A stretch of 64,000 nt of DNA. It comes from Labilibacter sediminis. Its GTDB lineage: Bacteria; Bacteroidota; Bacteroidia; Bacteroidales; Marinilabiliaceae. The DNA is taken from positions 186,001 through 250,000 of the forward strand of contig NZ_VCHY01000003.1 of assembly GCF_005877885.1 (NCBI RefSeq), written 5' to 3'. Position 1 is the stretch's first letter; each line of letters begins with the position of its first letter. The position numbers were made by a program, and so were the translations under genes. The notes below the pieces were generated by a model. The model saw only the letters and a program-made list of their open reading frames with translations. It searched no databases and had not been told where the DNA came from. Positions 1-64,000 of this stretch are shown here, in pieces.

Positions 1-20
1 AATTTTAATATTATTATTTG

Positions 21-1196
21 TTACTCGGTCCTTTTCCTTAACTCCCTCTCATATTCAACAGTATTACCAAAAATAGAAATCACCGGACTTTTAATTTCTA
101 CTCTTCCTTCTGCTATTTCGGTGATATTGGTTTTAATGACTTCCTGATCAGGTAAACTGGCCTTGTGCACCAGCCCTACCGGATAATCGGCAGGATAGTT
201 TTTATCAAGATATTTCTGCGCTATTTCTTTAATATTCTTAGCCCCCATATAATATACGGAGGTGTCTGATTCTAAGATTTTATAGCTGTTTTTACCATGG
301 GCTGTTCCAAATGCCACTGACGAAGATATTCCCCGGTGTGTTAGTGGTATGTTGGCATAAGCCGCAGCTGCTATGGCAGAACTAATGCCCGGTATAATTT
401 CAACCTCAACCCCATTCTTTTCAAGGTAAAGTCGCTCCTCTCCTCCTCTGCCAAAAATTAGCGGATCTCCACCCTTTAGACGCACCACCATTTTTTCTTC
501 TTGAGCAGCCTTTAGCAAAATATCGTTAATCTCACTCTGCTCTTTACTATGATTATCGCGACGCTTACCTACATAAGTTTTTTCACCAGGGTACTTACTT
601 AAGGCATCCGCATCCAATAAATCATCATAAAAGATAGCATCCGCCTGCTGTAAGAGTTTCTCTCCTTTTTTTGTCAGAAGATCCGGATTACCGGGTCCGA
701 AACCAACCAAATACACTTTCCCTTTTTGATTTACTTTCTGCTTTTGCAATTCTATTTTCTCATCGATATGCTCCTTCAATTCATTTTTAAAGGCCACCAT
801 CTTTCTAATGTCTCTATCCTTGGTGTTTACCGCCACTACCATATCTTCTGTTTCGATAATAGCAGGTGAATGAAAGTGAGACTCCGGTCCCTTATCAACC
901 CTGTTGCACAATTTACCAGCTTCTTCTGCTTCACAAATAATCTGATCATTAACCTCAGTATTATCGGTACATGCATAAACCAAAAAAGCGCCTTCTAAAT
1001 ACTTTTTATCGTATGCTGATTCTATGATATCAACCTCAGAAAATTGCTTCATCTCATCACTAATTTCAGGAGCAACTACCGTAATATTAGAAGTAAACGG
1101 CAGCAAGTGTTTTACTTTTCGCGCAGCCACTTTACCTGCTCCTAGGATGAGTATTTTTTTATTGGTGATATTGATAGATATTGGTAAGAAACTCAT
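21..1196 (-). CDS. cysG: Siroheme synthase-type fusion: precorrin-2 dehydrogenase + uroporphyrinogen-III C-methyltransferase
   Basis: The protein makes precorrin-2 by two SAM methylations of uroporphyrinogen III and can oxidise it to sirohydrochlorin, the entry point to B12 and siroheme. The N-terminal Met8-like Rossmann domain starts at GAGKVAARK (about residue 19) and keeps the VDKGP segment that carries the catalytic Asp. A CobA/SUMT domain from about residue 160 shows VGFGPGNPDLLT, VRLKGGDPLIFGRGGEE and PGISSAIAAAAYANIPLTHRG-type motifs. At 391 aa it is shorter than enterobacterial CysG (about 457 aa); the missing part is the helical dimerisation/chelatase linker, only about 45 residues here. 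It is the last gene of the B12 operon, 7 bp after cbiJ. CbiX in the same operon could supply metal insertion (inference). Confidence 0.93.
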   Translation of the reverse strand: MSFLPISINITNKKILILGAGKVAARKVKHLLPFTSNITVVAPEISDEMKQFSEVDIIESAYDKKYLEGAFLVYACTDNTEVNDQIICEAEEAGKLCNRVDKGPESHFHSPAIIETEDMVVAVNTKDRDIRKMVAFKNELKEHIDEKIELQKQKVNQKGKVYLVGFGPGNPDLLTKKGEKLLQQADAIFYDDLLDADALSKYPGEKTYVGKRRDNHSKEQSEINDILLKAAQEEKMVVRLKGGDPLIFGRGGEERLYLEKNGVEVEIIPGISSAIAAAAYANIPLTHRGISSSVAFGTAHGKNSYKILESDTSVYYMGAKNIKEIAQKYLDKNYPADYPVGLVHKASLPDQEVIKTNITEIAEGRVEIKSPVISIFGNTVEYERELRKRTE

Positions 1197-1203
1197 GTTA
1201 TTT

Positions 1204-1956
1204 TTAATTAAATGTTCTTGATTTAACTTGATTCATTAACTCATTATATGAAAAAACCACGTGAGGATAATCCAACTGAGGTCTTTCTAAAATATGCACA
1301 GAAACGCCTAATTCTTGCGCTGCAGAAATCTTTTCCGGTAATCCTCCGGTTGTACCGGAATCTTTAGTCACTAAATGCTTAATATCATATTCCTGCATCA
1401 AAGCCATATTCGTCAACTTTTCTACCCGACCCTTGGTGGCAATGATTTGGTGGGCTTTTAAACCTGCCTTTTCACATAACTGAATACTTTTTACAACCGG
1501 CAAAACGCGCGCAACAATACGTTCATCAGAGAAATCCTTAAACAAATGTACATGCTTTGAGCCAATGGTTAAAAGAATTCGCCCCTGAGTTTTTTGCAGA
1601 ACCTCTATTAATTGCGCATAGGATGAATAATACTTAGCATCTTTAAATTGAGAAGATTTACGTTCATAGCGTATGTAGCAACACCTAGACTCTTGACAAA
1701 TCTTTATGGCATTCATTGATACTTCCTGTGCAAAAGGATGGCTTGCATCAATCACTAAGCTAATGTTATTCTCGTCAATCAACGCTTTCATTTGTTCAGG
1801 TTGTAATAATTCCTGAATTACTTTGACATCGTTTTTTTGAGCCAGTTCAGTTCCATAAGCCGTTGTTGTAGAAACCAGCATATCCCGATAACCTTCATCC
1901 GATAACATTTTAGCAATATGATTTGCTTCACTCGTTCCGCCAATCACCCAAATCAT
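1204..1956 (-). CDS. cbiJ: Cobalt-precorrin-6A reductase
   Basis: This CbiJ/CobK enzyme reduces a double bond of (cobalt-)precorrin-6A with a nicotinamide cofactor. The N-terminus MIWVIGGTSEANHIAKML is the characteristic GGTxEA dinucleotide-binding start. Further conserved stretches are IDASHPFAQEVS, the LLTIGSKHV segment and a C-terminal VTKDSGTTGG loop. Length (250 aa) is normal. Its ATG overlaps the stop of cbiH by four bases (ATGA), so the two are probably translationally coupled. Confidence 0.94.
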   Translation of the reverse strand: MIWVIGGTSEANHIAKMLSDEGYRDMLVSTTTAYGTELAQKNDVKVIQELLQPEQMKALIDENNISLVIDASHPFAQEVSMNAIKICQESRCCYIRYERKSSQFKDAKYYSSYAQLIEVLQKTQGRILLTIGSKHVHLFKDFSDERIVARVLPVVKSIQLCEKAGLKAHQIIATKGRVEKLTNMALMQEYDIKHLVTKDSGTTGGLPEKISAAQELGVSVHILERPQLDYPHVVFSYNELMNQVKSRTFN

Positions 1957-2687
1957 ACTTTATAGCCCCTCCGCGTTACCATTTTCCCATTAATGACTTT
2001 GGTTTGCGAATTACCCACAATCACAGTTGTAAACATATCAATATCCTGATCCAGCACACGATTCAAATCCGTGATAATCACCTCCTGTTTTTCGCGCATA
2101 GCATGTTTAACTATACCTACAGGAGTGTCAGAACTTTGATATTTCAATAAAGTTTCAACGGCAACTTCCAGGTGTCTGATACGGGTTTTACTACGCGGAT
2201 TGTACATACTTACCACAAAATCGCCCATACCGGCGGCATTAAGCCTTTTTACGATGAGTTCCCATGGTGTTAATAAATCGCTCAGGCTAATGACCACATA
2301 GTCGTTCATTAGAGGAGCTCCCAGCAGCGAAGCAGCTGATGAAGCAGCACTAATTCCGGGAACAATTTCAACCTGAACCTCCGATTTTTTTTCAGCCACC
2401 ACCTCAATCATGATACCTGCCATGCCGTACACTCCCGGATCACCACTGCTTATCAGACTAACCGTTTTTCCTTCTTCGGCAAGCCTAAGTACTTCCAGGC
2501 ACCTGTCCACCTCCTTTTTCATGCCGGAAGACAATAATTCTTTATTGGGCATGAAAGGTTTAACCAACTCAATATATGTTTTATACCCAACAATTACATC
2601 ACTTGCATTCATTACTGAGATGGCCTGTGGGCAGATAAAATCTTTATCTCCCGGACCTGTACCTACAACGTATATTTTTCCTTGCAT
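1953..2687 (-). CDS. cbiH: (Cobalt-)precorrin-3B C17-methyltransferase
   Basis: A single-domain tetrapyrrole methylase of the CbiH/CobJ type, which methylates C17 and drives ring contraction. Visible motifs are IYVVGTGPGDKDFICPQA at the N-terminus, SLISSGDPGVYGMAGI for SAM binding, and PGISAASSAASLLGAPLMND. The late segment MYNPRSKTR is typical of CobJ/CbiH among the methylases. It is 244 aa, close to family length, and overlaps cbiJ downstream. Upstream it is separated from cbiG by a 442-bp spacer that holds a repeat, unlike the tight joints elsewhere in the operon. Confidence 0.94.
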   Translation of the reverse strand: MQGKIYVVGTGPGDKDFICPQAISVMNASDVIVGYKTYIELVKPFMPNKELLSSGMKKEVDRCLEVLRLAEEGKTVSLISSGDPGVYGMAGIMIEVVAEKKSEVQVEIVPGISAASSAASLLGAPLMNDYVVISLSDLLTPWELIVKRLNAAGMGDFVVSMYNPRSKTRIRHLEVAVETLLKYQSSDTPVGIVKHAMREKQEVIITDLNRVLDQDIDMFTTVIVGNSQTKVINGKMVTRRGYKV

Positions 2688-2764
2688 TATTTAAATTATT
2701 TCAATGACTAAATTCCATTTTAGGGATTTCACCCCTATACCTTTAAATACATACTATTCACTTC

Positions 2765-2994
2765 AGAAAATCACTTTTTGATTTTCTTAATATTGGGACT
2801 TTGTCCCAAAACCCTACTTTCTTTTTGGCATCGCCCCAAAAAGAAAGCAAAAAGCTCTAGAACAAGAGAATCCTTCCTCCCGCATCAGCCTTCAATTCAG
2901 GCTGACACACATCCTCCTCAAGTGCCCTCTTGAAGACCTCACGCAAACTCCGGCCCGGTCTCTTGCTCTGCCCAACCCTGCCTGATTTACAGCT
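2765..2994 (-). repeat. Structured intergenic repeat, family A, copy 1
   Basis: About 230 bp, clearly homologous to 4196-4426. The shared backbone begins with a hairpin (AGAAAATCA/TGATTTTCT here), then TTAATATTGGGACTTTGTCCCAAA, itself containing GGGAC/GTCCC, then a strong hairpin TTTCTTTTTGG/CCAAAAAGAAA around CATCGC, and ends at TTTACAGCT. Stems differ from copy 2 in ways that keep pairing. Strand is arbitrary. The rest of the 442-bp gap (2995-3129) shows nothing else. Confidence 0.85.
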
Positions 2995-3129
2995 CCGGTA
3001 CTTTTGCTTAAGTTAAAGGCATTACCTATAACCCCAACTTTATTTTTTTATTATAGAATATTGCTTTAGTAACCTTGACTCTACCTTCACTTACTGCAAT
3101 AATTGTTTTGATACAATAAACGGTCAGTT

Positions 3130-4140
3130 TTAAATATTTTTCTTTCTAAATACTGACAAAGTCATTCCGTCTTTTTTCTTTTTCTTCAATAAAAAACTAC
3201 CCTTTTTACCCCCGCTTAAATAGGCCGAGGTTGTACTTACAGAAGCCACACCAACGGTTGATTTTACAAACTCAGATCCATCAAACAAATGATCCACCTT
3301 TTGCAATTCTTCTTTTGGATAAAACGTCAACGTACCGTTAAGTCGTTCTGCTGCTCTATGAATAGCATCCTCATCTGATTTTACATCAATGGATGATATA
3401 GATTGAATACTTCTTTCATCTAAATTCATGTCATCCAGTGTATCCTGGATAAACCTGAACAAATGCTCAGGTTCAGTATTTCGTTTACACCCAATACCCA
3501 GGTATATATTTTTGGGAATCAATTGAGCAAATGGAGTTGATTCACTTATACTCTTTTTATTGGAGACAACGAGCAACCCCTGTGCTTCACCTTCTATCAT
3601 AGGTAAAGGGTTTTCTAAAAAAATACCATACTCATCCTTCAACGTCACTTTTTCTCCATTCACGATCATAGCTGTTATTTCTTTGGCATCCGTCATGCTA
3701 TCGATGACCAAACCTTTTGATTTTGCCAGCATATCAACCGATGGCAGATCATTCACATCCGATGCTGTGGTGATAACAGGATTCGCAGAGATAAGCTTAG
3801 CTATTTTAAGGCATAAGACATTGGCTCCTCCTAAATGACCCGACAACAGACTGATCACATGATGTCCTTTTTCATCCATCACCAAAACAGCAGGATCTGT
3901 GGTTTTGTCTTTTATCCAGGGTGCAATACTTCGCACCACTATCCCACTGGCCATAATAAAAATCAAGCTTTCGTGTTTGGCAAACAAAACCTCACAAAAA
4001 TCTTTCAATCGACCTTGGATAGACTCAAAACTATCATGCTGCCATTTAGGCAAGGTATAACAAACCGCATCAGTGAGCTGATCGGCCAACTTCAATGCTA
4101 ATTCGTTTCCGTTTTTACTTATGGAGATAATGGCTATCAT
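3130..4140 (-). CDS. cbiG: Cobalt-precorrin-5A hydrolase
   Basis: CbiG opens the delta-lactone of cobalt-precorrin-5A with loss of acetaldehyde in the anaerobic pathway. N-terminal region: IFIMASGIVVRSIAPWIKDKTTDPAV and HVISLLSGHLGGAN, both classic CbiG_N motifs. C-terminal CobE/GbiG region: YLGIGCKRNTE and TVGVASVSTTSAYLSGG. Length 336 aa is usual for stand-alone CbiG. The protein ends in a Lys-rich tail (KKKKKDG). The gene is flanked on both sides by copies of the same 230-bp repeat, so it is an isolated unit inside the operon. Confidence 0.93.
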   Translation of the reverse strand: MIAIISISKNGNELALKLADQLTDAVCYTLPKWQHDSFESIQGRLKDFCEVLFAKHESLIFIMASGIVVRSIAPWIKDKTTDPAVLVMDEKGHHVISLLSGHLGGANVLCLKIAKLISANPVITTASDVNDLPSVDMLAKSKGLVIDSMTDAKEITAMIVNGEKVTLKDEYGIFLENPLPMIEGEAQGLLVVSNKKSISESTPFAQLIPKNIYLGIGCKRNTEPEHLFRFIQDTLDDMNLDERSIQSISSIDVKSDEDAIHRAAERLNGTLTFYPKEELQKVDHLFDGSEFVKSTVGVASVSTTSAYLSGGKKGSFLLKKKKKDGMTLSVFRKKNI

Positions 4141-4195
4141 ATTTTTATAATATCAAGATTCAACCTAACAGCCTGCCAGCCAATGCCAATTAGTT

Positions 4196-4426
4196 AAGAG
4201 ATTCATTCCTTGAATCTCTTAATATTGGGACTTTGTCCCAAACCCTTACTTACTTTTTGGCATCGCCCCAAAAAGTAAGCAAAAAACTCTAGACCAAGAG
4301 AATCCTTCCTCCCGCTACAGCCTTCAATTCCGGCCAACACACATTCTCCTCAAGTACCCTTTTGAAGGCCTTCCGCCTACTCTGGCCCGGTCTCTTGCTC
4401 AGGCCAACCCTGCAATATTTACAGCT
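4196..4426 (-). repeat. Structured intergenic repeat, family A, copy 2
   Basis: About 231 bp, homologous to 2765-2994. The first hairpin is AAGAGATTCA/TGAATCTCTT (different bases from copy 1, same pairing) and the second is TTACTTTTTGG/CCAAAAAGTAA around CATCGC. Both copies share the GAGAATCCTTCCTCCCGC segment and a CGGCCCGGTCTCTTGCTC-like segment with small changes. It occupies most of the 352-bp gap between cbiG and cbiF; the flanks show nothing recognisable. Confidence 0.85.
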
Positions 4427-4492
4427 AGTAAATTATTATAAATCATTAACATATTGACATTTGCCGGCAAGCTGGAACATATGTGTAAAGAT

Positions 4493-5257
4493 TTAAGACT
4501 TCTTTTTACCTTCGCGATACTCATGGGTAAAATGAGATGCATATAACAATGAATTATCATAGTTATCTCCTAGGAAGTCGCCCACCAAAATCATGGCCGT
4601 TTTGGTAATACTGGCCTCTTTTACTTTAGCTGCAATATCCTGCAATGTCCCTCTAACAATTATCTGATCGGGCCAACTAGCTCTTTGCACCACCGCAATT
4701 GGTGTTGTTTCGGGATAGTGAATTGTTAACTGATCCACCAACTTATCTATCATTTGAACCGTTAAAAAAATAGCCATGGATGTTTTGTGCGAAGCCAGCT
4801 TCTCAATTTTCTCAAGCTCTGGCACCGGAGTGCGACCTTCCATACGCGTACAGATAACCGTTTGAGAAATACCCGGAACGGTAAATTCCTTTTGCAAAGC
4901 AGCTGCTGTAGCTACAAAGGAACTCACACCAGGAATCACCTGATGTGGAATTTTTAACTTATCCAACTCTTCAATCTGTTCCCTGATAGATCCGTAAATA
5001 GAAGGATCTCCAGTATGAACACGCGCTACAGATTTACCCTGTTCGTAGCCGCGTTTCATAACTTCTATGATTTCCTGCAAATCCATGGTGGCACTATTAA
5101 AAACCTCTGCGTCTGCCTTTCGATCTTCAATAACCGCTTTGGGCACCAACGAACCTGCATAAATAATAATATCGGCCTGTTGAACAGCCTTTTGGCCCTT
5201 TACTGTAATTAACTCCGGATCGCCCGGGCCTGCTCCTACAAAAATTACATTTGACAT
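4493..5257 (-). CDS. cbiF: (Cobalt-)precorrin-4 C11-methyltransferase
   Basis: Tetrapyrrole methylase that methylates C11. Motifs: VIFVGAGPGDPELITVKG at the N-terminus, IIYAGSLVP (typical of CbiF/CobM), VARVHTGDPSIYGSIREQ for SAM, and PGVSSFVATAAALQKEFTVPG-type segments. The QTVICTRMEGRTPVP stretch is also a CbiF/CobM signature. Normal length (254 aa). Its start lies inside the end of cbiL (13-bp overlap), indicating co-translation. Confidence 0.95.
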   Translation of the reverse strand: MSNVIFVGAGPGDPELITVKGQKAVQQADIIIYAGSLVPKAVIEDRKADAEVFNSATMDLQEIIEVMKRGYEQGKSVARVHTGDPSIYGSIREQIEELDKLKIPHQVIPGVSSFVATAAALQKEFTVPGISQTVICTRMEGRTPVPELEKIEKLASHKTSMAIFLTVQMIDKLVDQLTIHYPETTPIAVVQRASWPDQIIVRGTLQDIAAKVKEASITKTAMILVGDFLGDNYDNSLLYASHFTHEYREGKKKS

Positions 5258-5982
5258 GATGCGAGTATTTTAGGTTGTAATGTTTTTTGTTTTTGAATAA
5301 TCGCGGTAGAAAAATAAGGTACTTTCTCCCGAAGCACTTCTCTTGAGTGAAATACCTCCTGCGTATCCTTTCCTGCATTGGTAATCATCACAAAATTATA
5401 GTCCTTAGACTCCTTCAAGAAAGCATATAGATCTGTATGAAAGCTTGATATTTTCATACATACAACGGTATCTGCAGATTCTATCATCTTTAAAGCTCCT
5501 TCGTCCCATGAAGAAATCACCGCAAGCTTATCATCTCCTTTAACCAAAGGAAGCGAAAGCAAACTGCTGATAGCCGAAAAAGAATAAATACCCGGAATGG
5601 TTTCAATCAGGCAGCCTGTTTTTAAATGCTCCAGCACGTAACTATACGTACTATATAGCATAGGATCGCCCAGCGTTAAAAACACCACTATTTGTCCATC
5701 ATCTAGCTTTTGCTCAATTAGACGTGCATTTTCTTTTCTCGATTCAATACGCTTTTCTATATCTTTTGACATTGAAAATACCATGGGCTCCACCACTGCG
5801 GTATCTTTTAAATATTTACTTACAATAGCCAAAGCCGTACTGGCCTGCTCTTTTGATTTAGGCACACAAATAACGTCTGCCTTTTCCAGTATTTTAACCG
5901 CTTTAATGGTCAACAGGTCCGGATCACCCGGACCAATACCAATACCGTATAAAATTCCCTTCTTGCTATTATCTTGTTGCAT
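5245..5982 (-). CDS. cbiL: (Cobalt-)precorrin-2 C20-methyltransferase
   Basis: First methylase after precorrin-2, adding the C20 methyl. It starts MQQDNSKKGILYGIGIGPGDPDLLT; the GIGIGPGDPDL motif and the following VPKSKEQASTALAI segment are typical of CobI/CbiL. The SAM site VVFLTLGDPMLYSTYSYVLE and PGIYSFSAISSLLSLPL are present. 245 aa is normal. It sits 6 bp after cbiT and overlaps cbiF. Confidence 0.94.
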   Translation of the reverse strand: MQQDNSKKGILYGIGIGPGDPDLLTIKAVKILEKADVICVPKSKEQASTALAIVSKYLKDTAVVEPMVFSMSKDIEKRIESRKENARLIEQKLDDGQIVVFLTLGDPMLYSTYSYVLEHLKTGCLIETIPGIYSFSAISSLLSLPLVKGDDKLAVISSWDEGALKMIESADTVVCMKISSFHTDLYAFLKESKDYNFVMITNAGKDTQEVFHSREVLREKVPYFSTAIIQKQKTLQPKILASCQM

Positions 5983-5988
5983 ATAAGC

Positions 5989-6546
5989 TTACTTTTTTGT
6001 TGCTGTGATGATAAAAATTGGATTCTGTGCCAATAGCATGGCTGCTTTTTTACCGGATTCAACTTTACTGACTCCCACCTGAATGAGCTCAAAATCGAAA
6101 TCATGGGTCTTAAAAAAATCATAAGCCGTACTCATCGTATCCAATAAAATAGCTGTAACTACAATGATACTTTTACGTGGTGCCTCATCTAAAATCGTAC
6201 AAAGTATTGCGGGTAAATTACCTCCGCTACCCCCTATAAAAAATTTATTATACGCAACTACATTTTCCATTCCTTCAGGCGCTTTGCTTTGAACCACCTG
6301 AAGATTTGAAACCTTATGCTTAGCCATATTCTGCTTGATGAGTTCAACAGCCTCTGTTTTATGCTCTATGCCCAATACCCGGCCACTGGTAAGTTGCATG
6401 GCTGCTTCGATGGATACAGATCCTGTTCCTGCACCAATATCCATCAGGCAATCATCATGCTGTAAATCGAGTTTACTGAGCACAATTGATCGTATCTCTT
6501 CTTTGGTCATGGGTACTTCCCCACGAATAAAATCAGTATCCTTCAT
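5989..6546 (-). CDS. cbiT: Cobalt-precorrin-6B C15-methyltransferase (decarboxylating)
   Basis: A class I SAM methyltransferase of the CbiT type; it methylates C15 and decarboxylates the ring C acetate. The N-terminus has the diagnostic IRGEVPMTKEEIRSIVLSKL, followed by LMDIGAGTGSVSIEAAM (SAM glycine loop) and FFIGGSGGNLP. Length 185 aa matches stand-alone CbiT, so the CobL activities are split over two genes here (cbiE lies upstream). A 348-bp spacer with a hairpin element separates it from cbiE. Confidence 0.94.
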   Translation of the reverse strand: MKDTDFIRGEVPMTKEEIRSIVLSKLDLQHDDCLMDIGAGTGSVSIEAAMQLTSGRVLGIEHKTEAVELIKQNMAKHKVSNLQVVQSKAPEGMENVVAYNKFFIGGSGGNLPAILCTILDEAPRKSIIVVTAILLDTMSTAYDFFKTHDFDFELIQVGVSKVESGKKAAMLLAQNPIFIITATKK

Positions 6547-6637
6547 TAGGTTCTCTTTTCTTTTATGGTCATTTTTATCACTTGTAACCAGTTAAATTTC
6601 TCAAGCTTGTTTATTATTGAATATTTGTCTCTAGCCG

Positions 6638-6830
6638 ACGGGCTTTTCCTTTTTTTCTTCAGGAAAAAAAAGGAAACAAAAAATCCCGCCGCTGGCATGA
6701 AAAAGTTAAAAATCAATGCTCTCCGCGAAAAGAAAAGAACTCGCTAAAGCTCAAACAGCTTTTCTTTCATTCGCTACGATTACTGATTTTCTTAACACTT
6801 TTTAATGCAAGGCGGTTTAGTTACCCATAC
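6638..6830 (-). repeat. Hairpin-rich intergenic element between cbiE and cbiT
   Basis: The spacer starts with a nested hairpin. An inner stem CCTTTTTTTC/GGAAAAAAAAGG closes on TTCA and is embraced by an outer CGACGGG/CCCGCCG stem (6638-6697). It is followed by a G+C-richer, purine-biased tract to about 6830. No ORF with coding character is seen, and it is not homologous to the family A repeats nearby. The nested design resembles the phylum's dispersed intergenic repeats, but only one copy is in the window. Confidence 0.5.
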
Positions 6831-6894
6831 GGTGCTAATTACTCTATAACATCTCTATTCCGATACATTTATTACTCTATACTATATTAGTCGA

Positions 6895-7530
6895 TCAGTA
6901 TTGATTTTCTATGATTACACTACAAAGCTTAAAGTTCTCTTTGATATCCTTAACTTCTTTGGCCAGGCAACTTATAATTGTTTCATCGGGATAGGACAAA
7001 TTATTGCCTATATGCATAGTCAGTTCACCCATCTCACAATTAACCAACTGTTGTGCAATGGCTTTCCAATTATTCATTGCATCAGTTAATAAAAACACCG
7101 AGCTATGACCTTTTAGCTTCTCCATAAAATTAAATTCTTTCCCGTGCACAGAGCCTAAAAAAGCATGCTCATACCCCAAACCTACCTTGGCGTACATATA
7201 CTGAAAAGAACTAATACCCGGCAACAATTCAATATTTCGATCAGAAAATTCCTGCTTAACATATCGCCGCAAGGAATGAAAACCTACATCTCCCGACACC
7301 AGTATCACCACCTGCTTACCCTCATTTGCATCTATATCCTTTTTTAACTGACTTAACCTGCCTTTAAATACAAGTCCCGGCTTACTATATTCAGAAAAAA
7401 TTTCCAAGTGCCTTTCTCCACCTATAAGCAGATCGGCATTTTTTACTCTTTGAAAAACAATGGGCAAAATTAAATCAGCGCATCCAGGTCCTATTCCACA
7501 TATACACAGGCTGCTTTTGTTATGCTCCAT
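6895..7530 (-). CDS. cbiE: Cobalt-precorrin-7 C5-methyltransferase
   Basis: Tetrapyrrole methylase of the CbiE type, which in CobL is fused to the CbiT half. It begins with LCICGIGPGCADLILPIV, followed by LLIGGERHLE, VVILVSGDVGFHSLRRYV (SAM binding) and LLPGISSFQYMYAKVGLGYE. 211 aa is normal for stand-alone CbiE. Its start overlaps the end of cbiD by 11 bp. Confidence 0.93.
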   Translation of the reverse strand: MEHNKSSLCICGIGPGCADLILPIVFQRVKNADLLIGGERHLEIFSEYSKPGLVFKGRLSQLKKDIDANEGKQVVILVSGDVGFHSLRRYVKQEFSDRNIELLPGISSFQYMYAKVGLGYEHAFLGSVHGKEFNFMEKLKGHSSVFLLTDAMNNWKAIAQQLVNCEMGELTMHIGNNLSYPDETIISCLAKEVKDIKENFKLCSVIIENQY

Positions 7531-8629
7531 TTTTAACTGCCTCCATTATTTGTTTTGCCTTTGATGTTTGAGCCAACAAACCTGCTTTTTGAGATAACAA
7601 CACCACTTCAACTTCCAATTCATGGTGCACATGCTGCTGTGCCCTGTCTTTAATTCGTTTAACTAAAAAATGCCAGAAAGTCTTATCCTCAATAAATTCA
7701 ACCACTTCTTCCGTTGTGTTGGCATTCATTATTTTGTCAAAAACCACTTCATCCTTAGAAAATAGAAAGTAGTTGGCTGCCAATACCTCGTTACGCGCAT
7801 CTGCTACTTTACTATGGGTATGAAATATACCTGCCGCCACCTTTACCAACTTGCCCAAATGCCCAACCAACACGACCCTTCTAAAACCCAATCGCAGTGC
7901 ATTTTCGAGCATAAAACCAATAAAATTACTGGTAAGCACCGTTTGCTCCTCTTCGATATTGAGGTTATCTTTTGAGAATGCCTGTCCGTAATTACCAGGC
8001 GTAAATATGGCCTGTTGGTGACCATAAGCTGCCAATTGCCTTAATCGGATAACCAAAGAATCTTTAAGCGCTTCTTCAGACATTGGCTTTACAATACCTG
8101 TGGTTCCTAGCACGGATATTCCTCCCTCTATTCCAAGTCGGGGATTAAAAGTTTTTTGTGCCAGACGCTCCCCCTCAGGTATACTAATTTCAACTTCAAC
8201 CCCGGCAGTATTGCCCACCACTTCAGCAATGGACTGTTGAATCATTTTTAGAGGTACCGGATTAATGGCAGGCTGTCCTATTTCTACTGATAATCCCGGT
8301 TTGGTCACAACTCCTATACCTCTCCCCGCTTTAATGGAGATTTGCTTACCATCAACAAAAGAACTTTTACCAATAAGCTCTATTCCGTTGGTAATATCCG
8401 GATCATCACCGGCATCTTTAACAGTGGTACACTGGGCAAAATCACTGGTAAGCAGCACATCCTTTAACTCCAACAAGACTTCCTTCCCCGAAGGCAAGGT
8501 CACATACACATGATCGATGATCATATTATTGATCAGCATATATGCAGAGGCTTTGGCCACAGCAGCAGCACAAGTGCCAGTAGTTAAACCACTCCTTAAT
8601 TCTTTTTTATCAGATGCCTGAATTTGCAT
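7520..8629 (-). CDS. cbiD: Cobalt-precorrin-5B C1-methyltransferase
   Basis: CbiD, the C1 methylase specific to the anaerobic route. The start LRSGLTTGTCAAAVAKASA is the family hallmark, followed by VKDAGDDPDITNG, IKAGRGIGVVTKPGL, GTTGIVKPMSEEAL and VLVGHLGKLVKVAAGIFHTHS. 369 aa is normal. Together with CbiG and CbiX it marks this as the early-cobalt pathway. The start codon overlaps the cbiC stop by one base (TAATG). Confidence 0.96.
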   Translation of the reverse strand: MQIQASDKKELRSGLTTGTCAAAVAKASAYMLINNMIIDHVYVTLPSGKEVLLELKDVLLTSDFAQCTTVKDAGDDPDITNGIELIGKSSFVDGKQISIKAGRGIGVVTKPGLSVEIGQPAINPVPLKMIQQSIAEVVGNTAGVEVEISIPEGERLAQKTFNPRLGIEGGISVLGTTGIVKPMSEEALKDSLVIRLRQLAAYGHQQAIFTPGNYGQAFSKDNLNIEEEQTVLTSNFIGFMLENALRLGFRRVVLVGHLGKLVKVAAGIFHTHSKVADARNEVLAANYFLFSKDEVVFDKIMNANTTEEVVEFIEDKTFWHFLVKRIKDRAQQHVHHELEVEVVLLSQKAGLLAQTSKAKQIMEAVKNGA

Positions 8630-9270
8630 TAATCTCTTTTTACCAGACTGTATAACAAAGCATTTAGAATAGCCACCCCAACAGTACTGCCCCCTTTTCT
8701 TCCTCTCACAATCATATATGGAAGTCCGGATTCTTTCAACATTTCTTTTGACTCTGCAGCCCCTACAAATCCTACCGGAACACCAATAACCAGGTCGGGT
8801 TTTATATTGCCTGTTTTGGCTAACTCACAAATACGCACCAATGCAGTTGGCGCATTTCCTATAACAAATATTTTAAATTCTTTATCGGCCGCAGCCTTAT
8901 TAATACCACATATAGAACGGGTAATACCCTGCCCTTTAGCCTCTTTACTCACCTCCGGATGATGAACAAAACACTCCACTTCAACTCCAAGTTTAGCCAA
9001 TGATGGTTTACTAATTCCGGCCGTTATCATTGTTGTATCGGCATATATCTTACACCCCTGCTGCAAAGCTGAACGAGCATTAACTACTGCATTACCACTG
9101 GCTTCGAACAAATGTGCATATTCAAAATCAGCAGTAGTATGCACTACTCTTTTTATGATAGCATCCAATTCCTCCGGCAAACGCAAATGCGATAATTCCC
9201 TGGAAATGATCTGCATACTATCTGTTTCAATACCTGTTGGACTAAGATTTATATAATTGCTTTTTTCCAT
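8629..9270 (-). CDS. cbiC: Cobalt-precorrin-8X methylmutase
   Basis: CbiC/CobH moves the C11 methyl to C12 and so makes cobyrinic acid. Motifs: RVVHTTADFEYAHLF near residue 45, containing the conserved His/Thr segment; TTMITAGISKP; FVIGNAPTALVRICEL; and a C-terminal VIGVPVGFVGAAESKE plus RGRKGGSTVGVAILNAL. 213 aa, normal. It overlaps cbiA upstream by 22 bp. Confidence 0.95.
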   Translation of the reverse strand: MEKSNYINLSPTGIETDSMQIISRELSHLRLPEELDAIIKRVVHTTADFEYAHLFEASGNAVVNARSALQQGCKIYADTTMITAGISKPSLAKLGVEVECFVHHPEVSKEAKGQGITRSICGINKAAADKEFKIFVIGNAPTALVRICELAKTGNIKPDLVIGVPVGFVGAAESKEMLKESGLPYMIVRGRKGGSTVGVAILNALLYSLVKRD

Positions 9271-10595
9271 AGCTGAACTATTTGTTTTAAAAATTGAAAG
9301 TTTGAATAGAAATGAACGTGAGCATATCCTGCTAAACTATTATTGTATTGTAAGCCACAAGTCCATTCTAAATCCCTGTCAGGTTTACTGAGTTGATATT
9401 TAACACTGTAATTACATGCCTTATCACTTACAACCACTTTAGAACGATGAAACTCATGACATTTTGTGGAATACCCCTGGTAAGTAAGGTTGGCATAGCC
9501 AAACTTCTGTAATCGCCGGGTCATTTGCACCGATGCATTAAAAACACCCGCCATTTTATGTTTGCCCTCTTCTAAATCAATAATGGAATGGGCTAAATAC
9601 ATTAATCCACCACATTCTGCATATATGGGCATGCCCTTCTGAGCTTTCGTTTTTATCTGATCCAAAAGAGTTTGGTTACCTGAAAGTTCCTTTGCAAAAA
9701 CCTCTGGGTATCCTCCGCCTAAATACAAGCAGTTTGCTTGCTCAGGAAGAACCTTATCCTTTAACGGACTAAAAAAATGCAGTTGGGCTCCCAGCTCTTG
9801 CAACAGTTCCAGGTTATCCTGATAATAAAACCTGAATGCCTTGTCGTAAGCCACTCCAATATGCAAGCCTGATAAATTAATATTTGGTAATTCAAACTGA
9901 ACTTCAGGTAGTGATCTTAAATGATTAATTTCCAATAACTTATCAATATCAATTGTTTCTTTCAGGATATTAACCAATTCTTGCACCTTCTCAGTAAAAC
10001 CTTCCACTTCCTCTGCCTGCACAAGCCCCAGATGCCTGCTTTCCAAAGCAAAAGATTTATTTGAAGGAATATATCCCACACACGAAACCTGACATTCCTT
10101 TTCAACCAATGATTTTAAAAAATTGTAATAACCGGCACTCGGGCAATGATTAAAAATCACACCCTTTACCCCGGCATCATCTTTTAAACCTGCAAATCCC
10201 TTTACAATAGCAGCCACCGACTGATACAGCCCTTTACAGTTGACTACCAGAATGACGGGTAAGTTTAGCTTCTGACTCAATTCATATGTACTACCAAAAG
10301 CTTCTACACCCATACCATCGTACATCCCCATTACTCCTTCTACAATAGCAATGCTGTTGTTGGTGGTATGCTTTTTAAATAAATAAGTTATGGCAGACTT
10401 CGAAAGCATATAGCTGTCGAGGTTGTACGATGGTTTACCCAAAATTTTACGATGAAACAATGGGTCGATGTAGTCAGGGCCAGCTTTAAAAGGAGCTATG
10501 GGATGACCTTTGGACTTGAGCAAAGCCATTAGTCCCATGGCAGTAGTTGTTTTACCGCAACCACTATTGGTACCTGCTATGACAAATCCGCGCAT
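9249..10595 (-). CDS. cbiA: Cobyrinic acid a,c-diamide synthase
   Basis: ATP-dependent glutamine amidotransferase that amidates the a and c carboxylates. The N-terminal P-loop GTNSGCGKTTTAMGLMALL and PFKAGPDYIDPLFH are hallmark CbiA motifs; VVEGVMGMYDG follows. The C-terminal class I-like GATase domain has LYLGGGYPEVFAKEL and the nucleophile segment YAECGGLMYLA. 448 aa is family length. It overlaps cbiO by 19 bp and cbiC by 22 bp. Confidence 0.95.
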   Translation of the reverse strand: MRGFVIAGTNSGCGKTTTAMGLMALLKSKGHPIAPFKAGPDYIDPLFHRKILGKPSYNLDSYMLSKSAITYLFKKHTTNNSIAIVEGVMGMYDGMGVEAFGSTYELSQKLNLPVILVVNCKGLYQSVAAIVKGFAGLKDDAGVKGVIFNHCPSAGYYNFLKSLVEKECQVSCVGYIPSNKSFALESRHLGLVQAEEVEGFTEKVQELVNILKETIDIDKLLEINHLRSLPEVQFELPNINLSGLHIGVAYDKAFRFYYQDNLELLQELGAQLHFFSPLKDKVLPEQANCLYLGGGYPEVFAKELSGNQTLLDQIKTKAQKGMPIYAECGGLMYLAHSIIDLEEGKHKMAGVFNASVQMTRRLQKFGYANLTYQGYSTKCHEFHRSKVVVSDKACNYSVKYQLSKPDRDLEWTCGLQYNNSLAGYAHVHFYSNFQFLKQIVQLWKKAII

Positions 10596-11422
10596 GACAC
10601 CTGGTTTAAAAGTTTTTTAAATGCTGTAATATCTTTGGGGAATTCTGTTTGGTCAATATCGGGCCACAATGCCTGACTAGCTTCCACCAGAATGGGTTGT
10701 TTTATTCCTGCTTTTTCCATTAAACTTTTATTGCTAAAAACCTCATTGGGGGCTCCTGTAATTAAAATTTCCCCCTCTTTCATTAGTACCACAACATCAG
10801 CCCAGGCATATGCTCGGTTCACATCATGAGTAGATATGAGTATAGTTTTCCCTTTTCCCTGAAGCTTATTTAATATCTTAAAAGTAATTTCTGTATGCTT
10901 ATGATCAAGGTTAGAAGATGGCTCATCGCACACTAAAAGTTCAGGCTGCATGGCTATGATTGATGCAAGGCAAACCCTCTTTTTTTGTCCGGCACTAAGC
11001 TGATGAGGTGATTTATTACGGATACGTTCCAGACAAAAATCATGAATACTCTCCTCTACCTTACTTCGCACAAGGGCTTTATCATCATAAAGATTACATA
11101 GCCCAAAAGAAATCTCTTCATAAACCGTAGGGGCTATCAATTGATGATCTGAATCCTGAAAAAGTAAACCCACCTTACGCCTTAGGTCCTTTAAATCTTT
11201 TTTCTTGTATCTGTAATTGCATCCTTGATATTTTAACAACCCAATGCTTGGTTTTAGTATACCGTTTAAGAGCAATAATAAAGTAGATTTTCCTGCTCCG
11301 TTAGCTCCCAGCAAAGCAATTTTTTTCCCCCGGGGTAGTTTTAAATCAACTCCATTTAAAGCCATAGCGCCAGATGGATACTGATAAGTCACATTATTTA
11401 ATTCTATGATATTACCATCCAT
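10577..11422 (-). CDS. cbiO: Energy-coupling cobalt ABC transporter, ATPase
   Basis: ATPase of the CbiMNQO cobalt importer. Walker A GANGAGKST (residues 39-47), Q-loop FQDSDHQL, signature LSAGQKKRV and Walker B LLVCDEPSSNLD are all intact. Length (281 aa) is typical. It follows cbiQ with an 11-bp overlap and precedes cbiA, so the cobalt uptake genes head the synthesis genes within the riboswitch-controlled operon. Confidence 0.95.
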   Translation of the reverse strand: MDGNIIELNNVTYQYPSGAMALNGVDLKLPRGKKIALLGANGAGKSTLLLLLNGILKPSIGLLKYQGCNYRYKKKDLKDLRRKVGLLFQDSDHQLIAPTVYEEISFGLCNLYDDKALVRSKVEESIHDFCLERIRNKSPHQLSAGQKKRVCLASIIAMQPELLVCDEPSSNLDHKHTEITFKILNKLQGKGKTILISTHDVNRAYAWADVVVLMKEGEILITGAPNEVFSNKSLMEKAGIKQPILVEASQALWPDIDQTEFPKDITAFKKLLNQVSCADLS

Positions 11423-12182
11423 AATAACGTATAATTAAAAATGAACCAAACAGAATATAGGTTATCATGGTCGGCCAAATAACATCAAAAGGATGGTATT
11501 TATACTTTGGGTGTATAAAATCGAACTTATCATCTAATAATCGTGACTCCATGGCCACTTGTAGCTGACTTGTTTGCGCAATGGCATTGCGTAATATGGC
11601 AAAAACCAAAATAGAAAGTGATTTCAACCGTTTCCGACCGTTATAAGCCAATCGACACTTTTGTGCCGTATACATCTGTTGCGCACTCCTCATCAGATTT
11701 TCGATGAACTTAAAAGTGAGTATAAAAAGCTCAATTAAAATCTTTGGAACGCGTATATATTTTAAAGCCTCAGCTATCTCAGAAATAGTATGCGTTAACA
11801 AACCAAAATATACCATGCTCACCAGTGCCATACTTCGCGAGAAAGCTTGTACAGCAACAGACAGGTTCCCCTGTGCCCATCCAAAAGAAAAACCCTTATA
11901 CGTAAAAAAAGGATGTGGGTCATTAAATGTTAAAGCTATAGTCAGGCAACCTGTTACAATAAAAAACAGAGGTGCCCTGAATAATAAAAGCATTTGCCTA
12001 AGGCTAACTCCGGTAACAACTATACTTAAAGCCAAATAAACCACCGAAACTAAAGCATTAAAAAGCTCCGACTTGTTACATAGTACCAATACAAAGCATG
12101 GTAAAACATAAATAGCACGAATCCATATAGGAAGTTGTGATAGTTTATGTTGGTGACGATATATTTGAGAGATGAGCATCAT
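11412..12182 (-). CDS. cbiQ: Energy-coupling cobalt transporter, transmembrane protein
   Basis: The T-component of the cobalt importer. Several hydrophobic segments lie in the first 110 residues, followed by the coupling-helix region RVPKILIELFILTFKFIENL with the downstream AQKCRLAYNGR segment. The C-terminal region has AMESRLLDD, similar to the AMxARG-type motif that docks on the ATPase. 256 aa. It overlaps cbiN by four bases. Confidence 0.92.
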   Translation of the reverse strand: MMLISQIYRHQHKLSQLPIWIRAIYVLPCFVLVLCNKSELFNALVSVVYLALSIVVTGVSLRQMLLLFRAPLFFIVTGCLTIALTFNDPHPFFTYKGFSFGWAQGNLSVAVQAFSRSMALVSMVYFGLLTHTISEIAEALKYIRVPKILIELFILTFKFIENLMRSAQQMYTAQKCRLAYNGRKRLKSLSILVFAILRNAIAQTSQLQVAMESRLLDDKFDFIHPKYKYHPFDVIWPTMITYILFGSFLIIRYYGW

Positions 12183-12466
12183 ACTTTTTTTCGATGTTGT
12201 TTTATGATATACAATGCGATGATCCCTATCCCTACAGATGCCTGAAGTATAAAGAGCAAAGGTTCCGATAATTCATTATCAAACTCCAAAACATTATCAA
12301 ACCAAGGTGTATAATTGGGTGCTATTTGCCTGATCACATCCACAGACTGATCATCGGTGCCAGTATGTTCGCTAAAAAAACCGGACATAAAAACCTGAAA
12401 GGCAATCACCAATAAACCAGGTAGAAATACCAATACATAAGGCATAATTATTTTCTTCTTAGTCAT
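12179..12466 (-). CDS. cbiN: Cobalt transport small subunit
   Basis: A 95-aa protein with two membrane helices (about residues 8-28 and 68-88) and a short external loop. The loop holds EHTGTDDQSVDVIRQIAPNY and PWF, matching the CbiN pattern GTDDxA...P.Y.PW, and the second helix starts LLFILQASVGIGI as in CbiN. It is placed between cbiM and cbiQ, as in classical cbiMNQO operons. Confidence 0.88.
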   Translation of the reverse strand: MTKKKIIMPYVLVFLPGLLVIAFQVFMSGFFSEHTGTDDQSVDVIRQIAPNYTPWFDNVLEFDNELSEPLLFILQASVGIGIIALYIIKQHRKKV

Positions 12467-12467
12467 G

Positions 12468-13190
12468 CTATTTCAGTGATGGATTAATGGATATAATATC
12501 AGACCAACTATACTTTTGAATCAGGCGAAAAGCAAATACCGTAAAAATACCTTCAAGCAAAGCCAGAGGCAACTGGGTAACTGCAAACACCGATAAAAAC
12601 TTTAGCATACTTTCGAGCAAAGTGCTTTGTGCTGACTGAAAGGCCAATGCCAATTGCGCTGAAGTGCAGATGTAAATAACCAGGTCTGAACAAAATGCTG
12701 CCACAAAAACACTGAGCCACTGTGGCAGAGCCATTATTTTAAATCCTTTATACACCCAAACTGCTGTAAAAGCTCCGGCTACCGACATAGAAAAAGCATT
12801 GGCTCCTAATGTGGTGATACCGCCATGCGCCAGCAAAATAGCTTGAAACAACAAGGCTATAAAACCAATTATCGACATTGAGGAAGCACCAAACAATATG
12901 GCTCCCAAAGCAATTCCTGTTAAATGAGAACTACTTCCTGCTACTGATGGCAATTTTAAAGAGGATAACACAAATACAAAAGCTCCTGCCACAGCAAAAA
13001 GCAACTTAGCAGCAGAACATTCTTCTAAAATCTGTTTTAAATGTTTGACACCAAAAAACAAAAACGGAAGATAAACAAGCCACCAAATCAATACCCATTT
13101 TACAGGTAAAAAGCCCTCTGCTATATGCATACCATAACCCAGTACAGGATACAATAACAGCACCAGCACAATCAATAGTTTTTTAAGCAT
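12468..13190 (-). CDS. cbiM: Cobalt transporter substrate-binding subunit
   Basis: The S-component of the cobalt importer. After a hydrophobic leader of about 20 residues comes MHIAEGFLPVKWVLIWW, the invariant N-terminus whose Met-His ligates Co(II) once the leader is removed. SLKLPSVAGSSSHLTGIALGA, including the SSxHLTG metal site, and HGGITTLGANAFSM are also present. 240 aa with about seven membrane segments. The ATG starts one base before the cbiX stop region, so the genes are adjacent. Confidence 0.94.
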   Translation of the reverse strand: MLKKLLIVLVLLLYPVLGYGMHIAEGFLPVKWVLIWWLVYLPFLFFGVKHLKQILEECSAAKLLFAVAGAFVFVLSSLKLPSVAGSSSHLTGIALGAILFGASSMSIIGFIALLFQAILLAHGGITTLGANAFSMSVAGAFTAVWVYKGFKIMALPQWLSVFVAAFCSDLVIYICTSAQLALAFQSAQSTLLESMLKFLSVFAVTQLPLALLEGIFTVFAFRLIQKYSWSDIISINPSLK

Positions 13191-13191
13191 A

Positions 13192-13560
13192 CTAAGCGAG
13201 TTCCAATACTTTCTTCAACATGATATCGGCCATCATAGGCTCTTTTCCTATGGGCGTTCCAAAACTAAAGTTGATCCCCGGGTAAGCTTTTTCTAACAGC
13301 TCTATTTTTTCAGGAATATCTTCCTTAATATGATTTCCGTTGAATAAAAAGTATGGTAAGATGGTTACTTTTTCAACCCCCTCATTGTTCATGTTTTCAA
13401 CTACTTCTTCGAGTGAAGGTTGAGCCATTTCCATATGTGCACCAAAAACAAATGGGTGATCCATCTTTTGTTTCAGAATATTCACCACATAGTTAAAATC
13501 TTCAATGGCATGCGCAGACTTACTGCCATGTCCTAAAATAATTACAGACTGCTTTTGCAT
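13192..13560 (-). CDS. cbiX: Sirohydrochlorin cobaltochelatase, short form
   Basis: Single-domain (about 122 aa) CbiX that inserts Co(II) into sirohydrochlorin, the committing step of the early-cobalt route. Motifs: SVIILGHGSKSAHAIEDF near the N-terminus with the metal His, FGAHMEMAQPSLEEVV, and ILPYFLFNGNHIKEDIPE with the second His. The ATG at 13558-13560 is chosen because longer readings run through the riboswitch leader and lose family similarity. First gene of the operon. Confidence 0.92.
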   Translation of the reverse strand: MQKQSVIILGHGSKSAHAIEDFNYVVNILKQKMDHPFVFGAHMEMAQPSLEEVVENMNNEGVEKVTILPYFLFNGNHIKEDIPEKIELLEKAYPGINFSFGTPIGKEPMMADIMLKKVLELA

Positions 13561-13573
13561 ATATTTCGCTTTA

Positions 13574-13642
13574 ATATAAAAAATCAAATCAAAAGCAATG
13601 CTAATGGTATATAGCCCACAACAATAGCCATACGCTAATTGC
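13574..13642 (-). terminator. Probable riboswitch expression platform (terminator-like hairpin)
   Basis: Between the riboswitch and cbiX the minus strand has GCAATTAGCGTATGG facing CCATTAGCATTGC across a 20-nt loop (13595-13642), followed by a T-rich tract (13574-13594, TTTTGATTTGATTTTTTA). This fits a transcription-attenuating terminator controlled by the aptamer. The stem has mismatches, so it could instead be a leader hairpin of other function. Confidence 0.45.
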
Positions 13643-13699
13643 ATGTATACAAAAGAAAAATGAAGTCGGTGAGATATCATTTCGCCTTTTTTCCCGAAA

Positions 13700-13870
13700 G
13701 CATTGATGTTATTGGCAGGTCTTCTGGCTCGTCCTGTTACTGAGGCCTTCCCATCTTTATTCATTCGACAGTGGCATAAGAATTCTCAATAACTATAAAG
13801 GACTTACAGCTGCGGGTACAGCTCCGGAATTTTCAAATGAATGAAGCACCGGATTCCCATTTTAAGGCTT
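13700..13870 (-). promoter_or_regulatory. Cobalamin riboswitch (AdoCbl-type aptamer)
   Basis: On the minus strand the conserved parts occur in order: GGGAATCCGGTGC; ATTCCGGAGCTGTACCCGCAGCTGTAAGT, which contains the B12-box-like core; TGCCACTG; ATGGGAAGGC; and the 3' segment GAGCCAGAAGACCTGCC. All the expected elements of the class are present. It lies about 140 bp upstream of cbiX and would shut off the whole cbi operon, including cobalt uptake, when adenosylcobalamin is abundant. Edges are approximate. Confidence 0.95.
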
Positions 13871-13901
13871 TCCCTGAAAAGGAAAATCCACCAAAACATT
13901 G

Positions 13902-13909
13902 CAAAAGTA
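13902..13909 (-). promoter_or_regulatory. Probable -7 promoter element of the cbi operon
   Basis: TACTTTTG on the minus strand matches the Bacteroidota TAnnTTTG element and stands just upstream of the riboswitch, as expected for its transcription start. No clear TTG -33 element is seen at the usual distance. Confidence 0.5.
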
Positions 13910-13984
13910 ATAAAATATTTTTTGAGCGATGGTTGTAGAATAAAAAACTTTCTTGACTTGATAAACTATAACTGTTATGAAGGT

Positions 13985-14015
13985 ATCTTTTCCAAAGTTT
14001 TAAACTTTGGAAAAG
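13985..14015. repeat. Perfect inverted repeat between pyrH and the cbi operon
   Basis: CTTTTCCAAAG and CTTTGGAAAAG (11-bp arms) around TTTTAAA. It lies between the pyrH terminator and the cbi promoter, so it may be an extra bidirectional terminator or a protein site. There is no long T-run directly after either arm. Confidence 0.6.
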
Positions 14016-14023
14016 GTCTAACA

Positions 14024-14070
14024 ACAAAAAACCCGCTCTGGCTTACCTATTGTATAGCTCGAACGGGTCC
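14024..14070 (-). terminator. Probable terminator of pyrH
   Basis: On the minus strand ACCCG...CGGGT with further interrupted pairing (GAGC/GC) is followed directly by TTTTTTG, 25 bp after the pyrH stop. The stem is imperfect. Confidence 0.5.
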
Positions 14071-14094
14071 GAAATATCTTAATAATTGAAAAGC

Positions 14095-14799
14095 TTAATT
14101 CTTCACCAAGGTTCCGATTTTTTCACCTTTAATTACGCGAACAAGGTTACCCGGCGTATCCATATCAAATACAATAATTGGTAAATTATTTTCTTTACAC
14201 ATGGTTGTTGCCGTTAAGTCCATCACCTTTAAGCCACGATTATAAATTTCATCAAAAGTAATCTCATCAAACTTAGTTGCCGTTGGGTCTTTTTCCGGAT
14301 CAGCAGTATAAACACCATCCACCCTGGTTCCTTTAAGCATTACATCCGCTTTAATTTCAATACCTCTTAAAGAAGAACCTGTGTCTGTAGTAAAGTAAGG
14401 ATTACCTGTTCCTGCAGAAAGAATGACCACCTCACCATTATCCAATGCTTCAATAGCTTTAGGTTGAGAATAAAACTCCCCCACAGGCTCCATTCTTATG
14501 GCTGTTAAAACCCTTGCCTTAACGCCTGCATTATTTAAAGATGACTTTAGTGCCAAACTATTAATTACCGTAGCTAACATTCCCATCTGGTCGCCCTGGT
14601 AACGATCAAAACCTTCTGCAGCTCCACTCAGACCTCTGAAAATATTTCCACCACCAATAACAATTCCTACCTGAACCCCCAGCTCTGTGATCTCCTTAAT
14701 TTGCTGAGCATACTCCTCTAATCTTTTATTATCGATACCGTGGTTTTGTTCGCCCATTAAAGACTCACCGCTCAGTTTAAGCAATACTCTTTTATACAT
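14095..14799 (-). CDS. pyrH: UMP kinase
   Basis: Bacterial UMP kinase (UMP + ATP to UDP + ADP), an essential pyrimidine step. Starts YKRVLLKLSGESLMGE; further motifs are GVQVGIVIGGGNIFRG, DQMGMLATVINSLALKS, ILSAGTGNPYFTTDT (nucleotide binding) and KGTRVDGVYTADPEKDP. 234 aa is the normal length. Standing alone on the minus strand, it has its own promoter (-7 element at 14859) and terminator. Confidence 0.97.
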   Translation of the reverse strand: MYKRVLLKLSGESLMGEQNHGIDNKRLEEYAQQIKEITELGVQVGIVIGGGNIFRGLSGAAEGFDRYQGDQMGMLATVINSLALKSSLNNAGVKARVLTAIRMEPVGEFYSQPKAIEALDNGEVVILSAGTGNPYFTTDTGSSLRGIEIKADVMLKGTRVDGVYTADPEKDPTATKFDEITFDEIYNRGLKVMDLTATTMCKENNLPIIVFDMDTPGNLVRVIKGEKIGTLVKN

Positions 14800-14858
14800 G
14801 ATTTATATTTTCTGTCTATTTAAAATTGAATGATAAAACTAAAATAGTTTTGCGAACA

Positions 14859-14866
14859 CAAAGCTA
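14859..14866 (-). promoter_or_regulatory. Probable -7 promoter element of pyrH
   Basis: TAGCTTTG on the minus strand fits TAnnTTTG and lies 60 bp upstream of the pyrH ATG. The -33 element is not evident. Confidence 0.5.
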
Positions 14867-14945
14867 CATAAAAAGAGTGTATACGCGAATAATCTATTCT
14901 GTATTTCTGTATAGAATATGGAGGTTAAAAAATTAATGCAAAAAA

Positions 14946-14957
14946 GAATGAACATTC
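14946..14957. promoter_or_regulatory. Putative TetR operator, copy 1
   Basis: GAATGAACATTC, a palindrome with 5-bp arms around AA, lies 41 bp upstream of the TetR gene. It is embedded in AAAAAAGAATGAACATTCA, and the same 19 bases recur upstream of the nitroreductase gene (16281). Sharing between a TetR gene and a close oxidoreductase is the usual layout of autoregulation. Confidence 0.7.
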
Positions 14958-14997
14958 ACTATTATCTGATGTTAATATTTAACCATCATAAATAACT

Positions 14998-15576
14998 ATG
15001 GCTAAACTACAGAAAAGCATACAAAAGAAAGCAGCTTTATTAAAAGCAACATTGCATTTGATAAATAACGGAGGGATACAAGAAGCTTCAATGGCAAAAA
15101 TTGCCAAACTAGCTGCGGTTTCTCCTGCTACGATCTATCTCTATTTCGAAAATAAACAGGATTTGATCAATCAACTTTACCTATCCGTGAAAGAAATGTA
15201 TGCTAAGGTTGCTTTTGAAAATTATGAGTCCAATAATCCTGTAAAGAAATGTTTTGAACAGATATGGTTAAACATGGCAAGGTTTAAACAAGATATGCCT
15301 GAAGAATCTTCTTTTTTATCGCAGTGCGACAATACACCAATGATTGATGAAGAAACGCGAGAACAAGGATTGGTATATTTACATCCTTTGTTTAGCCTAT
15401 GGGAACGCGGACAAGCAGAAGGAATTATTAAAGAAATCTCTCCATACCTGTTATATGCTTATACTATTTACCCGACGGCATTTTTAATGAATATGCATGC
15501 AAGAGAGTTATTTAAAGTAGATAACGAGGTGCTGCATCTAGCATTTCAGTTGGCATGGGATAGTATAAAAGTTTAG
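14998..15576 (+). CDS. TetR/AcrR-family transcriptional regulator
   Basis: 192 aa. The N-terminal TetR HTH is clear: KKAALLKATLHLINNGG, then SMAKIAKLAAVSPATIYLYF and ENKQDLINQLYL (residues about 10-60). The C-terminal ligand-binding half is helical and not identifiable to a ligand class. Two copies of a palindrome (14946, 16281) probably mark its targets: its own promoter and the nitroreductase gene. The reductase gene at 15589 follows after 12 bp, so they form one operon. Confidence 0.92.
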   Translation: MAKLQKSIQKKAALLKATLHLINNGGIQEASMAKIAKLAAVSPATIYLYFENKQDLINQLYLSVKEMYAKVAFENYESNNPVKKCFEQIWLNMARFKQDMPEESSFLSQCDNTPMIDEETREQGLVYLHPLFSLWERGQAEGIIKEISPYLLYAYTIYPTAFLMNMHARELFKVDNEVLHLAFQLAWDSIKV

Positions 15577-15588
15577 CAATTGATAGAT

Positions 15589-16251
15589 ATGAAAAACAAG
15601 GTAGCTATAATTTTAGGCGCAAGCGGATTAACAGGAAATCTTTTACTAAAGCTGTTAATTGATGATGAACGGTATTCCAGCATCAAATTATTTTCACGAA
15701 AATCGGTAAAATCAACCTCTCTAAAAGTGAAGGAATACATTGGAGATATTATTGAACTCGACCAGTTTAAATCCGATTTTACCGGTGACGAGGTGTTTTG
15801 TTGCATAGGCACTACAAAGGCAAAAACCAAGGATCAAAGTGTTTATAAGTCCATTGATTATGGTATTCCTGACAAAGCAGCTACACTCGCAAAGTTAAAT
15901 GGTATAGATACATTTTCTGTGGTTTCTGCCATAGGAGCTAACCCCCAAAGCAATGTTTTTTACAGTAGAATCAAAGGAAAAATGGAGCAAGCTGTTTTAT
16001 CTCAAGGAATTAAAAACACCTATATACTTCGACCTTCCCTTATTATTGGAAACAGATCAGAAGGTCGCTTGGGCGAGGACATTGCCTCTATAGTCATGAA
16101 GCTTCTTAAGCCCATTATGTGTGGAAGTTTAAAAAAGTATAGACCCATTGAAGCCAATAAAATTGCTATATGCATGCACAAGCTTGCAAACGCTAAACAT
16201 GAGTCAAGAATCATAGAATCTAATGAAATAAAAAACATTGTTACGACTTAA
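15589..16251 (+). CDS. NAD(P)-binding Rossmann-fold oxidoreductase (NmrA/HTATIP2-like)
   Basis: Atypical short-chain-type protein of about 220 aa. N-terminal nucleotide-binding loop KVAIILGASGLTGNLLLKLL; later DEVFCCIGTTKAKTKDQSVYKSIDYG, VVSAIGANPQSNVFYSRIKG with a YSRIKGK segment, and TYILRPSLIIGNRSEGR. This is the pattern of the HTATIP2/YbjT-like family; the substrate cannot be told. The ATG at 15589 is preferred over an in-frame TTG at 15580. It shares the TetR operon. Confidence 0.85.
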   Translation: MKNKVAIILGASGLTGNLLLKLLIDDERYSSIKLFSRKSVKSTSLKVKEYIGDIIELDQFKSDFTGDEVFCCIGTTKAKTKDQSVYKSIDYGIPDKAATLAKLNGIDTFSVVSAIGANPQSNVFYSRIKGKMEQAVLSQGIKNTYILRPSLIIGNRSEGRLGEDIASIVMKLLKPIMCGSLKKYRPIEANKIAICMHKLANAKHESRIIESNEIKNIVTT

Positions 16252-16280
16252 ACCTAACATCATAGATAGTGTTAAAAAAA

Positions 16281-16292
16281 GAATGAACATTC
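16281..16292. promoter_or_regulatory. Putative TetR operator, copy 2
   Basis: A second exact GAATGAACATTC inside an identical 19-base context, 24 bp before the nitroreductase ATG. It supports a regulon of the upstream TetR protein. Confidence 0.7.
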
Positions 16293-16315
16293 AGTAAATA
16301 ATTAAAGCTTATATA

Positions 16316-16948
16316 ATGGAATTATTAGAAAAATTAAAGTGGCGTTATGCTACAAAAGCAATGAATGGCGAAAAGGTAGCGCAGGATAAAATTGATAATA
16401 TTATTGAAGCAGCGTCTTTATCTCCTACCTCAAGTGGATTACAGCCTTTTGAATTATTAGTAATAACTAACGATGAAATTAAGCAACAAATTAGAGCCAT
16501 AGCCTGGGATCAATCAGTGATAACTGAATGTTCGCACTTATTGGTTTTTGCCGCCTGGGACAACTATACTCCCGAGCGAATTAATAAGATGTTTGATTTA
16601 ACCAACGAGATAAGAGGTTTTAAAAACCAAGGGTGGGAAGATTATCGCCAAATGTTATTGGGAACCTATCCCCAAAGAGATGCTGAGGTAAACTTTAACC
16701 ACGCTGCCAAACAAACCTATATTGCCTTTACAAATGCCATTAATGCAGCCGCTTTTGAAGGTGTAGATTCAACTCCTATGGAAGGATTTGATCCTGATGC
16801 TTTGGATAAGATATTGAACCTTCGCGAAAAAGGTTTACGCAGCACCTTACTGTTGCCTATTGGTTACAGGGATACAAAAAGCGATTGGCTGGCAAACCTG
16901 GTAAAAGTGCGTAAAAGCAAGGAAGATTTGGTAACGCTTATTGAGTAA
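16316..16948 (+). CDS. Nitroreductase-family NAD(P)H-dependent oxidoreductase
   Basis: An FMN-dependent nitroreductase of the NfsB type, 210 aa. Visible are LKWRYATKAMNGEKV at the start (FMN phosphate contact), IIEAASLSPTSSGLQPFELLVI and a C-terminal LLPIGYRDTKSDWL. The family reduces quinones, nitro compounds or related electrophiles; the true substrate is unknown. Probable control by the TetR protein is suggested by the shared operator at 16281. A 166-bp miniature element lies between its stop and its terminator. Confidence 0.92.
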   Translation: MELLEKLKWRYATKAMNGEKVAQDKIDNIIEAASLSPTSSGLQPFELLVITNDEIKQQIRAIAWDQSVITECSHLLVFAAWDNYTPERINKMFDLTNEIRGFKNQGWEDYRQMLLGTYPQRDAEVNFNHAAKQTYIAFTNAINAAAFEGVDSTPMEGFDPDALDKILNLREKGLRSTLLLPIGYRDTKSDWLANLVKVRKSKEDLVTLIE

Positions 16949-16966
16949 GTACGAACTATAATTAAA

Positions 16967-17132
16967 CCCGCATTATGTATTAGAACTTCGTCATGAGGAT
17001 TGAAAGTGCAATAAAACAAGACTTTACCGAAACGAGGCATAGCATCGTTCTGGTGAGTTGAGGTGAAGTAACGAAGTGACTTTTTTTGAAGGAATTTCAA
17101 TGTGTAATAGATTTTCTAATGCATATTATGGG
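16967..17132 (-). mobile_element. 166-bp miniature inverted-repeat element (MITE), copy 1
   Basis: Begins CCCGCATTATGTATTAG and ends CTAATGCATATTATGGG, and is flanked by a perfect 5-bp direct repeat TTAAA (16962-16966 and 17133-17137). It has exactly the length of the two other copies (38714, 49751) and lies in the opposite orientation to them. No ORF. It lies between the nitroreductase stop codon and the terminator. Confidence 0.9.
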
Positions 17133-17136
17133 TTAA

Positions 17137-17167
17137 AACACTCTAGATCAAACCCCTAGGGTGTTTT
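17137..17167 (+). terminator. Terminator of the nitroreductase gene
   Basis: AACACTCTAG pairs with CTAGGGTGTT (one G-T pair) and is followed by TTTT. It was separated from its gene by the inserted miniature element. Confidence 0.65.
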
Positions 17168-17270
17168 ATATGCAGTATACAAATCAGAAAAGTACCTTAG
17201 CAATAAACAGCTTATTAAATTTAAAAAAAGTAAATCTCCTGAATGCCTTAAAACTATGCCAATAGCTACA

Positions 17271-18065
17271 TTATTTAAAGAACAGCAAAACGGCAGATAT
17301 GGCAATTACACCTAACACAAAAAAACGATAGGCCTTTTCCGGAATTAATTTAACCAGTTGTTTTCCTGTAAAGGCACCAACTAATAAAACAGGTAACATC
17401 ACAAGATTTAGTTGAAAAGTACTTGCTGTAATGGATTTCCAGTAAAAAACATGAATAGGAACTTTAAGCACATTAAGCATTAAATAAAACCAGGCTCCTG
17501 TGCCAATAAAACTATTCTTGGGCAAACGCATACTCATCAGGTACAAATTAAAAATAGGACCTGCTGCATTGCCTATCATAGTGGCAAAACCACCCGATAA
17601 CCCCAATGAAGTAGAAAACCATTTTTTATCGGTAAAAGAATCTTTTTTACCCGAATAGTCCTTATAAATTATTATGACCAAACAAACCAATATGGCCACT
17701 CCAATGGTATCTCTAAACTGATCATCATTAATATACTTACCTACAAAAGTAGCCAATACTACACCCAATAATGCCCACGGTAAAAGTATTTTAATATACT
17801 TCCATTTGGCATTGCGACTATAATAAATGACTGCAAATGTATCGCCAAATATTAAAAACGGTAAAAGAATCCCTACAGAAGCCATACCTCCATACAGATA
17901 GGCTAAAATTGGAATATTAATCATGGCAAAACCTTTAAGTCCACTCTTACTTAAGCCTGTTACCAATGCACATAAAACAGTGATCCACCATGTAAACCAA
18001 TTTGTATGTAATGGATTAAGAATTGATTCTAACATAAGCACAAAGGAAAGCATTATTTTATGCAA
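17271..18065 (-). CDS. Sulfite exporter TauE/SafE family membrane protein
   Basis: A 264-aa permease of the TauE/SafE (formerly DUF81) family with about eight hydrophobic segments. Typical is the first half GLSKSGLKGFAMINIPILA followed by a repeated second-half segment LGLSGGFATMIGNAAGPIFNLYL. The family moves sulfur or organic anions out of cells; the specific substrate cannot be inferred. Transcribed alone. The longest start is used; a later Met (MLESILN) is possible. Confidence 0.88.
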   Translation of the reverse strand: MHKIMLSFVLMLESILNPLHTNWFTWWITVLCALVTGLSKSGLKGFAMINIPILAYLYGGMASVGILLPFLIFGDTFAVIYYSRNAKWKYIKILLPWALLGVVLATFVGKYINDDQFRDTIGVAILVCLVIIIYKDYSGKKDSFTDKKWFSTSLGLSGGFATMIGNAAGPIFNLYLMSMRLPKNSFIGTGAWFYLMLNVLKVPIHVFYWKSITASTFQLNLVMLPVLLVGAFTGKQLVKLIPEKAYRFFVLGVIAISAVLLFFK

Positions 18066-18272
18066 CTTTTATAATTTTTTACACAAATCAAAAATCTATC
18101 AATACATCCCACATAATCTTTCATTTATTCTAATAACTAAAATGCATTACACCTTATATTTTAGCTTATCTATCATCAATTTAATAGAGCAAAAGTGGTA
18201 ATTTTTAAGTATATTATATCGCTCCTTAATTTGTTAAGTACCATTCGTTTTTAGTTAGATACGATAAGTTAA

Positions 18273-21200
18273 ATGTTAAAGTATTTTACTCTAATCATAT
18301 TAAGTTTAGTGTTTCAGGTAACAGAAGCAAAATACTGGTTTGTACCTGTGGAAACTGAAGTTGGTGCCAATATGGTACGCTCTGTATTTCGTGATCACAG
18401 AGGTTACCTGTGGGTTGGTAACCAAAGAGTTGGACTAATGAGATATGATGGGTACGAAATGCATCAATACCTTCATAACGACGAAGACTCCTTATCATTA
18501 AGTAGTGATTTTGTAACATCTATTCATGAAGATTCTCATCACACGCTTTGGATTGGTACAGCACGCGGATTAAATAAATACATTCCGGAACAAGATAAAT
18601 TCGCCCACTACCACTTCGGAGATGAAAGCATTACACACCTTTCATCTAAATACATTAATAATATTATTGAAGCACCTGATTCTTCTCTTCTAATCCTAAG
18701 TCAGAAAGGCATTTTCAAGTATAATAGAAATACAGACTCCTTTACTTCTTTACCAATTACCAATTTAAACTCCAACAATATTATGTGTGCAGATTGGGAT
18801 AGCCAGGGTAGAATGTGGTTTGGTACTAACAGTAAAGACGGCCTTTTTCTATATCACCCTAATGATTCATCCTTTGAATATTTTCCGTATACCAACACCC
18901 AAACAAATTTATCAGGATATAAAACACTGGTCATTGATGATAAGGATAGATTTTGGTATGGACACTTTGGTGTTGGTTTTGCAGAATTCAATCCAAATAA
19001 CAAGAAGTTTAAGTTTTATCCAACAAAAAGAGAAGGAATTGGAACTTTTGGCACAAGTATACATTGTATTACTGAGATTGATGATACCAATATATTTATA
19101 GGAATAGACCAGGGAGGAATAAATATCTTTAATCGCGAAACAAAGCGATTTAGATATATCTTAAACTCAAACCCAACATACGGCAAATTACTATCCAATG
19201 GAATTTACTGTATTCACAAAGATTATGAAGGTATTATTTGGGTAGGAACATCCCGGGGAGGAATAAGTTATTCTAATGCTAAAGAAACACGCTTTAATAG
19301 TTACAATCCCATTGCCATCCCCAATGTTAGAAAAAACCAACCCTTATATTATCCCTCATTTGGTTTTAACAGTTGTTTTTTAGAGGATTCGCAAGGCTTA
19401 ATCTGGATTGGCACTGACGGCGGAGGTGCATTCACTTATAACAGGGATACCAAACGATTTAAAATGTTGCAAAGATTTTTACCTCCTGATTTTAACGTAA
19501 TCAGAGCCATCAATGAAGATTCAGATGGTAATATTTGGCTAACTCCCTGGCAGGGTAATGTCACTAAATTCTACCCTGTTACCAAAACTTATACTATAGA
19601 ATATTTTACATCGCAAAATACTGTTGAACTTAGCGACCGTTCATTTTGGAGTATGTTTATCGATAGTAAGGATCGTTTTTGGATCACACGTAACTATGGA
19701 GAAATTGATTTATACAATAAGAATAAAGAGTTGATAAATGAATTTTTTATTGGTGATTCATTAGGCTATATGAGTTCAAAGATCTTTGAAAGCAAAAGCG
19801 GGAACATTTATTCCGTTTCACGGGCAGGTATACACAGATTAGATGAAACCAAAAATACCATGAACAAAATTGTAGATATCACCAAACTGGCCTACATGGA
19901 TTTTGATGAAAATGAAGACATCTGGTTTGGTGGCGATTTTGGAAAAATTTATCATTGCGATAAAAACGGAGAAAATATAACTACCTATAAAATTGATATT
20001 GGTATAGAAAGAGTTTTAATACAAGCCGTAAAATATGCAAACAATCAGGTTTACGCATCAACCAATTGTGGACTAATTATTTACGATATCAACTCAAAGG
20101 ATTTTACACAATTTACAAAAGAAGACGGCTTACAGGGTGATCAGTTTTTTTTGCAGTCGGGACTAAAAACCTCCAATGGTGAAATCTTTTTTGGAGGTAT
20201 TAACGGGTTTAGCACATTTAAACCGGATATGCTCACCAAAAACCTTGTACTCCCACCTGTATACATAACTAACCTTCAGGTATCACAAAAAAAAGAAAAA
20301 CACCAACAAAACACCATCTCTTACAATATCAGAACCGAATATTTAAATAAAGTAGAGTTAGATTGGAAATCGCAACAGACTCTGCAACTTAATTTTGTGG
20401 CGATTAATTTAACATTTCCTGATAAAAATAAATTTGCATATAAACTGCATGGTTACGATGAAGAATGGCATAGCTCCAATGCCTATTCGAGAAAAGCCGT
20501 ATACACCAATCTTAACCCGGGTGAATATAAATTTCAGGTTATAGCCAGCAATAACGATGGATTATGGAATAAAGAGGGAAGCACATTGACCATTATTATC
20601 CACCCCCCTTTCTGGAAAACCGGATGGTTTTACGCTCTTGTATTTGTTTTAATTATAGTCCTTTTTTATTTGGGTTTTATGTATCGCGAACGAAAGATCG
20701 TATTATACAACCAAAGATTAAAGGTTGAAGTAGACAGACGCACATACATTATCCAACAACAAAAAGAAAAGCTTGATGAACAAAATCAAACGCTGGAAAA
20801 TCAATACGAAGAATTAGAAACCAACCAGGAAGAGTTACAGGTGCAGAATGAAGAACTTTTTATGCACAGAAACCATTTGAAGCAGCTTGTTGACGAAAAA
20901 ACCCGGGACCTGATTAAAGCCAAAGAAAAAGCAGAAGAATCGGATAAATTAAAATCTTCATTCTTAGCCAATATGTCGCACGAAATACGTACACCAATGA
21001 ATGCTATTGTTGGTTTCTCCGGCTTACTTACCGATCCTGAACTTCCCGTAGAAGAAAGAAAAAAATATGTTTCAATGGTTACCTCCAATACCGAATCATT
21101 GCTTCATTTAATAGAAGATATTCTTGACTTTTCCATGATTGAAAGCAATCAAATGAAAATTGTTTTTCACGAAGTTTCTATAAATGATTTACTAAACAGC

Positions 21201-21617
21201 ATCTACAATAATTTTGCACTAAGAAATAAATCAAAGCACGTAGAGTTCCGACTTAACAATGAGATTGAAGAAAAAAATCTAAATATTCATTCAGATGAAT
21301 ACCGGATTCAACAAATCCTTACCAACCTAATGAGTAATGCCATAAAATTTACACCCAAAGGCTATATCGAGTTAGGATGCAAGTTAAATAATAACAAGCT
21401 TGAAATATATGTTACCGATACAGGAATGGGCATGAGCCTAAAAGAACAAAGTTTAGTATTTAAGCAATTTGTGAAAATTGATAAAGACAAATCGGAAAAC
21501 AAAAGAGGTGTTGGTTTGGGCTTAACAATTTCCAACAGATTGGCCCAAATGCTTAATTGTAGCCTGAATGTAAAATCTGCTTTAAATAAGGGGACTACCT
21601 TTACTTTAACCTTTTAG
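18273..21617 (+). CDS. Two-component propeller sensor histidine kinase, no receiver domain
   Basis: 1114 aa. Signal peptide, then about 14 propeller repeats (motifs such as [45 protein letters not shown]) to about residue 680; a Y_Y_Y domain at about 690-770; one membrane helix near 787-808 ([18 protein letters not shown]); a Glu-rich coiled coil; HisKA with phospho-acceptor His903 in [18 protein letters not shown]; and HATPase with N box [17 protein letters not shown] and [10 protein letters not shown]. It stops there. Classic hybrid regulators of the phylum add a receiver and AraC domain, both absent. No response regulator gene lies next to it, so the partner is elsewhere. The input is presumably periplasmic. 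Confidence 0.94.
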
Positions 21618-21641
21618 AAACCTGCTGTACTATGCAAAATT

Positions 21642-21659
21642 CCCGGGTTAAAACCCGGG
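21642..21659. terminator. Palindrome after the sensor kinase gene
   Basis: CCCGGGTT/AACCCGGG nearly without loop, 24 bp after the stop. No T-run follows, so it may be a processing or termination hairpin of another type. Confidence 0.4.
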
Positions 21660-21714
21660 TCTAGTGATAGAATCAATCACTTATAAATCCTCTTTCAATT
21701 TCAGCTAAATTATT

Positions 21715-21722
21715 TATATTTG
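21715..21722 (+). promoter_or_regulatory. Probable -7 element of the tRNA-Arg promoter
   Basis: TATATTTG fits TAnnTTTG and ends 17 bp before the mature tRNA 5' end. The -33 element is not obvious. Confidence 0.55.
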
Positions 21723-21739
21723 CATCCAGCATAAGGGAT

Positions 21740-21811
21740 GGCCCCATAGTTCAAGGGATAGAATAGTTGTTTCCTAAACAATAGATACTGGTTCGAGTCC
21801 AGTTGGGGCTA
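21740..21811 (+). tRNA. tRNA-Arg (anticodon CCT)
   Basis: A full cloverleaf can be drawn. Acceptor GGCCCCA/TGGGGCT (first pair G-U), D stem GTTC/GAAT, anticodon stem GTTGT/ACAAT with loop TTCCTAA (CCT at 34-36), T stem ACTGG/CCAGT with loop TTCGAGT, discriminator A. CCA is not fully encoded. Its 3' end is the integration site of the following island, which restores the 3' sequence. Confidence 0.95.
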
Positions 21812-21834
21812 CTAGATAGTTTTATTACCAACTG

Positions 21835-21870
21835 AATATCACCTCTTTAATTAGGGGTGATATTTTTTTT
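21835..21870 (+). terminator. Terminator at the left end of the island
   Basis: AATATCACCTC pairs with GGGGTGATATT and is followed by TTTTTTT. It now ends the tRNA transcript in place of the chromosomal terminator moved to 27787. From 21871 to 22069 nothing else is seen. Confidence 0.75.
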
Positions 21871-22069
21871 AGTCTACATTTAGTCTACTAACACAGGAAT
21901 TGTTTTTTTAAATCGCCCAAATTATAACATTGTGGATTCAATTTGGTATCGTCCAAAATCCTTCATAAGTAGAATCATTATATAATTTGCTTTTTGAACA
22001 ATTTATTATAGTTTTATTAAATGACAATACTGATGTAGCATTATCATTATAACCTAAAAAGATACGAAG

Positions 22070-24031
22070 ATGACTGCAAATATAACTGATAAAGAGTTTT
22101 TTAAAATTATTAATAAAGGTAGTAGTAAATATTCAGATAATATCGAAGAAGGCTTTCCTTATTGGTGTTTAGAAGTCGCTTTCCCTTTTTTATCTGAGGA
22201 TGAAATAGAGAATTCTATATTTGGTTTGAGTGGCAATGACGATTCAATTGATGCTTTTTTCGTTAATGAAAGCTCAAAAGATATTTACTTTATACAGTGT
22301 AAATCATCAAGAAGTGAAAAGCAAATGGGTGCATGTGATAAAGAATGGTTCACATATCTGTATACTGTACCTAATAGATTAAAAAATGACGATTATATTG
22401 ATAAGCACAAGAATGAGAGAATCGCTGAGATATCTTCCGAATTTGCTATTTATTCAAAAAAAGGATACACAACAAACTTTTACTTCTTTCATCTTGGGTA
22501 CAATCCTAATGAGGAAATAATAAATTCCTACAACACTAATGGTGAAAACTTTCAATACTATGGATTTGAGGAATTAAAAGACGTTTATTTTGAATACGCA
22601 TCAAGAATAAATTTATCAGAACCTGAGTCATTCGACATTAATATTGACTACTCTTCTAAACCAGAAACAATTAATCAGAAAATTGGGCAGCACTACACCC
22701 TTATTTCTATTATTACTGGTGATGAAATCGTTAGACTTAGAGAAACTTATAAGTATCAATTATTTGATAAGAACGTACGCTATAACCTCGGCTTAAATAA
22801 AGTAAATAAACAAATTGTCGAAAGCGCAGATAAGAATAAAAGTGATTTTTATTTTTATAATAATGGATTAACCATTACGGCGGCAAAATTTAAAACTAAA
22901 GGAAAATCAGTTAAAGTTGACAGACCACAAATAATTAATGGAGCCCAAACAGTTGACTCTATTTTTACTGCTTATTCAAAAAGATTAAATAAACTTAAAC
23001 GTGAACTTGCTTGTAGAGAAAGTGCTAAACGCAAGGTGTCTGAAGAATTTCGTGAGATTAAGGTTATGTTTCGAATAATACAAACAAATGAAACAGAGCA
23101 AGATTTTGAAACAAATGTAATTAAGTCTAATAACACACAGAACGCTGTACAGATAAGGGATTTTTATTCAAACAACCCAGAACAGGTTGAATTGCAACGG
23201 AAATTTGCTAAGCAAGGTTATTTTTATGAAATAAAACGAGGAGAAAGAAATTATATTAAAAAGAACTTTCATACCAAACTTAACTTAAAGCTTAATGATT
23301 TTATATATAAAGATGAGCTTTTAGACATAGAGCGCATAGCAAGTATAATGAGAGCGTTTAAATTAGAACCTGGTGCAAGAGAGGTTGGGGCAAAAAGAAT
23401 ATTAAATGATGACGATGTTTATAACTCAATCTTTGGAGGTTCGGCAATAGATGTTACCGATCTGGTGGTTAAAGAAATGATATTTGCCTATAATATTTTC
23501 AATATTATTGAACATGAATCTAAACAGTACAATGCAATTCTTAAACTTCTATTACACTTAGACGATAGAAACTCTGATTTTTTAAAAATAAAAAGGCTAA
23601 TAGAAAGCTCTCTAGTCCTGAATGATGTAATAAAGGGAAAATACAAAGACCTTACAGCATACAATAAAAATAAAGAAAAACATAAAAAAGCAGTCAGAAG
23701 ATACATCCCTTTTTCACAGGGCAAGTACTTAGCTCTTGCAATCTTCAAACTCGTTATAGAGGAGTGTGGTTATTATAACAGCTTAATTGACACTGAACTA
23801 TACAAAGATAAAACTTTTATAAAAGACAGAATTGTCGCTCCTTGGCTACCTATGATTTTAAGCAAATTACTTGTAAAGGAATACGAAAGAGCAGTTTTTT
23901 CTGATGGAATTTCATTAAATTCATTTTACCTTAGACCTAAAACATTTGAAAATATTTATGAAAACTTCGAACAGCTAGATATAACTGAGGATAAAGAATA
24001 TACAGAAATATTTAAATTACGTTTGAGTTAG
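22070..24031 (+). CDS. AIPR-family (abortive infection) protein with N-terminal nuclease-like region
   Basis: 653 aa. The central AIPR domain is shown by DFYFYNNGLTITAAKF (residues about 259-274) and VDRPQIINGAQTVDSIFTAY (about 283-302), the NNG...xxNGxQT signature of the family known from AbiR-like phage resistance. The first 90 residues look like a PD-(D/E)xK (Mrr-type) nuclease: Glu35, then DDSIDAFFV with Asp61 and YFIQCKSS with Gln76-x-Lys78. The C-terminal half has no clear domain. It is the only plus-strand gene of the island and its probable cargo: defence by nucleic-acid cleavage is an inference from the family, not proven. A plain ATG start is used. Confidence 0.85.
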   Translation: MTANITDKEFFKIINKGSSKYSDNIEEGFPYWCLEVAFPFLSEDEIENSIFGLSGNDDSIDAFFVNESSKDIYFIQCKSSRSEKQMGACDKEWFTYLYTVPNRLKNDDYIDKHKNERIAEISSEFAIYSKKGYTTNFYFFHLGYNPNEEIINSYNTNGENFQYYGFEELKDVYFEYASRINLSEPESFDINIDYSSKPETINQKIGQHYTLISIITGDEIVRLRETYKYQLFDKNVRYNLGLNKVNKQIVESADKNKSDFYFYNNGLTITAAKFKTKGKSVKVDRPQIINGAQTVDSIFTAYSKRLNKLKRELACRESAKRKVSEEFREIKVMFRIIQTNETEQDFETNVIKSNNTQNAVQIRDFYSNNPEQVELQRKFAKQGYFYEIKRGERNYIKKNFHTKLNLKLNDFIYKDELLDIERIASIMRAFKLEPGAREVGAKRILNDDDVYNSIFGGSAIDVTDLVVKEMIFAYNIFNIIEHESKQYNAILKLLLHLDDRNSDFLKIKRLIESSLVLNDVIKGKYKDLTAYNKNKEKHKKAVRRYIPFSQGKYLALAIFKLVIEECGYYNSLIDTELYKDKTFIKDRIVAPWLPMILSKLLVKEYERAVFSDGISLNSFYLRPKTFENIYENFEQLDITEDKEYTEIFKLRLS

Positions 24032-24215
24032 ATCATAACTTCAGCTATCCAACTCTAACGGAAATTTTAGATATCATTTCAAATGGCTCTATATTTTTTA
24101 TTCCTGCTTAGGTCGATCATTGCGTTAAAAAAGCTAGTTAACACCTATTTGGACATATGGAAACAAGCAAGGCAGTCTGTATACGAGCCATTTTAAAGAG
24201 GCATTTAGTGCATTG

Positions 24216-24299
24216 AGAGGAAACTTACAGAAGATGAATTAATGAGCTTAATAGACCTTATAATGGCTTCCTACATTACCGAAGAGCAAAGAGTTTAGT
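24216..24299 (+). pseudogene. Short gene remnant in the island
   Basis: An open stretch without start codon encodes KLTEDELMSLIDLIMASYI and a short tail before TAG. It reads like the acidic C-terminus of a small protein, with an in-frame stop just upstream. The rest of the 24032-24480 gap shows nothing recognisable. Confidence 0.3.
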
Positions 24300-24480
24300 C
24301 GTGATAAAAATAAGTATTTAAATAACTAGTATTAATAGGGTTGGTTCTCTTATCTTAAATTGATACTTTAATAATTGTGGCATAAATAAATGAATTGTAA
24401 GTTCCAAAACTAGTATTATTAGTACTCATAGATATCTACAATAGTGCTATACACCAATAGTGTAAAAGCAATTATTATAA

Positions 24481-25356
24481 CTAACCATCACACATTTTTT
24501 CAATAATTGTAATAAAATAGCTAGTAGATACATACCGAGGTATGTTGTCAAGTTCTAGAACACGCTCAAAGATCTCTGTAACCATATTTAAAGCTGTGGG
24601 AAAATCAGATACAAGTTCCATTATAGCACTTATATTTTCAAAATCATCATCTCTCATTGTCCAATAACGAGCACCTGAATCAATTAGATATATACGATTT
24701 AACTCCCTAATATATGCGTATAAAAACAACTGAGCTACAGCCGTATGCTTACTATATCGGCTAGAAAACACATCAATTAGCTCTTGTCTATGAGGGATGA
24801 AAAAATCTCCCATCATCATCGGAGGTACTATAAAACCTTCTTCAATCAGATACTCCCTAATTTCATTAAATTGAATTAACCCAAATTCAAAAACTTCAGG
24901 GTTTAGTAACTTTGTTCCTTTGTTTAATTCTTTATTATTTAATTCTTTATTCTGTTGGGGTTTATTGTGATCTTCATTCAGGTTAATATCCTTATTTTTA
25001 GACTCTTTTATTTGTGGTTTATTGTGTGATTTAACTTCCTTGATATTATACATAGAAATAACAGTAATTGAGTTTTTACCCTTACCTATTACCTTTTTAT
25101 TAATAATTCCTGATTTTTCCCATTTATTAAGCATCCTCCTTACTTTATCCCTTGATAAATTCCATTTCTGTTCTAACTTAGATAAAGACTTAACCACTTC
25201 ACCTCTATTTAATACAATCACATTCCCCATATAATCGTATTTATATGGAATGTCACCTTGGTGAGTGTCTGAATATAATCGAATAAAGCATAATAGTTCA
25301 TTATCAGGTAGCTCTTCCAGAACATGCTTTTCAAGCATAAAGAACGGGTTATTCAT
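24481..25356 (-). CDS. Winged-helix DNA-binding protein (phage replisome-organiser-like)
   Basis: 291 aa. Residues about 10-105 form a winged-helix replication-protein-like N-terminus: LLCFIRLYSDTHQG, LNRGEVVKSLSKLEQKWNLS, RDKVRRMLNKWEKSGII. Next comes a Lys/Asn-rich linker with a small tandem repeat (KELNNKELNKG), then an alpha-helical C-terminal half of unknown fold. Such architecture is common in phage and island replication or regulation proteins of this phylum. It overlaps the HTH gene upstream by four bases, so both are in the integrase operon. Confidence 0.7.
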   Translation of the reverse strand: MNNPFFMLEKHVLEELPDNELLCFIRLYSDTHQGDIPYKYDYMGNVIVLNRGEVVKSLSKLEQKWNLSRDKVRRMLNKWEKSGIINKKVIGKGKNSITVISMYNIKEVKSHNKPQIKESKNKDINLNEDHNKPQQNKELNNKELNKGTKLLNPEVFEFGLIQFNEIREYLIEEGFIVPPMMMGDFFIPHRQELIDVFSSRYSKHTAVAQLFLYAYIRELNRIYLIDSGARYWTMRDDDFENISAIMELVSDFPTALNMVTEIFERVLELDNIPRYVSTSYFITIIEKMCDG

Positions 25357-25547
25357 TTGCCTGATCTTTTAAGTTCTATCAAAACAGATCTGACCTCATC
25401 TGCCTTAAAGTATACTTTTCGGCCTATTCCATAAGCTTTAAGAATTCCACGCTTTCTCCAATCGTATACTGTACAGCGGTTGATTTGGAAATATTCAGAT
25501 ACTTCCTTAATTGTCATTAATTGCATGTTAAATATCCTATGCATCAT
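25353..25547 (-). CDS. Excisionase/AlpA-like helix-turn-helix protein
   Basis: Up to 64 aa; the start may be the internal Met of MQLMTIKEV. The HTH reads LMTIKEVSEYFQINRCTVYDW followed by the wing KAYGIGRKVYFKADEV, the MerR-like HTH_17 pattern of excisionases and AlpA regulators. Its position downstream of the integrase suggests control of excision. Confidence 0.82.
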   Translation of the reverse strand: MMHRIFNMQLMTIKEVSEYFQINRCTVYDWRKRGILKAYGIGRKVYFKADEVRSVLIELKRSGK

Positions 25548-25671
25548 TTAAAAATTTAAGGTTAATGATAACAAAGGCGCCTAGTTATCTTATAAGGAGA
25601 GCGAATGTAGGAATATGTATCGAATGTATTTTGGGGAAATAAACAAATGCAAACTCTTCCCCTATTGCTAA

Positions 25672-26334
25672 TCAGTAAATTATAGTATTTAAGCCTAAAT
25701 ATTTTTTTATACGATCATATATAATCTTCTCACCTGATACATACAATTCTTTTTCCACTGAATATTTCTCAGCCTGTTTAAGAGTTAAAAAAGGCTCCTT
25801 AGAATATATATTTCTTTTGTTTAATATTTCACTGATAATGACAGCTATCTTCATTTTCCCAAGGTTTGGGTTATTTAATGAGATGTTTACATGTAAACAA
25901 TTAATGTAGTTCCTTATGGCATTTTTTATAAAAACGATTTGATTAAGTCGCTGTTTTATTTTTGTATTTAACTCATAGTCTGAATCATATCCCTCTGTTC
26001 CTTCCATATTTTTGAATGCTTTTTCATCTTGAAGAAGTTTTCTTTTCTTACTCTTAGACAAACTAAAAGAATAATTACAACATGCCATATATAATGCATC
26101 CTTTATATCCTCCTGTGATTGCACACACATAATTGAATCAATATCAATATAATCTATAGCATTTCTAAAATATCCGATTTTGAAAGATTCAATTAACATC
26201 AAATTGTCTTTTTTTCTAACCCCACTATTTTTCATTAAAACATTACATGCAAGCACCCTAGTTAGGAAAATAATTGATTCCCTTTTATTCGTTATCTCCA
26301 TCAAACAACTTTTAAATGATTCATCTTCTTTCAA
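25672..26334 (-). CDS. Hypothetical protein of the island
   Basis: 220 aa if it starts at the TTG that overlaps the integrase stop (TTGA); an in-frame ATG lies 33 bp later at 26301. No recognised domain. The sequence is helical and basic, with two Cys and a SKSKKRKLLQDEKAF patch. Co-transcribed with the integrase, so probably an accessory protein of the element. Function unknown. Confidence 0.65.
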   Translation of the reverse strand: MKEDESFKSCLMEITNKRESIIFLTRVLACNVLMKNSGVRKKDNLMLIESFKIGYFRNAIDYIDIDSIMCVQSQEDIKDALYMACCNYSFSLSKSKKRKLLQDEKAFKNMEGTEGYDSDYELNTKIKQRLNQIVFIKNAIRNYINCLHVNISLNNPNLGKMKIAVIISEILNKRNIYSKEPFLTLKQAEKYSVEKELYVSGEKIIYDRIKKYLGLNTIIY

Positions 26335-27587
26335 TCAACATCATCCAGTTTTGCCATAATCTCAGCAACCATCAATGCAGCTTCCTCAGCTGGCTTGCCT
26401 ACATATTCCAAAAACTGTTTTTCAGTTGAGTGTGCTGTTATTTCTTTCAATAGATAAGTATCAATAATACCGTAATAATTTGTGGCATAAGACCTCCTGC
26501 ATATATGTGAGGAAACTAATTGCCATTTAGGGTATTGCCCTTTTTCTTTTCTATTCGTTTTTGGATTTATTTTCGCCCCTTCAACAAGAGAGGTTAATTG
26601 CGCCTCTTTACACACCTTTTTTATGTACTCATTGAATTTTACATCGCTTATTTTTCTAGGGAAAGCACCTTTATTTTTTTCTAAAATTCTCTTTGCTTGT
26701 TTGTTTACGGGAACATAAACCCTTTTTTTGGTTTTCTTTTGAATTAATTCAATCATTAATTTCCCTTTCATTACTACAAGATTCTCTTTTGTAAATTCAA
26801 GAAAATCAGAAACTCTCTGGCCTGTATTACATCCAATCAATAACCAATTTCGTGCGTTATCAATATAATCGGTCTTTAGTGAGACATGTTCTATTTTATC
26901 CAGTTCTTCAAACGTTAATGTAATTTTTTCCGTTTTTTCCGTTGGCGCTTGTATTAACTCCAGTTGTGGGTTAATGTCAACTCCTTTTCTTTTCGCATCA
27001 TTACAGACCGTTTTAAGGTTCTTTATTAGCTTACCGATGTAGTTAGTGGAATATCCTTCAATATCCTTTAAATAGGCTGCAAATCGGTCTCCAAAAACTA
27101 AATCAACATCACATAGTTTATAACTCTTTTTGCTGTACTTTTCAAATTCGATGATCCTGCTTTTTAATGTAGGAAACTTTTTAAATGTACTTTTGCTCAA
27201 CACTGATCCATTTGGCCTTAATTTATTTGGTAATCTTTCTATATAAATTTGACAGTAATTAACCAGAACATCTTCATTGGAGGGCGAAACATTACTGTTG
27301 GTACGATCTATAGTAGATTGCAACCAGTTTCCGTCAATAATAATATTTTCGTTTACAGCACAATTAAAAGCTTCAAGAATATCAACTTTTAGTTTGTCAA
27401 GTTTAGCTTTTAAATTTTTAAGAGCTACATCTCGTTGTTTCGGTTCTGATTTTTTTTCACTCCAATCATCAGAATTTATTGAATACCCTGTTTTGCGTTT
27501 AAACTGATTATTTCTACCAATACTGAGTTTTATATAAATATTCTTGACCTGTTTAGTGCCTTGAAGTAATAAACTAATTGTTGCCAT
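26331..27587 (-). CDS. Tyrosine recombinase/integrase of the island
   Basis: 418 aa, Bacteroidota-type phage integrase: N-terminal arm-binding region (residues about 1-90), SAM-like core-binding domain (about 105-205) and catalytic domain. Catalytic residues are visible: Arg258 in CNTGQRVSD, His361/Arg364 in SSHICRRSYAT, His386 in TAHSTEKQ, and Tyr395 in FLEYVG. It lies at the attR end, transcribed inward, as expected for an integrase that targets the tRNA-Arg gene. Confidence 0.95.
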   Translation of the reverse strand: MATISLLLQGTKQVKNIYIKLSIGRNNQFKRKTGYSINSDDWSEKKSEPKQRDVALKNLKAKLDKLKVDILEAFNCAVNENIIIDGNWLQSTIDRTNSNVSPSNEDVLVNYCQIYIERLPNKLRPNGSVLSKSTFKKFPTLKSRIIEFEKYSKKSYKLCDVDLVFGDRFAAYLKDIEGYSTNYIGKLIKNLKTVCNDAKRKGVDINPQLELIQAPTEKTEKITLTFEELDKIEHVSLKTDYIDNARNWLLIGCNTGQRVSDFLEFTKENLVVMKGKLMIELIQKKTKKRVYVPVNKQAKRILEKNKGAFPRKISDVKFNEYIKKVCKEAQLTSLVEGAKINPKTNRKEKGQYPKWQLVSSHICRRSYATNYYGIIDTYLLKEITAHSTEKQFLEYVGKPAEEAALMVAEIMAKLDDVD

Positions 27588-27786
27588 ATCGATTTATTTA
27601 GATCTCAAATGTAAATAAATTAGACTACATTTAGACTACCAAATACCAACATTATCCATTCCAATGAGAAAACATGGTACATCATGATACAAGATAAACA
27701 AGGCCTAATGTGGGATATACTCTATATCTGAGGCTAATTATTAGGGTTTTAAATATGGTAGGGTTGTAGTTCAGTTGGGGCTACAT

Positions 27787-27823
27787 AAGCCACTGGTGAA
27801 TTATTTCGCTAGTGGCTTTTTTT
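27787..27823 (+). terminator. Original terminator of tRNA-Arg, displaced by the island
   Basis: AAGCCACT pairs with AGTGGCTT and is followed by TTTTT, two bases after attR. In an uninserted chromosome it would directly follow the tRNA gene. Confidence 0.75.
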
Positions 27824-27923
27824 ATTTCATATTTATTGAACTTCAATCCATACTATTTACTGTATTCATACGTATTGAGAAACGCGTGCTGAATTGAAAA
27901 TCGACGCAGTCAATGCACAATTT

Positions 27924-28073
27924 AACCTAACCCCGGGCATCGCCTGGGATTACCCGAAATAACAATCAACATCCTGTAAGGACAGATCAGTTTTTTAAGC
28001 TGTCCCTACAGGACGCCTGATTTGCATTACTGACAACCCCCTGGTAAAACGCAGTGACACCCGGGGTTAGGTT
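27924..28073. repeat. 150-bp palindromic element with 14-bp perfect terminal inverted repeats
   Basis: Starts AACCTAACCCCGGG and ends CCCGGGGTTAGGTT. The interior has a hairpin with arms CATCCTGTAAGGACAG and CTGTCCCTACAGGACG (two mismatches). No ORF. No target duplication is seen. It resembles REP-type elements moved by IS200-like (RAYT) transposases, by analogy only. The rest of 27824-28284 shows nothing else. Confidence 0.75.
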
Positions 28074-28284
28074 GAGTTAGGCTTTCTGCCTGCCATGTTT
28101 GACTTTTAAGACAATCCCGGAACAAATTTCCTTCTTGTAAAATATAAAATGAGCACCATCTTTTCTCTATAGTAAAACATAATAATTAGGCCTATAGTAT
28201 TTATAGGTTTATATTAGTGTTCGAATATTTCTAAAAAATATTCTACAAACCCTATTTATTTAAACTAACGAGGATAATTACAAA

Positions 28285-28572
28285 ATGATAAAGCTAAACC
28301 TAACATTATTCATTGCTACATCTTTAGCATTAATAACCAATGCTAAAGCTCAAGACAAAGATGAAACATTATAGGTCAGAGAAGATCAAAGATATTCGGA
28401 ATATTCAGAAACAGGCCATAACTGAAAATGGAATAAAATAAAAGTAAGCGCCCACCCTAGTGGTGCATTTAGTCGGACAGATATTAACCGTGATAGTTTA
28501 TATGGAGAAAAGGCCAGCATCAATAATATGGGAGTAGCACTTACAAGAAAGTTCTTAATCAACAATAAATAA
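28285..28572 (+). pseudogene. Remnant of a small exported protein gene
   Basis: An ATG opens a clean signal peptide (LFIATSLALITNAKAQD) but hits TAG after 29 codons. A later frame, after further stops, reads WNKIKVSAHPSGAFSRTDI and ALTRKFLINNK before TAA. This looks like a decayed gene for an exported protein with an internal deletion; its family is not identifiable. Confidence 0.55.
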
Positions 28573-28599
28573 AATTCAATAACCCTTTAATTATACACA

Positions 28600-29715
28600 A
28601 TGAGAAATAAAGTATTAGCATTAGTAATTGCTTGTTTGTTGTTAACAAGCTTAACATCTACAGCATTAGCTTGCACAGGAATAAGATTAATCGCCAAAAA
28701 TGGAGATGTCATTTACGGACGAAGTATGGAATGGGGAGCTTTTGACCTTAACTCAAGGGTAGCCATTGTACCACGTGGTTATACTTTCACCGGCTTAACC
28801 CCTGACGGAAGTATGGGCATGAAATACACAGCCAAATATGGTTTTGTAGCCTTAGATATGTTGCATAAGGATTTAATGTCAGACGGAATGAACGAAAAAG
28901 GTTTAAGCCTGGGTATGTTCTATCATCCCGGGTATGCAGTTTATCCTGAATACACAAAGGAGAATGCAAAAAACACCATTTCGAGCCAGGAGGTAGCCAA
29001 TTATATATTAGGAAGTTTTTCTACCATTCAGGAAGTACGTGATGGAATGCCCAATGTAAACGTTATTGGTGTGGTAGAAGAAGCCATAGGTATAACGGTA
29101 CAGGCTCACTGGATTGTAACTGATAAAACGGGCGAATCTGTAGTCATTGAATATACCAAGGGTAAACTAAAAATTCATGATGCTCCTCTGGGAATTATCA
29201 CCAATGCTCCTAACTACGACTGGCATATGACCAACTTAAGCAACTACCTTAACCTGTCCATGTTTTCCGTTGAACCTAAAAATTTAGAAGGCATTAAATT
29301 CTCACCAACAGGTGCAGGTTCGGGTATGATAGGATTACCTGGCGATAATACGCCTCCTTCACGTTTTATTAGAGCCGTTGCATGGTCGCAAACAGCACGA
29401 GCAACTCAGGATGGCAAGGAAACCGTTTACGAATTATTCCGCCTTTTAGATAATTTCAATTTGCCTTTAGGTCCTGACGGTGCAGAAGGATCGGGACATG
29501 GAGAAAACACTGATTTAATGCGCAGCTCTACCATTTGGACTACTGCATGGAATCAAAGCGATTTAACTTTAAACTTTCATACCCAGCACAACCGCAGAGT
29601 GAGATTTTTAGATATAAAAGCTATTGATTTTGGTAAGATGGGCAAAAAAATAGTGCACATTACCTTAGATGAAAAGAAAGAGCAAGATGTGAAAGTTCTG
29701 AAACCAGCTTTATAA
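28600..29715 (+). CDS. Choloylglycine hydrolase / penicillin V acylase family protein
   Basis: 371 aa Ntn-hydrolase. A signal peptide ends at ALA and exposes Cys25 (CTGIRLIAKNGDVIYGRSMEW), the N-terminal nucleophile of the linear-amide C-N hydrolase family. Supporting motifs are GMNEKGLSLGMF, HWIVTDKTGESVVIEYTKG, VITNAPNYDW-like IITNAPNYDWHM, and the Arg/Asn-bearing C-terminal part. It therefore acts in the periplasm or outside. Whether bile salts, penicillin V, or acyl-homoserine lactones are the substrate cannot be told; a non-gut habitat would favour acyl amides (inference). It stands alone between two pseudogenes. Confidence 0.9.
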   Translation: MRNKVLALVIACLLLTSLTSTALACTGIRLIAKNGDVIYGRSMEWGAFDLNSRVAIVPRGYTFTGLTPDGSMGMKYTAKYGFVALDMLHKDLMSDGMNEKGLSLGMFYHPGYAVYPEYTKENAKNTISSQEVANYILGSFSTIQEVRDGMPNVNVIGVVEEAIGITVQAHWIVTDKTGESVVIEYTKGKLKIHDAPLGIITNAPNYDWHMTNLSNYLNLSMFSVEPKNLEGIKFSPTGAGSGMIGLPGDNTPPSRFIRAVAWSQTARATQDGKETVYELFRLLDNFNLPLGPDGAEGSGHGENTDLMRSSTIWTTAWNQSDLTLNFHTQHNRRVRFLDIKAIDFGKMGKKIVHITLDEKKEQDVKVLKPAL

Positions 29716-29740
29716 GGAAATACGATGAGAAATTTAAATT

Positions 29741-30096
29741 ATGGAAAACCAGCCGGCTTAAGTGCTTAATCATTTTACCGATGATCTGGAAGATTGCTTG
29801 GCAATCACCACCAAAAATGAAACAGTTTCGCCGAAGCTATTATTGAACAGCTAATTAGCAAAGTTTCTTCTTTAAAATTTAATCCCGATGACAGCAACCA
29901 GGGTATTTATTTTATTGCTGTTGATGGTACAGAAATCAAAGTAAGCAACGTGGTTAAAAACAAACCTTCGGAGTTACTGTTTTTTACGTCTGAAGTAACT
30001 ACGGGAAGTTTTGAAATTGAAGTGAAAACCATTTTTCACAACGGTAAATTGCTAAAAAAAGGAAGACTATTAAATACACTCGTTCCTGTGCAATGA
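29741..30096 (+). pseudogene. Broken HU-like DNA-binding protein with DUF4469 C-terminus
   Basis: An initial piece VLNHFTDDLEDCLAITTKNET breaks off by frameshift near 29822. The next frame reads FAEAIIEQLISKVSSLKFNP, DDSNQGIYFIAVDGTEIKVS, VVKNKPSELLFFTSE and ends LLKKGRLLNTLVPVQ. The latter pieces match the C-terminal DUF4469 half of the phylum's HU-fold proteins; the HU part itself is lost. Confidence 0.6.
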
Positions 30097-30128
30097 TTCC
30101 AATTAAACAGAGTTTAAATACTTATTCA

Positions 30129-30157
30129 GGAGGTAGCTTTTGCTATCTCCTTTTTTT
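30129..30157 (+). terminator. Rho-independent terminator
   Basis: GGAGGTAGC/GCTATCTCC (one G-T) with a TTTT loop and TTTTTTT after it, 33 bp downstream of the broken HU-like gene. Confidence 0.85.
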
Positions 30158-30165
30158 AGTCAACC

Positions 30166-30240
30166 ACGCATGCTTCATGCGCGCATAAGCGCGAACTATC
30201 CGCGTGAATAAGCGCAAGGTGTTTGCTTATGCACGCAAAC
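30166..30240. repeat. GC-rich palindromic tract
   Basis: Contains GCATGCTTCATGC and a larger inverted repeat GCATAAGCGC ... TTTGCTTATGC with GCGCGAACTATCCGCG inside. It is far more GC-rich than its surroundings and looks like a dispersed repeat, but only one copy is in the window. Confidence 0.45.
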
Positions 30241-30282
30241 CTTTAATGATCTTATTAATTTATAAATCTTTCCCCATACTTA

Positions 30283-30545
30283 CCGTAGCCACTAAATAAT
30301 GTAAATCGTTCGGTATAGTATCCCAACCTGCCAACTAACAGGAAGCTCATGCTAAAACAACAAAGTCGATGAAAGTTTAAGGAGTACTTTTAAATTTTTG
30401 CTTACTATAACTTTTATATTATTTTAGCTAGGCTTTAAAGGCATAACAAATTATAATTTTCAGACAATAACCATATGGTGCAAATTGGGCATATATTCTG
30501 CAATAAAAACAAAGGGATAAGAACGATAAATACATTAGGCATGTT
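30283..30545 (-). repeat. Intron-like spacer repeat U1 (partial)
   Basis: The first member of the spacer family of 30.3-35.4 kb. Block B (ACTAAATAATGTAAA, CGGTATAGTATCC) at 30283-30350 matches 31375-31440. A2 (TTGGGCATATATT, CAATAAAAACAAAGG, ATAAGAACGATAAATAC) at 30474-30545 matches 31300-31350, 31985-32045 and 33465-33525. The domain V part is missing here. Confidence 0.6.
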
Positions 30546-30568
30546 AAGATGTTCGTAGCTAATTTAAC

Positions 30569-31174
30569 ATGATGGCAAATTCAAATGACATACAACAATT
30601 ATTAATTTCTTCTGAAAACTGGACAGTGGCTTTAAAGTGCGAGAGTTGGGGTTCCGGAACAATTACCGACGAGATACATAAAGCTGATATGGAAATCGAA
30701 TTGTCGCAAAAAGGAGTATGGGATTCAATTTTGGAATTACAGGTTTCACATAAACAAGATAAAAAAACTTGCATTGTGAAAGGTATTCAAGGAAGTACAT
30801 ATTTACACGCAATTAATGACGACAATGAGGGTCAGTCAGTTAAAATTGATAGCGATAACCTTATTTTAAGTTTAGGTATCAACTTTATTAGTATTGACTT
30901 GAATAATTTAAAACTAAATTGGAAACTTGAACCAGATATGGCAGAAGTTTTTGAGTTTTATGATTTAGAGGGAGATTATTTGCTTCGGGGAGAAGTTGGA
31001 ATTCATAGGATTGACAAACTAGGCAATATTAAATGGACTTTTACCTCACAAGACATATGGGTAAATATGGAAGGGCGCCCTGAAGTGACAATAACTGACT
31101 CTACAATAAAATTATTAGATTTTAACTCCTACGAATATGAAATAAATTTTAATGGAAAACTAATAGAAAATTAG
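30569..31174 (+). CDS. Hypothetical protein
   Basis: 201 aa with no recognised domain. Rich in beta-strand-like alternation (WTVALKCESWGSGTI, YLLRGEVGIHRIDKLGNIKW) and Trp, suggesting a small beta-sandwich or beta-propeller-like cytosolic protein; no signal peptide. It is the first gene of a set of unrelated genes, each followed by a similar minus-strand spacer. The spacer starts right after the stop codon. Start ATG at 30569 (a second Met follows at once). Confidence 0.7.
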   Translation: MMANSNDIQQLLISSENWTVALKCESWGSGTITDEIHKADMEIELSQKGVWDSILELQVSHKQDKKTCIVKGIQGSTYLHAINDDNEGQSVKIDSDNLILSLGINFISIDLNNLKLNWKLEPDMAEVFEFYDLEGDYLLRGEVGIHRIDKLGNIKWTFTSQDIWVNMEGRPEVTITDSTIKLLDFNSYEYEINFNGKLIEN

Positions 31175-31182
31175 CTACTATC

Positions 31183-31440
31183 GAGTAAATGGCCAATGGG
31201 CATATAGCCCACTGGTGCACCTCTTTCACCACGTACTTGAGGATCTCGTATACGACGGTTCCTTACATCATGGGAAACAACGAAGTTGATACTGAAGAAA
31301 GATTGGCATGTAGTGTATAATAAAAACAAAGGTGTGAGAACAATAAATATCATCACCACTGCTCACTATATCAACTAAATAATGTAAAACGTACGGCATA
31401 GCATCCTGGCTTGCCAGCTGGCATGACAGTTTTGATACGT
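31183..31440 (-). repeat. Intron-like spacer repeat U2 (domain V-VI fold)
   Basis: Read on the minus strand, 31228-31260 gives AACCGTCGTATACG...AGTACGTGGT, a hairpin with the layout of group II intron domain V. Next comes CCAGTGGG/CCCATTGG (31186-31215) as a domain VI-like hairpin. To the right are CAACGAAGTTG, the A2 block and block B with CTGGC/GCCAG pairs. No reverse transcriptase is encoded. Confidence 0.55.
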
Positions 31441-31499
31441 GATTCAAAAAAAAGTAAAGTATTAAATTTGGGATAAACATTTATGAAAAATGAATAATT

Positions 31500-31880
31500 A
31501 TGACAGATTATGATATTCTAAAATATTTGGGGCTTGACATCAGTGATCAGAAAGTTATATTTTATGACGATAAGTCAAATAATTATATTTTGGAACTTAA
31601 TGAAATAAAGGACATCTCCTTAGACAATGCTTACATACCTCTAGAAAAGAAATTAGGATTCTGGTTTGAGAAACTTTTCGTACAACGGAGCTTTATGGGT
31701 ATTTTAGACTCTAAAACTTACAATGACGACTATCGAAATATCTATGACTTGGAAATTGAGTTAATTGATAATCGTGTTCTTTCTAGAAAAGTTATAGATG
31801 CCGACATAACTGAATGTAAAGAATTCATTAGTGAAATAAGTAAATTAATAACGCCCCATAATCTATTAGATGACCAATAA
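31500..31880 (+). CDS. Hypothetical protein
   Basis: 126 aa, acidic, no signal peptide or membrane segment and no recognised domain. Segments such as VIFYDDKSNNYILELNEIKD and FGFWFEKLF-like LGFWFEKLFVQRSF suggest a small folded cytosolic protein. It lies between spacer repeats U2 and U3, as a single-gene unit; its neighbours give no hint to its function. Confidence 0.7.
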   Translation: MTDYDILKYLGLDISDQKVIFYDDKSNNYILELNEIKDISLDNAYIPLEKKLGFWFEKLFVQRSFMGILDSKTYNDDYRNIYDLEIELIDNRVLSRKVIDADITECKEFISEISKLITPHNLLDDQ

Positions 31881-32050
31881 GCAAATAACCAACTAGTACA
31901 CCTCTCCCACCTCCGTGCGTAGGGTCATGTATAGGAGTTTCTCTACATCAATTGGAACAACGAAGTTGATATTGAAGAAAGATTGGCATGTATTATACAA
32001 TAAAAACAAAGGTATAAGAACGATAAATACAACAGGCATGTGGAGGTGTT
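31871..32050 (-). repeat. Intron-like spacer repeat U3
   Basis: Same organisation as U2 without block B. The domain V-like hairpin lies at 31909-31940 (degenerate: AAACTCCTATAC...GCACGGAGGT on the minus strand), then CAACGAAGTTG and the A2 block to about 32045. It begins at the last codons of the preceding gene. Confidence 0.5.
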
Positions 32051-32079
32051 GAGTCAAGTAAAGAAAAACCCTGAATATA

Positions 32080-32655
32080 ATGAAGGAAAGCCTTAGAAAT
32101 ATGCTCAAATCAGTTAATATTCTGACGGATTCAGAAATAACGAACGGATTAAATTATTTTGAACCAAAGTCCTTTAAAAAAGGAGACATTTTGATTGAGG
32201 CTGGAAAGATTTGTAACTGGATGGCATTTGTAAACTCAGGTGTTTTGAGAAATTTTTACATTTCCAGTAAAGACGAAGAAGTAACTTACTGTTTAACTTT
32301 TCCAAATAAAGTAATATCTGCATTTTCTTCTTTTATGACACATAAGGAAACCTTCGAAAACATACATGCACTAACAAATGTGGAACTTTTAGTAATCCGA
32401 CACAATCAATATTATGAATTAATGAATTCGAGTGAGAATTGGCTTAAATTTTCAAGATTCGTTGCAGAACAATCATATATTGAAATGGAAAATCGATTAC
32501 TTGCACTACAAATGGAATCGGCAAAAAAGCGTTATGAAAATTTGTTAAAGTTCAATCCAGATTATTTACAAAAAGTACCCCTAAAATATCTTGCATCTTA
32601 CCTTGGTATTACTCATAGACACCTTAGTCGTTTAAGAAAGGAAATTTTCTTTTAG
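32080..32655 (+). CDS. Crp/Fnr-family transcriptional regulator
   Basis: 191 aa. The N-terminal cyclic-nucleotide-binding fold is visible in SFKKGDILIEAGKICNWMAF and NSGVLRNFYISSKDEEVTYC. The C-terminal short HTH LKYLASYLGITHRHLSRLRK is typical of Bacteroidota Crp-like proteins. No Cys cluster for an Fe-S cluster, so not FNR proper. It lies 70 bp upstream of the flavodoxin-fold oxidoreductase in the same direction and may control it. Confidence 0.88.
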   Translation: MKESLRNMLKSVNILTDSEITNGLNYFEPKSFKKGDILIEAGKICNWMAFVNSGVLRNFYISSKDEEVTYCLTFPNKVISAFSSFMTHKETFENIHALTNVELLVIRHNQYYELMNSSENWLKFSRFVAEQSYIEMENRLLALQMESAKKRYENLLKFNPDYLQKVPLKYLASYLGITHRHLSRLRKEIFF

Positions 32656-32725
32656 ACATTTGTCCTTTCAAAGTAATCTATCTGCCAATACTTTTGATCT
32701 TCAAATTTGAATTAATATTTTAATT

Positions 32726-33298
32726 ATGAAGACAACAATAGTATTCGCTCACCCGTGGCATGGTAGTTTTAATAAAGCCATTTTAGATGCAGTAATTAAT
32801 AAACTTGAAGCTAAATCAAAAGAATACCATATTATCGACTTAAACAAAGACAATTTTAACCCTGTACTTCAGGAAAAAGACCTTGCTCTGTACTCAAAAG
32901 GTGAGACTTCTGACAAATTAGTGCTTAGTTATCAAGAGATACTAAAGGAAACATCAGAACTGATATTTATGTTTCCTATTTGGTGGTATGACCTACCTGC
33001 AGTCTTAAAAGGTTTTGTTGATAAAGTAATGCTTAAAAATTTCTCTTATGTTGAGACTAAATATGGCTTGAAAGGAATACTTACCCACATTAATAAAACT
33101 GCAGTTATAACTACTTCAGAGTATCCGACATGGTATCTGAAATTCTTATCAGGTAATCCCATAAAAGGAACATTTATAAATAAAACATTAAAAGGTGTTG
33201 GACTTAGAAATATAAAATGGGTTAATAGCGAATATACCACATCAGGTAAAAATGAGAAAAGAAAAGAGTTCTTACGAAAGATAGAATCACTTTTTTAA
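32726..33298 (+). CDS. NAD(P)H-dependent oxidoreductase, flavodoxin-like fold
   Basis: 190 aa of the NQO/KefF/MdaB type: TTIVFAHPWHGSFNKAILDAV (FMN loop), ELIFMFPIWWYDLPAVLKGFVDKV and a YGLKGILTHINKTAVI segment. These FMN enzymes reduce quinones by two electrons; the actual substrate is open. It is paired with the preceding Crp-type regulator, both inside the spacer-bounded unit U3-U4. Confidence 0.9.
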   Translation: MKTTIVFAHPWHGSFNKAILDAVINKLEAKSKEYHIIDLNKDNFNPVLQEKDLALYSKGETSDKLVLSYQEILKETSELIFMFPIWWYDLPAVLKGFVDKVMLKNFSYVETKYGLKGILTHINKTAVITTSEYPTWYLKFLSGNPIKGTFINKTLKGVGLRNIKWVNSEYTTSGKNEKRKEFLRKIESLF

Positions 33299-33344
33299 GA
33301 ATTAGTAATAGCTTTAAAAACAAATACGGCAAACAATCCAGTAG

Positions 33345-33525
33345 ATGAACAGTGAGTAAATAGCCAACTGATGCACCTCACTCACCACAGTACATGTTGG
33401 TCTCGTATACGGCGTTTCCTTACATCATAGGGAACAACGAAGTTGATATCAAAAAAAGATTGGCATGTATTGTACAAGAAAAAACAAAGGTATAAGAATG
33501 ATAAATGCAATAGGAATGTGGATAT
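33345..33525 (-). repeat. Intron-like spacer repeat U4
   Basis: The domain V-like hairpin at 33384-33415 reads AAACGCCGTATACG...GTACTGTGGT on the minus strand, then CAACGAAGTTG and the A2 block (TTGGCATGTATTGTACAA, AAAAACAAAGGTATAAGAA). No block B. The remainder to 33670 shows nothing recognisable. Confidence 0.55.
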
Positions 33526-33670
33526 ATTGGCAACAAGCATCTGAATAGAACGCTCTTCTTTATATAGGAAAATCTTCCTGGAAGCCGTAACTTAGGATAC
33601 AGTTTTCTTGGTTTGAATGCTAAAAACAACAAAAATTAAAATAACAATTGAAACATTTAAAAATAACATT

Positions 33671-34264
33671 ATGAGATTCTGTGTTTTATTCGCATTCTTT
33701 GCACTACTAAACTTGTACAGTGCAGTGGCTCAAAAACAAGGTTACGATATTGGCGATAAATTTGAAGATTTTACTGCCATTGATGAAAATGGAAAGGAGT
33801 GGGATGCCTCGAAATTAATAGGTAAAAAAAATATCGTCATTTACTTCTATCCGGCAGCCATGACTGGAGGTTGCACCAAACAAGCCTGTGCTTACCGTGA
33901 CGATTTAAAATCTCTCGATAGCCTCAATGCAATTGTGGTAGGCATAAGTGGCGATTCCCCTGAAAATCTTGCCCTATTTAAAGAAGCATACAAACTTAAT
34001 TTTACCTTATTATCCGATCCGGAAGGAAAAATTGCCCTGCAGTTTGGTGTACCGGTAAAAGAAGAAGAAAAGTCAATCGTTCGTGCGGTTGCCGGTATTG
34101 AACATGTATTGGTTCGAAAAGCTACCACGGCTCGTTGGACTTTTGTATTTAACGAAAAAGGAACACTAATATACAAATCTTCGGATGTAATTGCTGCCCA
34201 AGACAGTAAGAGTGTAATTAATGCATTGAAAGGCACAATTAAGTCAAGTAAGAAAACACCGTAG
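33671..34264 (+). CDS. Exported peroxiredoxin (PrxQ/BCP type)
   Basis: About 197 aa. The ATG at 33671 is chosen because it opens a signal peptide (MRFCVLFAFFALLNLYSAVA); an upstream in-frame ATG at 33617 would add a charged leader. The AhpC/TSA domain has the peroxidatic Cys68 and resolving Cys73 spaced as in PrxQ (GGCTKQAC), then VVGISGDSPENLALF and FTLLSDPEGKIALQFGVP. It should reduce peroxides outside the cytoplasm with a thioredoxin-like donor. It shares a spacer-bounded unit with the methyltransferase downstream. Confidence 0.9.
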   Translation: MRFCVLFAFFALLNLYSAVAQKQGYDIGDKFEDFTAIDENGKEWDASKLIGKKNIVIYFYPAAMTGGCTKQACAYRDDLKSLDSLNAIVVGISGDSPENLALFKEAYKLNFTLLSDPEGKIALQFGVPVKEEEKSIVRAVAGIEHVLVRKATTARWTFVFNEKGTLIYKSSDVIAAQDSKSVINALKGTIKSSKKTP

Positions 34265-34348
34265 GATAAAAATTACCAGATGGACAATTTGGCACTTTAA
34301 CGGACTGACTGATAAAATAACAAACTAACCCAAGAATTAAGTACAACT

Positions 34349-35260
34349 ATGAGTGACTCTATATTTAGAAAAGATGGTACTGCCCAAGGGGTTGCAAAAC
34401 AGCGCTTGATTGAATCACTGGCAAAACCTGATAAACGTATTATATATGATCCCTATTCCGACAAGTTTGTACTTGGAGCAAGTATAATCAAACTTATGGG
34501 GCATAAGCTGAGCGTTTGGCTAACTAAAAAGTTCGCCCCTGGTTTTCACGAACATTTAATTGCTCGTACTCGATTCATTGATGACCTTATTGAAAAAAGT
34601 GCTGCTAATGGGGCAGAACAATATGTCATTCTAGGCGCGGGATATGACTTACGGGCTCATCGTCTTAATCTTTCACCTACATTGAAAATATTTGAAGTTG
34701 ATCAGCTTGAAGTTCAGCTTAGAAAGCGTTCTAAACTTCCTAAAAACTTACCTAATTCAGAAAACGTTACGTATGTAAGTGTCGACTTTAATCACCAGAC
34801 TCTCAAAAAACAGCTTTTGAATGCAGGTTTTGATCAAAATAAACCTACAGTTTTCACCCTTGAAGGTGTCTCACAGTATATATCAAAAGATGCCATTATT
34901 TCAACGTTAGAAGAGTTGGCTGAGCTTACTCAAAAAACAAGTGCTACTTTTTATATTTCTTACGTTGATAAATTACTAAATGAAAACCCTAAGGCCTGCT
35001 TTGGTAAGGGGTATTCCAATGCCCCAAAGATAGCGGAAACAATAAAAAAATTATCTGCTAAGGTTGGGGAACCCTGGATATCATTCTACTCAGCTGAAGA
35101 AATTGAAGGACTGCTTTCTCAACATGGGTTTTCATTAATAGAAAATAAATCGTTAGCTGATCTAAACTCTGTATACTTTACTCCTGTAGGCAGAACTCTT
35201 TCTGAAGATCAAATTTTCAAACTCGAACATTTTGTAATAGCAAAAAATAAAAGCTTGTAA
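34349..35260 (+). CDS. SAM-dependent methyltransferase (PF04072/TIGR00027-like)
   Basis: 303 aa. The family is recognised from RTRFIDDLIEKSAANGAEQYV, VILGAGYDLRAHRLN (SAM loop with the typical GAGxDxRxxRL), KIFEVDQLEVQLRKRSKL and TVFTLEGVSQYIS. Related proteins are leucine-carboxyl-type O-methyltransferases; the substrate is unknown. It ends at the edge of spacer U5. Confidence 0.9.
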   Translation: MSDSIFRKDGTAQGVAKQRLIESLAKPDKRIIYDPYSDKFVLGASIIKLMGHKLSVWLTKKFAPGFHEHLIARTRFIDDLIEKSAANGAEQYVILGAGYDLRAHRLNLSPTLKIFEVDQLEVQLRKRSKLPKNLPNSENVTYVSVDFNHQTLKKQLLNAGFDQNKPTVFTLEGVSQYISKDAIISTLEELAELTQKTSATFYISYVDKLLNENPKACFGKGYSNAPKIAETIKKLSAKVGEPWISFYSAEEIEGLLSQHGFSLIENKSLADLNSVYFTPVGRTLSEDQIFKLEHFVIAKNKSL

Positions 35261-35263
35261 TCA

Positions 35264-35372
35264 AGTAGATGGCCAGTGAGTAAATAGCTCACTGGTATAC
35301 CTCTCCCTCCGCCGTGCCTAAGGGTCTCGTACGCGACGGTTCCTTGCATCATAGGAAACAACTCATTTGATA
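35264..35372 (-). repeat. Intron-like spacer repeat U5 (best-preserved domain VI)
   Basis: On the minus strand the domain V-like hairpin (35307-35340) reads AACCGTCGCGTACG...GCACGGCGG and is followed by CCAGTGAG/CTCACTGG around a 7-nt loop (35273-35295). Compared with U2, both arms changed together, which supports a real stem. The A2 block is missing; the repeat stops before the WYL gene. Confidence 0.6.
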
Positions 35373-35388
35373 TTTATGGTTTAATAAA

Positions 35389-36339
35389 TCACCCCAGATA
35401 CCGTTCGGACAACTCTTTAACATACTTCATAATAATATGCTTTAGCTCGTTGGGTGATAGTATCTCCGCCTTATCTCCAAAGCTAAGCATCCATTTGGCA
35501 AATGAATGAATATCAGAATTAGCAAAACTCATGAGGTAATGATCATCTTGCTTGATTTCTTCTACCAATCCAAACCAATATTTCGCCGAAGTCACCTCAT
35601 CCAAAATGCTATCGTGCACTTTTATCTGAATTGAATACAGACTGTTTTCGGATGCCATTCTCTTAAAGTAGTCGTTCAAAGAAATGTGATCTTTATCCTG
35701 ATAGTGTTGATCTAATACTTTTAAAGAATTAAACCTGTCTAACCTGAAGTCTCTGTAATCATTTCTTAACTTACAAAACGCTATTAAATGCCAACGCATA
35801 TCGTAATTGCACAAACTTACAGGTTCTATGAATCGCTTTGTTTGCTGACGATTATAGTTGGCTGTGTATTCAACTTCGAGCGTTTGTTTGTTAGAAAGGG
35901 CTGTTTGTATATCGAATAAAAACAGGTTTTGTTTGTCACTTCCGGCAGGTTCACGATTAAAAACAGTGATTTTACTATTGAGATTATCAAGGTGCTCTTT
36001 TTCGCTATGTTTAAGTACCGACTTTACTTTAAACAGTGCACTTTCAAAAGCCTGACTTACCTGTACGTCAGACAGCTTTCCGATAAGTTTATCAGCCAGT
36101 AAAAATGCACTTGCTTCTTCTTTTGTAAACATAATAGGCGGTAAGTGATATTCAGCATTTAAAAAGTAACCTATCCCCGCTTCGGCACCAATGGGTATAC
36201 CTGCTTCTTCCAGCGCACGAATATCGCGATAAACGGTTCGCAAGCTAATATTGAACCTGTCGGCTATCTCTTGCGCCTTAACTATTTTTTTACTCTGTAA
36301 CTGAATTAAAATGGCACTTAGTCGGTCAATGCGATTCAC
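35389..36339 (-). CDS. WYL-domain transcriptional regulator (YafY-like)
   Basis: 316 aa. The HTH_11 winged helix at the start, DRLSAILIQLQSKKIVKAQE and FNISLRTVYRDIRALEEAGIP, is followed by a WYL domain (residues about 140-220, RWHLIAFCKLRNDYRDFRLDR) and a WCX-like C-terminus. WYL domains sense nucleic acids or small ligands. It starts 2 bp after the DUF3795 gene, so the two form an operon. Confidence 0.93.
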   Translation of the reverse strand: MNRIDRLSAILIQLQSKKIVKAQEIADRFNISLRTVYRDIRALEEAGIPIGAEAGIGYFLNAEYHLPPIMFTKEEASAFLLADKLIGKLSDVQVSQAFESALFKVKSVLKHSEKEHLDNLNSKITVFNREPAGSDKQNLFLFDIQTALSNKQTLEVEYTANYNRQQTKRFIEPVSLCNYDMRWHLIAFCKLRNDYRDFRLDRFNSLKVLDQHYQDKDHISLNDYFKRMASENSLYSIQIKVHDSILDEVTSAKYWFGLVEEIKQDDHYLMSFANSDIHSFAKWMLSFGDKAEILSPNELKHIIMKYVKELSERYLG

Positions 36340-36341
36340 TG

Positions 36342-36710
36342 CTATATCGTTTGTTTCTTTTTAATACTCATTTGATTTAAGCTACACATCTTACCTACAT
36401 AAAGCTCTGCCCCATTTTCTTTTATATAGTTTAAACTCGCTAACCTGTCGGTTTTAAAAATATACTCAAATATTCTACCTATCGGATTGTTGAGTTTCTT
36501 ACAATCTTTGGGCTTAGTAATTGTACACTGAGCACAGTTTTCAAAGCCATTTTCCATGTTACAGCTACGTATTTTGCACCAGGTTGCTTTTGTATTTTCG
36601 GGGCAACCCGGGCATTTACCTTTTTTATACTTGGCACATGTACCGCAATATAAACCGCAAAAGGCTACTAAGTTTTTATCGTTTACTGGAGTTTGTTGTT
36701 TGTTTTTCAT
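36342..36710 (-). CDS. Cys-rich DUF3795-family protein
   Basis: 122 aa. The N-terminal half is Cys-rich: VAFCGLYCGTCAKYKKGKC, PGCPENTKATWCKIRSC and FENCAQCTI. About ten Cys in pairs suggest zinc or iron-sulfur binding. The family has no established function. It is the first gene of the operon with the WYL regulator. Confidence 0.85.
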   Translation of the reverse strand: MKNKQQTPVNDKNLVAFCGLYCGTCAKYKKGKCPGCPENTKATWCKIRSCNMENGFENCAQCTITKPKDCKKLNNPIGRIFEYIFKTDRLASLNYIKENGAELYVGKMCSLNQMSIKKKQTI

Positions 36711-36890
36711 TTTGTTGGGACTAAAAGGTTTAACCCTTCCAAAGGTAATAACTTCAGAAAGGTTATATTAATCTTAAATTAATTATACTACTTTGATTAT
36801 AAAAAAATAAACTATTGACTCTTTTATAATTTACTAACTACCAAAAACTAACAGCCAATAACCAACAACTATTAGCCATTTAATTACTCA

Positions 36891-37343
36891 CTACTTTACC
36901 TCAACCTGAATCTCGGTTACACATTTACTTTGGTCTTCGAAATCGCAATGATGGTATACTTCACGACATTGACCGGTTGGTGTGTATCCATCTTTACAAA
37001 TACCAGCAAAGAGCTTTTCATATACATCACTAAACTCATTCCAGGGTCCTTCATGTACATGGCTTATACAAGAGAAGTTGTTTAGGGTTTTAAACGACAC
37101 ATCATTTGTATCCTCCCCTCTCTGCTTTACCGGAAAACAAATCTCCAAAGTAAACTCGGTATCTGGTTTCCCGTCACAGTCTATATAATTCCATATTTGT
37201 GAAGCTGTAGGTTCAATGGCTTGTTTGGCTAATTCCTGGGCTATTAAGTTCGGTTTAATACCTACTGCATCGTTAATTTTAGCCAATGTAGTTTTAAAAC
37301 TGTGCACTGCAACTAATGTCTTTTCAATTTTCTTTGTTTCCAT
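36891..37343 (-). CDS. GyrI-like / effector-binding domain protein
   Basis: About 150 aa from the ATG at 37343; a longer reading exists but adds non-conserved residues. It has the SHOCT/GyrI-like fold features IEPTASQIWNYIDCDGKPDT, TLEICFPVK and the late SHVHEGPWNEFSDVYEKL segment. Stand-alone domains of this kind bind hydrophobic small molecules or protect gyrase in E. coli (SbmC); no DNA-binding part is present. Monocistronic. Confidence 0.75.
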   Translation of the reverse strand: METKKIEKTLVAVHSFKTTLAKINDAVGIKPNLIAQELAKQAIEPTASQIWNYIDCDGKPDTEFTLEICFPVKQRGEDTNDVSFKTLNNFSCISHVHEGPWNEFSDVYEKLFAGICKDGYTPTGQCREVYHHCDFEDQSKCVTEIQVEVK

Positions 37344-37536
37344 TTTTGTTAAGTTTTTAAAGTTACCATACAAAGAAAATGGCAGCAAGTGACAACAGTA
37401 TGTCAGTAGTGTTTTATCGGATTACATTTTTTTTGAAAAATTAAAACTACTTAAGTATACCTCTTAAATACAAGCATTATAATCATTTTAGTTTTGTGAA
37501 TAATCATTAAAATAACTCATCCATCATGCAAGTCTG

Positions 37537-37566
37537 TTGCATTTACATGGTTTGATATTAGTTTTG
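37537..37566 (+). promoter_or_regulatory. Promoter of the CobW-family gene
   Basis: TTG (37537-37539), 19-bp spacer, TAGTTTTG (37559-37566): a full Bacteroidota-type promoter. A second TAGTTTTG lies at 37489-37496. Confidence 0.65.
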
Positions 37567-37594
37567 TGCATTTAAAATCACTTGTATTCACTTT

Positions 37595-37626
37595 GTTAGT
37601 TATAAACTGTAAAGGCTATAACTAAC
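37595..37626. promoter_or_regulatory. Perfect 10-bp inverted repeat in the leader of the CobW-family gene
   Basis: GTTAGTTATA and TATAACTAAC separated by 12 bp, between the promoter and the start codon (15 bp before it). It could be an operator of a metal-responsive repressor or an mRNA hairpin. Confidence 0.6.
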
Positions 37627-37641
37627 TAATTCAACATATAA

Positions 37642-38598
37642 TTGGAAAATAAAGTAATACCTGTAACAATAATTACAGGATTTTTAGGATCAGGTAAAAC
37701 AACCTTATTAAACAACTTACTTCGTCGTTACAGTCAATTAAAGATATTGATCATTGAAAACGAAGTAGGAGAAATTAATATTGACAGAGATATCATTTCA
37801 AAAGGTAAAAATGCTAATGTATATGAGCTTACCAATGGTTGTATTTGCTGCTCATTAAATAAAGAATTAGGCACTGTACTGAATAGCATTATACTATCAA
37901 AAACAGACTACGATTACCTATTAATAGAAGCAACCGGGATTGCTGATCCTGGCGAGATTATTCAAATGTTTAATGGCGAAAGAGTTCAAAGGTATTTTAG
38001 GTTAGATGGAGTGATAACCTTAGCTGATGGCCATCTTATCAATGATCAATTACCTCAACATTTTGAAGTAAGAAGTCAAATTAACCATGCTAATCATATC
38101 TTGGTAAATAAGACAGATTTGGTTGATAAAAATAAACTACAGGAAATAACTGATACCCTAAAATCTATTAATCCATTTGCTAAAATTAATTTATGCTCAT
38201 TTTGCAATACCGATCATATAGAACTTCTCAACTTACATGCTTATCACCCCGATACTATTGAAAAATCAATCATCAATTTCAATTCGCTCTATTTTGCCAA
38301 AAGCCATGAGTTACAGTCAGCATCTTTAACACTCAATGGAGACTTTCAAATGGAAGATATTTCTGAATGGCTCGAAACTTATTTGCAAAGTCACACAAAA
38401 AATATCTTAAGAATAAAAGGGGTATTAAGCATTAAAGGAATGAAGCATAAAATAATACTTCAATCTGTTGCTAATGATTTTCAGATATACCAGGGCGATG
38501 AATGGACACAGGAAGAAATCAGGATAAGTCGCTTAGTGTTTATTGGAAAAAAAATTGATGAAGAACAAATACAAGAAGAACTTGGCAACCTTTGTTAA
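37642..38598 (+). CDS. CobW/COG0523-family G3E GTPase
   Basis: 318 aa. P-loop GFLGSGKT (residues 13-20), metal motif Cys67-x-Cys69-Cys70 in NGCICCSL, LIEATGIADPGEI, and the G-protein motif NKTD. The C-terminal CobW_C domain is shorter than usual. Members are zinc, iron or cobalt chaperones; here the metal is unknown, and proximity to B12 genes is not close enough to argue for cobalt. No ATG is available near the start, so the TTG at 37642 is the likely start. Confidence 0.9.
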   Translation: MENKVIPVTIITGFLGSGKTTLLNNLLRRYSQLKILIIENEVGEINIDRDIISKGKNANVYELTNGCICCSLNKELGTVLNSIILSKTDYDYLLIEATGIADPGEIIQMFNGERVQRYFRLDGVITLADGHLINDQLPQHFEVRSQINHANHILVNKTDLVDKNKLQEITDTLKSINPFAKINLCSFCNTDHIELLNLHAYHPDTIEKSIINFNSLYFAKSHELQSASLTLNGDFQMEDISEWLETYLQSHTKNILRIKGVLSIKGMKHKIILQSVANDFQIYQGDEWTQEEIRISRLVFIGKKIDEEQIQEELGNLC

Positions 38599-38646
38599 GG
38601 TAACAAATATTAACTCAGAGCATCTATAAATGTTGACTCCCCTACA

Positions 38647-39062
38647 TTACCATGTGTAATTTAAAGCCAAAAACCGGCCCATAGAGCATTTACCTTTTGC
38701 GCTATACCTTTAACCCGAAATATGCATTAGAAAATCTATTACACATTGAAATTGCTTCAAAACAAGACACTTCGTTGCTTTACCTCGATTCACCAGAGCG
38801 ATGCTATGTCTCGTCTCAATAAAGCCTTGTTTTATTGCACTTTCACTGTTCATAACGAAGTTCTAATACATAATTCGGGTTTAAATACTTTGTGCTGCTT
38901 TTCTCTTCTAATGTGACAAACAGGTATAGGAGTTGAATCGATGAATGAAATTCCAGTGCATTTACCTAGACAACAAACCTGAAGAAACACAGTCATAGGC
39001 ATTAGAACCTTTTGCTGAAGCTCAGTGAAGCGCTTGTAAGATACAGTTGATGAAACCAACAA
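38647..39062 (-). pseudogene. IS982-type transposase remnant split by a miniature element
   Basis: On the minus strand 39062-38880 encodes VSYKRFTELQQKVLMPMTVF, LGKCTGISFIDSTPIPVCHI and QHKVFK. After the 166-bp element the reading resumes at 38713 with KGIAQ and, one frame on, GKCSMGRFLALNYTW. Joined, this is the IS982 catalytic segment (DST, then HKVFKGIAQ). Both ends of the IS and the rest of the gene are gone. Confidence 0.75.
38714..38879 (+). mobile_element. 166-bp MITE, copy 2, inserted in the IS982 remnant
   Basis: CCCGAAATATGCATTAG to CTAATACATAATTCGGG, with a perfect 5-bp duplication TTTAA at 38709-38713 and 38880-38884. Removing the element and one duplication restores the transposase codons KVFKGIAQ. 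Same length as the other copies. Confidence 0.92.
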
Positions 39063-39296
39063 AATAGCTACAACACCAAGCTATATGCTGAATGCCGATA
39101 TACTACAGATAACCAAAGGTGCGGCAAATGTTACCAAGGCAGTACTGAAAATGGCTTAAGCATTAACTTCAGGATATACCCAAAAGCAGGATCTGTTCGA
39201 TTCTGTTTTATTATTGCACCAACTCCCCCTGCTCCCCTTTCCATTTACTTAAATATGTTGTAAATTATAGGGAGGCAAAACATATTCTGTTAAAAT
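39063..39296. other. Intergenic stretch with a possible coding fragment
   Basis: Plus-strand codons up to 39158 read NKIATTPSYMLNADILQITK and GAANVTKAVLKMA before TAA, after an upstream stop and with no start, so a gene remnant is possible. The remaining bases up to the AraC-type gene hold no recognisable element. Confidence 0.3.
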
Positions 39297-41171
39297 ATGA
39301 ACGATCAAAATTTTCTAAAAAGGGTAAAAGAGGTAATAAATAGCAATCTTTCTGACGAAAACTTTGGGGTTAACGAACTATCTCATAAAATGGGCTTAAG
39401 TCGATCTCAACTCTTTCGAAAACTCAAACAAGTAACAAATTCTTCTGCCAGCACCTTAATACGTGACTTAAGACTGGAGGAAGCGGAGAAACTTCTAAAA
39501 GAAGAAAACGAATTCACTATCTCAGAAATAGCCTATAAGGTAGGATTCAGCAGCCCCTCTTATTTTAATAAATGTTTTAATGACAAGTATGGCTGTGCAC
39601 CTGGCGAGCACGTAAAAAAAGAAAGCTTGATCAATAATTCAATTATTGAAGATAAAGAAAAGAAGGACGTTTCCATTAAAAAAATACTTTATCCGGCTGT
39701 GGCAATTGCTCTTTTAATTGTTTTACTAATAATAATCGGTAAAAAACGAAATACAACTGTCTACTCCTCTCCTACTCAGGAAGCATCTATTGCTGTGCTA
39801 CCGTTTCTGGATCTTTCGCCAGACAGTAATCGCGAATATCTGGCGATGGGAATTACTGATGCCATCATCCTGGAATTATCAAAAATCAATAACCTGAGAG
39901 TAATATCCAGAGGTTCGGCTGAGTATGCGCAGGATTCAATTAAACATTATCCTAAAATTGCTCAGGCTCTGAACATCAAGCTCATCCTAGAAGGATCAGT
40001 TGTTTGCAGTAATGACAGTCTAAGAGTTAATGCACAACTTATTGAAGCCCTGCCGGAGGAAAAACACCTGTGGGCAAAGAAATATGAACAAGCTTCACTT
40101 GATATCTTTAAACTTACCAGCAATATTTCACAATCAGTAGCAAAAGAAATACAGCCTGTTCTGGCTTCGTCGACAGCTAATGATCCGGTAACAGCTCCTC
40201 CTGCAATTGCCGATTTATATCTGAAAGCCAATCATTTGTGGCAGCAACAAAGTCCACAGTCATTGAAAGCCGCCGTAGCACTCCTGAACCAATCCATGCA
40301 AATAGACTCGAGCTATGCACCTGCCTATTGCCTGCTTGCCGAGTGTTACATCAGTCTCAATAAGTTTATCAGAAATAATGAAGAAAAACTAAAAAACAGA
40401 CAAGCAGGAAGAGCAGCCATTGATCAGGCACTTGACAAAGCCATACAACTGGATGGCTCCCTGGCTGAAGTCTACATTACAAAAGGCAATATACTGGGAA
40501 AGTTTGACTATAACTGGGAGGGCATGCGCCAATTGGTAGAAATGGGCTTGCAGTTAAATCCAAACAATACATTAGGCTACATTGCACTCTGTCAATACTA
40601 TTTGGTTAAAGGTAACTTAAGTAAAAGTCTGGAAACCGCCATGAAAGCAGAAGCTCTTGATCCCTTAAATCCCCGCACATGTAGTATGGTTGCCCAATGC
40701 TACACCTTCGCCGGCAAGTATGAAAAAGCCATAGAGCAGTACACATATGTACTGGATATGTTTCCAAGTTATGGCTTTGCCTGGGATGGAATTGGTTATG
40801 CACATTATATGATGGGCAATAAACAAAAGGCCTTGGAATCGTGGACTGAACTCCATCGTTTTATTGGTAATGATGACTTAGTTTCCTACTATGAAAAGGA
40901 ATCATTTGACAAGAGTATTGCATACTGGCTGAATAATACCACCAGTGGTGAGAAGCTTTATTGCTCCAATCCTGTTATTATTGCCATGGTACACCTGTTT
41001 ATCAACGACAGTGAAGGTGCAATGGAGTACATTGAATTTGCTTATAAATACAAAGATCTGGATTTACCACTTACCATTTTGCTACCTAATTTTAAAAGCC
41101 TCTATGGCAACCCCCGATTTAGAGCAATTGCCGAACAAATAGGTGTTACTTTTGCTGAATCACACCATTAG
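39297..41171 (+). CDS. Membrane-anchored AraC-type regulator with TolB-like and TPR region
   Basis: 624 aa. AraC/XylS double HTH at residues about 5-105 (GVNELSHKMGLSRSQLFRKL, TISEIAYKVGFSSPSYFNKCF), one membrane helix at about 128-147 (AVAIALLIVLLIIIG), then a FlgO/TolB-N-like region starting ASIAVLPFLDLSPD with YLAMGITDAI, and about six TPR units (PAYCLLAECYISLNKF, TCSMVAQCYTFAGKYEKAIE). DNA binding in the cytoplasm and a periplasmic TPR sensor make it a one-component transmembrane regulator, similar in layout to CadC/ToxR. Target unknown; the lipoprotein gene downstream is a candidate. Confidence 0.9.
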   Translation: MNDQNFLKRVKEVINSNLSDENFGVNELSHKMGLSRSQLFRKLKQVTNSSASTLIRDLRLEEAEKLLKEENEFTISEIAYKVGFSSPSYFNKCFNDKYGCAPGEHVKKESLINNSIIEDKEKKDVSIKKILYPAVAIALLIVLLIIIGKKRNTTVYSSPTQEASIAVLPFLDLSPDSNREYLAMGITDAIILELSKINNLRVISRGSAEYAQDSIKHYPKIAQALNIKLILEGSVVCSNDSLRVNAQLIEALPEEKHLWAKKYEQASLDIFKLTSNISQSVAKEIQPVLASSTANDPVTAPPAIADLYLKANHLWQQQSPQSLKAAVALLNQSMQIDSSYAPAYCLLAECYISLNKFIRNNEEKLKNRQAGRAAIDQALDKAIQLDGSLAEVYITKGNILGKFDYNWEGMRQLVEMGLQLNPNNTLGYIALCQYYLVKGNLSKSLETAMKAEALDPLNPRTCSMVAQCYTFAGKYEKAIEQYTYVLDMFPSYGFAWDGIGYAHYMMGNKQKALESWTELHRFIGNDDLVSYYEKESFDKSIAYWLNNTTSGEKLYCSNPVIIAMVHLFINDSEGAMEYIEFAYKYKDLDLPLTILLPNFKSLYGNPRFRAIAEQIGVTFAESHH

Positions 41172-41302
41172 CCATCTACAACAACTCCAATGCATTGATT
41201 TTTAAATAGCAGAACAGTATTTATAATGCATTGCAACATTATTTTAACACTCTGCAACATTCATTGCATGACCTTTGGTTTGAACAATTTAAACTAAATG
41301 TC

Positions 41303-41998
41303 ATGAAAAAGAATAATTATTTACCGCTCGCATTTATCCTTTTAATGCTCTTCGCCGCCTGTGAGAAAGACAATATTTACGAACCTCTTCCTGCTTCATC
41401 AGAGCTAAAAACTTCAAAGACGGATAAGGCAAAACACACCGGTTTTGACCAATGGGGTTACAACTGGAATGCCCATCATTTTAGAGGTTATCTAATGAAT
41501 GCCTGGTTTGGTGATGAGATGTACCCGGATGCTCCATGGTATAAAAAAGAACCTCCATTTGACGGGAATGTAGAAGCCTATCAGGAAGCTCACCCTGAAG
41601 TATTAGAGTATCCTTTTTGGATTTATGGTGATATGGAAGTTGTGATGCATTGGAATGAAACGTCCATCTCCAAAAATGGGGTATACAACGAAAACATACT
41701 CGATTCTGATGCCTGGATCACCTTCCATTACAGCCAGGGAGAAAATGAAAACAGGTGGTCACAGTTTCAAAAATTTGTAGCCGCAAAAAAAAACGATGAG
41801 AAAGTAATTTATGTATGGGATGACAATGGAAATCCTGTTTATGGAGAATGGTTCTCTCAAGAAGGTGAACTGCTCGGCCTGTATTACCTATGGGCTGACA
41901 GAATTTTGATTCAGGTTGTCAATACAGGTAATTTACCTAATGGTTTCCTTCCAACCTATAAAGGCCCCTTAGGCCAAGGTATTGGAAAATACAAATAA
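41303..41998 (+). CDS. Hypothetical lipoprotein
   Basis: 231 aa from the ATG at 41303, which opens a lipoprotein signal peptide (LAFILLMLFAAC, lipobox Cys about residue 20). The mature part is Trp/Tyr-rich and acidic (GFDQWGYNWNAHHFRGYLMN, YPFWIYGDMEVVMHWNE, WSQFQKFVAAKKNDEKVIYV). No known domain. It follows the AraC-type regulator by 130 bp and could be its target. Confidence 0.8.
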   Translation: MKKNNYLPLAFILLMLFAACEKDNIYEPLPASSELKTSKTDKAKHTGFDQWGYNWNAHHFRGYLMNAWFGDEMYPDAPWYKKEPPFDGNVEAYQEAHPEVLEYPFWIYGDMEVVMHWNETSISKNGVYNENILDSDAWITFHYSQGENENRWSQFQKFVAAKKNDEKVIYVWDDNGNPVYGEWFSQEGELLGLYYLWADRILIQVVNTGNLPNGFLPTYKGPLGQGIGKYK

Positions 41999-42017
41999 GA
42001 ATCCTCTCAATCCTTTA

Positions 42018-42042
42018 AAACGCGGCATTGACCGCGTTTTTT
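42018..42042 (+). terminator. Terminator of the lipoprotein gene
   Basis: AACGCGG/CCGCGTT with a 6-base loop (CATTGA) and a T-run, 20 bp after the stop. Confidence 0.85.
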
Positions 42043-42112
42043 ACGACTAAAAATATTTGTTTAATTACCCATAATATCAACAACTTATACAATGAAAAAG
42101 ATTTAAATTATC

Positions 42113-42436
42113 ATGCCAACAGAAAAACTCTTAAAAGATGGATATGAGTGGATTGCCAGGTTTGACAATTCAATTCTTATCAGAATAAAATGGATAAGGA
42201 AAGTAATCCTTGTCTACTTTACCCCTTTTAATGGTGAACTGTATAATAAAGACCTAATTTACAGAGCACTTGGTATTCATGCTTTTGGGCGTTTTCTGCC
42301 AACCGGCGGTATAATCATCAGAAGAGTGACTAAATCAACGATGGAAGCATACACCCTTAAAGCCAATTCACGATCTGGCGCAAAAGAGTTTTTATACAAA
42401 AACTGCTTATTTGAATTGCTTCATCTTCCTTTTTAA
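42113..42436 (+). CDS. Hypothetical protein
   Basis: 107 aa, basic, no signal peptide and no recognised domain; includes WIARFDNSILIRIKWIRKVI and GRFLPTGGIIIRRVTKSTME. Short but with coding character throughout. The 42437-42710 region behind it holds only the terminator at 42655. Confidence 0.55.
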   Translation: MPTEKLLKDGYEWIARFDNSILIRIKWIRKVILVYFTPFNGELYNKDLIYRALGIHAFGRFLPTGGIIIRRVTKSTMEAYTLKANSRSGAKEFLYKNCLFELLHLPF

Positions 42437-42654
42437 ATTTTTCTTTTATGGCGCTCACTATGGTGGTTAATCAATGAGAGTAATACTTCCATAGCCTTTG
42501 AGTTGCTTGTTGTGAATGCTATTTTTAACATCTACCCAATAATGCACAACAGATATACACGAGTCAGAATATGGTATCTTCTTCATTACCCAAACGATCC
42601 CATGAAAAATTAAGTAATAACCTCAAGAATTAATTTCTTTTATTCATTTGATTA

Positions 42655-42688
42655 AAAGAAAAACCTTCGGCACTCAGTACCGAAGGCT
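42655..42688 (-). terminator. Terminator of the 42711 lipoprotein gene
   Basis: On the minus strand CCTTCGG/CCGAAGG followed by TTTTTCTTTT. Confidence 0.85.
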
Positions 42689-42710
42689 TTCTCAAAAACG
42701 GTATTGACAT

Positions 42711-43277
42711 CTAAAAAAGATCCACAATTTGTGTAAACACAACCGAACCTTTTACATAAAGCTCCAATCTCACTTTAATCATACTTCCCTCTGGTATAGC
42801 ATCTCCTTCTGCTGTAAAGCTTATACTTCTTGATCCGCCCATTAAAATAATATCTATCAGTTGTCTATTCAGTTCTAGAACACCCTCTTTTTTAAGTTTC
42901 TTTGGAAAGTTTATGGTTGATTTCTGAGGAGGAATATTCACCTCAAAATCATCCAGGATATACTTCTCACCTCCCATCCAGTCATCGATAACAATATCCA
43001 GGTTAAACGATTGAGCTGTATTTCCCTGTAACTGCTCTATAACAATCCAAATACCTTCGACACTTACATCGGTAATAGATCCATCCTCATCCAGATCCAA
43101 CTCATCAATGGCTTTATGGATATCAGATGCCGAAATAGCCCCTTCTTCCTCAAATGAGCCTGTCTCATCTATGGTCATTGAAGCACTTTCTTCAAACGAT
43201 GGATAAAGGTTTAATTCCTTTTGCTTACAACTTGCAACGACCAAAACTGCTGCTATAAATAAAAATATCTTTTTCAT
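42711..43277 (-). CDS. Hypothetical lipoprotein
   Basis: 188 aa. Starts MKKIFLFIAAVLVVASCKQK, a lipoprotein signal with lipid-acceptor Cys17. The mature protein is acidic and has a late GGSRSISFTAEGDAIPEGSM beta-rich segment. No domain identified. It lies 106 bp downstream of the DUF6588 gene, in the same direction, and may be co-transcribed. Confidence 0.8.
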   Translation of the reverse strand: MKKIFLFIAAVLVVASCKQKELNLYPSFEESASMTIDETGSFEEEGAISASDIHKAIDELDLDEDGSITDVSVEGIWIVIEQLQGNTAQSFNLDIVIDDWMGGEKYILDDFEVNIPPQKSTINFPKKLKKEGVLELNRQLIDIILMGGSRSISFTAEGDAIPEGSMIKVRLELYVKGSVVFTQIVDLF

Positions 43278-43383
43278 TTCTATAAAGTTTAGAAAACAAG
43301 AATATCCGGTGTCCCCTTAATCAATTTATCTCCGCATTCATTGACTGTGATTATGCTTGTTTTTTTTGTTTTTAATTCATCGT

Positions 43384-44295
43384 TTATTTTTGATTAATTC
43401 CTATTCCTAACCCCACGGCAAAAGTGTTTTGCTTAGCAATATTATAATCACCGTGTAATTTAACCGGACCCAGGTTAAAACATACGCCCAGTGTGGCACG
43501 GACACTATTGGCTCCTTCCAGCTTAAACTCTATTTTATCGCCGGGTTGAATATCACTCAACGGATCAAGACCCTCGTAAGTATATTGTACATCTACCTTA
43601 CTGTTTTCATAGCCTAAACCACCATAAAATGTAACAACAGGAATCGCAAAGCTTGTTTGCAGATTGATAACATTGGTTTTTGCATCCATATATTCATCCA
43701 CCTTAAAACTTTGACGATAATAACCAACCACCAGGTTTAAAGGCAAAAAATCAAGGTGCTGATCAATACTATGACGCACTCCCCAACCAAAAACTTCTAC
43801 CTTACCAATATCCTCGGCTTTAATTGAAGCAAAACGAAGGGTAAAATCTGTACCGTATAATGAACCAACTGTTATCTGCGGCATGGCAAGAGGCAGGTAA
43901 TCTAAATCAAGCCCTCCCGGTATACGATACTCTAATCCTGAATTAGAGTCTTCAATAATAGGTCCTTCTGTTGGACCAAAAACAGTAGGCGCATTAGGCA
44001 CATAAATTGGATCTCCAAAGGAAGGATCATCAATGAATGCAGTAAATGTTTTGGCGCTATTGGGTATGATGGCCACCTGACCAACTACCCCAATGTAAAG
44101 TTGAAATCCTTTCTTTTTTATTTCGGCATTATGAAACAATCCACTATTAAAGTCGGCAGAGAAGGCATCGGCAAATGGCTGTAGGTACAACTGACCATTA
44201 TCACCTGTGTATTTCGAAAGATAGTCTTCCAAATCTTGTGCATTCGTCATAAATGGAATGACCATTAAGAGAAAGGCAAAATAAAATTTTCTCAT
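43384..44295 (-). CDS. DUF6588-family outer-membrane-type protein
   Basis: 303 aa with signal peptide (FAFLLMVIPFMTNAQD). Alternating hydrophobic strands and a terminal GVCFNLGPVKLHGDYN ... FAVGLGIGINQK suggest an outer-membrane beta-barrel. The N-terminal LQPFADAFSADFNSGLFHNA is typical of DUF6588 proteins of the phylum. Function unknown. Confidence 0.8.
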   Translation of the reverse strand: MRKFYFAFLLMVIPFMTNAQDLEDYLSKYTGDNGQLYLQPFADAFSADFNSGLFHNAEIKKKGFQLYIGVVGQVAIIPNSAKTFTAFIDDPSFGDPIYVPNAPTVFGPTEGPIIEDSNSGLEYRIPGGLDLDYLPLAMPQITVGSLYGTDFTLRFASIKAEDIGKVEVFGWGVRHSIDQHLDFLPLNLVVGYYRQSFKVDEYMDAKTNVINLQTSFAIPVVTFYGGLGYENSKVDVQYTYEGLDPLSDIQPGDKIEFKLEGANSVRATLGVCFNLGPVKLHGDYNIAKQNTFAVGLGIGINQK

Positions 44296-44516
44296 GATAT
44301 GATAACTTTAAAATTTAGACATTCAATTTATGCCTGAATCAAAGTTTAATCAAGGGCTAATTGATGAACACAGCAATATATACTATGAATTTATAGCCTG
44401 TAAAGGTTTTTTCTTAACCGGAAGTCAACTTTAGCAGTACGCTCTTTTATAGTGTATTTTTAACTTTTTGTATTGTAATTAATATTTGCCTTTATAAAGG
44501 AAAACTTATCTACCCA

Positions 44517-45782
44517 TTAAATTAAATAGGCAAATAAATCATGATTCTTATTAACATACTCTCCAAAAAAATTCTTCGCCTTCATTCTTTCTAACAAAGG
44601 TTTAAAATCAGCCTTATCTTTTAGCTCAATCCCTACCAGGGCTGGTCCTTTTTCGCGGTTTATTTTTTTAGCGTATTCAAACAAAACAATATTATCATCA
44701 GGACCAATAATATCGTTTACAAACTCTTTTAAAGCCCCCGGGCGCTGTGGAAAACGTACAATAAAATAATGCTTTAAACCTTCGTACAACAATGAACGCT
44801 CTTTAATTTCTTCGGTGCGTGTAATATCATTGTTGCCACCACTGATAATACACACCACTTTTTTGCCTTTAATTTTATCTTTATACTGCTCTATGGCAGC
44901 AACAGACAAGGCCCCTGCCGGCTCAGCAACAATAGCCTCATTATTATAAAGTTCCAATATTTTGGTACAAACCTTTCCTTCCGGCACCAACAGCATATCA
45001 TCTAAATTCTGTTTGCACACAGGAAAGGTATAGTCGCCTACACGCTGCACAGCAGCACCATCAACAAACTTATCAATCTCCGGTAACGAAACAACCTTAT
45101 CCTGCTTCAACGACTGATACATTGCAGGCGCTCCCTGAGGCTCTACTCCGATAAGTTGGATATTTGAATTGGTTTTCTTTATATAGGTACTTAATCCTGC
45201 AGTTAATCCACCTCCCCCAACAGGAATAAAAACAAAATCTGCATCGGGAAGATCCTCCATAATTTCAATACCAATGGTACCTTGTCCCTCTATTACTTTG
45301 GGGTCATCAAAAGGAGGAATAAATGATAAATTATTTTCACGACTATAATTTAAAGCTTTTGTATTGGCATCATCAAAAGTATCTCCATGCAAAACAACTT
45401 TTACCCATTCTTTGCCAAGTGTTTTTACGCGCTTAATTTTTTGCTGCGGAGTAGTTGAAGGCATATAAATTGTTCCTTCAACCTTTAGTTTAAAACACGA
45501 AAGTGCTACACCTTGAGCATGATTACCTGCACTGGCACAAACCACTCCTCTCTGAATATCTTCCAAAGGTAAGGAAGCCATTTTATTATATGCCCCTCGG
45601 ATTTTATAAGAACGAACCACTTGCTGATCTTCGCGTTTAAAATAAATTTCAGCTTCATACTTATCTGAATAAGTATGATTATACTCTAAAGGTGTTCTGC
45701 GGATGACACCTTGTAAACGAGATGCTGCTTCATTTATATCACTTATCGTTGGTATATATGTATATCGCTCTTGATTCGTCAT
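44517..45782 (-). CDS. ilvA: Threonine ammonia-lyase (threonine dehydratase)
   Basis: 421 aa. Converts threonine to 2-oxobutanoate for isoleucine synthesis. PLP lysine is Lys60 in VRSYKIRGAYNKM; the phosphate-binding loop is PVGGGGLTAGLS; SAGNHAQGVA is also present. A C-terminal ACT-like domain (HYFIVRFPQRPGALKEFVND) of about 90 residues indicates feedback regulation, in the short single-domain form. Transcribed alone from a -7 element at 45826. Confidence 0.95.
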   Translation of the reverse strand: MTNQERYTYIPTISDINEAASRLQGVIRRTPLEYNHTYSDKYEAEIYFKREDQQVVRSYKIRGAYNKMASLPLEDIQRGVVCASAGNHAQGVALSCFKLKVEGTIYMPSTTPQQKIKRVKTLGKEWVKVVLHGDTFDDANTKALNYSRENNLSFIPPFDDPKVIEGQGTIGIEIMEDLPDADFVFIPVGGGGLTAGLSTYIKKTNSNIQLIGVEPQGAPAMYQSLKQDKVVSLPEIDKFVDGAAVQRVGDYTFPVCKQNLDDMLLVPEGKVCTKILELYNNEAIVAEPAGALSVAAIEQYKDKIKGKKVVCIISGGNNDITRTEEIKERSLLYEGLKHYFIVRFPQRPGALKEFVNDIIGPDDNIVLFEYAKKINREKGPALVGIELKDKADFKPLLERMKAKNFFGEYVNKNHDLFAYLI

Positions 45783-45825
45783 GAAATTGTATAATTTGCT
45801 TAGCTCTTATATATCTTTAAAAATG

Positions 45826-45833
45826 CAAATATA
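45826..45833 (-). promoter_or_regulatory. Probable -7 element of ilvA
   Basis: TATATTTG on the minus strand, 43 bp upstream of the ATG. -33 element not evident. Confidence 0.5.
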
Positions 45834-45910
45834 CGAATGCTTTAAACAGGATAATAAAGCTTCGGTTTTTGATATAAAAAGGATAATTCGAAGTAAAAAT
45901 GCCAGGGTAC

Positions 45911-45940
45911 AAAAAAAGCCTCACTGGAAAAGCGAGGCTT
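45911..45940 (-). terminator. Terminator of the cold-shock gene
   Basis: On the minus strand AAGCCTCGCT/AGTGAGGCTT followed by TTTTT, 26 bp after the stop. Confidence 0.88.
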
Positions 45941-45966
45941 GGATCTGCGTATTATATTGATATATC

Positions 45967-46158
45967 TTATGCCAATTTAACGTTTACCGCATTTAATCCT
46001 TTACGACCTTCTTTTAATTCGAAAGTAACTTCGTCGTCTTCTTTGATTTCATCAATAAGACCTGTTACGTGTACGAAATACTCGTTGTCTGATTCGTTGT
46101 CTTTAATAAATCCAAAACCTTTAGATTCATTGAAAAATTTAACTTTTCCTTCTTTCAT
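45967..46158 (-). CDS. Cold-shock domain protein (CspA family)
   Basis: 63 aa RNA chaperone. RNP1 motif KGFGFIKD and RNP2 YFVHVTGL are present; starts MKEGKVKFFNESKGFGFI. Normal length for the phylum's Csp. It has its own terminator and a promoter covered by a 20-bp palindrome (46180). Confidence 0.95.
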   Translation of the reverse strand: MKEGKVKFFNESKGFGFIKDNESDNEYFVHVTGLIDEIKEDDEVTFELKEGRKGLNAVNVKLA

Positions 46159-46179
46159 AATAATTGTAAAATAATAACT

Positions 46180-46199
46180 AATGATACAAATGTATCATT
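46180..46199. promoter_or_regulatory. Palindrome overlapping the cold-shock gene promoter
   Basis: AATGATACA-AA-TGTATCATT, perfect 9-bp arms. It contains the minus-strand -7 element TACATTTG (46187-46194), 28 bp upstream of the ATG, so a bound protein would block the polymerase. The remaining 46200-46472 shows nothing. Confidence 0.6.
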
Positions 46200-46472
46200 T
46201 TAAGTTGGATATCAACTAATAATTCAAAAAAAATCAAAACTTTACTGATATTTTATATTAAAATCACAATTAGCTAAATATCAGCACAATAATTATCACA
46301 ACAGATATATTATCATATATTTGTTCTTCTAAAAGCATTATTTATTAATTCAACTTATCTGGTATATAAGCAAACATCGCTATTATAGAAAGTAAAAAAT
46401 AAGGCTTTTTTTTCCCTTTCTCCAAAGGCATAAACAATATTGTAATTTACACCAATCCCTATCAAAGCAACT

Positions 46473-47813
46473 TTAATACGCCTTATCGGCCAAACCCATA
46501 CCATTAATTTTACGGTATAAATTTAGCGCATAAATATCCGTCATACCGCTTATATAATCTAAAACAGATTGCAATTTTTCATATGCGTTAGCATCTTCCG
46601 AGACACTATATTGTTCCGGAATAAAAGGAAGCAACATTTCTGAATAGTTATCTTTGGGATTAAGAATTGCCGTAGAAAATTCATGTAGCAGAGATCCCAA
46701 AATCTTAAATCCTGAAATCTCAATTTCCACAACTGAAGGATGTCGATATATTTTTTCGAAGGAAATTTTTTCACAGTTCTTCATGGCTGCTTTTGTTTCT
46801 CCTTGCAGGTATTTAGTTAAGCTTCCCTGAAATTTGCCGGCCATGATTAACTCATAGTTATCTTTAAATATTTTAGTACACTTTGCAACAAGCTTACCAA
46901 TTACAGAAGCTCTGATTAAAGCAATTTGCTCATTGATATCTGTTACCTCTTTACACACATCTGCTATCCGGTCTCTTGTACCCTTATCCTCATTTTCATT
47001 TAAAAATGCCATTAATATTTCTTTGGTCTGATAGGTGTCCAGGATTTTAAGTTTATGCGCATCTTCTACATCCATTACCTGATAACAAATATCATCAGCT
47101 GCCTCCACCAAATAAACCAAAGGGTGCCTACAAAAAACGCCAGGTTCTGTTTCAATTAAACCTAAATCCTTAACTACGCGATTAAACATCTCTTTTTCTG
47201 ACTGAAAGAAGCCATACTTTTTTTTGTGGCTAATGCCGGATGCGTATGGATATTTTAAAATGGAAGCTACCGATGAATAGGTTAATGAAAAACCTCCTTT
47301 TCGACGACCATTAAACTGATGTGTTAACAAACGAAAAGCATTGGCGTTACCTTCAAACTCAGTTAAATCATTCCATTCTGCATCCGAAAAGGTATATTGA
47401 TCTTTTAATTTTTTACCTTCTCCGTTTTTAAAGTAATGCGACAGCGCCGATTCTCCGGAATGGCCAAAAGGCGGATTACCCATATCGTGTGCCAAACAAG
47501 CTGTTGCTACTATTGAGCCTATCTCGTTGACCAGATCAGTGTCTATATCTTTTTCATCTTTTAAAAACTCTGCGATATTATGCCCAAGCGAACGACCAAC
47601 ACTGGCTACCTCCAAACTATGGGTTAGCCTGTTATGAACAAAAACACTTCCCGGCAGTGGAAACACCTGCGTTTTATCCTGCAGTCTTCTAAATGGAGAT
47701 GAAAAAATTAAACGGTCATAATCGCGTTGAAACTGTGTTCTGCGATGTTTTTCTGTATTAACCTTATCCTCTTGTCCTGTTCTTTTTGCAGATAAAAGTT
47801 GATTCCAATTCAT
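46473..47813 (-). CDS. dgt: Deoxyguanosinetriphosphate triphosphohydrolase-like protein
   Basis: 446 aa from the Met of MNWNQLLSAKR; an earlier in-frame start adds non-conserved residues. HD-domain dNTPase: FSSPFRRLQDKTQVFPLPG, VHNRLTHSLEVASVGRSLG, CLAHDMGNPPFGHSGE (HD metal site) and a late LVEAADDICYQVMDVEDAH. Hydrolyses dNTP to nucleoside and triphosphate, thereby controlling the pools. It ends far from the next gene. Confidence 0.93.
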   Translation of the reverse strand: MNWNQLLSAKRTGQEDKVNTEKHRRTQFQRDYDRLIFSSPFRRLQDKTQVFPLPGSVFVHNRLTHSLEVASVGRSLGHNIAEFLKDEKDIDTDLVNEIGSIVATACLAHDMGNPPFGHSGESALSHYFKNGEGKKLKDQYTFSDAEWNDLTEFEGNANAFRLLTHQFNGRRKGGFSLTYSSVASILKYPYASGISHKKKYGFFQSEKEMFNRVVKDLGLIETEPGVFCRHPLVYLVEAADDICYQVMDVEDAHKLKILDTYQTKEILMAFLNENEDKGTRDRIADVCKEVTDINEQIALIRASVIGKLVAKCTKIFKDNYELIMAGKFQGSLTKYLQGETKAAMKNCEKISFEKIYRHPSVVEIEISGFKILGSLLHEFSTAILNPKDNYSEMLLPFIPEQYSVSEDANAYEKLQSVLDYISGMTDIYALNLYRKINGMGLADKAY

Positions 47814-47883
47814 ATAATATATTTTTACTTTTCCAGTAGCTGATAAAACAAAGCTATCTATCAACTTTATTTTTTAAATGTCA

Positions 47884-48600
47884 TTAATAGATGACAGTTC
47901 TATAACTCTTCATTTCCTTATCCCACATTTTAGCACGCCCATTGGTAACGCGATCCATTAACTTCCAAAAACCAGGTCCGTGATTTTTCTCTACTGTATG
48001 ACAAAGCTCATGCAGCAATACGCTATCAATTAAATAATCAGGCAATCGCATTAAATGCAAATTAAGATTGATGTTATTAACCCCGGAGCAACTTCCCCAG
48101 CGCGACTTTAAATTTTTAATAAATACCTTATTATATGAAAAGCCGTTTTGTTGCGCTAATTGTTTCAAACGAAAGGGTAAATAGTTTTTAGCAGATATCC
48201 TTAACGCTTCTTCAATGGCATATCGGATATTATCCTGTATAAGTGAAGATTTAACATCATGTGTGTGTGGATATTCAACAGACAACAGACCGTCTTTTAA
48301 CTGCATACGCATTTGCGAAATTGGCGACTTCTTTATTCTTAGAGCAAACGATCGTGTTTTAAACTCGGTGGATTCATCAAAAATAGTGAGGTCATTTTCT
48401 TTTTCCTTCACCTTAGCCAGATTGTTCAGAATCCATTTTTTATTAGATTCCACAAAAGAAAGAGCCTCTCTTGCGCTCATACTAACAGGCACAATAACTT
48501 TTATGGGTTCAAATGGCTTAAGCTTTATAGACAATCGTTTTGCTCTTTTACTTATTTGAAACAAAACGGGACCAATGTCATTAATATTTACTAGCTCCAT
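47884..48600 (-). CDS. YgjP-type (DUF45/M48) zinc metallopeptidase
   Basis: About 238 aa from the Met of MELVNINDIG. The zinc site is clear: HELCH (His197, His201) and His207 in EKNHGPGFW; the preceding segment LKSRWGSCSGVNNINLNLHL is typical of the family. Such proteins are cytosolic putative proteases often next to SWI/restriction genes; here none is near. Adjacent to dgt (70 bp). Confidence 0.9.
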   Translation of the reverse strand: MELVNINDIGPVLFQISKRAKRLSIKLKPFEPIKVIVPVSMSAREALSFVESNKKWILNNLAKVKEKENDLTIFDESTEFKTRSFALRIKKSPISQMRMQLKDGLLSVEYPHTHDVKSSLIQDNIRYAIEEALRISAKNYLPFRLKQLAQQNGFSYNKVFIKNLKSRWGSCSGVNNINLNLHLMRLPDYLIDSVLLHELCHTVEKNHGPGFWKLMDRVTNGRAKMWDKEMKSYRTVIY

Positions 48601-48913
48601 ACCTGCAAAATAAGTTAAATATGCTATGATTACCAACTTAAATTAATTCTCAAAACCATAGTTATTGAGTATACGACAAGCCTGGATATTTTATTGATTA
48701 CTGTCAAATCTTCTTCTCTCCATGTCAAAAAATCAGCAAAACAAAACACATGTATGACACTCTGTCTTAACCAATTAAACACAAAACCAGTCTTAAAAAA
48801 CCAAACTCATTGTGTTTCATCCACATACAAAAAAGCAAACAAAAACAGCTGAAAATGGCATTTTAATTGAAGCCCTTGTAACGAAACTAATCATTATTGT
48901 TAAACTTAATTAT
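48601..48913. other. Intergenic region upstream of the Hsp20 gene
   Basis: Divergent spacer between the YgjP-type gene and Hsp20. It is AT-rich, with no repeat or clear promoter motif that I can support. Confidence 0.4.
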
Positions 48914-48918
48914 GGAGG
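48914..48918 (+). promoter_or_regulatory. Shine-Dalgarno-type site of the Hsp20 gene
   Basis: GGAGG eight bases before the ATG at 48927. This is notable because genes of this phylum usually lack such sites, and few others in the window have one. Confidence 0.6.
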
Positions 48919-48926
48919 AATAAGTC

Positions 48927-49379
48927 ATGACACTAAGAAGGTTATCAAACAATTGGCTTCCATCATTTCCTTCATTCTTTAATCACTTTTTTGAAGATGA
49001 ATTGATGGATTGGGATAGTAATAACTATTCGGGAGCAAACAACACATTACCAGCCGTTAATGTTTTAGAAACTGATACTGCTTACCAAATTAAACTAGCT
49101 GCTCCGGGTATGAAAAAAAAGGATTTTAACGTTAGCTACGAAAATGGACGATTAAACATCTCATCCGAACTTAAAAAGGAACATCAAGAAAAAGACGGAC
49201 ATAAAATTACCCGCCTTGAATATAGCTACCAATCCTTTAAAAGATCTTTTAACATAGCCGAAAACAGCGTTAAGGCGGATAAAATTAAGGCTGAGTACAA
49301 GGATGGCATCTTAAACATCACTTTACCCAAACAAGATGCTGTTATTACTAAGCCATCAAGAATAATTGAAATTCAATAA
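48927..49379 (+). CDS. Hsp20-family small heat-shock protein
   Basis: 150 aa alpha-crystallin-type chaperone. N-terminal FPSFFNHFFEDELMD, core PAVNVLETDTAYQIKLAAPG, KKDFNVSYENGRLNISSELK, a late DKIKAEYKDGILNITLPKQD and a C-terminal IxI-like IIEIQ. Normal length. It prevents aggregation of unfolded proteins in the cytosol. Confidence 0.95.
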   Translation: MTLRRLSNNWLPSFPSFFNHFFEDELMDWDSNNYSGANNTLPAVNVLETDTAYQIKLAAPGMKKKDFNVSYENGRLNISSELKKEHQEKDGHKITRLEYSYQSFKRSFNIAENSVKADKIKAEYKDGILNITLPKQDAVITKPSRIIEIQ

Positions 49380-49534
49380 TTTATCTATGGGCAGAATGTA
49401 AATCTGCCCATTAATGCATTTGTATATAAAAAATAAAAAAACAAAATATTCATTAACCATCAAACACTTAGCATATTTTTTGAAGTCATTAAAACATTAT
49501 TCAAGATATGTTGAACCATTAAAAGTTTAGCACT

Positions 49535-49735
49535 ATGTTAAAACACCAAAAAGCTGTATTAAACGGGGTTAGAAACAACCGGAATTTATTTAAAAAGGAA
49601 TTAATTAAATCTTTGCATTGGATGAGCAATAGCGAACTAAGTCAATTTGTAAAATGGGTTAAAACAAACTTCTATCGTGAGTATGCCGAATTAATTAATG
49701 ATGTATTGAATCAATATCCGGCATTGAGTAAATAA
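49535..49735 (+). CDS. Small hypothetical protein
   Basis: 66 aa: KSLHWMSNSELSQFVKWVKT and YREYAELINDVLNQYPA form two amphipathic helices with the aromatic residues on one face. No family known. It follows Hsp20 by 155 bp and ends just before the MITE copy at 49751; the hairpin at 49924 was probably its terminator. Confidence 0.6.
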   Translation: MLKHQKAVLNGVRNNRNLFKKELIKSLHWMSNSELSQFVKWVKTNFYREYAELINDVLNQYPALSK

Positions 49736-49750
49736 AAAACATAGTATAAA

Positions 49751-49916
49751 CCCGGAATATGCATTAGCTAATCTATTGCACATTGAAACTACTTTAAAAC
49801 AAATCGTTTTACTCACTTGCTTCAACTCACCATAGCGGTGCTATGCCTCGTTTCAGTAAGTGTTTGTTTTATTGTATTTTCAATGTTCATAACGAAAATC
49901 TAATGCATAATCCGGG
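49751..49916 (+). mobile_element. 166-bp MITE, copy 3
   Basis: CCCGGAATATGCATTAG to CTAATGCATAATCCGGG, with a perfect 5-bp duplication ATAAA at 49746-49750 and 49917-49921. The duplication differs from that of copies 1 and 2, so it belongs to the target, not the element. Same orientation as copy 2. Confidence 0.92.
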
Positions 49917-49923
49917 ATAAACC

Positions 49924-49951
49924 AAGGCTTTCCATCACGAAAGCCTTTTTA
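49924..49951 (+). terminator. Terminator behind the MITE
   Basis: AAGGCTTTC/GAAAGCCTT and TTTTT. It lies beyond the element but close to the original gene end. Confidence 0.8.
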
Positions 49952-50061
49952 ATTTCAGACACTTTATTAACACCATACTGCCAAAGCATTACACTTTGTT
50001 TACAATAATTATTGATTGGATTTCCTTTATTTAATGACATTTATACAACATGGAGGCCTCA

Positions 50062-50069
50062 TAAATTTG
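50062..50069 (+). promoter_or_regulatory. Probable -7 element of the L,D-transpeptidase gene
   Basis: TAAATTTG, 16 bp before the ATG; -33 element not evident. Confidence 0.5.
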
Positions 50070-50085
50070 TACTAATTTTATCGCT

Positions 50086-51699
50086 ATGATTAAATGGATA
50101 ATATACATAGCACTAATAGGCATTCTCTTTTCATGTCGATCAAAACATATGGTACAGGAAATACCTGTACATCAAAAACCAAAAACCCAACCTGTTTTCC
50201 CTATTAAAGAAATTAGCCATCAATTACAAAACGTACTATCCACCTGCAAGGATACAACCCTGGTTAATGCATATCAACAAAATACCTATCATCCATTTTG
50301 GACAAGCGACTCTGTTATTCTCCAGGGAATTGAATGGATTAAGGCGGTTAAATATCATGGTTTAAACATAAACGAATTTAATCTTGCCGAGATATTAGAA
50401 GTATTTAATAGCACCAATACTGACTCAGCAAATTATACAGCACAATATGCAAAGCTCGATTATCTTTTAACAAGTACTGTAAAAAAATGTGGCTACAGAA
50501 TCAGGTACCCATCATTAAATCCAAGAGATTTTCATCACAGCTGGAACTTTGACACTACCGCTGATTTGCCCCACGATTCAGTTTGGACTAAACTAATTAA
50601 GAATAAAAAGACAGAGCATTTAAATGATTTTTTTGAGCCCAAACACAAGCTGTATTCTAAACTAAAAGCTGAGCTGGAAAAAGTTTATTTAAACCAAACA
50701 CATGACGAAATTGGTCAGCTACAACATCCCGGCTTTAACCTTCATTTTGGAGATTCGAACATTCATGTTGCAAGGGTTAAACACAAGCTGTTAGGTCCAT
50801 CATCTGTTAACAGCGACTCCCTGGTTTATGACCGCAATCTACTTGAAGCGGTTAAAACTTTTCAACGTAAACACGGACTGGTAAGCGATGGCATTGTTGG
50901 AAGACAAACCTATCATTTTTTAAATTGGAAAACCGAAGAGTACGTTGACCTGCTAAAAATAAACTTGGAACGTTTAAGGTGGTATCCGGATTCAGCATTG
51001 AACAATGGCTTTGTGATCAATATACCCTCACAAACACTTAAGGTTAACATTAAAGATTCCTGTTTTTTTAAATCGAAGGTAATCGTAGGCAAATACAAAC
51101 ACAAAACGCCTGTTTTTCAGTCAGATGTTAATTACATAGTCTATAATCCATGCTGGACCATTCCAAAATCCATTGCCGTCACAACCATATTAAGCGGACT
51201 CAGGCGAGACTCAAATTACCTGCAAAAAAGACATATGTTTATATGTAAAAATGGACATGAAATAAACCCCGACAGCATTGATTTTAATACATATTCGAAA
51301 TACAACTTTCCTTTTCAGGTGTTTCAGCGAACGTGCTCACAAAACGCCTTGGGTAAAGTAAAGTTTATGTTCGATAATAAGTACAACATTTACATGCATG
51401 ATACACCTCAAAAAAGTCTTTTTAATAAAGATATTCGAAACTTTAGTCATGGTTGTATCAGGGTTGAACATGCCCTTGAATTATCTAAAACATTACTTTA
51501 TAAAGTTGAGCAACATAACACACCCATTCAAAAATATTTGAGCAAAGGTTATCCTGTTAAGGTATACCTTGAAAACACCATCCCCATCAATCTGGTTTAT
51601 TTGAGTTGTTGGGAAGATTACAACACCGGCGAAGTGGTATTTTGTAAGGATATTTATTTAAATGATGCAGAACTGCTTCATAAATTAAACCATAAATAA
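50086..51699 (+). CDS. L,D-transpeptidase (YkuD) with peptidoglycan-binding domain
   Basis: 537 aa, LdtD/YcbB-like layout. Lipoprotein-type signal (IALIGILFSC), a scaffold domain, a peptidoglycan-binding domain (VKTFQRKHGLVSDGIVGRQT, about residues 265-285) and a YkuD domain with VIVGKYKHKTPVFQSD and the catalytic Cys457 in NFSHGCIRVEHALEL. It cross-links or anchors peptidoglycan via 3-3 bonds in the periplasm. The gene for a sulfatase follows 57 bp on. Confidence 0.92.
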   Translation: MIKWIIYIALIGILFSCRSKHMVQEIPVHQKPKTQPVFPIKEISHQLQNVLSTCKDTTLVNAYQQNTYHPFWTSDSVILQGIEWIKAVKYHGLNINEFNLAEILEVFNSTNTDSANYTAQYAKLDYLLTSTVKKCGYRIRYPSLNPRDFHHSWNFDTTADLPHDSVWTKLIKNKKTEHLNDFFEPKHKLYSKLKAELEKVYLNQTHDEIGQLQHPGFNLHFGDSNIHVARVKHKLLGPSSVNSDSLVYDRNLLEAVKTFQRKHGLVSDGIVGRQTYHFLNWKTEEYVDLLKINLERLRWYPDSALNNGFVINIPSQTLKVNIKDSCFFKSKVIVGKYKHKTPVFQSDVNYIVYNPCWTIPKSIAVTTILSGLRRDSNYLQKRHMFICKNGHEINPDSIDFNTYSKYNFPFQVFQRTCSQNALGKVKFMFDNKYNIYMHDTPQKSLFNKDIRNFSHGCIRVEHALELSKTLLYKVEQHNTPIQKYLSKGYPVKVYLENTIPINLVYLSCWEDYNTGEVVFCKDIYLNDAELLHKLNHK

Positions 51700-51756
51700 A
51701 AACGCAATTTACCTGCTATTAAACGGAAAACTAATAATTACTAATTATACAATAAC

Positions 51757-53622
51757 ATGAAGAAGACAACTAATTACCTCTTTATCGTATTAATTTGTAT
51801 ACTGACTTTTACTTTTCAGTCGTGTTCAAATACCAATCAATTGCCTCCTCCAAATATTGTCTGGGTAACTTCAGAAGACAACTCTGTACATTATATGAAA
51901 ATATACGACGAGGGTGGTGTATCAACGCCAAATATAGAGTCTTTAGCTGCACACGGACTTGTTTTTAATAATGCTTTTTCAAATGCAGCGGTATGTAGTG
52001 CTGCACGATCTACAATTATTTCAGGATGTTATGGACCCAAAATGGCATCGCATTATCACCGTAAACAAAAAGAAGTACCCATGCCCGATGGTCTTAATAT
52101 GTTTCCAAGCTATTTACGTAAGGCCGGCTACTATACTACTAACAACAACAAAGAAGATTACAACATCATTAAATCGGAAGGCACATGGGATGAATCTTCA
52201 AAAAAAGCACATTGGCGCAACAGGGCTGAAGAACAACCATTTTTTCATGTTCAAAACTTTGGTGTTTGTCACGAAAGCAGCTTGCATTTTAACGAAACCA
52301 AAATGAAAAAGAATCCCACAAACTTTAATGTGGAAGATGTAAAAGTGCAACCTAATCATCCAAATACCGATTTATTTAAATACACCAATGCATACTATCG
52401 CGATAAGATTGCGGTTATGGACAGTCAAATCGGTAAGGTATTGAATCAACTAAAAGAAGATAATTTAATGGATGATACATTCATCTTTTATTATGGGGAT
52501 CACGGTGGCGTTCTTCCAGGTAGCAAAGGTTACCTGCTCGAAACGGGCCTTCATGTTCCAATGATTATTTACGTACCTAAAAATTACAGACATTTGGTTG
52601 ATTTTAAAGAAGGTAGCCGAGTGGATGGTTTTGTAGAGTTTGTTGACCTTGCTCCTACTGTTTTGCAACTTGCCGGTATTGAGCTGCCTAAAGGTCTTGA
52701 CGGAGAGCCGTTTTTGGGTGAAGGTATTAATGCAGAGCAGGTAAATACTGACGAATTTACTTATAGCTATGCCGACAGGTTTGATGAAAAATCGGATATG
52801 GTAAGAGCCATCCGCAAAGGAAAATACAAATACGTTAGAAACTACCAGCCTTTTTATTACAATGGTTTGATGAATAACTACCGATACAAACAATTGGCCT
52901 ATAAAGAATGGTTAGATCTTTACAAGAAAGGTGAACTAAATGAGGTTCAGTCATTATTTTTTGAACCACGTAAACCTGAGCAGCTTTTTAATATTGAAGA
53001 AGATAGATTTGAAACTACTGACCTTGCCGGCGATCCGGAATATGCAGCTGTATTAAAAGAGATGCGTGCGTTACTTAATAAACAAGAAGAAAGTATGCCC
53101 GACTTATCTTTCTATCCTGAATATTATTTAAAAGAAAATGCCTTTGATAATCCGATTAAATTTGGACAGAAGAACAAGGAAAACATCTTAAATTATAAAG
53201 CCATTGCAGATTTACAAATACTGCCTTTTAACGAAGTAAAAGAAACACTGGCAATCAAACTTACATCTTCGGACAGTTGGGAACGTTATTGGGCTCTTAC
53301 AGTATGTAGTTCGTTTGGTGAAGAAGCTAAATCATTTGCAAAAACCATTAAAAACATTGCTAAGAATGATGAAGTGTTGGCTAATAAAGTAAAAGCTGCC
53401 GAATTTTTAGGCATCACTAAACTGGGAAATCCGGTGCCTGTTATGACCAAGGCTATTTATTCAACCAATGATGAAACTGAAGCTTTATTAATTTTAAACT
53501 CTATAGTATTCATGCGCGATATTCATCACAACTATGATTTCAATATTGATATGAATAAAATAAATCAAGACGTTTTAAAAGGTAAAGAAGCGAAACAAAG
53601 ATTTGCCTACCTCCTTAAATAA
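51757..53622 (+). CDS. Sulfatase (arylsulfatase/heparan N-sulfatase type)
   Basis: 621 aa. Lipoprotein signal (lipobox Cys23). FGly site CSAAR with Cys80 in VCSAARSTIISG, metal Asp41 in TSEDNS, and later YYGDHGGVLPGSKG with the DHG metal pair. Type I sulfatases need a maturase to convert Cys80; none is in the window. The C-terminal part (about 100 residues) is helical. It probably releases sulfate from a glycan outside the cytoplasm; the substrate is unknown. Confidence 0.93.
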   Translation: MKKTTNYLFIVLICILTFTFQSCSNTNQLPPPNIVWVTSEDNSVHYMKIYDEGGVSTPNIESLAAHGLVFNNAFSNAAVCSAARSTIISGCYGPKMASHYHRKQKEVPMPDGLNMFPSYLRKAGYYTTNNNKEDYNIIKSEGTWDESSKKAHWRNRAEEQPFFHVQNFGVCHESSLHFNETKMKKNPTNFNVEDVKVQPNHPNTDLFKYTNAYYRDKIAVMDSQIGKVLNQLKEDNLMDDTFIFYYGDHGGVLPGSKGYLLETGLHVPMIIYVPKNYRHLVDFKEGSRVDGFVEFVDLAPTVLQLAGIELPKGLDGEPFLGEGINAEQVNTDEFTYSYADRFDEKSDMVRAIRKGKYKYVRNYQPFYYNGLMNNYRYKQLAYKEWLDLYKKGELNEVQSLFFEPRKPEQLFNIEEDRFETTDLAGDPEYAAVLKEMRALLNKQEESMPDLSFYPEYYLKENAFDNPIKFGQKNKENILNYKAIADLQILPFNEVKETLAIKLTSSDSWERYWALTVCSSFGEEAKSFAKTIKNIAKNDEVLANKVKAAEFLGITKLGNPVPVMTKAIYSTNDETEALLILNSIVFMRDIHHNYDFNIDMNKINQDVLKGKEAKQRFAYLLK

Positions 53623-53644
53623 TAAGGATCAATTTTTAAATGAA

Positions 53645-53680
53645 AAGCTGTTTCAACTCCAGGCTGAAACAGCTTTTTTT
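53645..53680 (+). terminator. Terminator of the sulfatase gene
   Basis: AAGCTGTTTCA/TGAAACAGCTT followed by TTTTTT. Confidence 0.9.
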
Positions 53681-53836
53681 ATATCCAAGAGCCAAAGTTT
53701 TAATTCTATATCTCCCTAAATTTTGCTCCTTGCTCTATTGAAAATACAGTGACGTGATACTGTTGACCTTAACAACAATAAAACTTAACTTGAATGGGAT
53801 TTTTATAATCAATCATTCAATTAAAAAATTACTACT

Positions 53837-54283
53837 ATGAAAGCCGCCTCATTATTGTTTGTATTTGCCATGTTTACCATGATAGTAAACGCACAGGAAA
53901 AATATTACTTCAGTAAAACCCTTGATGCCTCTTTTGAAGAAGCTACTACTAAGACCAAAGAAGCATTAAAGAAACAAGGTTTTGGTATTGTTGCCGAATC
54001 CGATATGGACAAGATGTTAAAAGAAAAAATTGATGCAGATTTAAAGCCATATCGTGTACTTGGCGCATGCAATCCTAAAATTGCGCATAAAGCTATTCTT
54101 ACGGAAGAAAATGTTGGCATATTTTTACCCTGTAAGGTCATCATTAAATATGTGGATGAAAAGAAAACGGAAGTAGTTATCGTAAATCCAAACGTAGCTA
54201 TGAAAGCCATAAAAAACAAAGACACTCAAAAGATATTTAAAGATGTTTCGGAGCTGATGAAAAAGGTTCTAGAAGCAATTTAA
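53837..54283 (+). CDS. DUF302-family exported protein
   Basis: 148 aa with signal peptide (LLFVFAMFTMIVNAQE). DUF302 features: SFEEATTKTKEALKKQGFGI, DLKPYRVLGACNPKIAHKAI (the conserved G-x-C-x-P) and IGIFLPCKVIIK-like VGIFLPCKVII. Function unknown; related proteins bind heme or redox partners. Monocistronic. Confidence 0.9.
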   Translation: MKAASLLFVFAMFTMIVNAQEKYYFSKTLDASFEEATTKTKEALKKQGFGIVAESDMDKMLKEKIDADLKPYRVLGACNPKIAHKAILTEENVGIFLPCKVIIKYVDEKKTEVVIVNPNVAMKAIKNKDTQKIFKDVSELMKKVLEAI

Positions 54284-54327
54284 TTGGATTAAACCGTAAA
54301 ATGTTTTCTTAAAAAATATAACATGCT

Positions 54328-54370
54328 AAAACGACAAAAGCTGCATCTATAAGTGCAGCTTTTGTCGTTT
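54328..54370. terminator. Bidirectional terminator
   Basis: AAACGACAAAAGCTGCA pairs perfectly with TGCAGCTTTTGTCGTTT across an 8-base loop, between the DUF302 gene and the queA end. Confidence 0.9.
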
Positions 54371-54462
54371 ATTATTTAGTTGTGTTATTCTTATGAATAC
54401 ACAAAACAGTCATATGATTATTACAGTATAATCAACCTGTAGCTTGATGCTTCTCGCAAGAA

Positions 54463-55512
54463 TTATATAATTAGCATTGCATCACCATAAGTACCAAAAC
54501 GATACTTTTCTTTAACAGCAACTTCATATGCATTCATTAAGTGATCATACCCTGCAAAAGCAGCCGTCATCATCATTAATGTTGACAATGGAAGATGGAA
54601 GTTAGACACCATACAATTGGCTACGTTAAAGTCGTAAGGAGGGAAAATAAATTTATTGGTCCATCCTTCAAATGGCTTCACATGACCAAAAGTAGATACA
54701 GAACTCTCAATGGTACGCATAACAGTTGTTCCTACGGCACATATCTTTCTGCGGTTATCCTTACCTCTATTAATTATTTCACAAGCTTTTTCGTCAATGA
54801 AAATTTGCTCAGAATCCATTTTATGCTTGGTTAAATCTTCCACATCTACCGAACGGAAGTTTCCTAAACCAACATGTAAAGTAATTTCAGCAAAGTCAAC
54901 GCCAATAATTTCTAATCGTTTCATTAATTCACGACTAAAGTGCATACCTGCAGTTGGTGCAGCAACAGCTCCTTCATGTTTCGCATAAATCGTTTGATAA
55001 CGTTCTCTGTCTTCAGGAACAACCTCACGATTAATATTTTTAGGAAGTGGCGTTTCACCTAAAGCAAAAAGAGCTTGTTTAAACTCATCATATGGTCCGT
55101 CATATAAAAAACGTAAGGTACGACCACGTGAAGTTGTATTGTCAATCACCTCGGCAACCATCTCGTCGTTTTCCCCAAAATAAAGCTTGTTACCAATTCT
55201 TATTTTACGGGCAGGATCAACAAGTACGTCCCAAAGTTTTTGATCTTGATTTAATTCACGAAGTAAAAACACCTCAATTTCAGCTCCTGTTTTCTCTTTA
55301 TTACCATACAAACGAGCCGGAAAAACCTTGGTGTTATTAAAAATCATAACATCCTTATCATCGAAATAACTCACTAAATCTTTAAAGATTTTGTGTTCAA
55401 TTTCACCAGTTTTTCTATCAAGAACCAACATTCTTGATTCATCGCGATTATCTGTTGGGTGAAGAGCAATTAATTCTTCAGGAAGATTGTACTTAAACTT
55501 CGATAACTTCAT
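54463..55512 (-). CDS. queA: S-adenosylmethionine:tRNA ribosyltransferase-isomerase
   Basis: 349 aa. Makes epoxyqueuosine at the wobble base of tRNA with GUN anticodons. Starts [20 protein letters not shown]; motifs [34 protein letters not shown] and [14 protein letters not shown] are intact. Normal length. Last gene of the block ftsX-DUF3098-uppP-truB-queA. Confidence 0.97.
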
Positions 55513-55694
55513 ATTGTAATTATTTTATATTTTCAGCGATGGTGCTTTTAATTTTGCATTGTCCTTTGACCAAATATCAATTATAACCTTTTATCAAATA
55601 CCAAAAAAGTAATTGATGATATTGCTTTTGAATGGTTTAGCATAAACCAAGCCAAAAGCAACCTTATACGTAAGTATTTTGCAAAGGTTACAAA

Positions 55695-56396
55695 TTATTT
55701 TAACTTTTTTTCGAATGTTTCGATATTCATTGCATTTTCATTGATATACTGACCAATTCGTGTTCTTTTAAGGGCAGTTAAATGCGCTCCGCTATCCAAA
55801 GCTTTTCCAATATCTCTTGCCAAACCTCTTATATAAGTGCCTTTGCTACAAACAATGCGCAACACAAGCTCTTCAGGCTTAAAAGACAATACCTCAATTT
55901 CTTTAATAACGAGTTTTTTGGCTTTAAGTTCAGGTTCTTTTCCTTCACGAGCGAACTCATAAGCTCTTTTTCCTTTAACCTTAACTGCCGAAAATGCCGG
56001 AGGTACCTGATCGAGTTCCCCAATAAAGTCAAGCAATGTTTTGTCAACCAATTCACGTGTAATATGCTCTGTTGGATATGTTTGATCTATTTCGGTCTCC
56101 AGATCAAACGAAGGAGTTGTTGATCCCAACTGAAGCGTAGCAACATATTCTTTTTCTTTGGCCTGATAACTGTCTATTGTTTTGGTTGCTTTTCCGGTAC
56201 AAACAATTAACAAACCTGTGGCCAAAGGATCTAATGTGCCTGCGTGACCTACCTTAATTTTTTTAACGCCTAAATAATTACAAAGCTTCTTTCGAACTTT
56301 ATTCACCAAATCAAAAGATGTCCATTCGTAAGGCTTATCAAACAATAAAACTTCTCCTTCTTTAAAATCGTACCCTTCAGGTTTATTATTATCCAT
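55695..56396 (-). CDS. truB: tRNA pseudouridine(55) synthase
   Basis: 233 aa. Makes pseudouridine 55 in the T loop. Starts after a short leader with FDKPYEWTSFDLVNKVRKKL; the catalytic Asp is in KVGHAGTLDPLATGLLI; PPAFSAVKVKGKRAYEFAR and CSKGTYIRGLARDIG follow. Lacks the C-terminal PUA domain of longer TruB. Confidence 0.97.
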   Translation of the reverse strand: MDNNKPEGYDFKEGEVLLFDKPYEWTSFDLVNKVRKKLCNYLGVKKIKVGHAGTLDPLATGLLIVCTGKATKTIDSYQAKEKEYVATLQLGSTTPSFDLETEIDQTYPTEHITRELVDKTLLDFIGELDQVPPAFSAVKVKGKRAYEFAREGKEPELKAKKLVIKEIEVLSFKPEELVLRIVCSKGTYIRGLARDIGKALDSGAHLTALKRTRIGQYINENAMNIETFEKKLK

Positions 56397-56444
56397 CTAA
56401 TTTTAAAATCAATTTATTTAAAAGTAATTGCCATTTAGCAATCT

Positions 56445-57236
56445 CTATAATCCAAAGAAAACAGCAATAAGTCCTACTACTGCACAGTAAATAGCAAAAT
56501 AAATCAGCTTACCTTTATTTACAATATTAATCATGACCTTACAAGCCAATAAGCCAGACACAAAAGCGCCAATAAAACCAACCATCAAGGGCAAAACACC
56601 AATAGAACCGGAAGCGCTAAAATCATCTTTCAGCAAACTCAAAACATTTTCACCTAATATGGGAATCAACACCATTAAAAATGAAAAACGAGCTACAGCT
56701 TTTCGCTGATTCCCCAATAACAAGCCGGTAGCAATCGTTGACCCCGAACGGGATATACCAGGTAATACAGCAATGGTTTGTGCCACTCCTATTATAAAAG
56801 CATCTTTAAAAGAAACCTCTTTGTCTTTTGATTTGGCATAATATGTAAAAGCCAAAAGAGTAGCCGTAATCAACAACATAAAGCCCACCAACACAATAAT
56901 TTTATCGGTATTAAAAAGCTCTTCTACATAATCTTTAAAAAACACCCCAACAATACCGATTGGAATCATACTCACCGCAATTTTAAAAATGTATTGCGTT
57001 TCTTCATTCCATTTAAAAGCAAAAAATCCTTTTAAAAGACGAGCAATATCTTTTCTAAAAACAACAATGGTACTGCAAACCGTAGCTCCATGTACAACTA
57101 CAGTAAAGGTTAAATTATCTGTTGCCACAACACCCAGTAAATGCTTACCAATCTCAAGATGCCCGCTACTACTTACAGGCAAAAACTCTGTTAATCCCTG
57201 GATAATTCCAAGAATTAATGCTTCAATCCAACTCAT
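56445..57236 (-). CDS. uppP: Undecaprenyl-diphosphatase
   Basis: About 263 aa from the Met of MSWIEALI. BacA-type membrane enzyme that recycles undecaprenyl diphosphate for peptidoglycan. Motifs: [21 protein letters not shown] (first) and [19 protein letters not shown] (second), plus seven or eight membrane segments. Resistance to bacitracin follows overproduction in the family. It lies 108 bp from DUF3098 and 48 bp from truB. Confidence 0.96.
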
Positions 57237-57344
57237 AAAAAAATGGAGATTTTTTTTGAATAGCGGCCTCAACCAACACTGTTCAGACGCTAATAATTAC
57301 CAACTTTAAAATTTAATCTAACCCGGTTAAATGTATGATAAGAA

Positions 57345-57590
57345 CTATTGCTTTGGTTTTTTCATGATGGCATATATTTCAAATACAAAGCCAAATAACA
57401 CCAACATTGGGGCGAGTGTAATTCTCTGAAAACCATAAATTTCTTCATTAAAAACATTTGGATCATCGCTTCTCCCTCCTATCATCAAAATAAATCCAAG
57501 TATTACAATGGCAAAACCAATAGCCATTAAAATATAGTTTTCCTTTGATAAGGCAAATTCAAATTTCTTTTGTTGTTTGTTAGCCGACAT
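57345..57590 (-). CDS. DUF3098 membrane protein
   Basis: 81 aa, two membrane helices (YILMAIGFAIVILGFILMIG and ITLAPMLVLFGFVFEIYAIM) joined by a short loop GRSDDPNVFNEEIYGFQR, as in DUF3098. It is always found between ftsX and uppP in the phylum. Function unknown, perhaps linked to cell division. Confidence 0.92.
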   Translation of the reverse strand: MSANKQQKKFEFALSKENYILMAIGFAIVILGFILMIGGRSDDPNVFNEEIYGFQRITLAPMLVLFGFVFEIYAIMKKPKQ

Positions 57591-57600
57591 AAATGATATA

Positions 57601-58479
57601 TTAAAAATATAATTGATCTGTTTTTAATCTTAAATACTTGTTTACTGCAAAAAATGTCGACACAAAGGAAAGCAAAATACCCACCAAAATCACCAAAATA
57701 AACAGTACTCCTATAAGTTCTATATTATCAAATCCTATAAAACCACCCAACTCGTGATGTAAGATATAGATAAAGCTTGCCAACATGGCGTTTGCAATAA
57801 CTGCACCAATTAACCCATGAAATACACTCATTCCAACAAAAGGAGATCGTATAAATGCTTTAGTGGCTCCAACCAACTGCATAGTGTTGATTAAGAATCT
57901 TTTTGCATAAATAGATAAACGTATAGTATTATTGATTAGCGCAATGGCAATTAAGAGCATTAACAATCCAAAAATTAAAAGTATAAGGCTAATTTTATTA
58001 ACATTTTCATTTACCTTATGGATAAGGTTTTTTTGGTAAAAAACTTCTTTCACCTGCGTAAATGAATTAAAAACAGACTCTACTTTCTGGATACTGTCCG
58101 GATTGGCATACTCTGCAAAAAGTTTTACTTCAATGGAGGACAACAAAGGATTATAACCTAAAAAATCAACGAAATCCTCACCTAATTGATCCTGCAGCTC
58201 CTGAGCAGCTCTTTCCTTATCAATATATTCAGTAGACTTTACGTATGACGAAGCATCTAAATACTTTTGCAACCTGCGCACTTCAACTTCTCTAACATTA
58301 TCCTTTAAAACAATATTAAATCCAATATTTTCCTTCACATAATTTGAAACGCGCTGAGCATTGAGCATTAAGTACCCGACCGACCCTAACAAAAAGAGTA
58401 CAAGCGCAATACTAATTACTGTTGTAAAATATGAATTTCTTAATTGTCGCTGTGTATTAAGGCTTTCTTTCTTTCTCAT
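57601..58479 (-). CDS. ftsX: FtsX-type permease subunit (cell division)
   Basis: About 292 aa from the Met of MRKKESLNTQRQL; a longer start is not supported. One N-terminal membrane helix, an extracellular loop (about residues 50-160) and three C-terminal helices, with the motif TMQLVGATKAFIRSPFV typical of FtsX. With FtsE it controls peptidoglycan hydrolases at the septum. FtsE is not nearby. Confidence 0.93.
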   Translation of the reverse strand: MRKKESLNTQRQLRNSYFTTVISIALVLFLLGSVGYLMLNAQRVSNYVKENIGFNIVLKDNVREVEVRRLQKYLDASSYVKSTEYIDKERAAQELQDQLGEDFVDFLGYNPLLSSIEVKLFAEYANPDSIQKVESVFNSFTQVKEVFYQKNLIHKVNENVNKISLILLIFGLLMLLIAIALINNTIRLSIYAKRFLINTMQLVGATKAFIRSPFVGMSVFHGLIGAVIANAMLASFIYILHHELGGFIGFDNIELIGVLFILVILVGILLSFVSTFFAVNKYLRLKTDQLYF

Positions 58480-58721
58480 AATGTTGTATACCAAATGATG
58501 GTCAAAACGCGCATAAAGATATAAAAAAGAATGATTACAACATGAGTGGGTTTCTTTTAACAAATAACCATTATTCATTCCTCACAACCACCTCTGCCCC
58601 CAACACATACATATCACACCAAAGTACAAATGCAGCTAATCATTATTAAATGATAAACATTTGCTTATCTTAATGCGATTTTAATACAACAGAAAATATA
58701 AATTCAAAAACTACTGCACGC

Positions 58722-60113
58722 ATGAAAAAACTATTCTTTTTAGGATTTATTACCCTGCTTTTTGCCTGTAATCCTAAACCTTATGTAACAATTAACGGGG
58801 TTATTAATAATTCTGTTGATGATGTAATAATAATTTCTAACAGTCTGCATGAAACCAGTGACACATTAACAATTACTGAAAAAAAATTTAACGGAACCAT
58901 TGAAGTTAAACAACCTGGCTTTTATCAGTTAGAAAACGGAAAGTACGGAATTCGGATTTATTTAAAACCGGGTTCAAACATCAACCTTGAACTGGATATC
59001 AATAAACTAAAGAATGCTGATTATGCCAGTGTCGTTATTTCGGGTAAAGGAAGTGACGAATCTAAATTAATGAATGATTTAAAATCATTTGATATTTCTA
59101 AAGATTTAAGACAAATATTGACACTGCCTGCGGATAGCTTTGAAACTACCATAAAAAACAATTATACTGATATCGTGAATAAGATTGACTCTTTTAAAAA
59201 TAATGATGCTTCAACACCATATTTTTATGATAGAATTGAGCTTATTCATAAAATAGAAATGTGTGAGAAATATATGCTTTACACACAATACCACAAACGC
59301 CTGTCGAACGACACCCTGCCAATTCCTGAACCTTTTTACAAAATAGGTGATGATATTGCCTTAGACAACGAATCATATTATAAAGAACTAAAAACCTATA
59401 AATATTTTGTACTAAAAACCCACGATGCCAAAATTCAAAAACAACTTAAAGATGAAAACCTGAAAAAAGGTTCTGTTGAATACACCAATGAGCTCATCGA
59501 TTTAATTGTTTCGTTAAATGCCTGGCAAGATGTTAAAGATAAAATAGGCAACAGAGCATTGGCTTCGTATTCATACTCAGATGACGAAGTAAAAGATATT
59601 TACAAAGCCAGGTATCAGGAGATGATTAAAGACGAAACTTACATTAAGGAGTTTAAGGCACTTTTAAGTACCCTGGATGCTTTAAAACCAGGCAACAAAG
59701 CACCTTCATTTTCATACCCTGATACTAACGGAAAAGAAATTAGCTCAGACAACCTAAAAGGAAAAGTAATTTACATTGATGTTTGGGCCACATGGTGCGG
59801 ACCTTGTAAAAATGAAATTCCACACTTAAAACAACTTGAAGAAGAATTACATGATTTAGACATTGCTTTTGTCAGCATCTCTGTTGATGCAGATAAAGAA
59901 GCATGGCTTAAAATGGTGGATAAAAAAGAATTGAAAGGATACCAACTACACGCAAAAAATGACTGGAGTTCTGAGATTGTTAAAGACTATGCTATCAAAA
60001 GTATTCCTCGCTTTATTTTAATTGATAAAGAGGGTAAATTAGTTGATGCCAATGCTATACGTCCATCTCATAAAAACACCAAGGCTGAACTTATTAAGCT
60101 TGCCAAAAGCTAA
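58722..60113 (+). CDS. TlpA-like thioredoxin-fold lipoprotein with N-terminal DUF4369-like region
   Basis: 463 aa. Lipoprotein signal (LGFITLLFAC). Residues about 20-120 are a DUF4369-like beta domain (VTINGVINNSVDDVIIISNS, FYQLENGKYGIRIYLKPGSN); a helical middle part follows. From about 325 a thioredoxin fold has redox Cys359 and Cys362 in WATWCGPCKNEIPHL and the cis-Pro in IKSIPRFILID. A periplasmic thiol-disulfide protein; the partner is unknown. Confidence 0.92.
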   Translation: MKKLFFLGFITLLFACNPKPYVTINGVINNSVDDVIIISNSLHETSDTLTITEKKFNGTIEVKQPGFYQLENGKYGIRIYLKPGSNINLELDINKLKNADYASVVISGKGSDESKLMNDLKSFDISKDLRQILTLPADSFETTIKNNYTDIVNKIDSFKNNDASTPYFYDRIELIHKIEMCEKYMLYTQYHKRLSNDTLPIPEPFYKIGDDIALDNESYYKELKTYKYFVLKTHDAKIQKQLKDENLKKGSVEYTNELIDLIVSLNAWQDVKDKIGNRALASYSYSDDEVKDIYKARYQEMIKDETYIKEFKALLSTLDALKPGNKAPSFSYPDTNGKEISSDNLKGKVIYIDVWATWCGPCKNEIPHLKQLEEELHDLDIAFVSISVDADKEAWLKMVDKKELKGYQLHAKNDWSSEIVKDYAIKSIPRFILIDKEGKLVDANAIRPSHKNTKAELIKLAKS

Positions 60114-60137
60114 TTTGCCTTAAAAACATTTTATAAG

Positions 60138-60177
60138 AAAACCTTCAATATAAAGGTAATATCGAAGGTTTCGTTTT
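60138..60177 (+). terminator. Terminator of the TlpA-like gene
   Basis: AAACCTTCAATAT pairs with ATATCGAAGGTTT (one mismatch) followed by CGTTTTA. Confidence 0.65.
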
Positions 60178-60217
60178 ATATTCGCACTGTATTTATCTGA
60201 TAAGTAATAGCAACAAC

Positions 60218-60676
60218 ATGAACAACAATGATATTTTACGAAGTTTGAGATATACTTTTGACCTTAACGACAAGAAAATGATACAGATATTTTCACTTGC
60301 CCAGGTAGAGGTAACACGGGCTCAGGTAAGCGATTGGTTAAAAAAAGAAGATGACGATTCGTTTAAATCAATTGTTGATGCATACTTATCAGCATTTTTA
60401 AATGGATTTATCACATTAAAACGCGGAAGCAAAGATGGTTCCATTCCCCCAAACGAAAAAAAATTAAACAACAATCAGGTTTTAAGAAAGCTAAAAATTG
60501 CTCTCGAATTGAAGGACACTGACATGTTGGAAATATTGGATTTAGCCAACTTAAAAGTCAGCAAGCACGAACTAAGTGCCTTTTTTCGCAAACCAGGCCA
60601 AAATCAATATCGACCCTGTAAAGACCAAATACTAAGAAATTTTTTGTTTGGCTTGAGGAAAAAATACAGACCTTAA
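60218..60676 (+). CDS. DUF1456 (YehS-like) protein
   Basis: 152 aa with two copies of the DUF1456 repeat: NDILRSLRYTFDLNDKKMIQ and NNQVLRKLKIALELKDTDML. Each copy has a helical pattern with VSDWLKK or LSAFFRK. Function unknown; widely conserved. Its terminator is at 60696. Confidence 0.93.
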   Translation: MNNNDILRSLRYTFDLNDKKMIQIFSLAQVEVTRAQVSDWLKKEDDDSFKSIVDAYLSAFLNGFITLKRGSKDGSIPPNEKKLNNNQVLRKLKIALELKDTDMLEILDLANLKVSKHELSAFFRKPGQNQYRPCKDQILRNFLFGLRKKYRP

Positions 60677-60695
60677 GAATATAAAACTTAAGTAC

Positions 60696-60722
60696 AGCCT
60701 GAGTTATGCTCAGGCTTTTTTA
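60696..60722 (+). terminator. Terminator of the DUF1456 gene
   Basis: AGCCTGAG/CTCAGGCT and TTTTTT. Confidence 0.88.
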
Positions 60723-60733
60723 TGCTCTTTAGG

Positions 60734-61150
60734 TTAAGACCATTCATTTACATAAGCCCAGGCATTGCTTAATGCCATAAAAGTAAATGCTGAAATTAAA
60801 AACCAGAAAATCCACTGAAACATTTTAAACGGTGCTCCTTTAACTGGTGAACTCAGGGTTACAACCAACTGAACAATACCAAAAAGGAAATAATTAAAAC
60901 CAATAAACCCTAATATTAATAATGGCTCAAAGAAACAACCACTTCCTCTAATACCAATCATTACCAGCATAAAACTTGACAAAGTCATAAATACAGATAC
61001 ATAATGAAAAAGGCACTGAAAGGTTCCTTTTACAACTCCATCCATTTGCGTATTTATAAAAGGTTTGTAGTACCTTTTTGCACCTACAGTAAAGTGCCCT
61101 AATGTGGCCATGATTGCAATAATACCAGCTATTAAAGAGTAAACATTCAT
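60734..61150 (-). CDS. Hypothetical four-helix membrane protein
   Basis: 138 aa, four membrane helices (IAGIIAIMATLGHFTVG, SVFMTLSSFMLVMIGI, LLILGFIGFNYFLFGIVQLV, WIFWFLISAFTFMAL). No family can be named with confidence. The gene is 115 bp upstream of the His-rich protein's end, on the same strand. Confidence 0.75.
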   Translation of the reverse strand: MNVYSLIAGIIAIMATLGHFTVGAKRYYKPFINTQMDGVVKGTFQCLFHYVSVFMTLSSFMLVMIGIRGSGCFFEPLLILGFIGFNYFLFGIVQLVVTLSSPVKGAPFKMFQWIFWFLISAFTFMALSNAWAYVNEWS

Positions 61151-61202
61151 GATAAAAGCATTTAAATTTCTACTAAAAGTAGTATTTTTTCATTGTTATT
61201 AA

Positions 61203-61234
61203 ATAAAAAATGCTGCCCAAAAATTGAACAGCAC
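61203..61234 (-). terminator. Terminator of the His-rich protein gene
   Basis: On the minus strand GTGCTG...CAGCAT followed by TTTTT. Confidence 0.6.
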
Positions 61235-61265
61235 CTCATCATTATAACAAATCGTTAAATAATTC

Positions 61266-61874
61266 TTAAAAACGCTTACCCACTGAAACACCAAACGAAT
61301 AAGAGGCATACTCTTCCTTAAAATCATATGAAATAATTGGGGTAATTTCCCAACCATTTTCAATCTCTACTTCGTAATCTAAACCAACCTTAAATACAAA
61401 AAAGGACTTTGATTCTTCATCCTCAATAAACTCAGTTTCAAAACCCGGCCCCGCAAAAACACCTAATCTGTGTATTGGTTTATAACGCGCCACTGCAGCC
61501 ATTACCAATATATTGTTACGCGTTAAATCATTTTCATCACCCGTTCTAATATAATAATTATCTAGCTCTACATCGGCAATTAAACCCAAATCAAAACGTT
61601 TTGACATGGTATAATAATACTCAAAACCTAAAGTTGGAATCCATTTACCGGTACTTTCCTCCTGCGTCTCATGCTCATAAAAAGCAGCATCTACATGAGT
61701 GAAGCCTACAAAGGCAGCAATTTTATGCTTACCGTGTGCAACAGCGTGCTCCTCTTCATGTGTTGTGTGATGGTGACCGTCGTTATGGGCTGCATGATCA
61801 TGTTGTGCCATGGCCAGCGACGACACCATTAAAGCAATAGTTAAAACTATTGTTTTGAATTTTAATAGGTACAT
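61266..61874 (-). CDS. His-rich outer-membrane-type protein
   Basis: 202 aa. Signal peptide, then a His/Glu cluster (QHDHAAHNDGHHHTTHEEEH and AVAHGKHK, residues about 24-52) and a beta-barrel-like body whose last residues YSFGVSVGKRF end in Phe, as expected for outer-membrane proteins. The His tail would bind Ni, Cu, Zn or Co. It is the only such protein in the window. Confidence 0.8.
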   Translation of the reverse strand: MYLLKFKTIVLTIALMVSSLAMAQHDHAAHNDGHHHTTHEEEHAVAHGKHKIAAFVGFTHVDAAFYEHETQEESTGKWIPTLGFEYYYTMSKRFDLGLIADVELDNYYIRTGDENDLTRNNILVMAAVARYKPIHRLGVFAGPGFETEFIEDEESKSFFVFKVGLDYEVEIENGWEITPIISYDFKEEYASYSFGVSVGKRF

Positions 61875-61914
61875 TTTATTATCTTATTAGGTTATAAATA
61901 TCAAAAACAGGCCG

Positions 61915-61922
61915 CAAAAGTA
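61915..61922 (-). promoter_or_regulatory. Probable -7 element of the His-rich protein gene
   Basis: TACTTTTG on the minus strand, 40 bp upstream of the ATG. Confidence 0.5.
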
Positions 61923-62110
61923 TATTTAAATCTTCATCTACAAAATACCATGCTATTATTTATAAAAGTTATGAATAATTCAATACACCCCCTAATTTTT
62001 TGACCTCATTGGCTCAAAAGCACAAAAACAAAGCTTAAATTCAAGATTTCTTTAAGAATTATTAACACAAGTGTTGTTTTTGCTGTAATTCTAATACCCC
62101 TGAAAATGCG

Positions 62111-62118
62111 TATCTTTG
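62111..62118 (+). promoter_or_regulatory. -7 promoter element of the AspT/YidE-type gene
   Basis: TATCTTTG (followed by CA) is the textbook form of the phylum's -7 box and lies 22 bp before the ATG. Confidence 0.7.
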
Positions 62119-62140
62119 CACGCCTAATAATGTACTTCAT

Positions 62141-63733
62141 ATGGACTTTTTTCAACATAGTTACTTCGCACTATTTGTTATTATTTGCCTTGGTTATATC
62201 ATTGGGAATGCCAAAATAAAGGGAATTTCTCTTGATATATCTGCCATAATTTTTGTTGCCCTCATATTTGGACACTATGGTGTAGTAATGCCTGGCATCA
62301 TCGAGAAAATTGGATTAATATTATTTGTTTACACCATTGGTATACAGGCAGGACCCGGGTTTTTCGATTCATTTAAAAAACAGGGGCGCACATTGGTAAT
62401 AATGGCTGCAGTGGTGATTGTATCAGCATCGGTATTTACTTACCTGGCTATTATTCTTTTTGATATTGATGTGGCAGTTGCCATAGGTTTATTAACCGGT
62501 GCATTAACAAGTACACCCGGATTAGCTGCAGCCATTGAAAGTACCGGATCTACCGGCGTATCTATAGGCTATGGTATTGCATATCCGTTTGGTGTTATTG
62601 GTGTTATTCTTTTTGTACGCTTATATCCTAAGTTTATTAAAGCAGATTTAAAAAAGGCCGAAAAAGATTATGAAGCCTCTTCAGAAGAGAGTTTTCCTGA
62701 GATTCTTTTTAAACACTTTATTGTTGAAAACGATAATGTTACCGGAAAAACCATTGGTGAATTAAGGATACGAACCATGACACAAGGTGTGATATCGAGA
62801 GTGATGGCCGGAGGTGAAGCCCAGGTGCCAAGCTCAAAAACCAAATTAAATATTGGGGATATCATTAAAGCGGTAGGTACAGATGATGCTTTAAAAAAGA
62901 TGGAGCTTCTTATCGGTAGCGAAACCAAACAGGAAATTCCACTTAAAGAAGGTTATGAGATACAATCCATCCTTGTATCCAACACCGAAGTGGTAAATAA
63001 AACCATTAAAGAAATAAATCAATGGACATCCACATATCATGTTACCATAACTCGTGTGCGACGTTCAGGAATTGATATTATTCCATCACCTAATTTAAGA
63101 TTACAAATGGGTGATAAAATCAAGATTTCATGCAGTCGTGATCATATGCAAATGGTTACAAAAATATTTGGTGGTAATAGCAGAAAACTATCTGACACCA
63201 ACTTTTTTCCCATTGCAGCAGGGATAGTACTCGGCTTCTTTTTAGGTAAATTCTCACTTAACTTTGGAAACTCATTTACTTTTTCATTGGGTTTAACCGG
63301 AGGAGTTTTAACCGTAGCCATGATTTTAAGCCGCATTGGTAAAACAGGCCCAATCATTTGGTCAATGTCGGGTGGTGCTAACCAATTATTACGTACACTG
63401 GGATTAATGTTCTTTTTAACCGGAGTGGGTACAAAAGCCGGTGCGCAAATTGTAGAAACCTATAATCAGTATGGTTTTAGTTTATTTTTAATAGGTGGCG
63501 CACTTACTTTGTTACCAATGATTTTTGGTGCTATTATAGCCCGCCTTGTATTTAAAATTAATATACTTTCGATGCTTGGAGCCTTAACAGGTTCAATGAC
63601 CAGCACTCCGGGTCTTGCCGCTGTTGATCCGATGACTGAAACAAACGCACCATCCATTGCATATGCAACGGTTTATCCGGTAGCCATGGTTCTATTAATC
63701 ATTTGCGTACAGATATTGGCTTCGTTTGGATAA
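62141..63733 (+). CDS. AspT/YidE/YbjL-family transporter with two RCK_C domains
   Basis: 530 aa. Two membrane halves, each with a repeated GALTSTPGLAAA / GSMTSTPGLAAVDP motif (residues about 128 and 488). Two TrkA-C domains lie in between (about 195-270 and 275-350: GKTIGELRIRTMTQGVISRV, NKTIKEINQWTSTYHVTITR). The aspartate:alanine exchanger AspT is the known member; the substrate here is unknown. Confidence 0.93.
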   Translation: MDFFQHSYFALFVIICLGYIIGNAKIKGISLDISAIIFVALIFGHYGVVMPGIIEKIGLILFVYTIGIQAGPGFFDSFKKQGRTLVIMAAVVIVSASVFTYLAIILFDIDVAVAIGLLTGALTSTPGLAAAIESTGSTGVSIGYGIAYPFGVIGVILFVRLYPKFIKADLKKAEKDYEASSEESFPEILFKHFIVENDNVTGKTIGELRIRTMTQGVISRVMAGGEAQVPSSKTKLNIGDIIKAVGTDDALKKMELLIGSETKQEIPLKEGYEIQSILVSNTEVVNKTIKEINQWTSTYHVTITRVRRSGIDIIPSPNLRLQMGDKIKISCSRDHMQMVTKIFGGNSRKLSDTNFFPIAAGIVLGFFLGKFSLNFGNSFTFSLGLTGGVLTVAMILSRIGKTGPIIWSMSGGANQLLRTLGLMFFLTGVGTKAGAQIVETYNQYGFSLFLIGGALTLLPMIFGAIIARLVFKINILSMLGALTGSMTSTPGLAAVDPMTETNAPSIAYATVYPVAMVLLIICVQILASFG

Positions 63734-63751
63734 ATTCCGGAATAAAAGATT

Positions 63752-64000
63752 TTATAAATTACTAAGTCTGGTCGCTACCTCTATGAGCACATCATCGGGT
63801 AGTGACAGATTAATTCGTAAGTGTTTTCTTTTACTTTTTTGATGATAATAGAAACTAATAGGCATGGCTGCTATATCTTTTTCCTTCATTAGTTTTAAAC
63901 CAAGTTCTACATCATTCTCATCATAAACATCTTCCAAACTAATTAACTGAAAATATGTCCCTCTGCTTGGAATAACTTTAACCTTTGAATCTTCAAGCAC
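63752..64000 (-). CDS. Class I/II aminotransferase, C-terminal fragment
   Basis: The last 82 codons only; the gene runs out of the window on the right. FQLISLEDVYDENDVELGLK, EKDIAAMPISFYYHQ and LRINLSLPDDVLIEVATRL match the C-terminus of methionine/kynurenine-type aminotransferases (YbdL-like). The PLP Lys is outside. Confidence 0.8.
   Translation of the reverse strand: MLEDSKVKVIPSRGTYFQLISLEDVYDENDVELGLKLMKEKDIAAMPISFYYHQKSKRKHLRINLSLPDDVLIEVATRLSNL

Follow-up and report, generated by a model that had tools for sequence, protein, structure and literature searches.

A mobile 166-bp MITE of Labilibacter sediminis with a one-strand hairpin and a likely IS1380-family transposase partner

In bacteria, MITEs are commonly regarded as passive remnants left by insertion sequences. 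Among the described systems, RNA effects have been reported or proposed for the short hairpin MITEs ERIC, YPAL, and Correia/NEMIS (PMC2229807, PMC2267715, PMC10969869). ERIC/RU-1, of about 127 bp and found in enterobacteria, is described with TA termini and a 7-bp terminal repeat in PMC2229807, according to which YPAL/RU-2, of about 168 bp and found in Yersinia, has internal repeats, lacks terminal ones, and makes duplications of 3–26 bp; the YPAL fold received an RNAz P of 1.00 in PMC2267715. Correia/NEMIS elements of Neisseria (106–158 bp) carry 24-bp ends with TA termini according to PMC2229807, and their RNA hairpin is reported there and in PMC10969869 to be processed by RNase III. Within the phylum of the present genome, a non-autonomous MITE of Porphyromonas gingivalis is described in PMC4596501.

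The element analyzed here resembles each of these in part. Like ERIC/RU-1, it is a short, intergenic, palindromic MITE with one long hairpin and many copies; however, it is set apart by description from ERIC, since its termini are CCCG...CGGG and it is flanked by a 5-bp duplication. It shares a nearly equal length, palindromic nature, and conserved fold with YPAL/RU-2, but it possesses terminal inverted repeats of 17–19 bp and 5-bp duplications. Correia/NEMIS elements are likewise hairpin MITEs; their effect is reported on neighboring mRNAs, whereas no clear orientation bias toward genes is seen for the present element. The MITE of P. gingivalis, also non-autonomous, contains a minisatellite and is set apart on that basis. 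Short hairpin MITEs with reported or proposed RNA effects are known; what appears to be unusual here is a strand-specific structure that would be selected during propagation. A description of this element was not found in the open-licence literature searched.

The window, i.e., the whole 64,000-nucleotide stretch of L. sediminis DNA that was analyzed, contains three copies (Table 1). An earlier note, made from the letters of the window, had described three non-coding copies of exactly 166 bp, each within its own perfect 5-bp duplication (TTAAA, TTTAA, and ATAAA), and all of this is borne out by the sequence: 166 bp corresponds to at most 55 codons, which leaves the element without a transposase gene and below the 500-bp limit for MITEs. 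The ends common to all copies hold as a shared pattern; the CCCG terminus is not universal, because copy 1 has CCCATAATATG... at its right end instead. Copies 2 and 3 are direct repeats that are 77% alike; copy 1 runs the opposite way, with 88% and 76% complementarity to copies 2 and 3, respectively, over 178–179 nt. The hairpin strand of copy 1, which has the weakest fold of the three, is the strand of the upstream nitroreductase gene (16316–16948), and a hairpin with a T-rich tail (ACACTCTAG...CTAGGGTGTTTTAT) directly follows its right duplication, as recognized by eye and unscored in the terminator scan. In copy 3 the opposite strand folds almost equally well (−60.0, z −10.7).

Table 1. Positions of the three copies and adjoining features in the window (position 1 is its first letter)
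Feature	Position	Strand	Remarks
Left target duplication TTAAA, copy 1	16962–16966	.	Read in sequence; empty site of relative G038 is a single ATTAAA
Copy 1, 166-bp element	16967–17132	+ (hairpin strand)	MFE −43.8 kcal/mol, z −3.4 (hairpin strand only shuffled)
Right target duplication TTAAA, copy 1	17133–17137	.	
Left target duplication TTTAA, copy 2	38709–38713	.	
Copy 2	38714–38879	− (hairpin strand)	MFE −55.1 kcal/mol, z −6.4 (hairpin strand only shuffled)
Right target duplication TTTAA, copy 2	38880–38884	.	
Left target duplication ATAAA, copy 3	49746–49750	.	
Copy 3	49751–49916	− (hairpin strand)	MFE −62.0, z −10.1
Right target duplication ATAAA, copy 3	49917–49921	.	
Terminator-like hairpin right behind copy 3, then T-rich tail	49924–49947	+	Terminator scan

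As the earlier note had proposed, the genome (6.36 Mb in 372 contigs) was searched for further copies, their duplications were listed, and related genomes were screened. The 17-nt end pattern CCCGNANTATGNATTAG gave 72 + 88 = 160 exact matches, a count of ends rather than of copies, and the same pattern read backwards gave none, so the pattern occurs far above chance. A DNA search with copy 1 matched in all 40 scored candidates (40 scored of 215 at first look), and copies 98–100% alike to copy 1 lie at nine places. By the stricter insertion count, 102 distinct full-length insertions were gathered, 68 of them exactly 166 bp long; 104 were counted in the drift analysis. Extrapolation from 19 copies in 0.76 Mb of unselected sequence (C219 and C311, taken regardless of copies) gives about 159–160 copies genome-wide. 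This 0.76 Mb forms part of a 1.107-Mb sample, the rest of which was mainly chosen for end matches, and which holds 57 full copies, none inside an ORF (greedy ORF set, at least 90 aa). A perfect 5-bp duplication flanks 38 of the 57: TTAAA in 17, TTTAA in 15, TTGAA in two, and TTTAT, TTCAT, ATAAA, and TTAAT in one each. Six others differ at one base and 13 at two or more, and 8 of these 13 adjoin the end of another insert (CAATG/CATTG or AACTA-type flanks). Since the duplicated sequence varies among sites and is the same on both sides of a given copy, the claim that it is target sequence holds. Among the 51 copies for which gene context could be placed, 27 occupy codirectional, 12 convergent, and 12 divergent gaps, against 395, 81, and 79 background ORF pairs, respectively.

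The alternative that this is a static repeat, for which no empty site would exist in relatives, was checked at copy 1. The relative G038 carries an orthologue of the upstream nitroreductase (90% identical), and the gene that comes next is of the same TauE type as in the window, at 71% identity; the gap between them contains a single ATTAAA and then directly a hairpin with a T run, where the window reads ATTAAA, the element, TTAAA, and its own hairpin. No empty site was obtained for copies 2 and 3, as their downstream genes could not be located next to the orthologues fetched. The 166-bp element is mobile, given matched duplications that are specific to each site and the syntenic locus of G038, which is empty and has one TTAAA.

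The earlier note had assigned the movement to an unknown transposase. The element indeed encodes none; however, the likely family can be named from insertion sequences of relatives that share its ends. Screening 53 related genomes for the ends pointed to G010 and G018, in which the ends were located at contig edges, as is expected of a multicopy insertion sequence. The insertion sequence of G010 is 1394 bp long with one long ORF, the 436-aa product of which scores 261 bits against NCBIfam transpos_IS1380 (NF033539; cut-off 180) and 167 bits against PF13701 (cut-off 34.7); other copies in this genome end at TTAAA, TTTAA, and TTCAT, and in no case were the two flanks of the same copy both seen. 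In G002, which belongs to the same genus as the window genome, the insertion sequence measures 1393 bp, has TTAAT on both flanks, and encodes a transposase with 78% identity to the G010 protein. From G018 the ends are available and the insertion sequence was not seen whole, and this is the only sampled genome in which such insertion-sequence ends and a MITE copy clearly occur together. The six window ends agree with the G018 end at 16–18 of 19 positions, i.e., they differ in 1–3 bases, and only 2–4 of the next 11 positions are identical. An RNA covariance model of the element likewise gave no significant match to five fetched stretches with IS1380 ends or genes (best E 0.46). Because the likeness to the insertion sequence is confined to the ends, the element agrees with the definition of a type-II MITE given in PMC10969869. 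The AT-rich 5-bp duplication is a further resemblance to the IS1380 family, from which the element differs in having no transposase gene, an interior unrelated to the insertion sequence, and no family member found in its own genome.

The mover of the element is therefore likely to be an IS1380-family transposase, and, from the shared ends and target sites, we infer that it acts in trans. The autonomous insertion sequence with the same termini that the earlier note had in mind thus exists in relatives, but none was found in the window genome: a PF13701 search returned no match (two candidates scored), nor did a protein search for the IS1380 transposase (three candidates scored). The protein search also found no such transposase in the MITE-rich genomes G032, G036, G038, and G048; weak matches of 30% and 23% identity occur in G012 and G022, respectively. 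Copies that are 98–100% alike suggest recent activity, so the transposase may have been lost, transiently brought in, or missed.

The interior of the element was explored with an alignment, A1, in which 242 copies (167 unique) were reduced to 39 representatives less than 88% alike, and 34 of these rows were used. For these 34 distinct copies, RNAalifold predicts one long hairpin with 50 pairs, of which 32 are changed on both sides. Paired cells make up 93.9% of 1695 and fall to 34–44% when the alignment is slid by 1–3 columns. None of 500 shuffles reaches any of five fold measures, a count that is not a probability since the copies share ancestry. Additionally, the fold is markedly asymmetric between strands: the consensus energy is −41.1 on the hairpin strand vs. 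−16.6 on the other, the mean MFE is −55.0 vs. −39.2, and the hairpin strand is more stable in 33 of the 34 A1 copies and in 145 of 149 unique copies. The internal loop is nearly invariant (TYCGTnATGA/AATAG). The strand-specific conserved hairpin had been absent from the earlier note. In the window, Rfam at the gathering score matched only a cobalamin riboswitch and tRNA, leaving the element unmatched, and at E up to 1 gave two weak matches in four loci, neither on the element.

The nature of the mispairs points in the same direction. In A1, G-U occurs in 164 cells and 35 pair columns and A-C in 27 cells and 20 of the 50 columns, the rows being related and the cells not independent. Because the prediction was made with the forward strand and so favors G-U, pairs were also counted by other rules. 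At pairs predicted on both strands the ratio of G-U to A-C is 32:10, a smaller excess, and on the reverse strand it is 34:13; with a strand-symmetric choice of pairs it is 182:37 and 244:39 for A1, and 122:32 and 141:39 for A3, an alignment of 26 rows picked by hand from model matches and A1. Counted per pair column, G-U vs. A-C stands at 28:5 (G-U higher in 28 columns and lower in 5) and 27:2. Base composition alone would yield an excess of about 1.5:1, by arithmetic from base counts, and at unpaired positions the number of C>T changes per C column is roughly double that of G>A changes per G column. As judged from these alignments, the predicted interior fold is mainly a property of one strand and is kept by compensatory changes.

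Single insertions behave differently from the lineages that gave rise to them. Among the 68 copies of 166 bp, four clusters with at least four copies each (30 + 8 + 11 + 14 = 63) carry 91 private changes: 42 at Watson–Crick pairs, 35 at unpaired sites, and 14 at other paired positions. Per site, the rate of private change is 0.47 where bases are paired and 0.53 where they are not. The 42 changes at Watson–Crick pairs produced 13 G-U, 7 A-C, and 22 other mismatches; in this small test, 13 vs. 7 is not different from 1:1 (p 0.26) and differs from 164:27 only at p 0.025. The four cluster consensus sequences, which stand for source elements, keep 42–46 Watson–Crick and 2–6 G-U pairs of the 50. In codirectional gaps the hairpin strand is that of the genes in 17 of 27 cases and the opposite in 10, without clear bias. 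Because insertions drift in a seemingly neutral manner, cluster consensuses keep their pairs, and orientation is not biased, the fold would matter for propagation rather than for neighboring genes; selection on it seems to act on the spread of the element and not on individual insertions.

The element and its fold extend beyond this species. A DNA search matched 13 of 60 genomes sampled from the family (window genome included), in 4 of 21 genera, and 20 stretches with the core pattern bear names, from three Carboxylicivirga genomes, Saccharicrinis sp. UBA6048, Draconibacterium aestuarii, a Prolixibacteraceae MAG, and two Bacteroidales MAGs. Across the order, the covariance model matched 9 of 295 genomes at E ≤ 1e-6, namely the window genome and eight others in seven other families; among the matches listed, most are 158–174 bp long, the others being a 133-bp partial match and a 116-bp match. 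In two of these eight genomes, G233 and G202, 10 of 11 examined copies begin with CCTGA and one (L381) with AGTGA, and the duplications are perfect at 4 bp in 8 of 11 and at 5 bp in none. In A3, 28 of 35 pairs are changed on both sides, and the hairpin strand is more stable in all 17 rows folded from this analysis, 14 of which come from seven of the eight other genomes. Ends and duplication length have thus changed across families, and the predicted hairpin has stayed. The Microscilla plasmid pSD15 carries a diverged copy; when plasmids were searched by blastn with the ends only, matches were at chance level except on the Microscilla plasmid (E 0.02), and plasmids searched with a G233-type copy gave no match. 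In viral_contigs, the 17-nt end gave single matches in 52 stretches (L102–L153), none of them among the profile matches at E up to 0.01, and the core pattern gave none; the phages searched did not match the element.

We consider it probable that this is a type-II MITE moved in trans by an IS1380-family DDE transposase and that a folded single strand is needed or useful for its propagation. The transposase, supplied in trans, would bind the approximately 19-bp ends (CCCGNATTATGNATTAGAA) and insert the element into AT-rich, TTNAA-like sites, leaving a 5-bp duplication, whereby the element would have been amplified to the estimated 160 copies in this genome. The approximately 130 bp between the ends are predicted to fold on one strand, far better than on the other, into the long hairpin, and the folded strand, most simply an RNA transcript and possibly single-stranded DNA, would take part in propagation, a role suggested by the source lineages keeping a fold that individual insertions do not. 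The pattern suggests that folded RNA or single-stranded DNA helps the element to spread. In a more speculative extension, which we hold to be possible but doubtful, the element would be a mobile structured RNA: the hairpin of a one-strand transcript, with its nearly invariant loop, would join its own DDE transposition through transposase recruitment or end pairing, and this module would outlive the changes of ends and of duplication length from 5 to 4 bp across families.

The G-U excess bears on the reading of the element as an ordinary IS1380-driven MITE, the arms of which are kept complementary by correction at the DNA level (template switching or hairpin repair) without any role for a folded strand. 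Such correction accounts for mobility, ends, and matched changes in both arms, and PMC10969869 describes the transcripts of bacterial MITEs as typically forming stable stem-loops; however, arm correction is strand-symmetric and thus predicts G-U and A-C at similar frequency, as opposed to the 164:27 in A1, 182:37 under strand-symmetric choice, and 32:10 at both-strand pairs, and A-C, despite being spread over 20 of 50 columns, remains rare in comparison with G-U. This explanation is accordingly regarded as unlikely. The same asymmetry does not discriminate RNA from a selected single-stranded DNA of one strand, e.g., a replication-fork template in which the hairpin brings the ends together for the transposase, since G-T is better tolerated than A-C in DNA hairpins and single-stranded DNA would produce the same G-U-type signal; furthermore, the 5-bp duplications show a DNA transposition step. 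Against a purely DNA-based role, the orientation of the element decides which of its strands is the lagging template, and both orientations occur; we know of no strand-specific DNA intermediate for IS1380, and this variant is considered improbable.

A role of the hairpin in cis on host mRNAs, in stability, processing, or termination, with host selection on the insertions maintaining the fold, draws on the position of all 57 sampled full copies outside predicted ORFs, on the terminator-like hairpins just after copies 1 (by eye) and 3, and on the RNA effects reported for ERIC and NEMIS in PMC2229807 and PMC10969869. The orientation counts in codirectional gaps (17 same vs. 10 opposite) and the private mutations, which strike paired and unpaired sites alike and mostly break pairs, speak against it, and we judge it very unlikely. 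The palindromic, intergenic, high-copy nature of the element could also recall REP/RAYT or IS200/IS605-type elements moved by a tyrosine (HUH) transposase, which is contradicted by the 5-bp target duplications, the empty site, and the ends in common with a DDE IS1380 element; to our knowledge, IS200/IS605 makes no target duplication, and this reading has next to no chance of being correct. An integron attC interpretation of the hairpin was dropped as well, as the flanking repeats are direct rather than inverted and the copies are scattered single insertions.

For the preferred reading, movement by an IS1380-family transposase with a contribution of the folded strand, shortened forms qualify the part played by the hairpin. 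Forms of 88/89 bp that lack most of it carry intact duplications at two loci (L233 and L258), and G032 has end-to-end forms of about 52 bp, of which one (L194) lies between TTAAA repeats. Since shortened forms carry intact duplications, the hairpin may help rather than be required, and it may not be strictly needed for movement. A fold on one strand that is kept across families while insertions decay points to selection on spreading itself, and raises the question of whether an element moved by a DDE transposase can depend on folded RNA or single-stranded DNA. The analysis additionally names IS1380 as the likely partner family for a high-copy element of Carboxylicivirga, Saccharicrinis, and Draconibacterium contigs.

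Other transposases were considered as partners and set aside. A transposase of G032 (L191:8719–10673, IS1634-like by eye) is not tied to the element ends. PF01609 has 10 matches in the window genome, two of which adjoin MITE ends, and both are insertions into MITE copies; by eye only, one of these is IS982-like and the other IS4-like.

A full-length copy of the 166-bp MITE in a different genus (L063; G058:C130:5265-5429) is 92% identical to copy 3, the MITE at window 49751-49916, whereas the remaining full-length cross-genome copies from the same DNA search of related genomes are 67-83% alike; a recent horizontal transfer of the L063 copy is possible. In the MITE-rich relative G032, many of the fetched copies are embedded in bigger intergenic units that are repeated and reshuffled (L191:8000-15500; L183, L184, L190), and copies within these units often lack a duplication of their own.

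The MITE ends may be a target of a second element of 329 bp without an assigned gene (L060:1518-1846, also L224 and L260; ends CAATGTCGTTTAGTTAAG), for which the CGGG end of the MITE is the exact insertion point, in both orientations. The duplication of about 10 bp at this element is perfect at L260 and carries one mismatch each at L060 and L224, while a single end is seen at L238, L239, and L177. A separate insert, starting ATCTAACTAATATTG, lies within a MITE end or in its place at four loci of this genome.

The 186-bp MITE class arises from a palindrome of about 20 bp, CCTGCC..GGCAGG, at a single fixed position (L053, L056, L040). The shortened 88/89-bp forms combine this palindrome with an interior deletion, retain intact duplications, and belong to two different subfamilies. 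At L096, an insertion judged IS4-like by eye has ends resembling the palindrome.

Coordinates of inserts, shortened MITEs, and the riboswitch
Feature	Location	Strand	Source
ATCTAACTAATATTG insert	L230:440-930		this genome
ATCTAACTAATATTG insert	L234:6156-6319		this genome
ATCTAACTAATATTG insert	L226:556-723		this genome
ATCTAACTAATATTG insert	L096:2840-3130		this genome
88/89-bp MITE form	L233:11405-11492		
88/89-bp MITE form	L258:3352-3440		
Cobalamin riboswitch	window 13697-13910	minus	Rfam scan

Elsewhere in the window, repeats of 66-115 bp (families D2, D3, and D5) separate small ORFs at 30488-35373; they look like, and may be, group II intron-derived pieces, and the Rfam scan of the window returned no match for them. 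A pair of 244-nt direct repeats, 84% alike (2751-2994 and 4183-4426), is located at the edge of or outside the listed minus-strand ORFs, and a series of minus-strand ORFs follows downstream of the cobalamin riboswitch.
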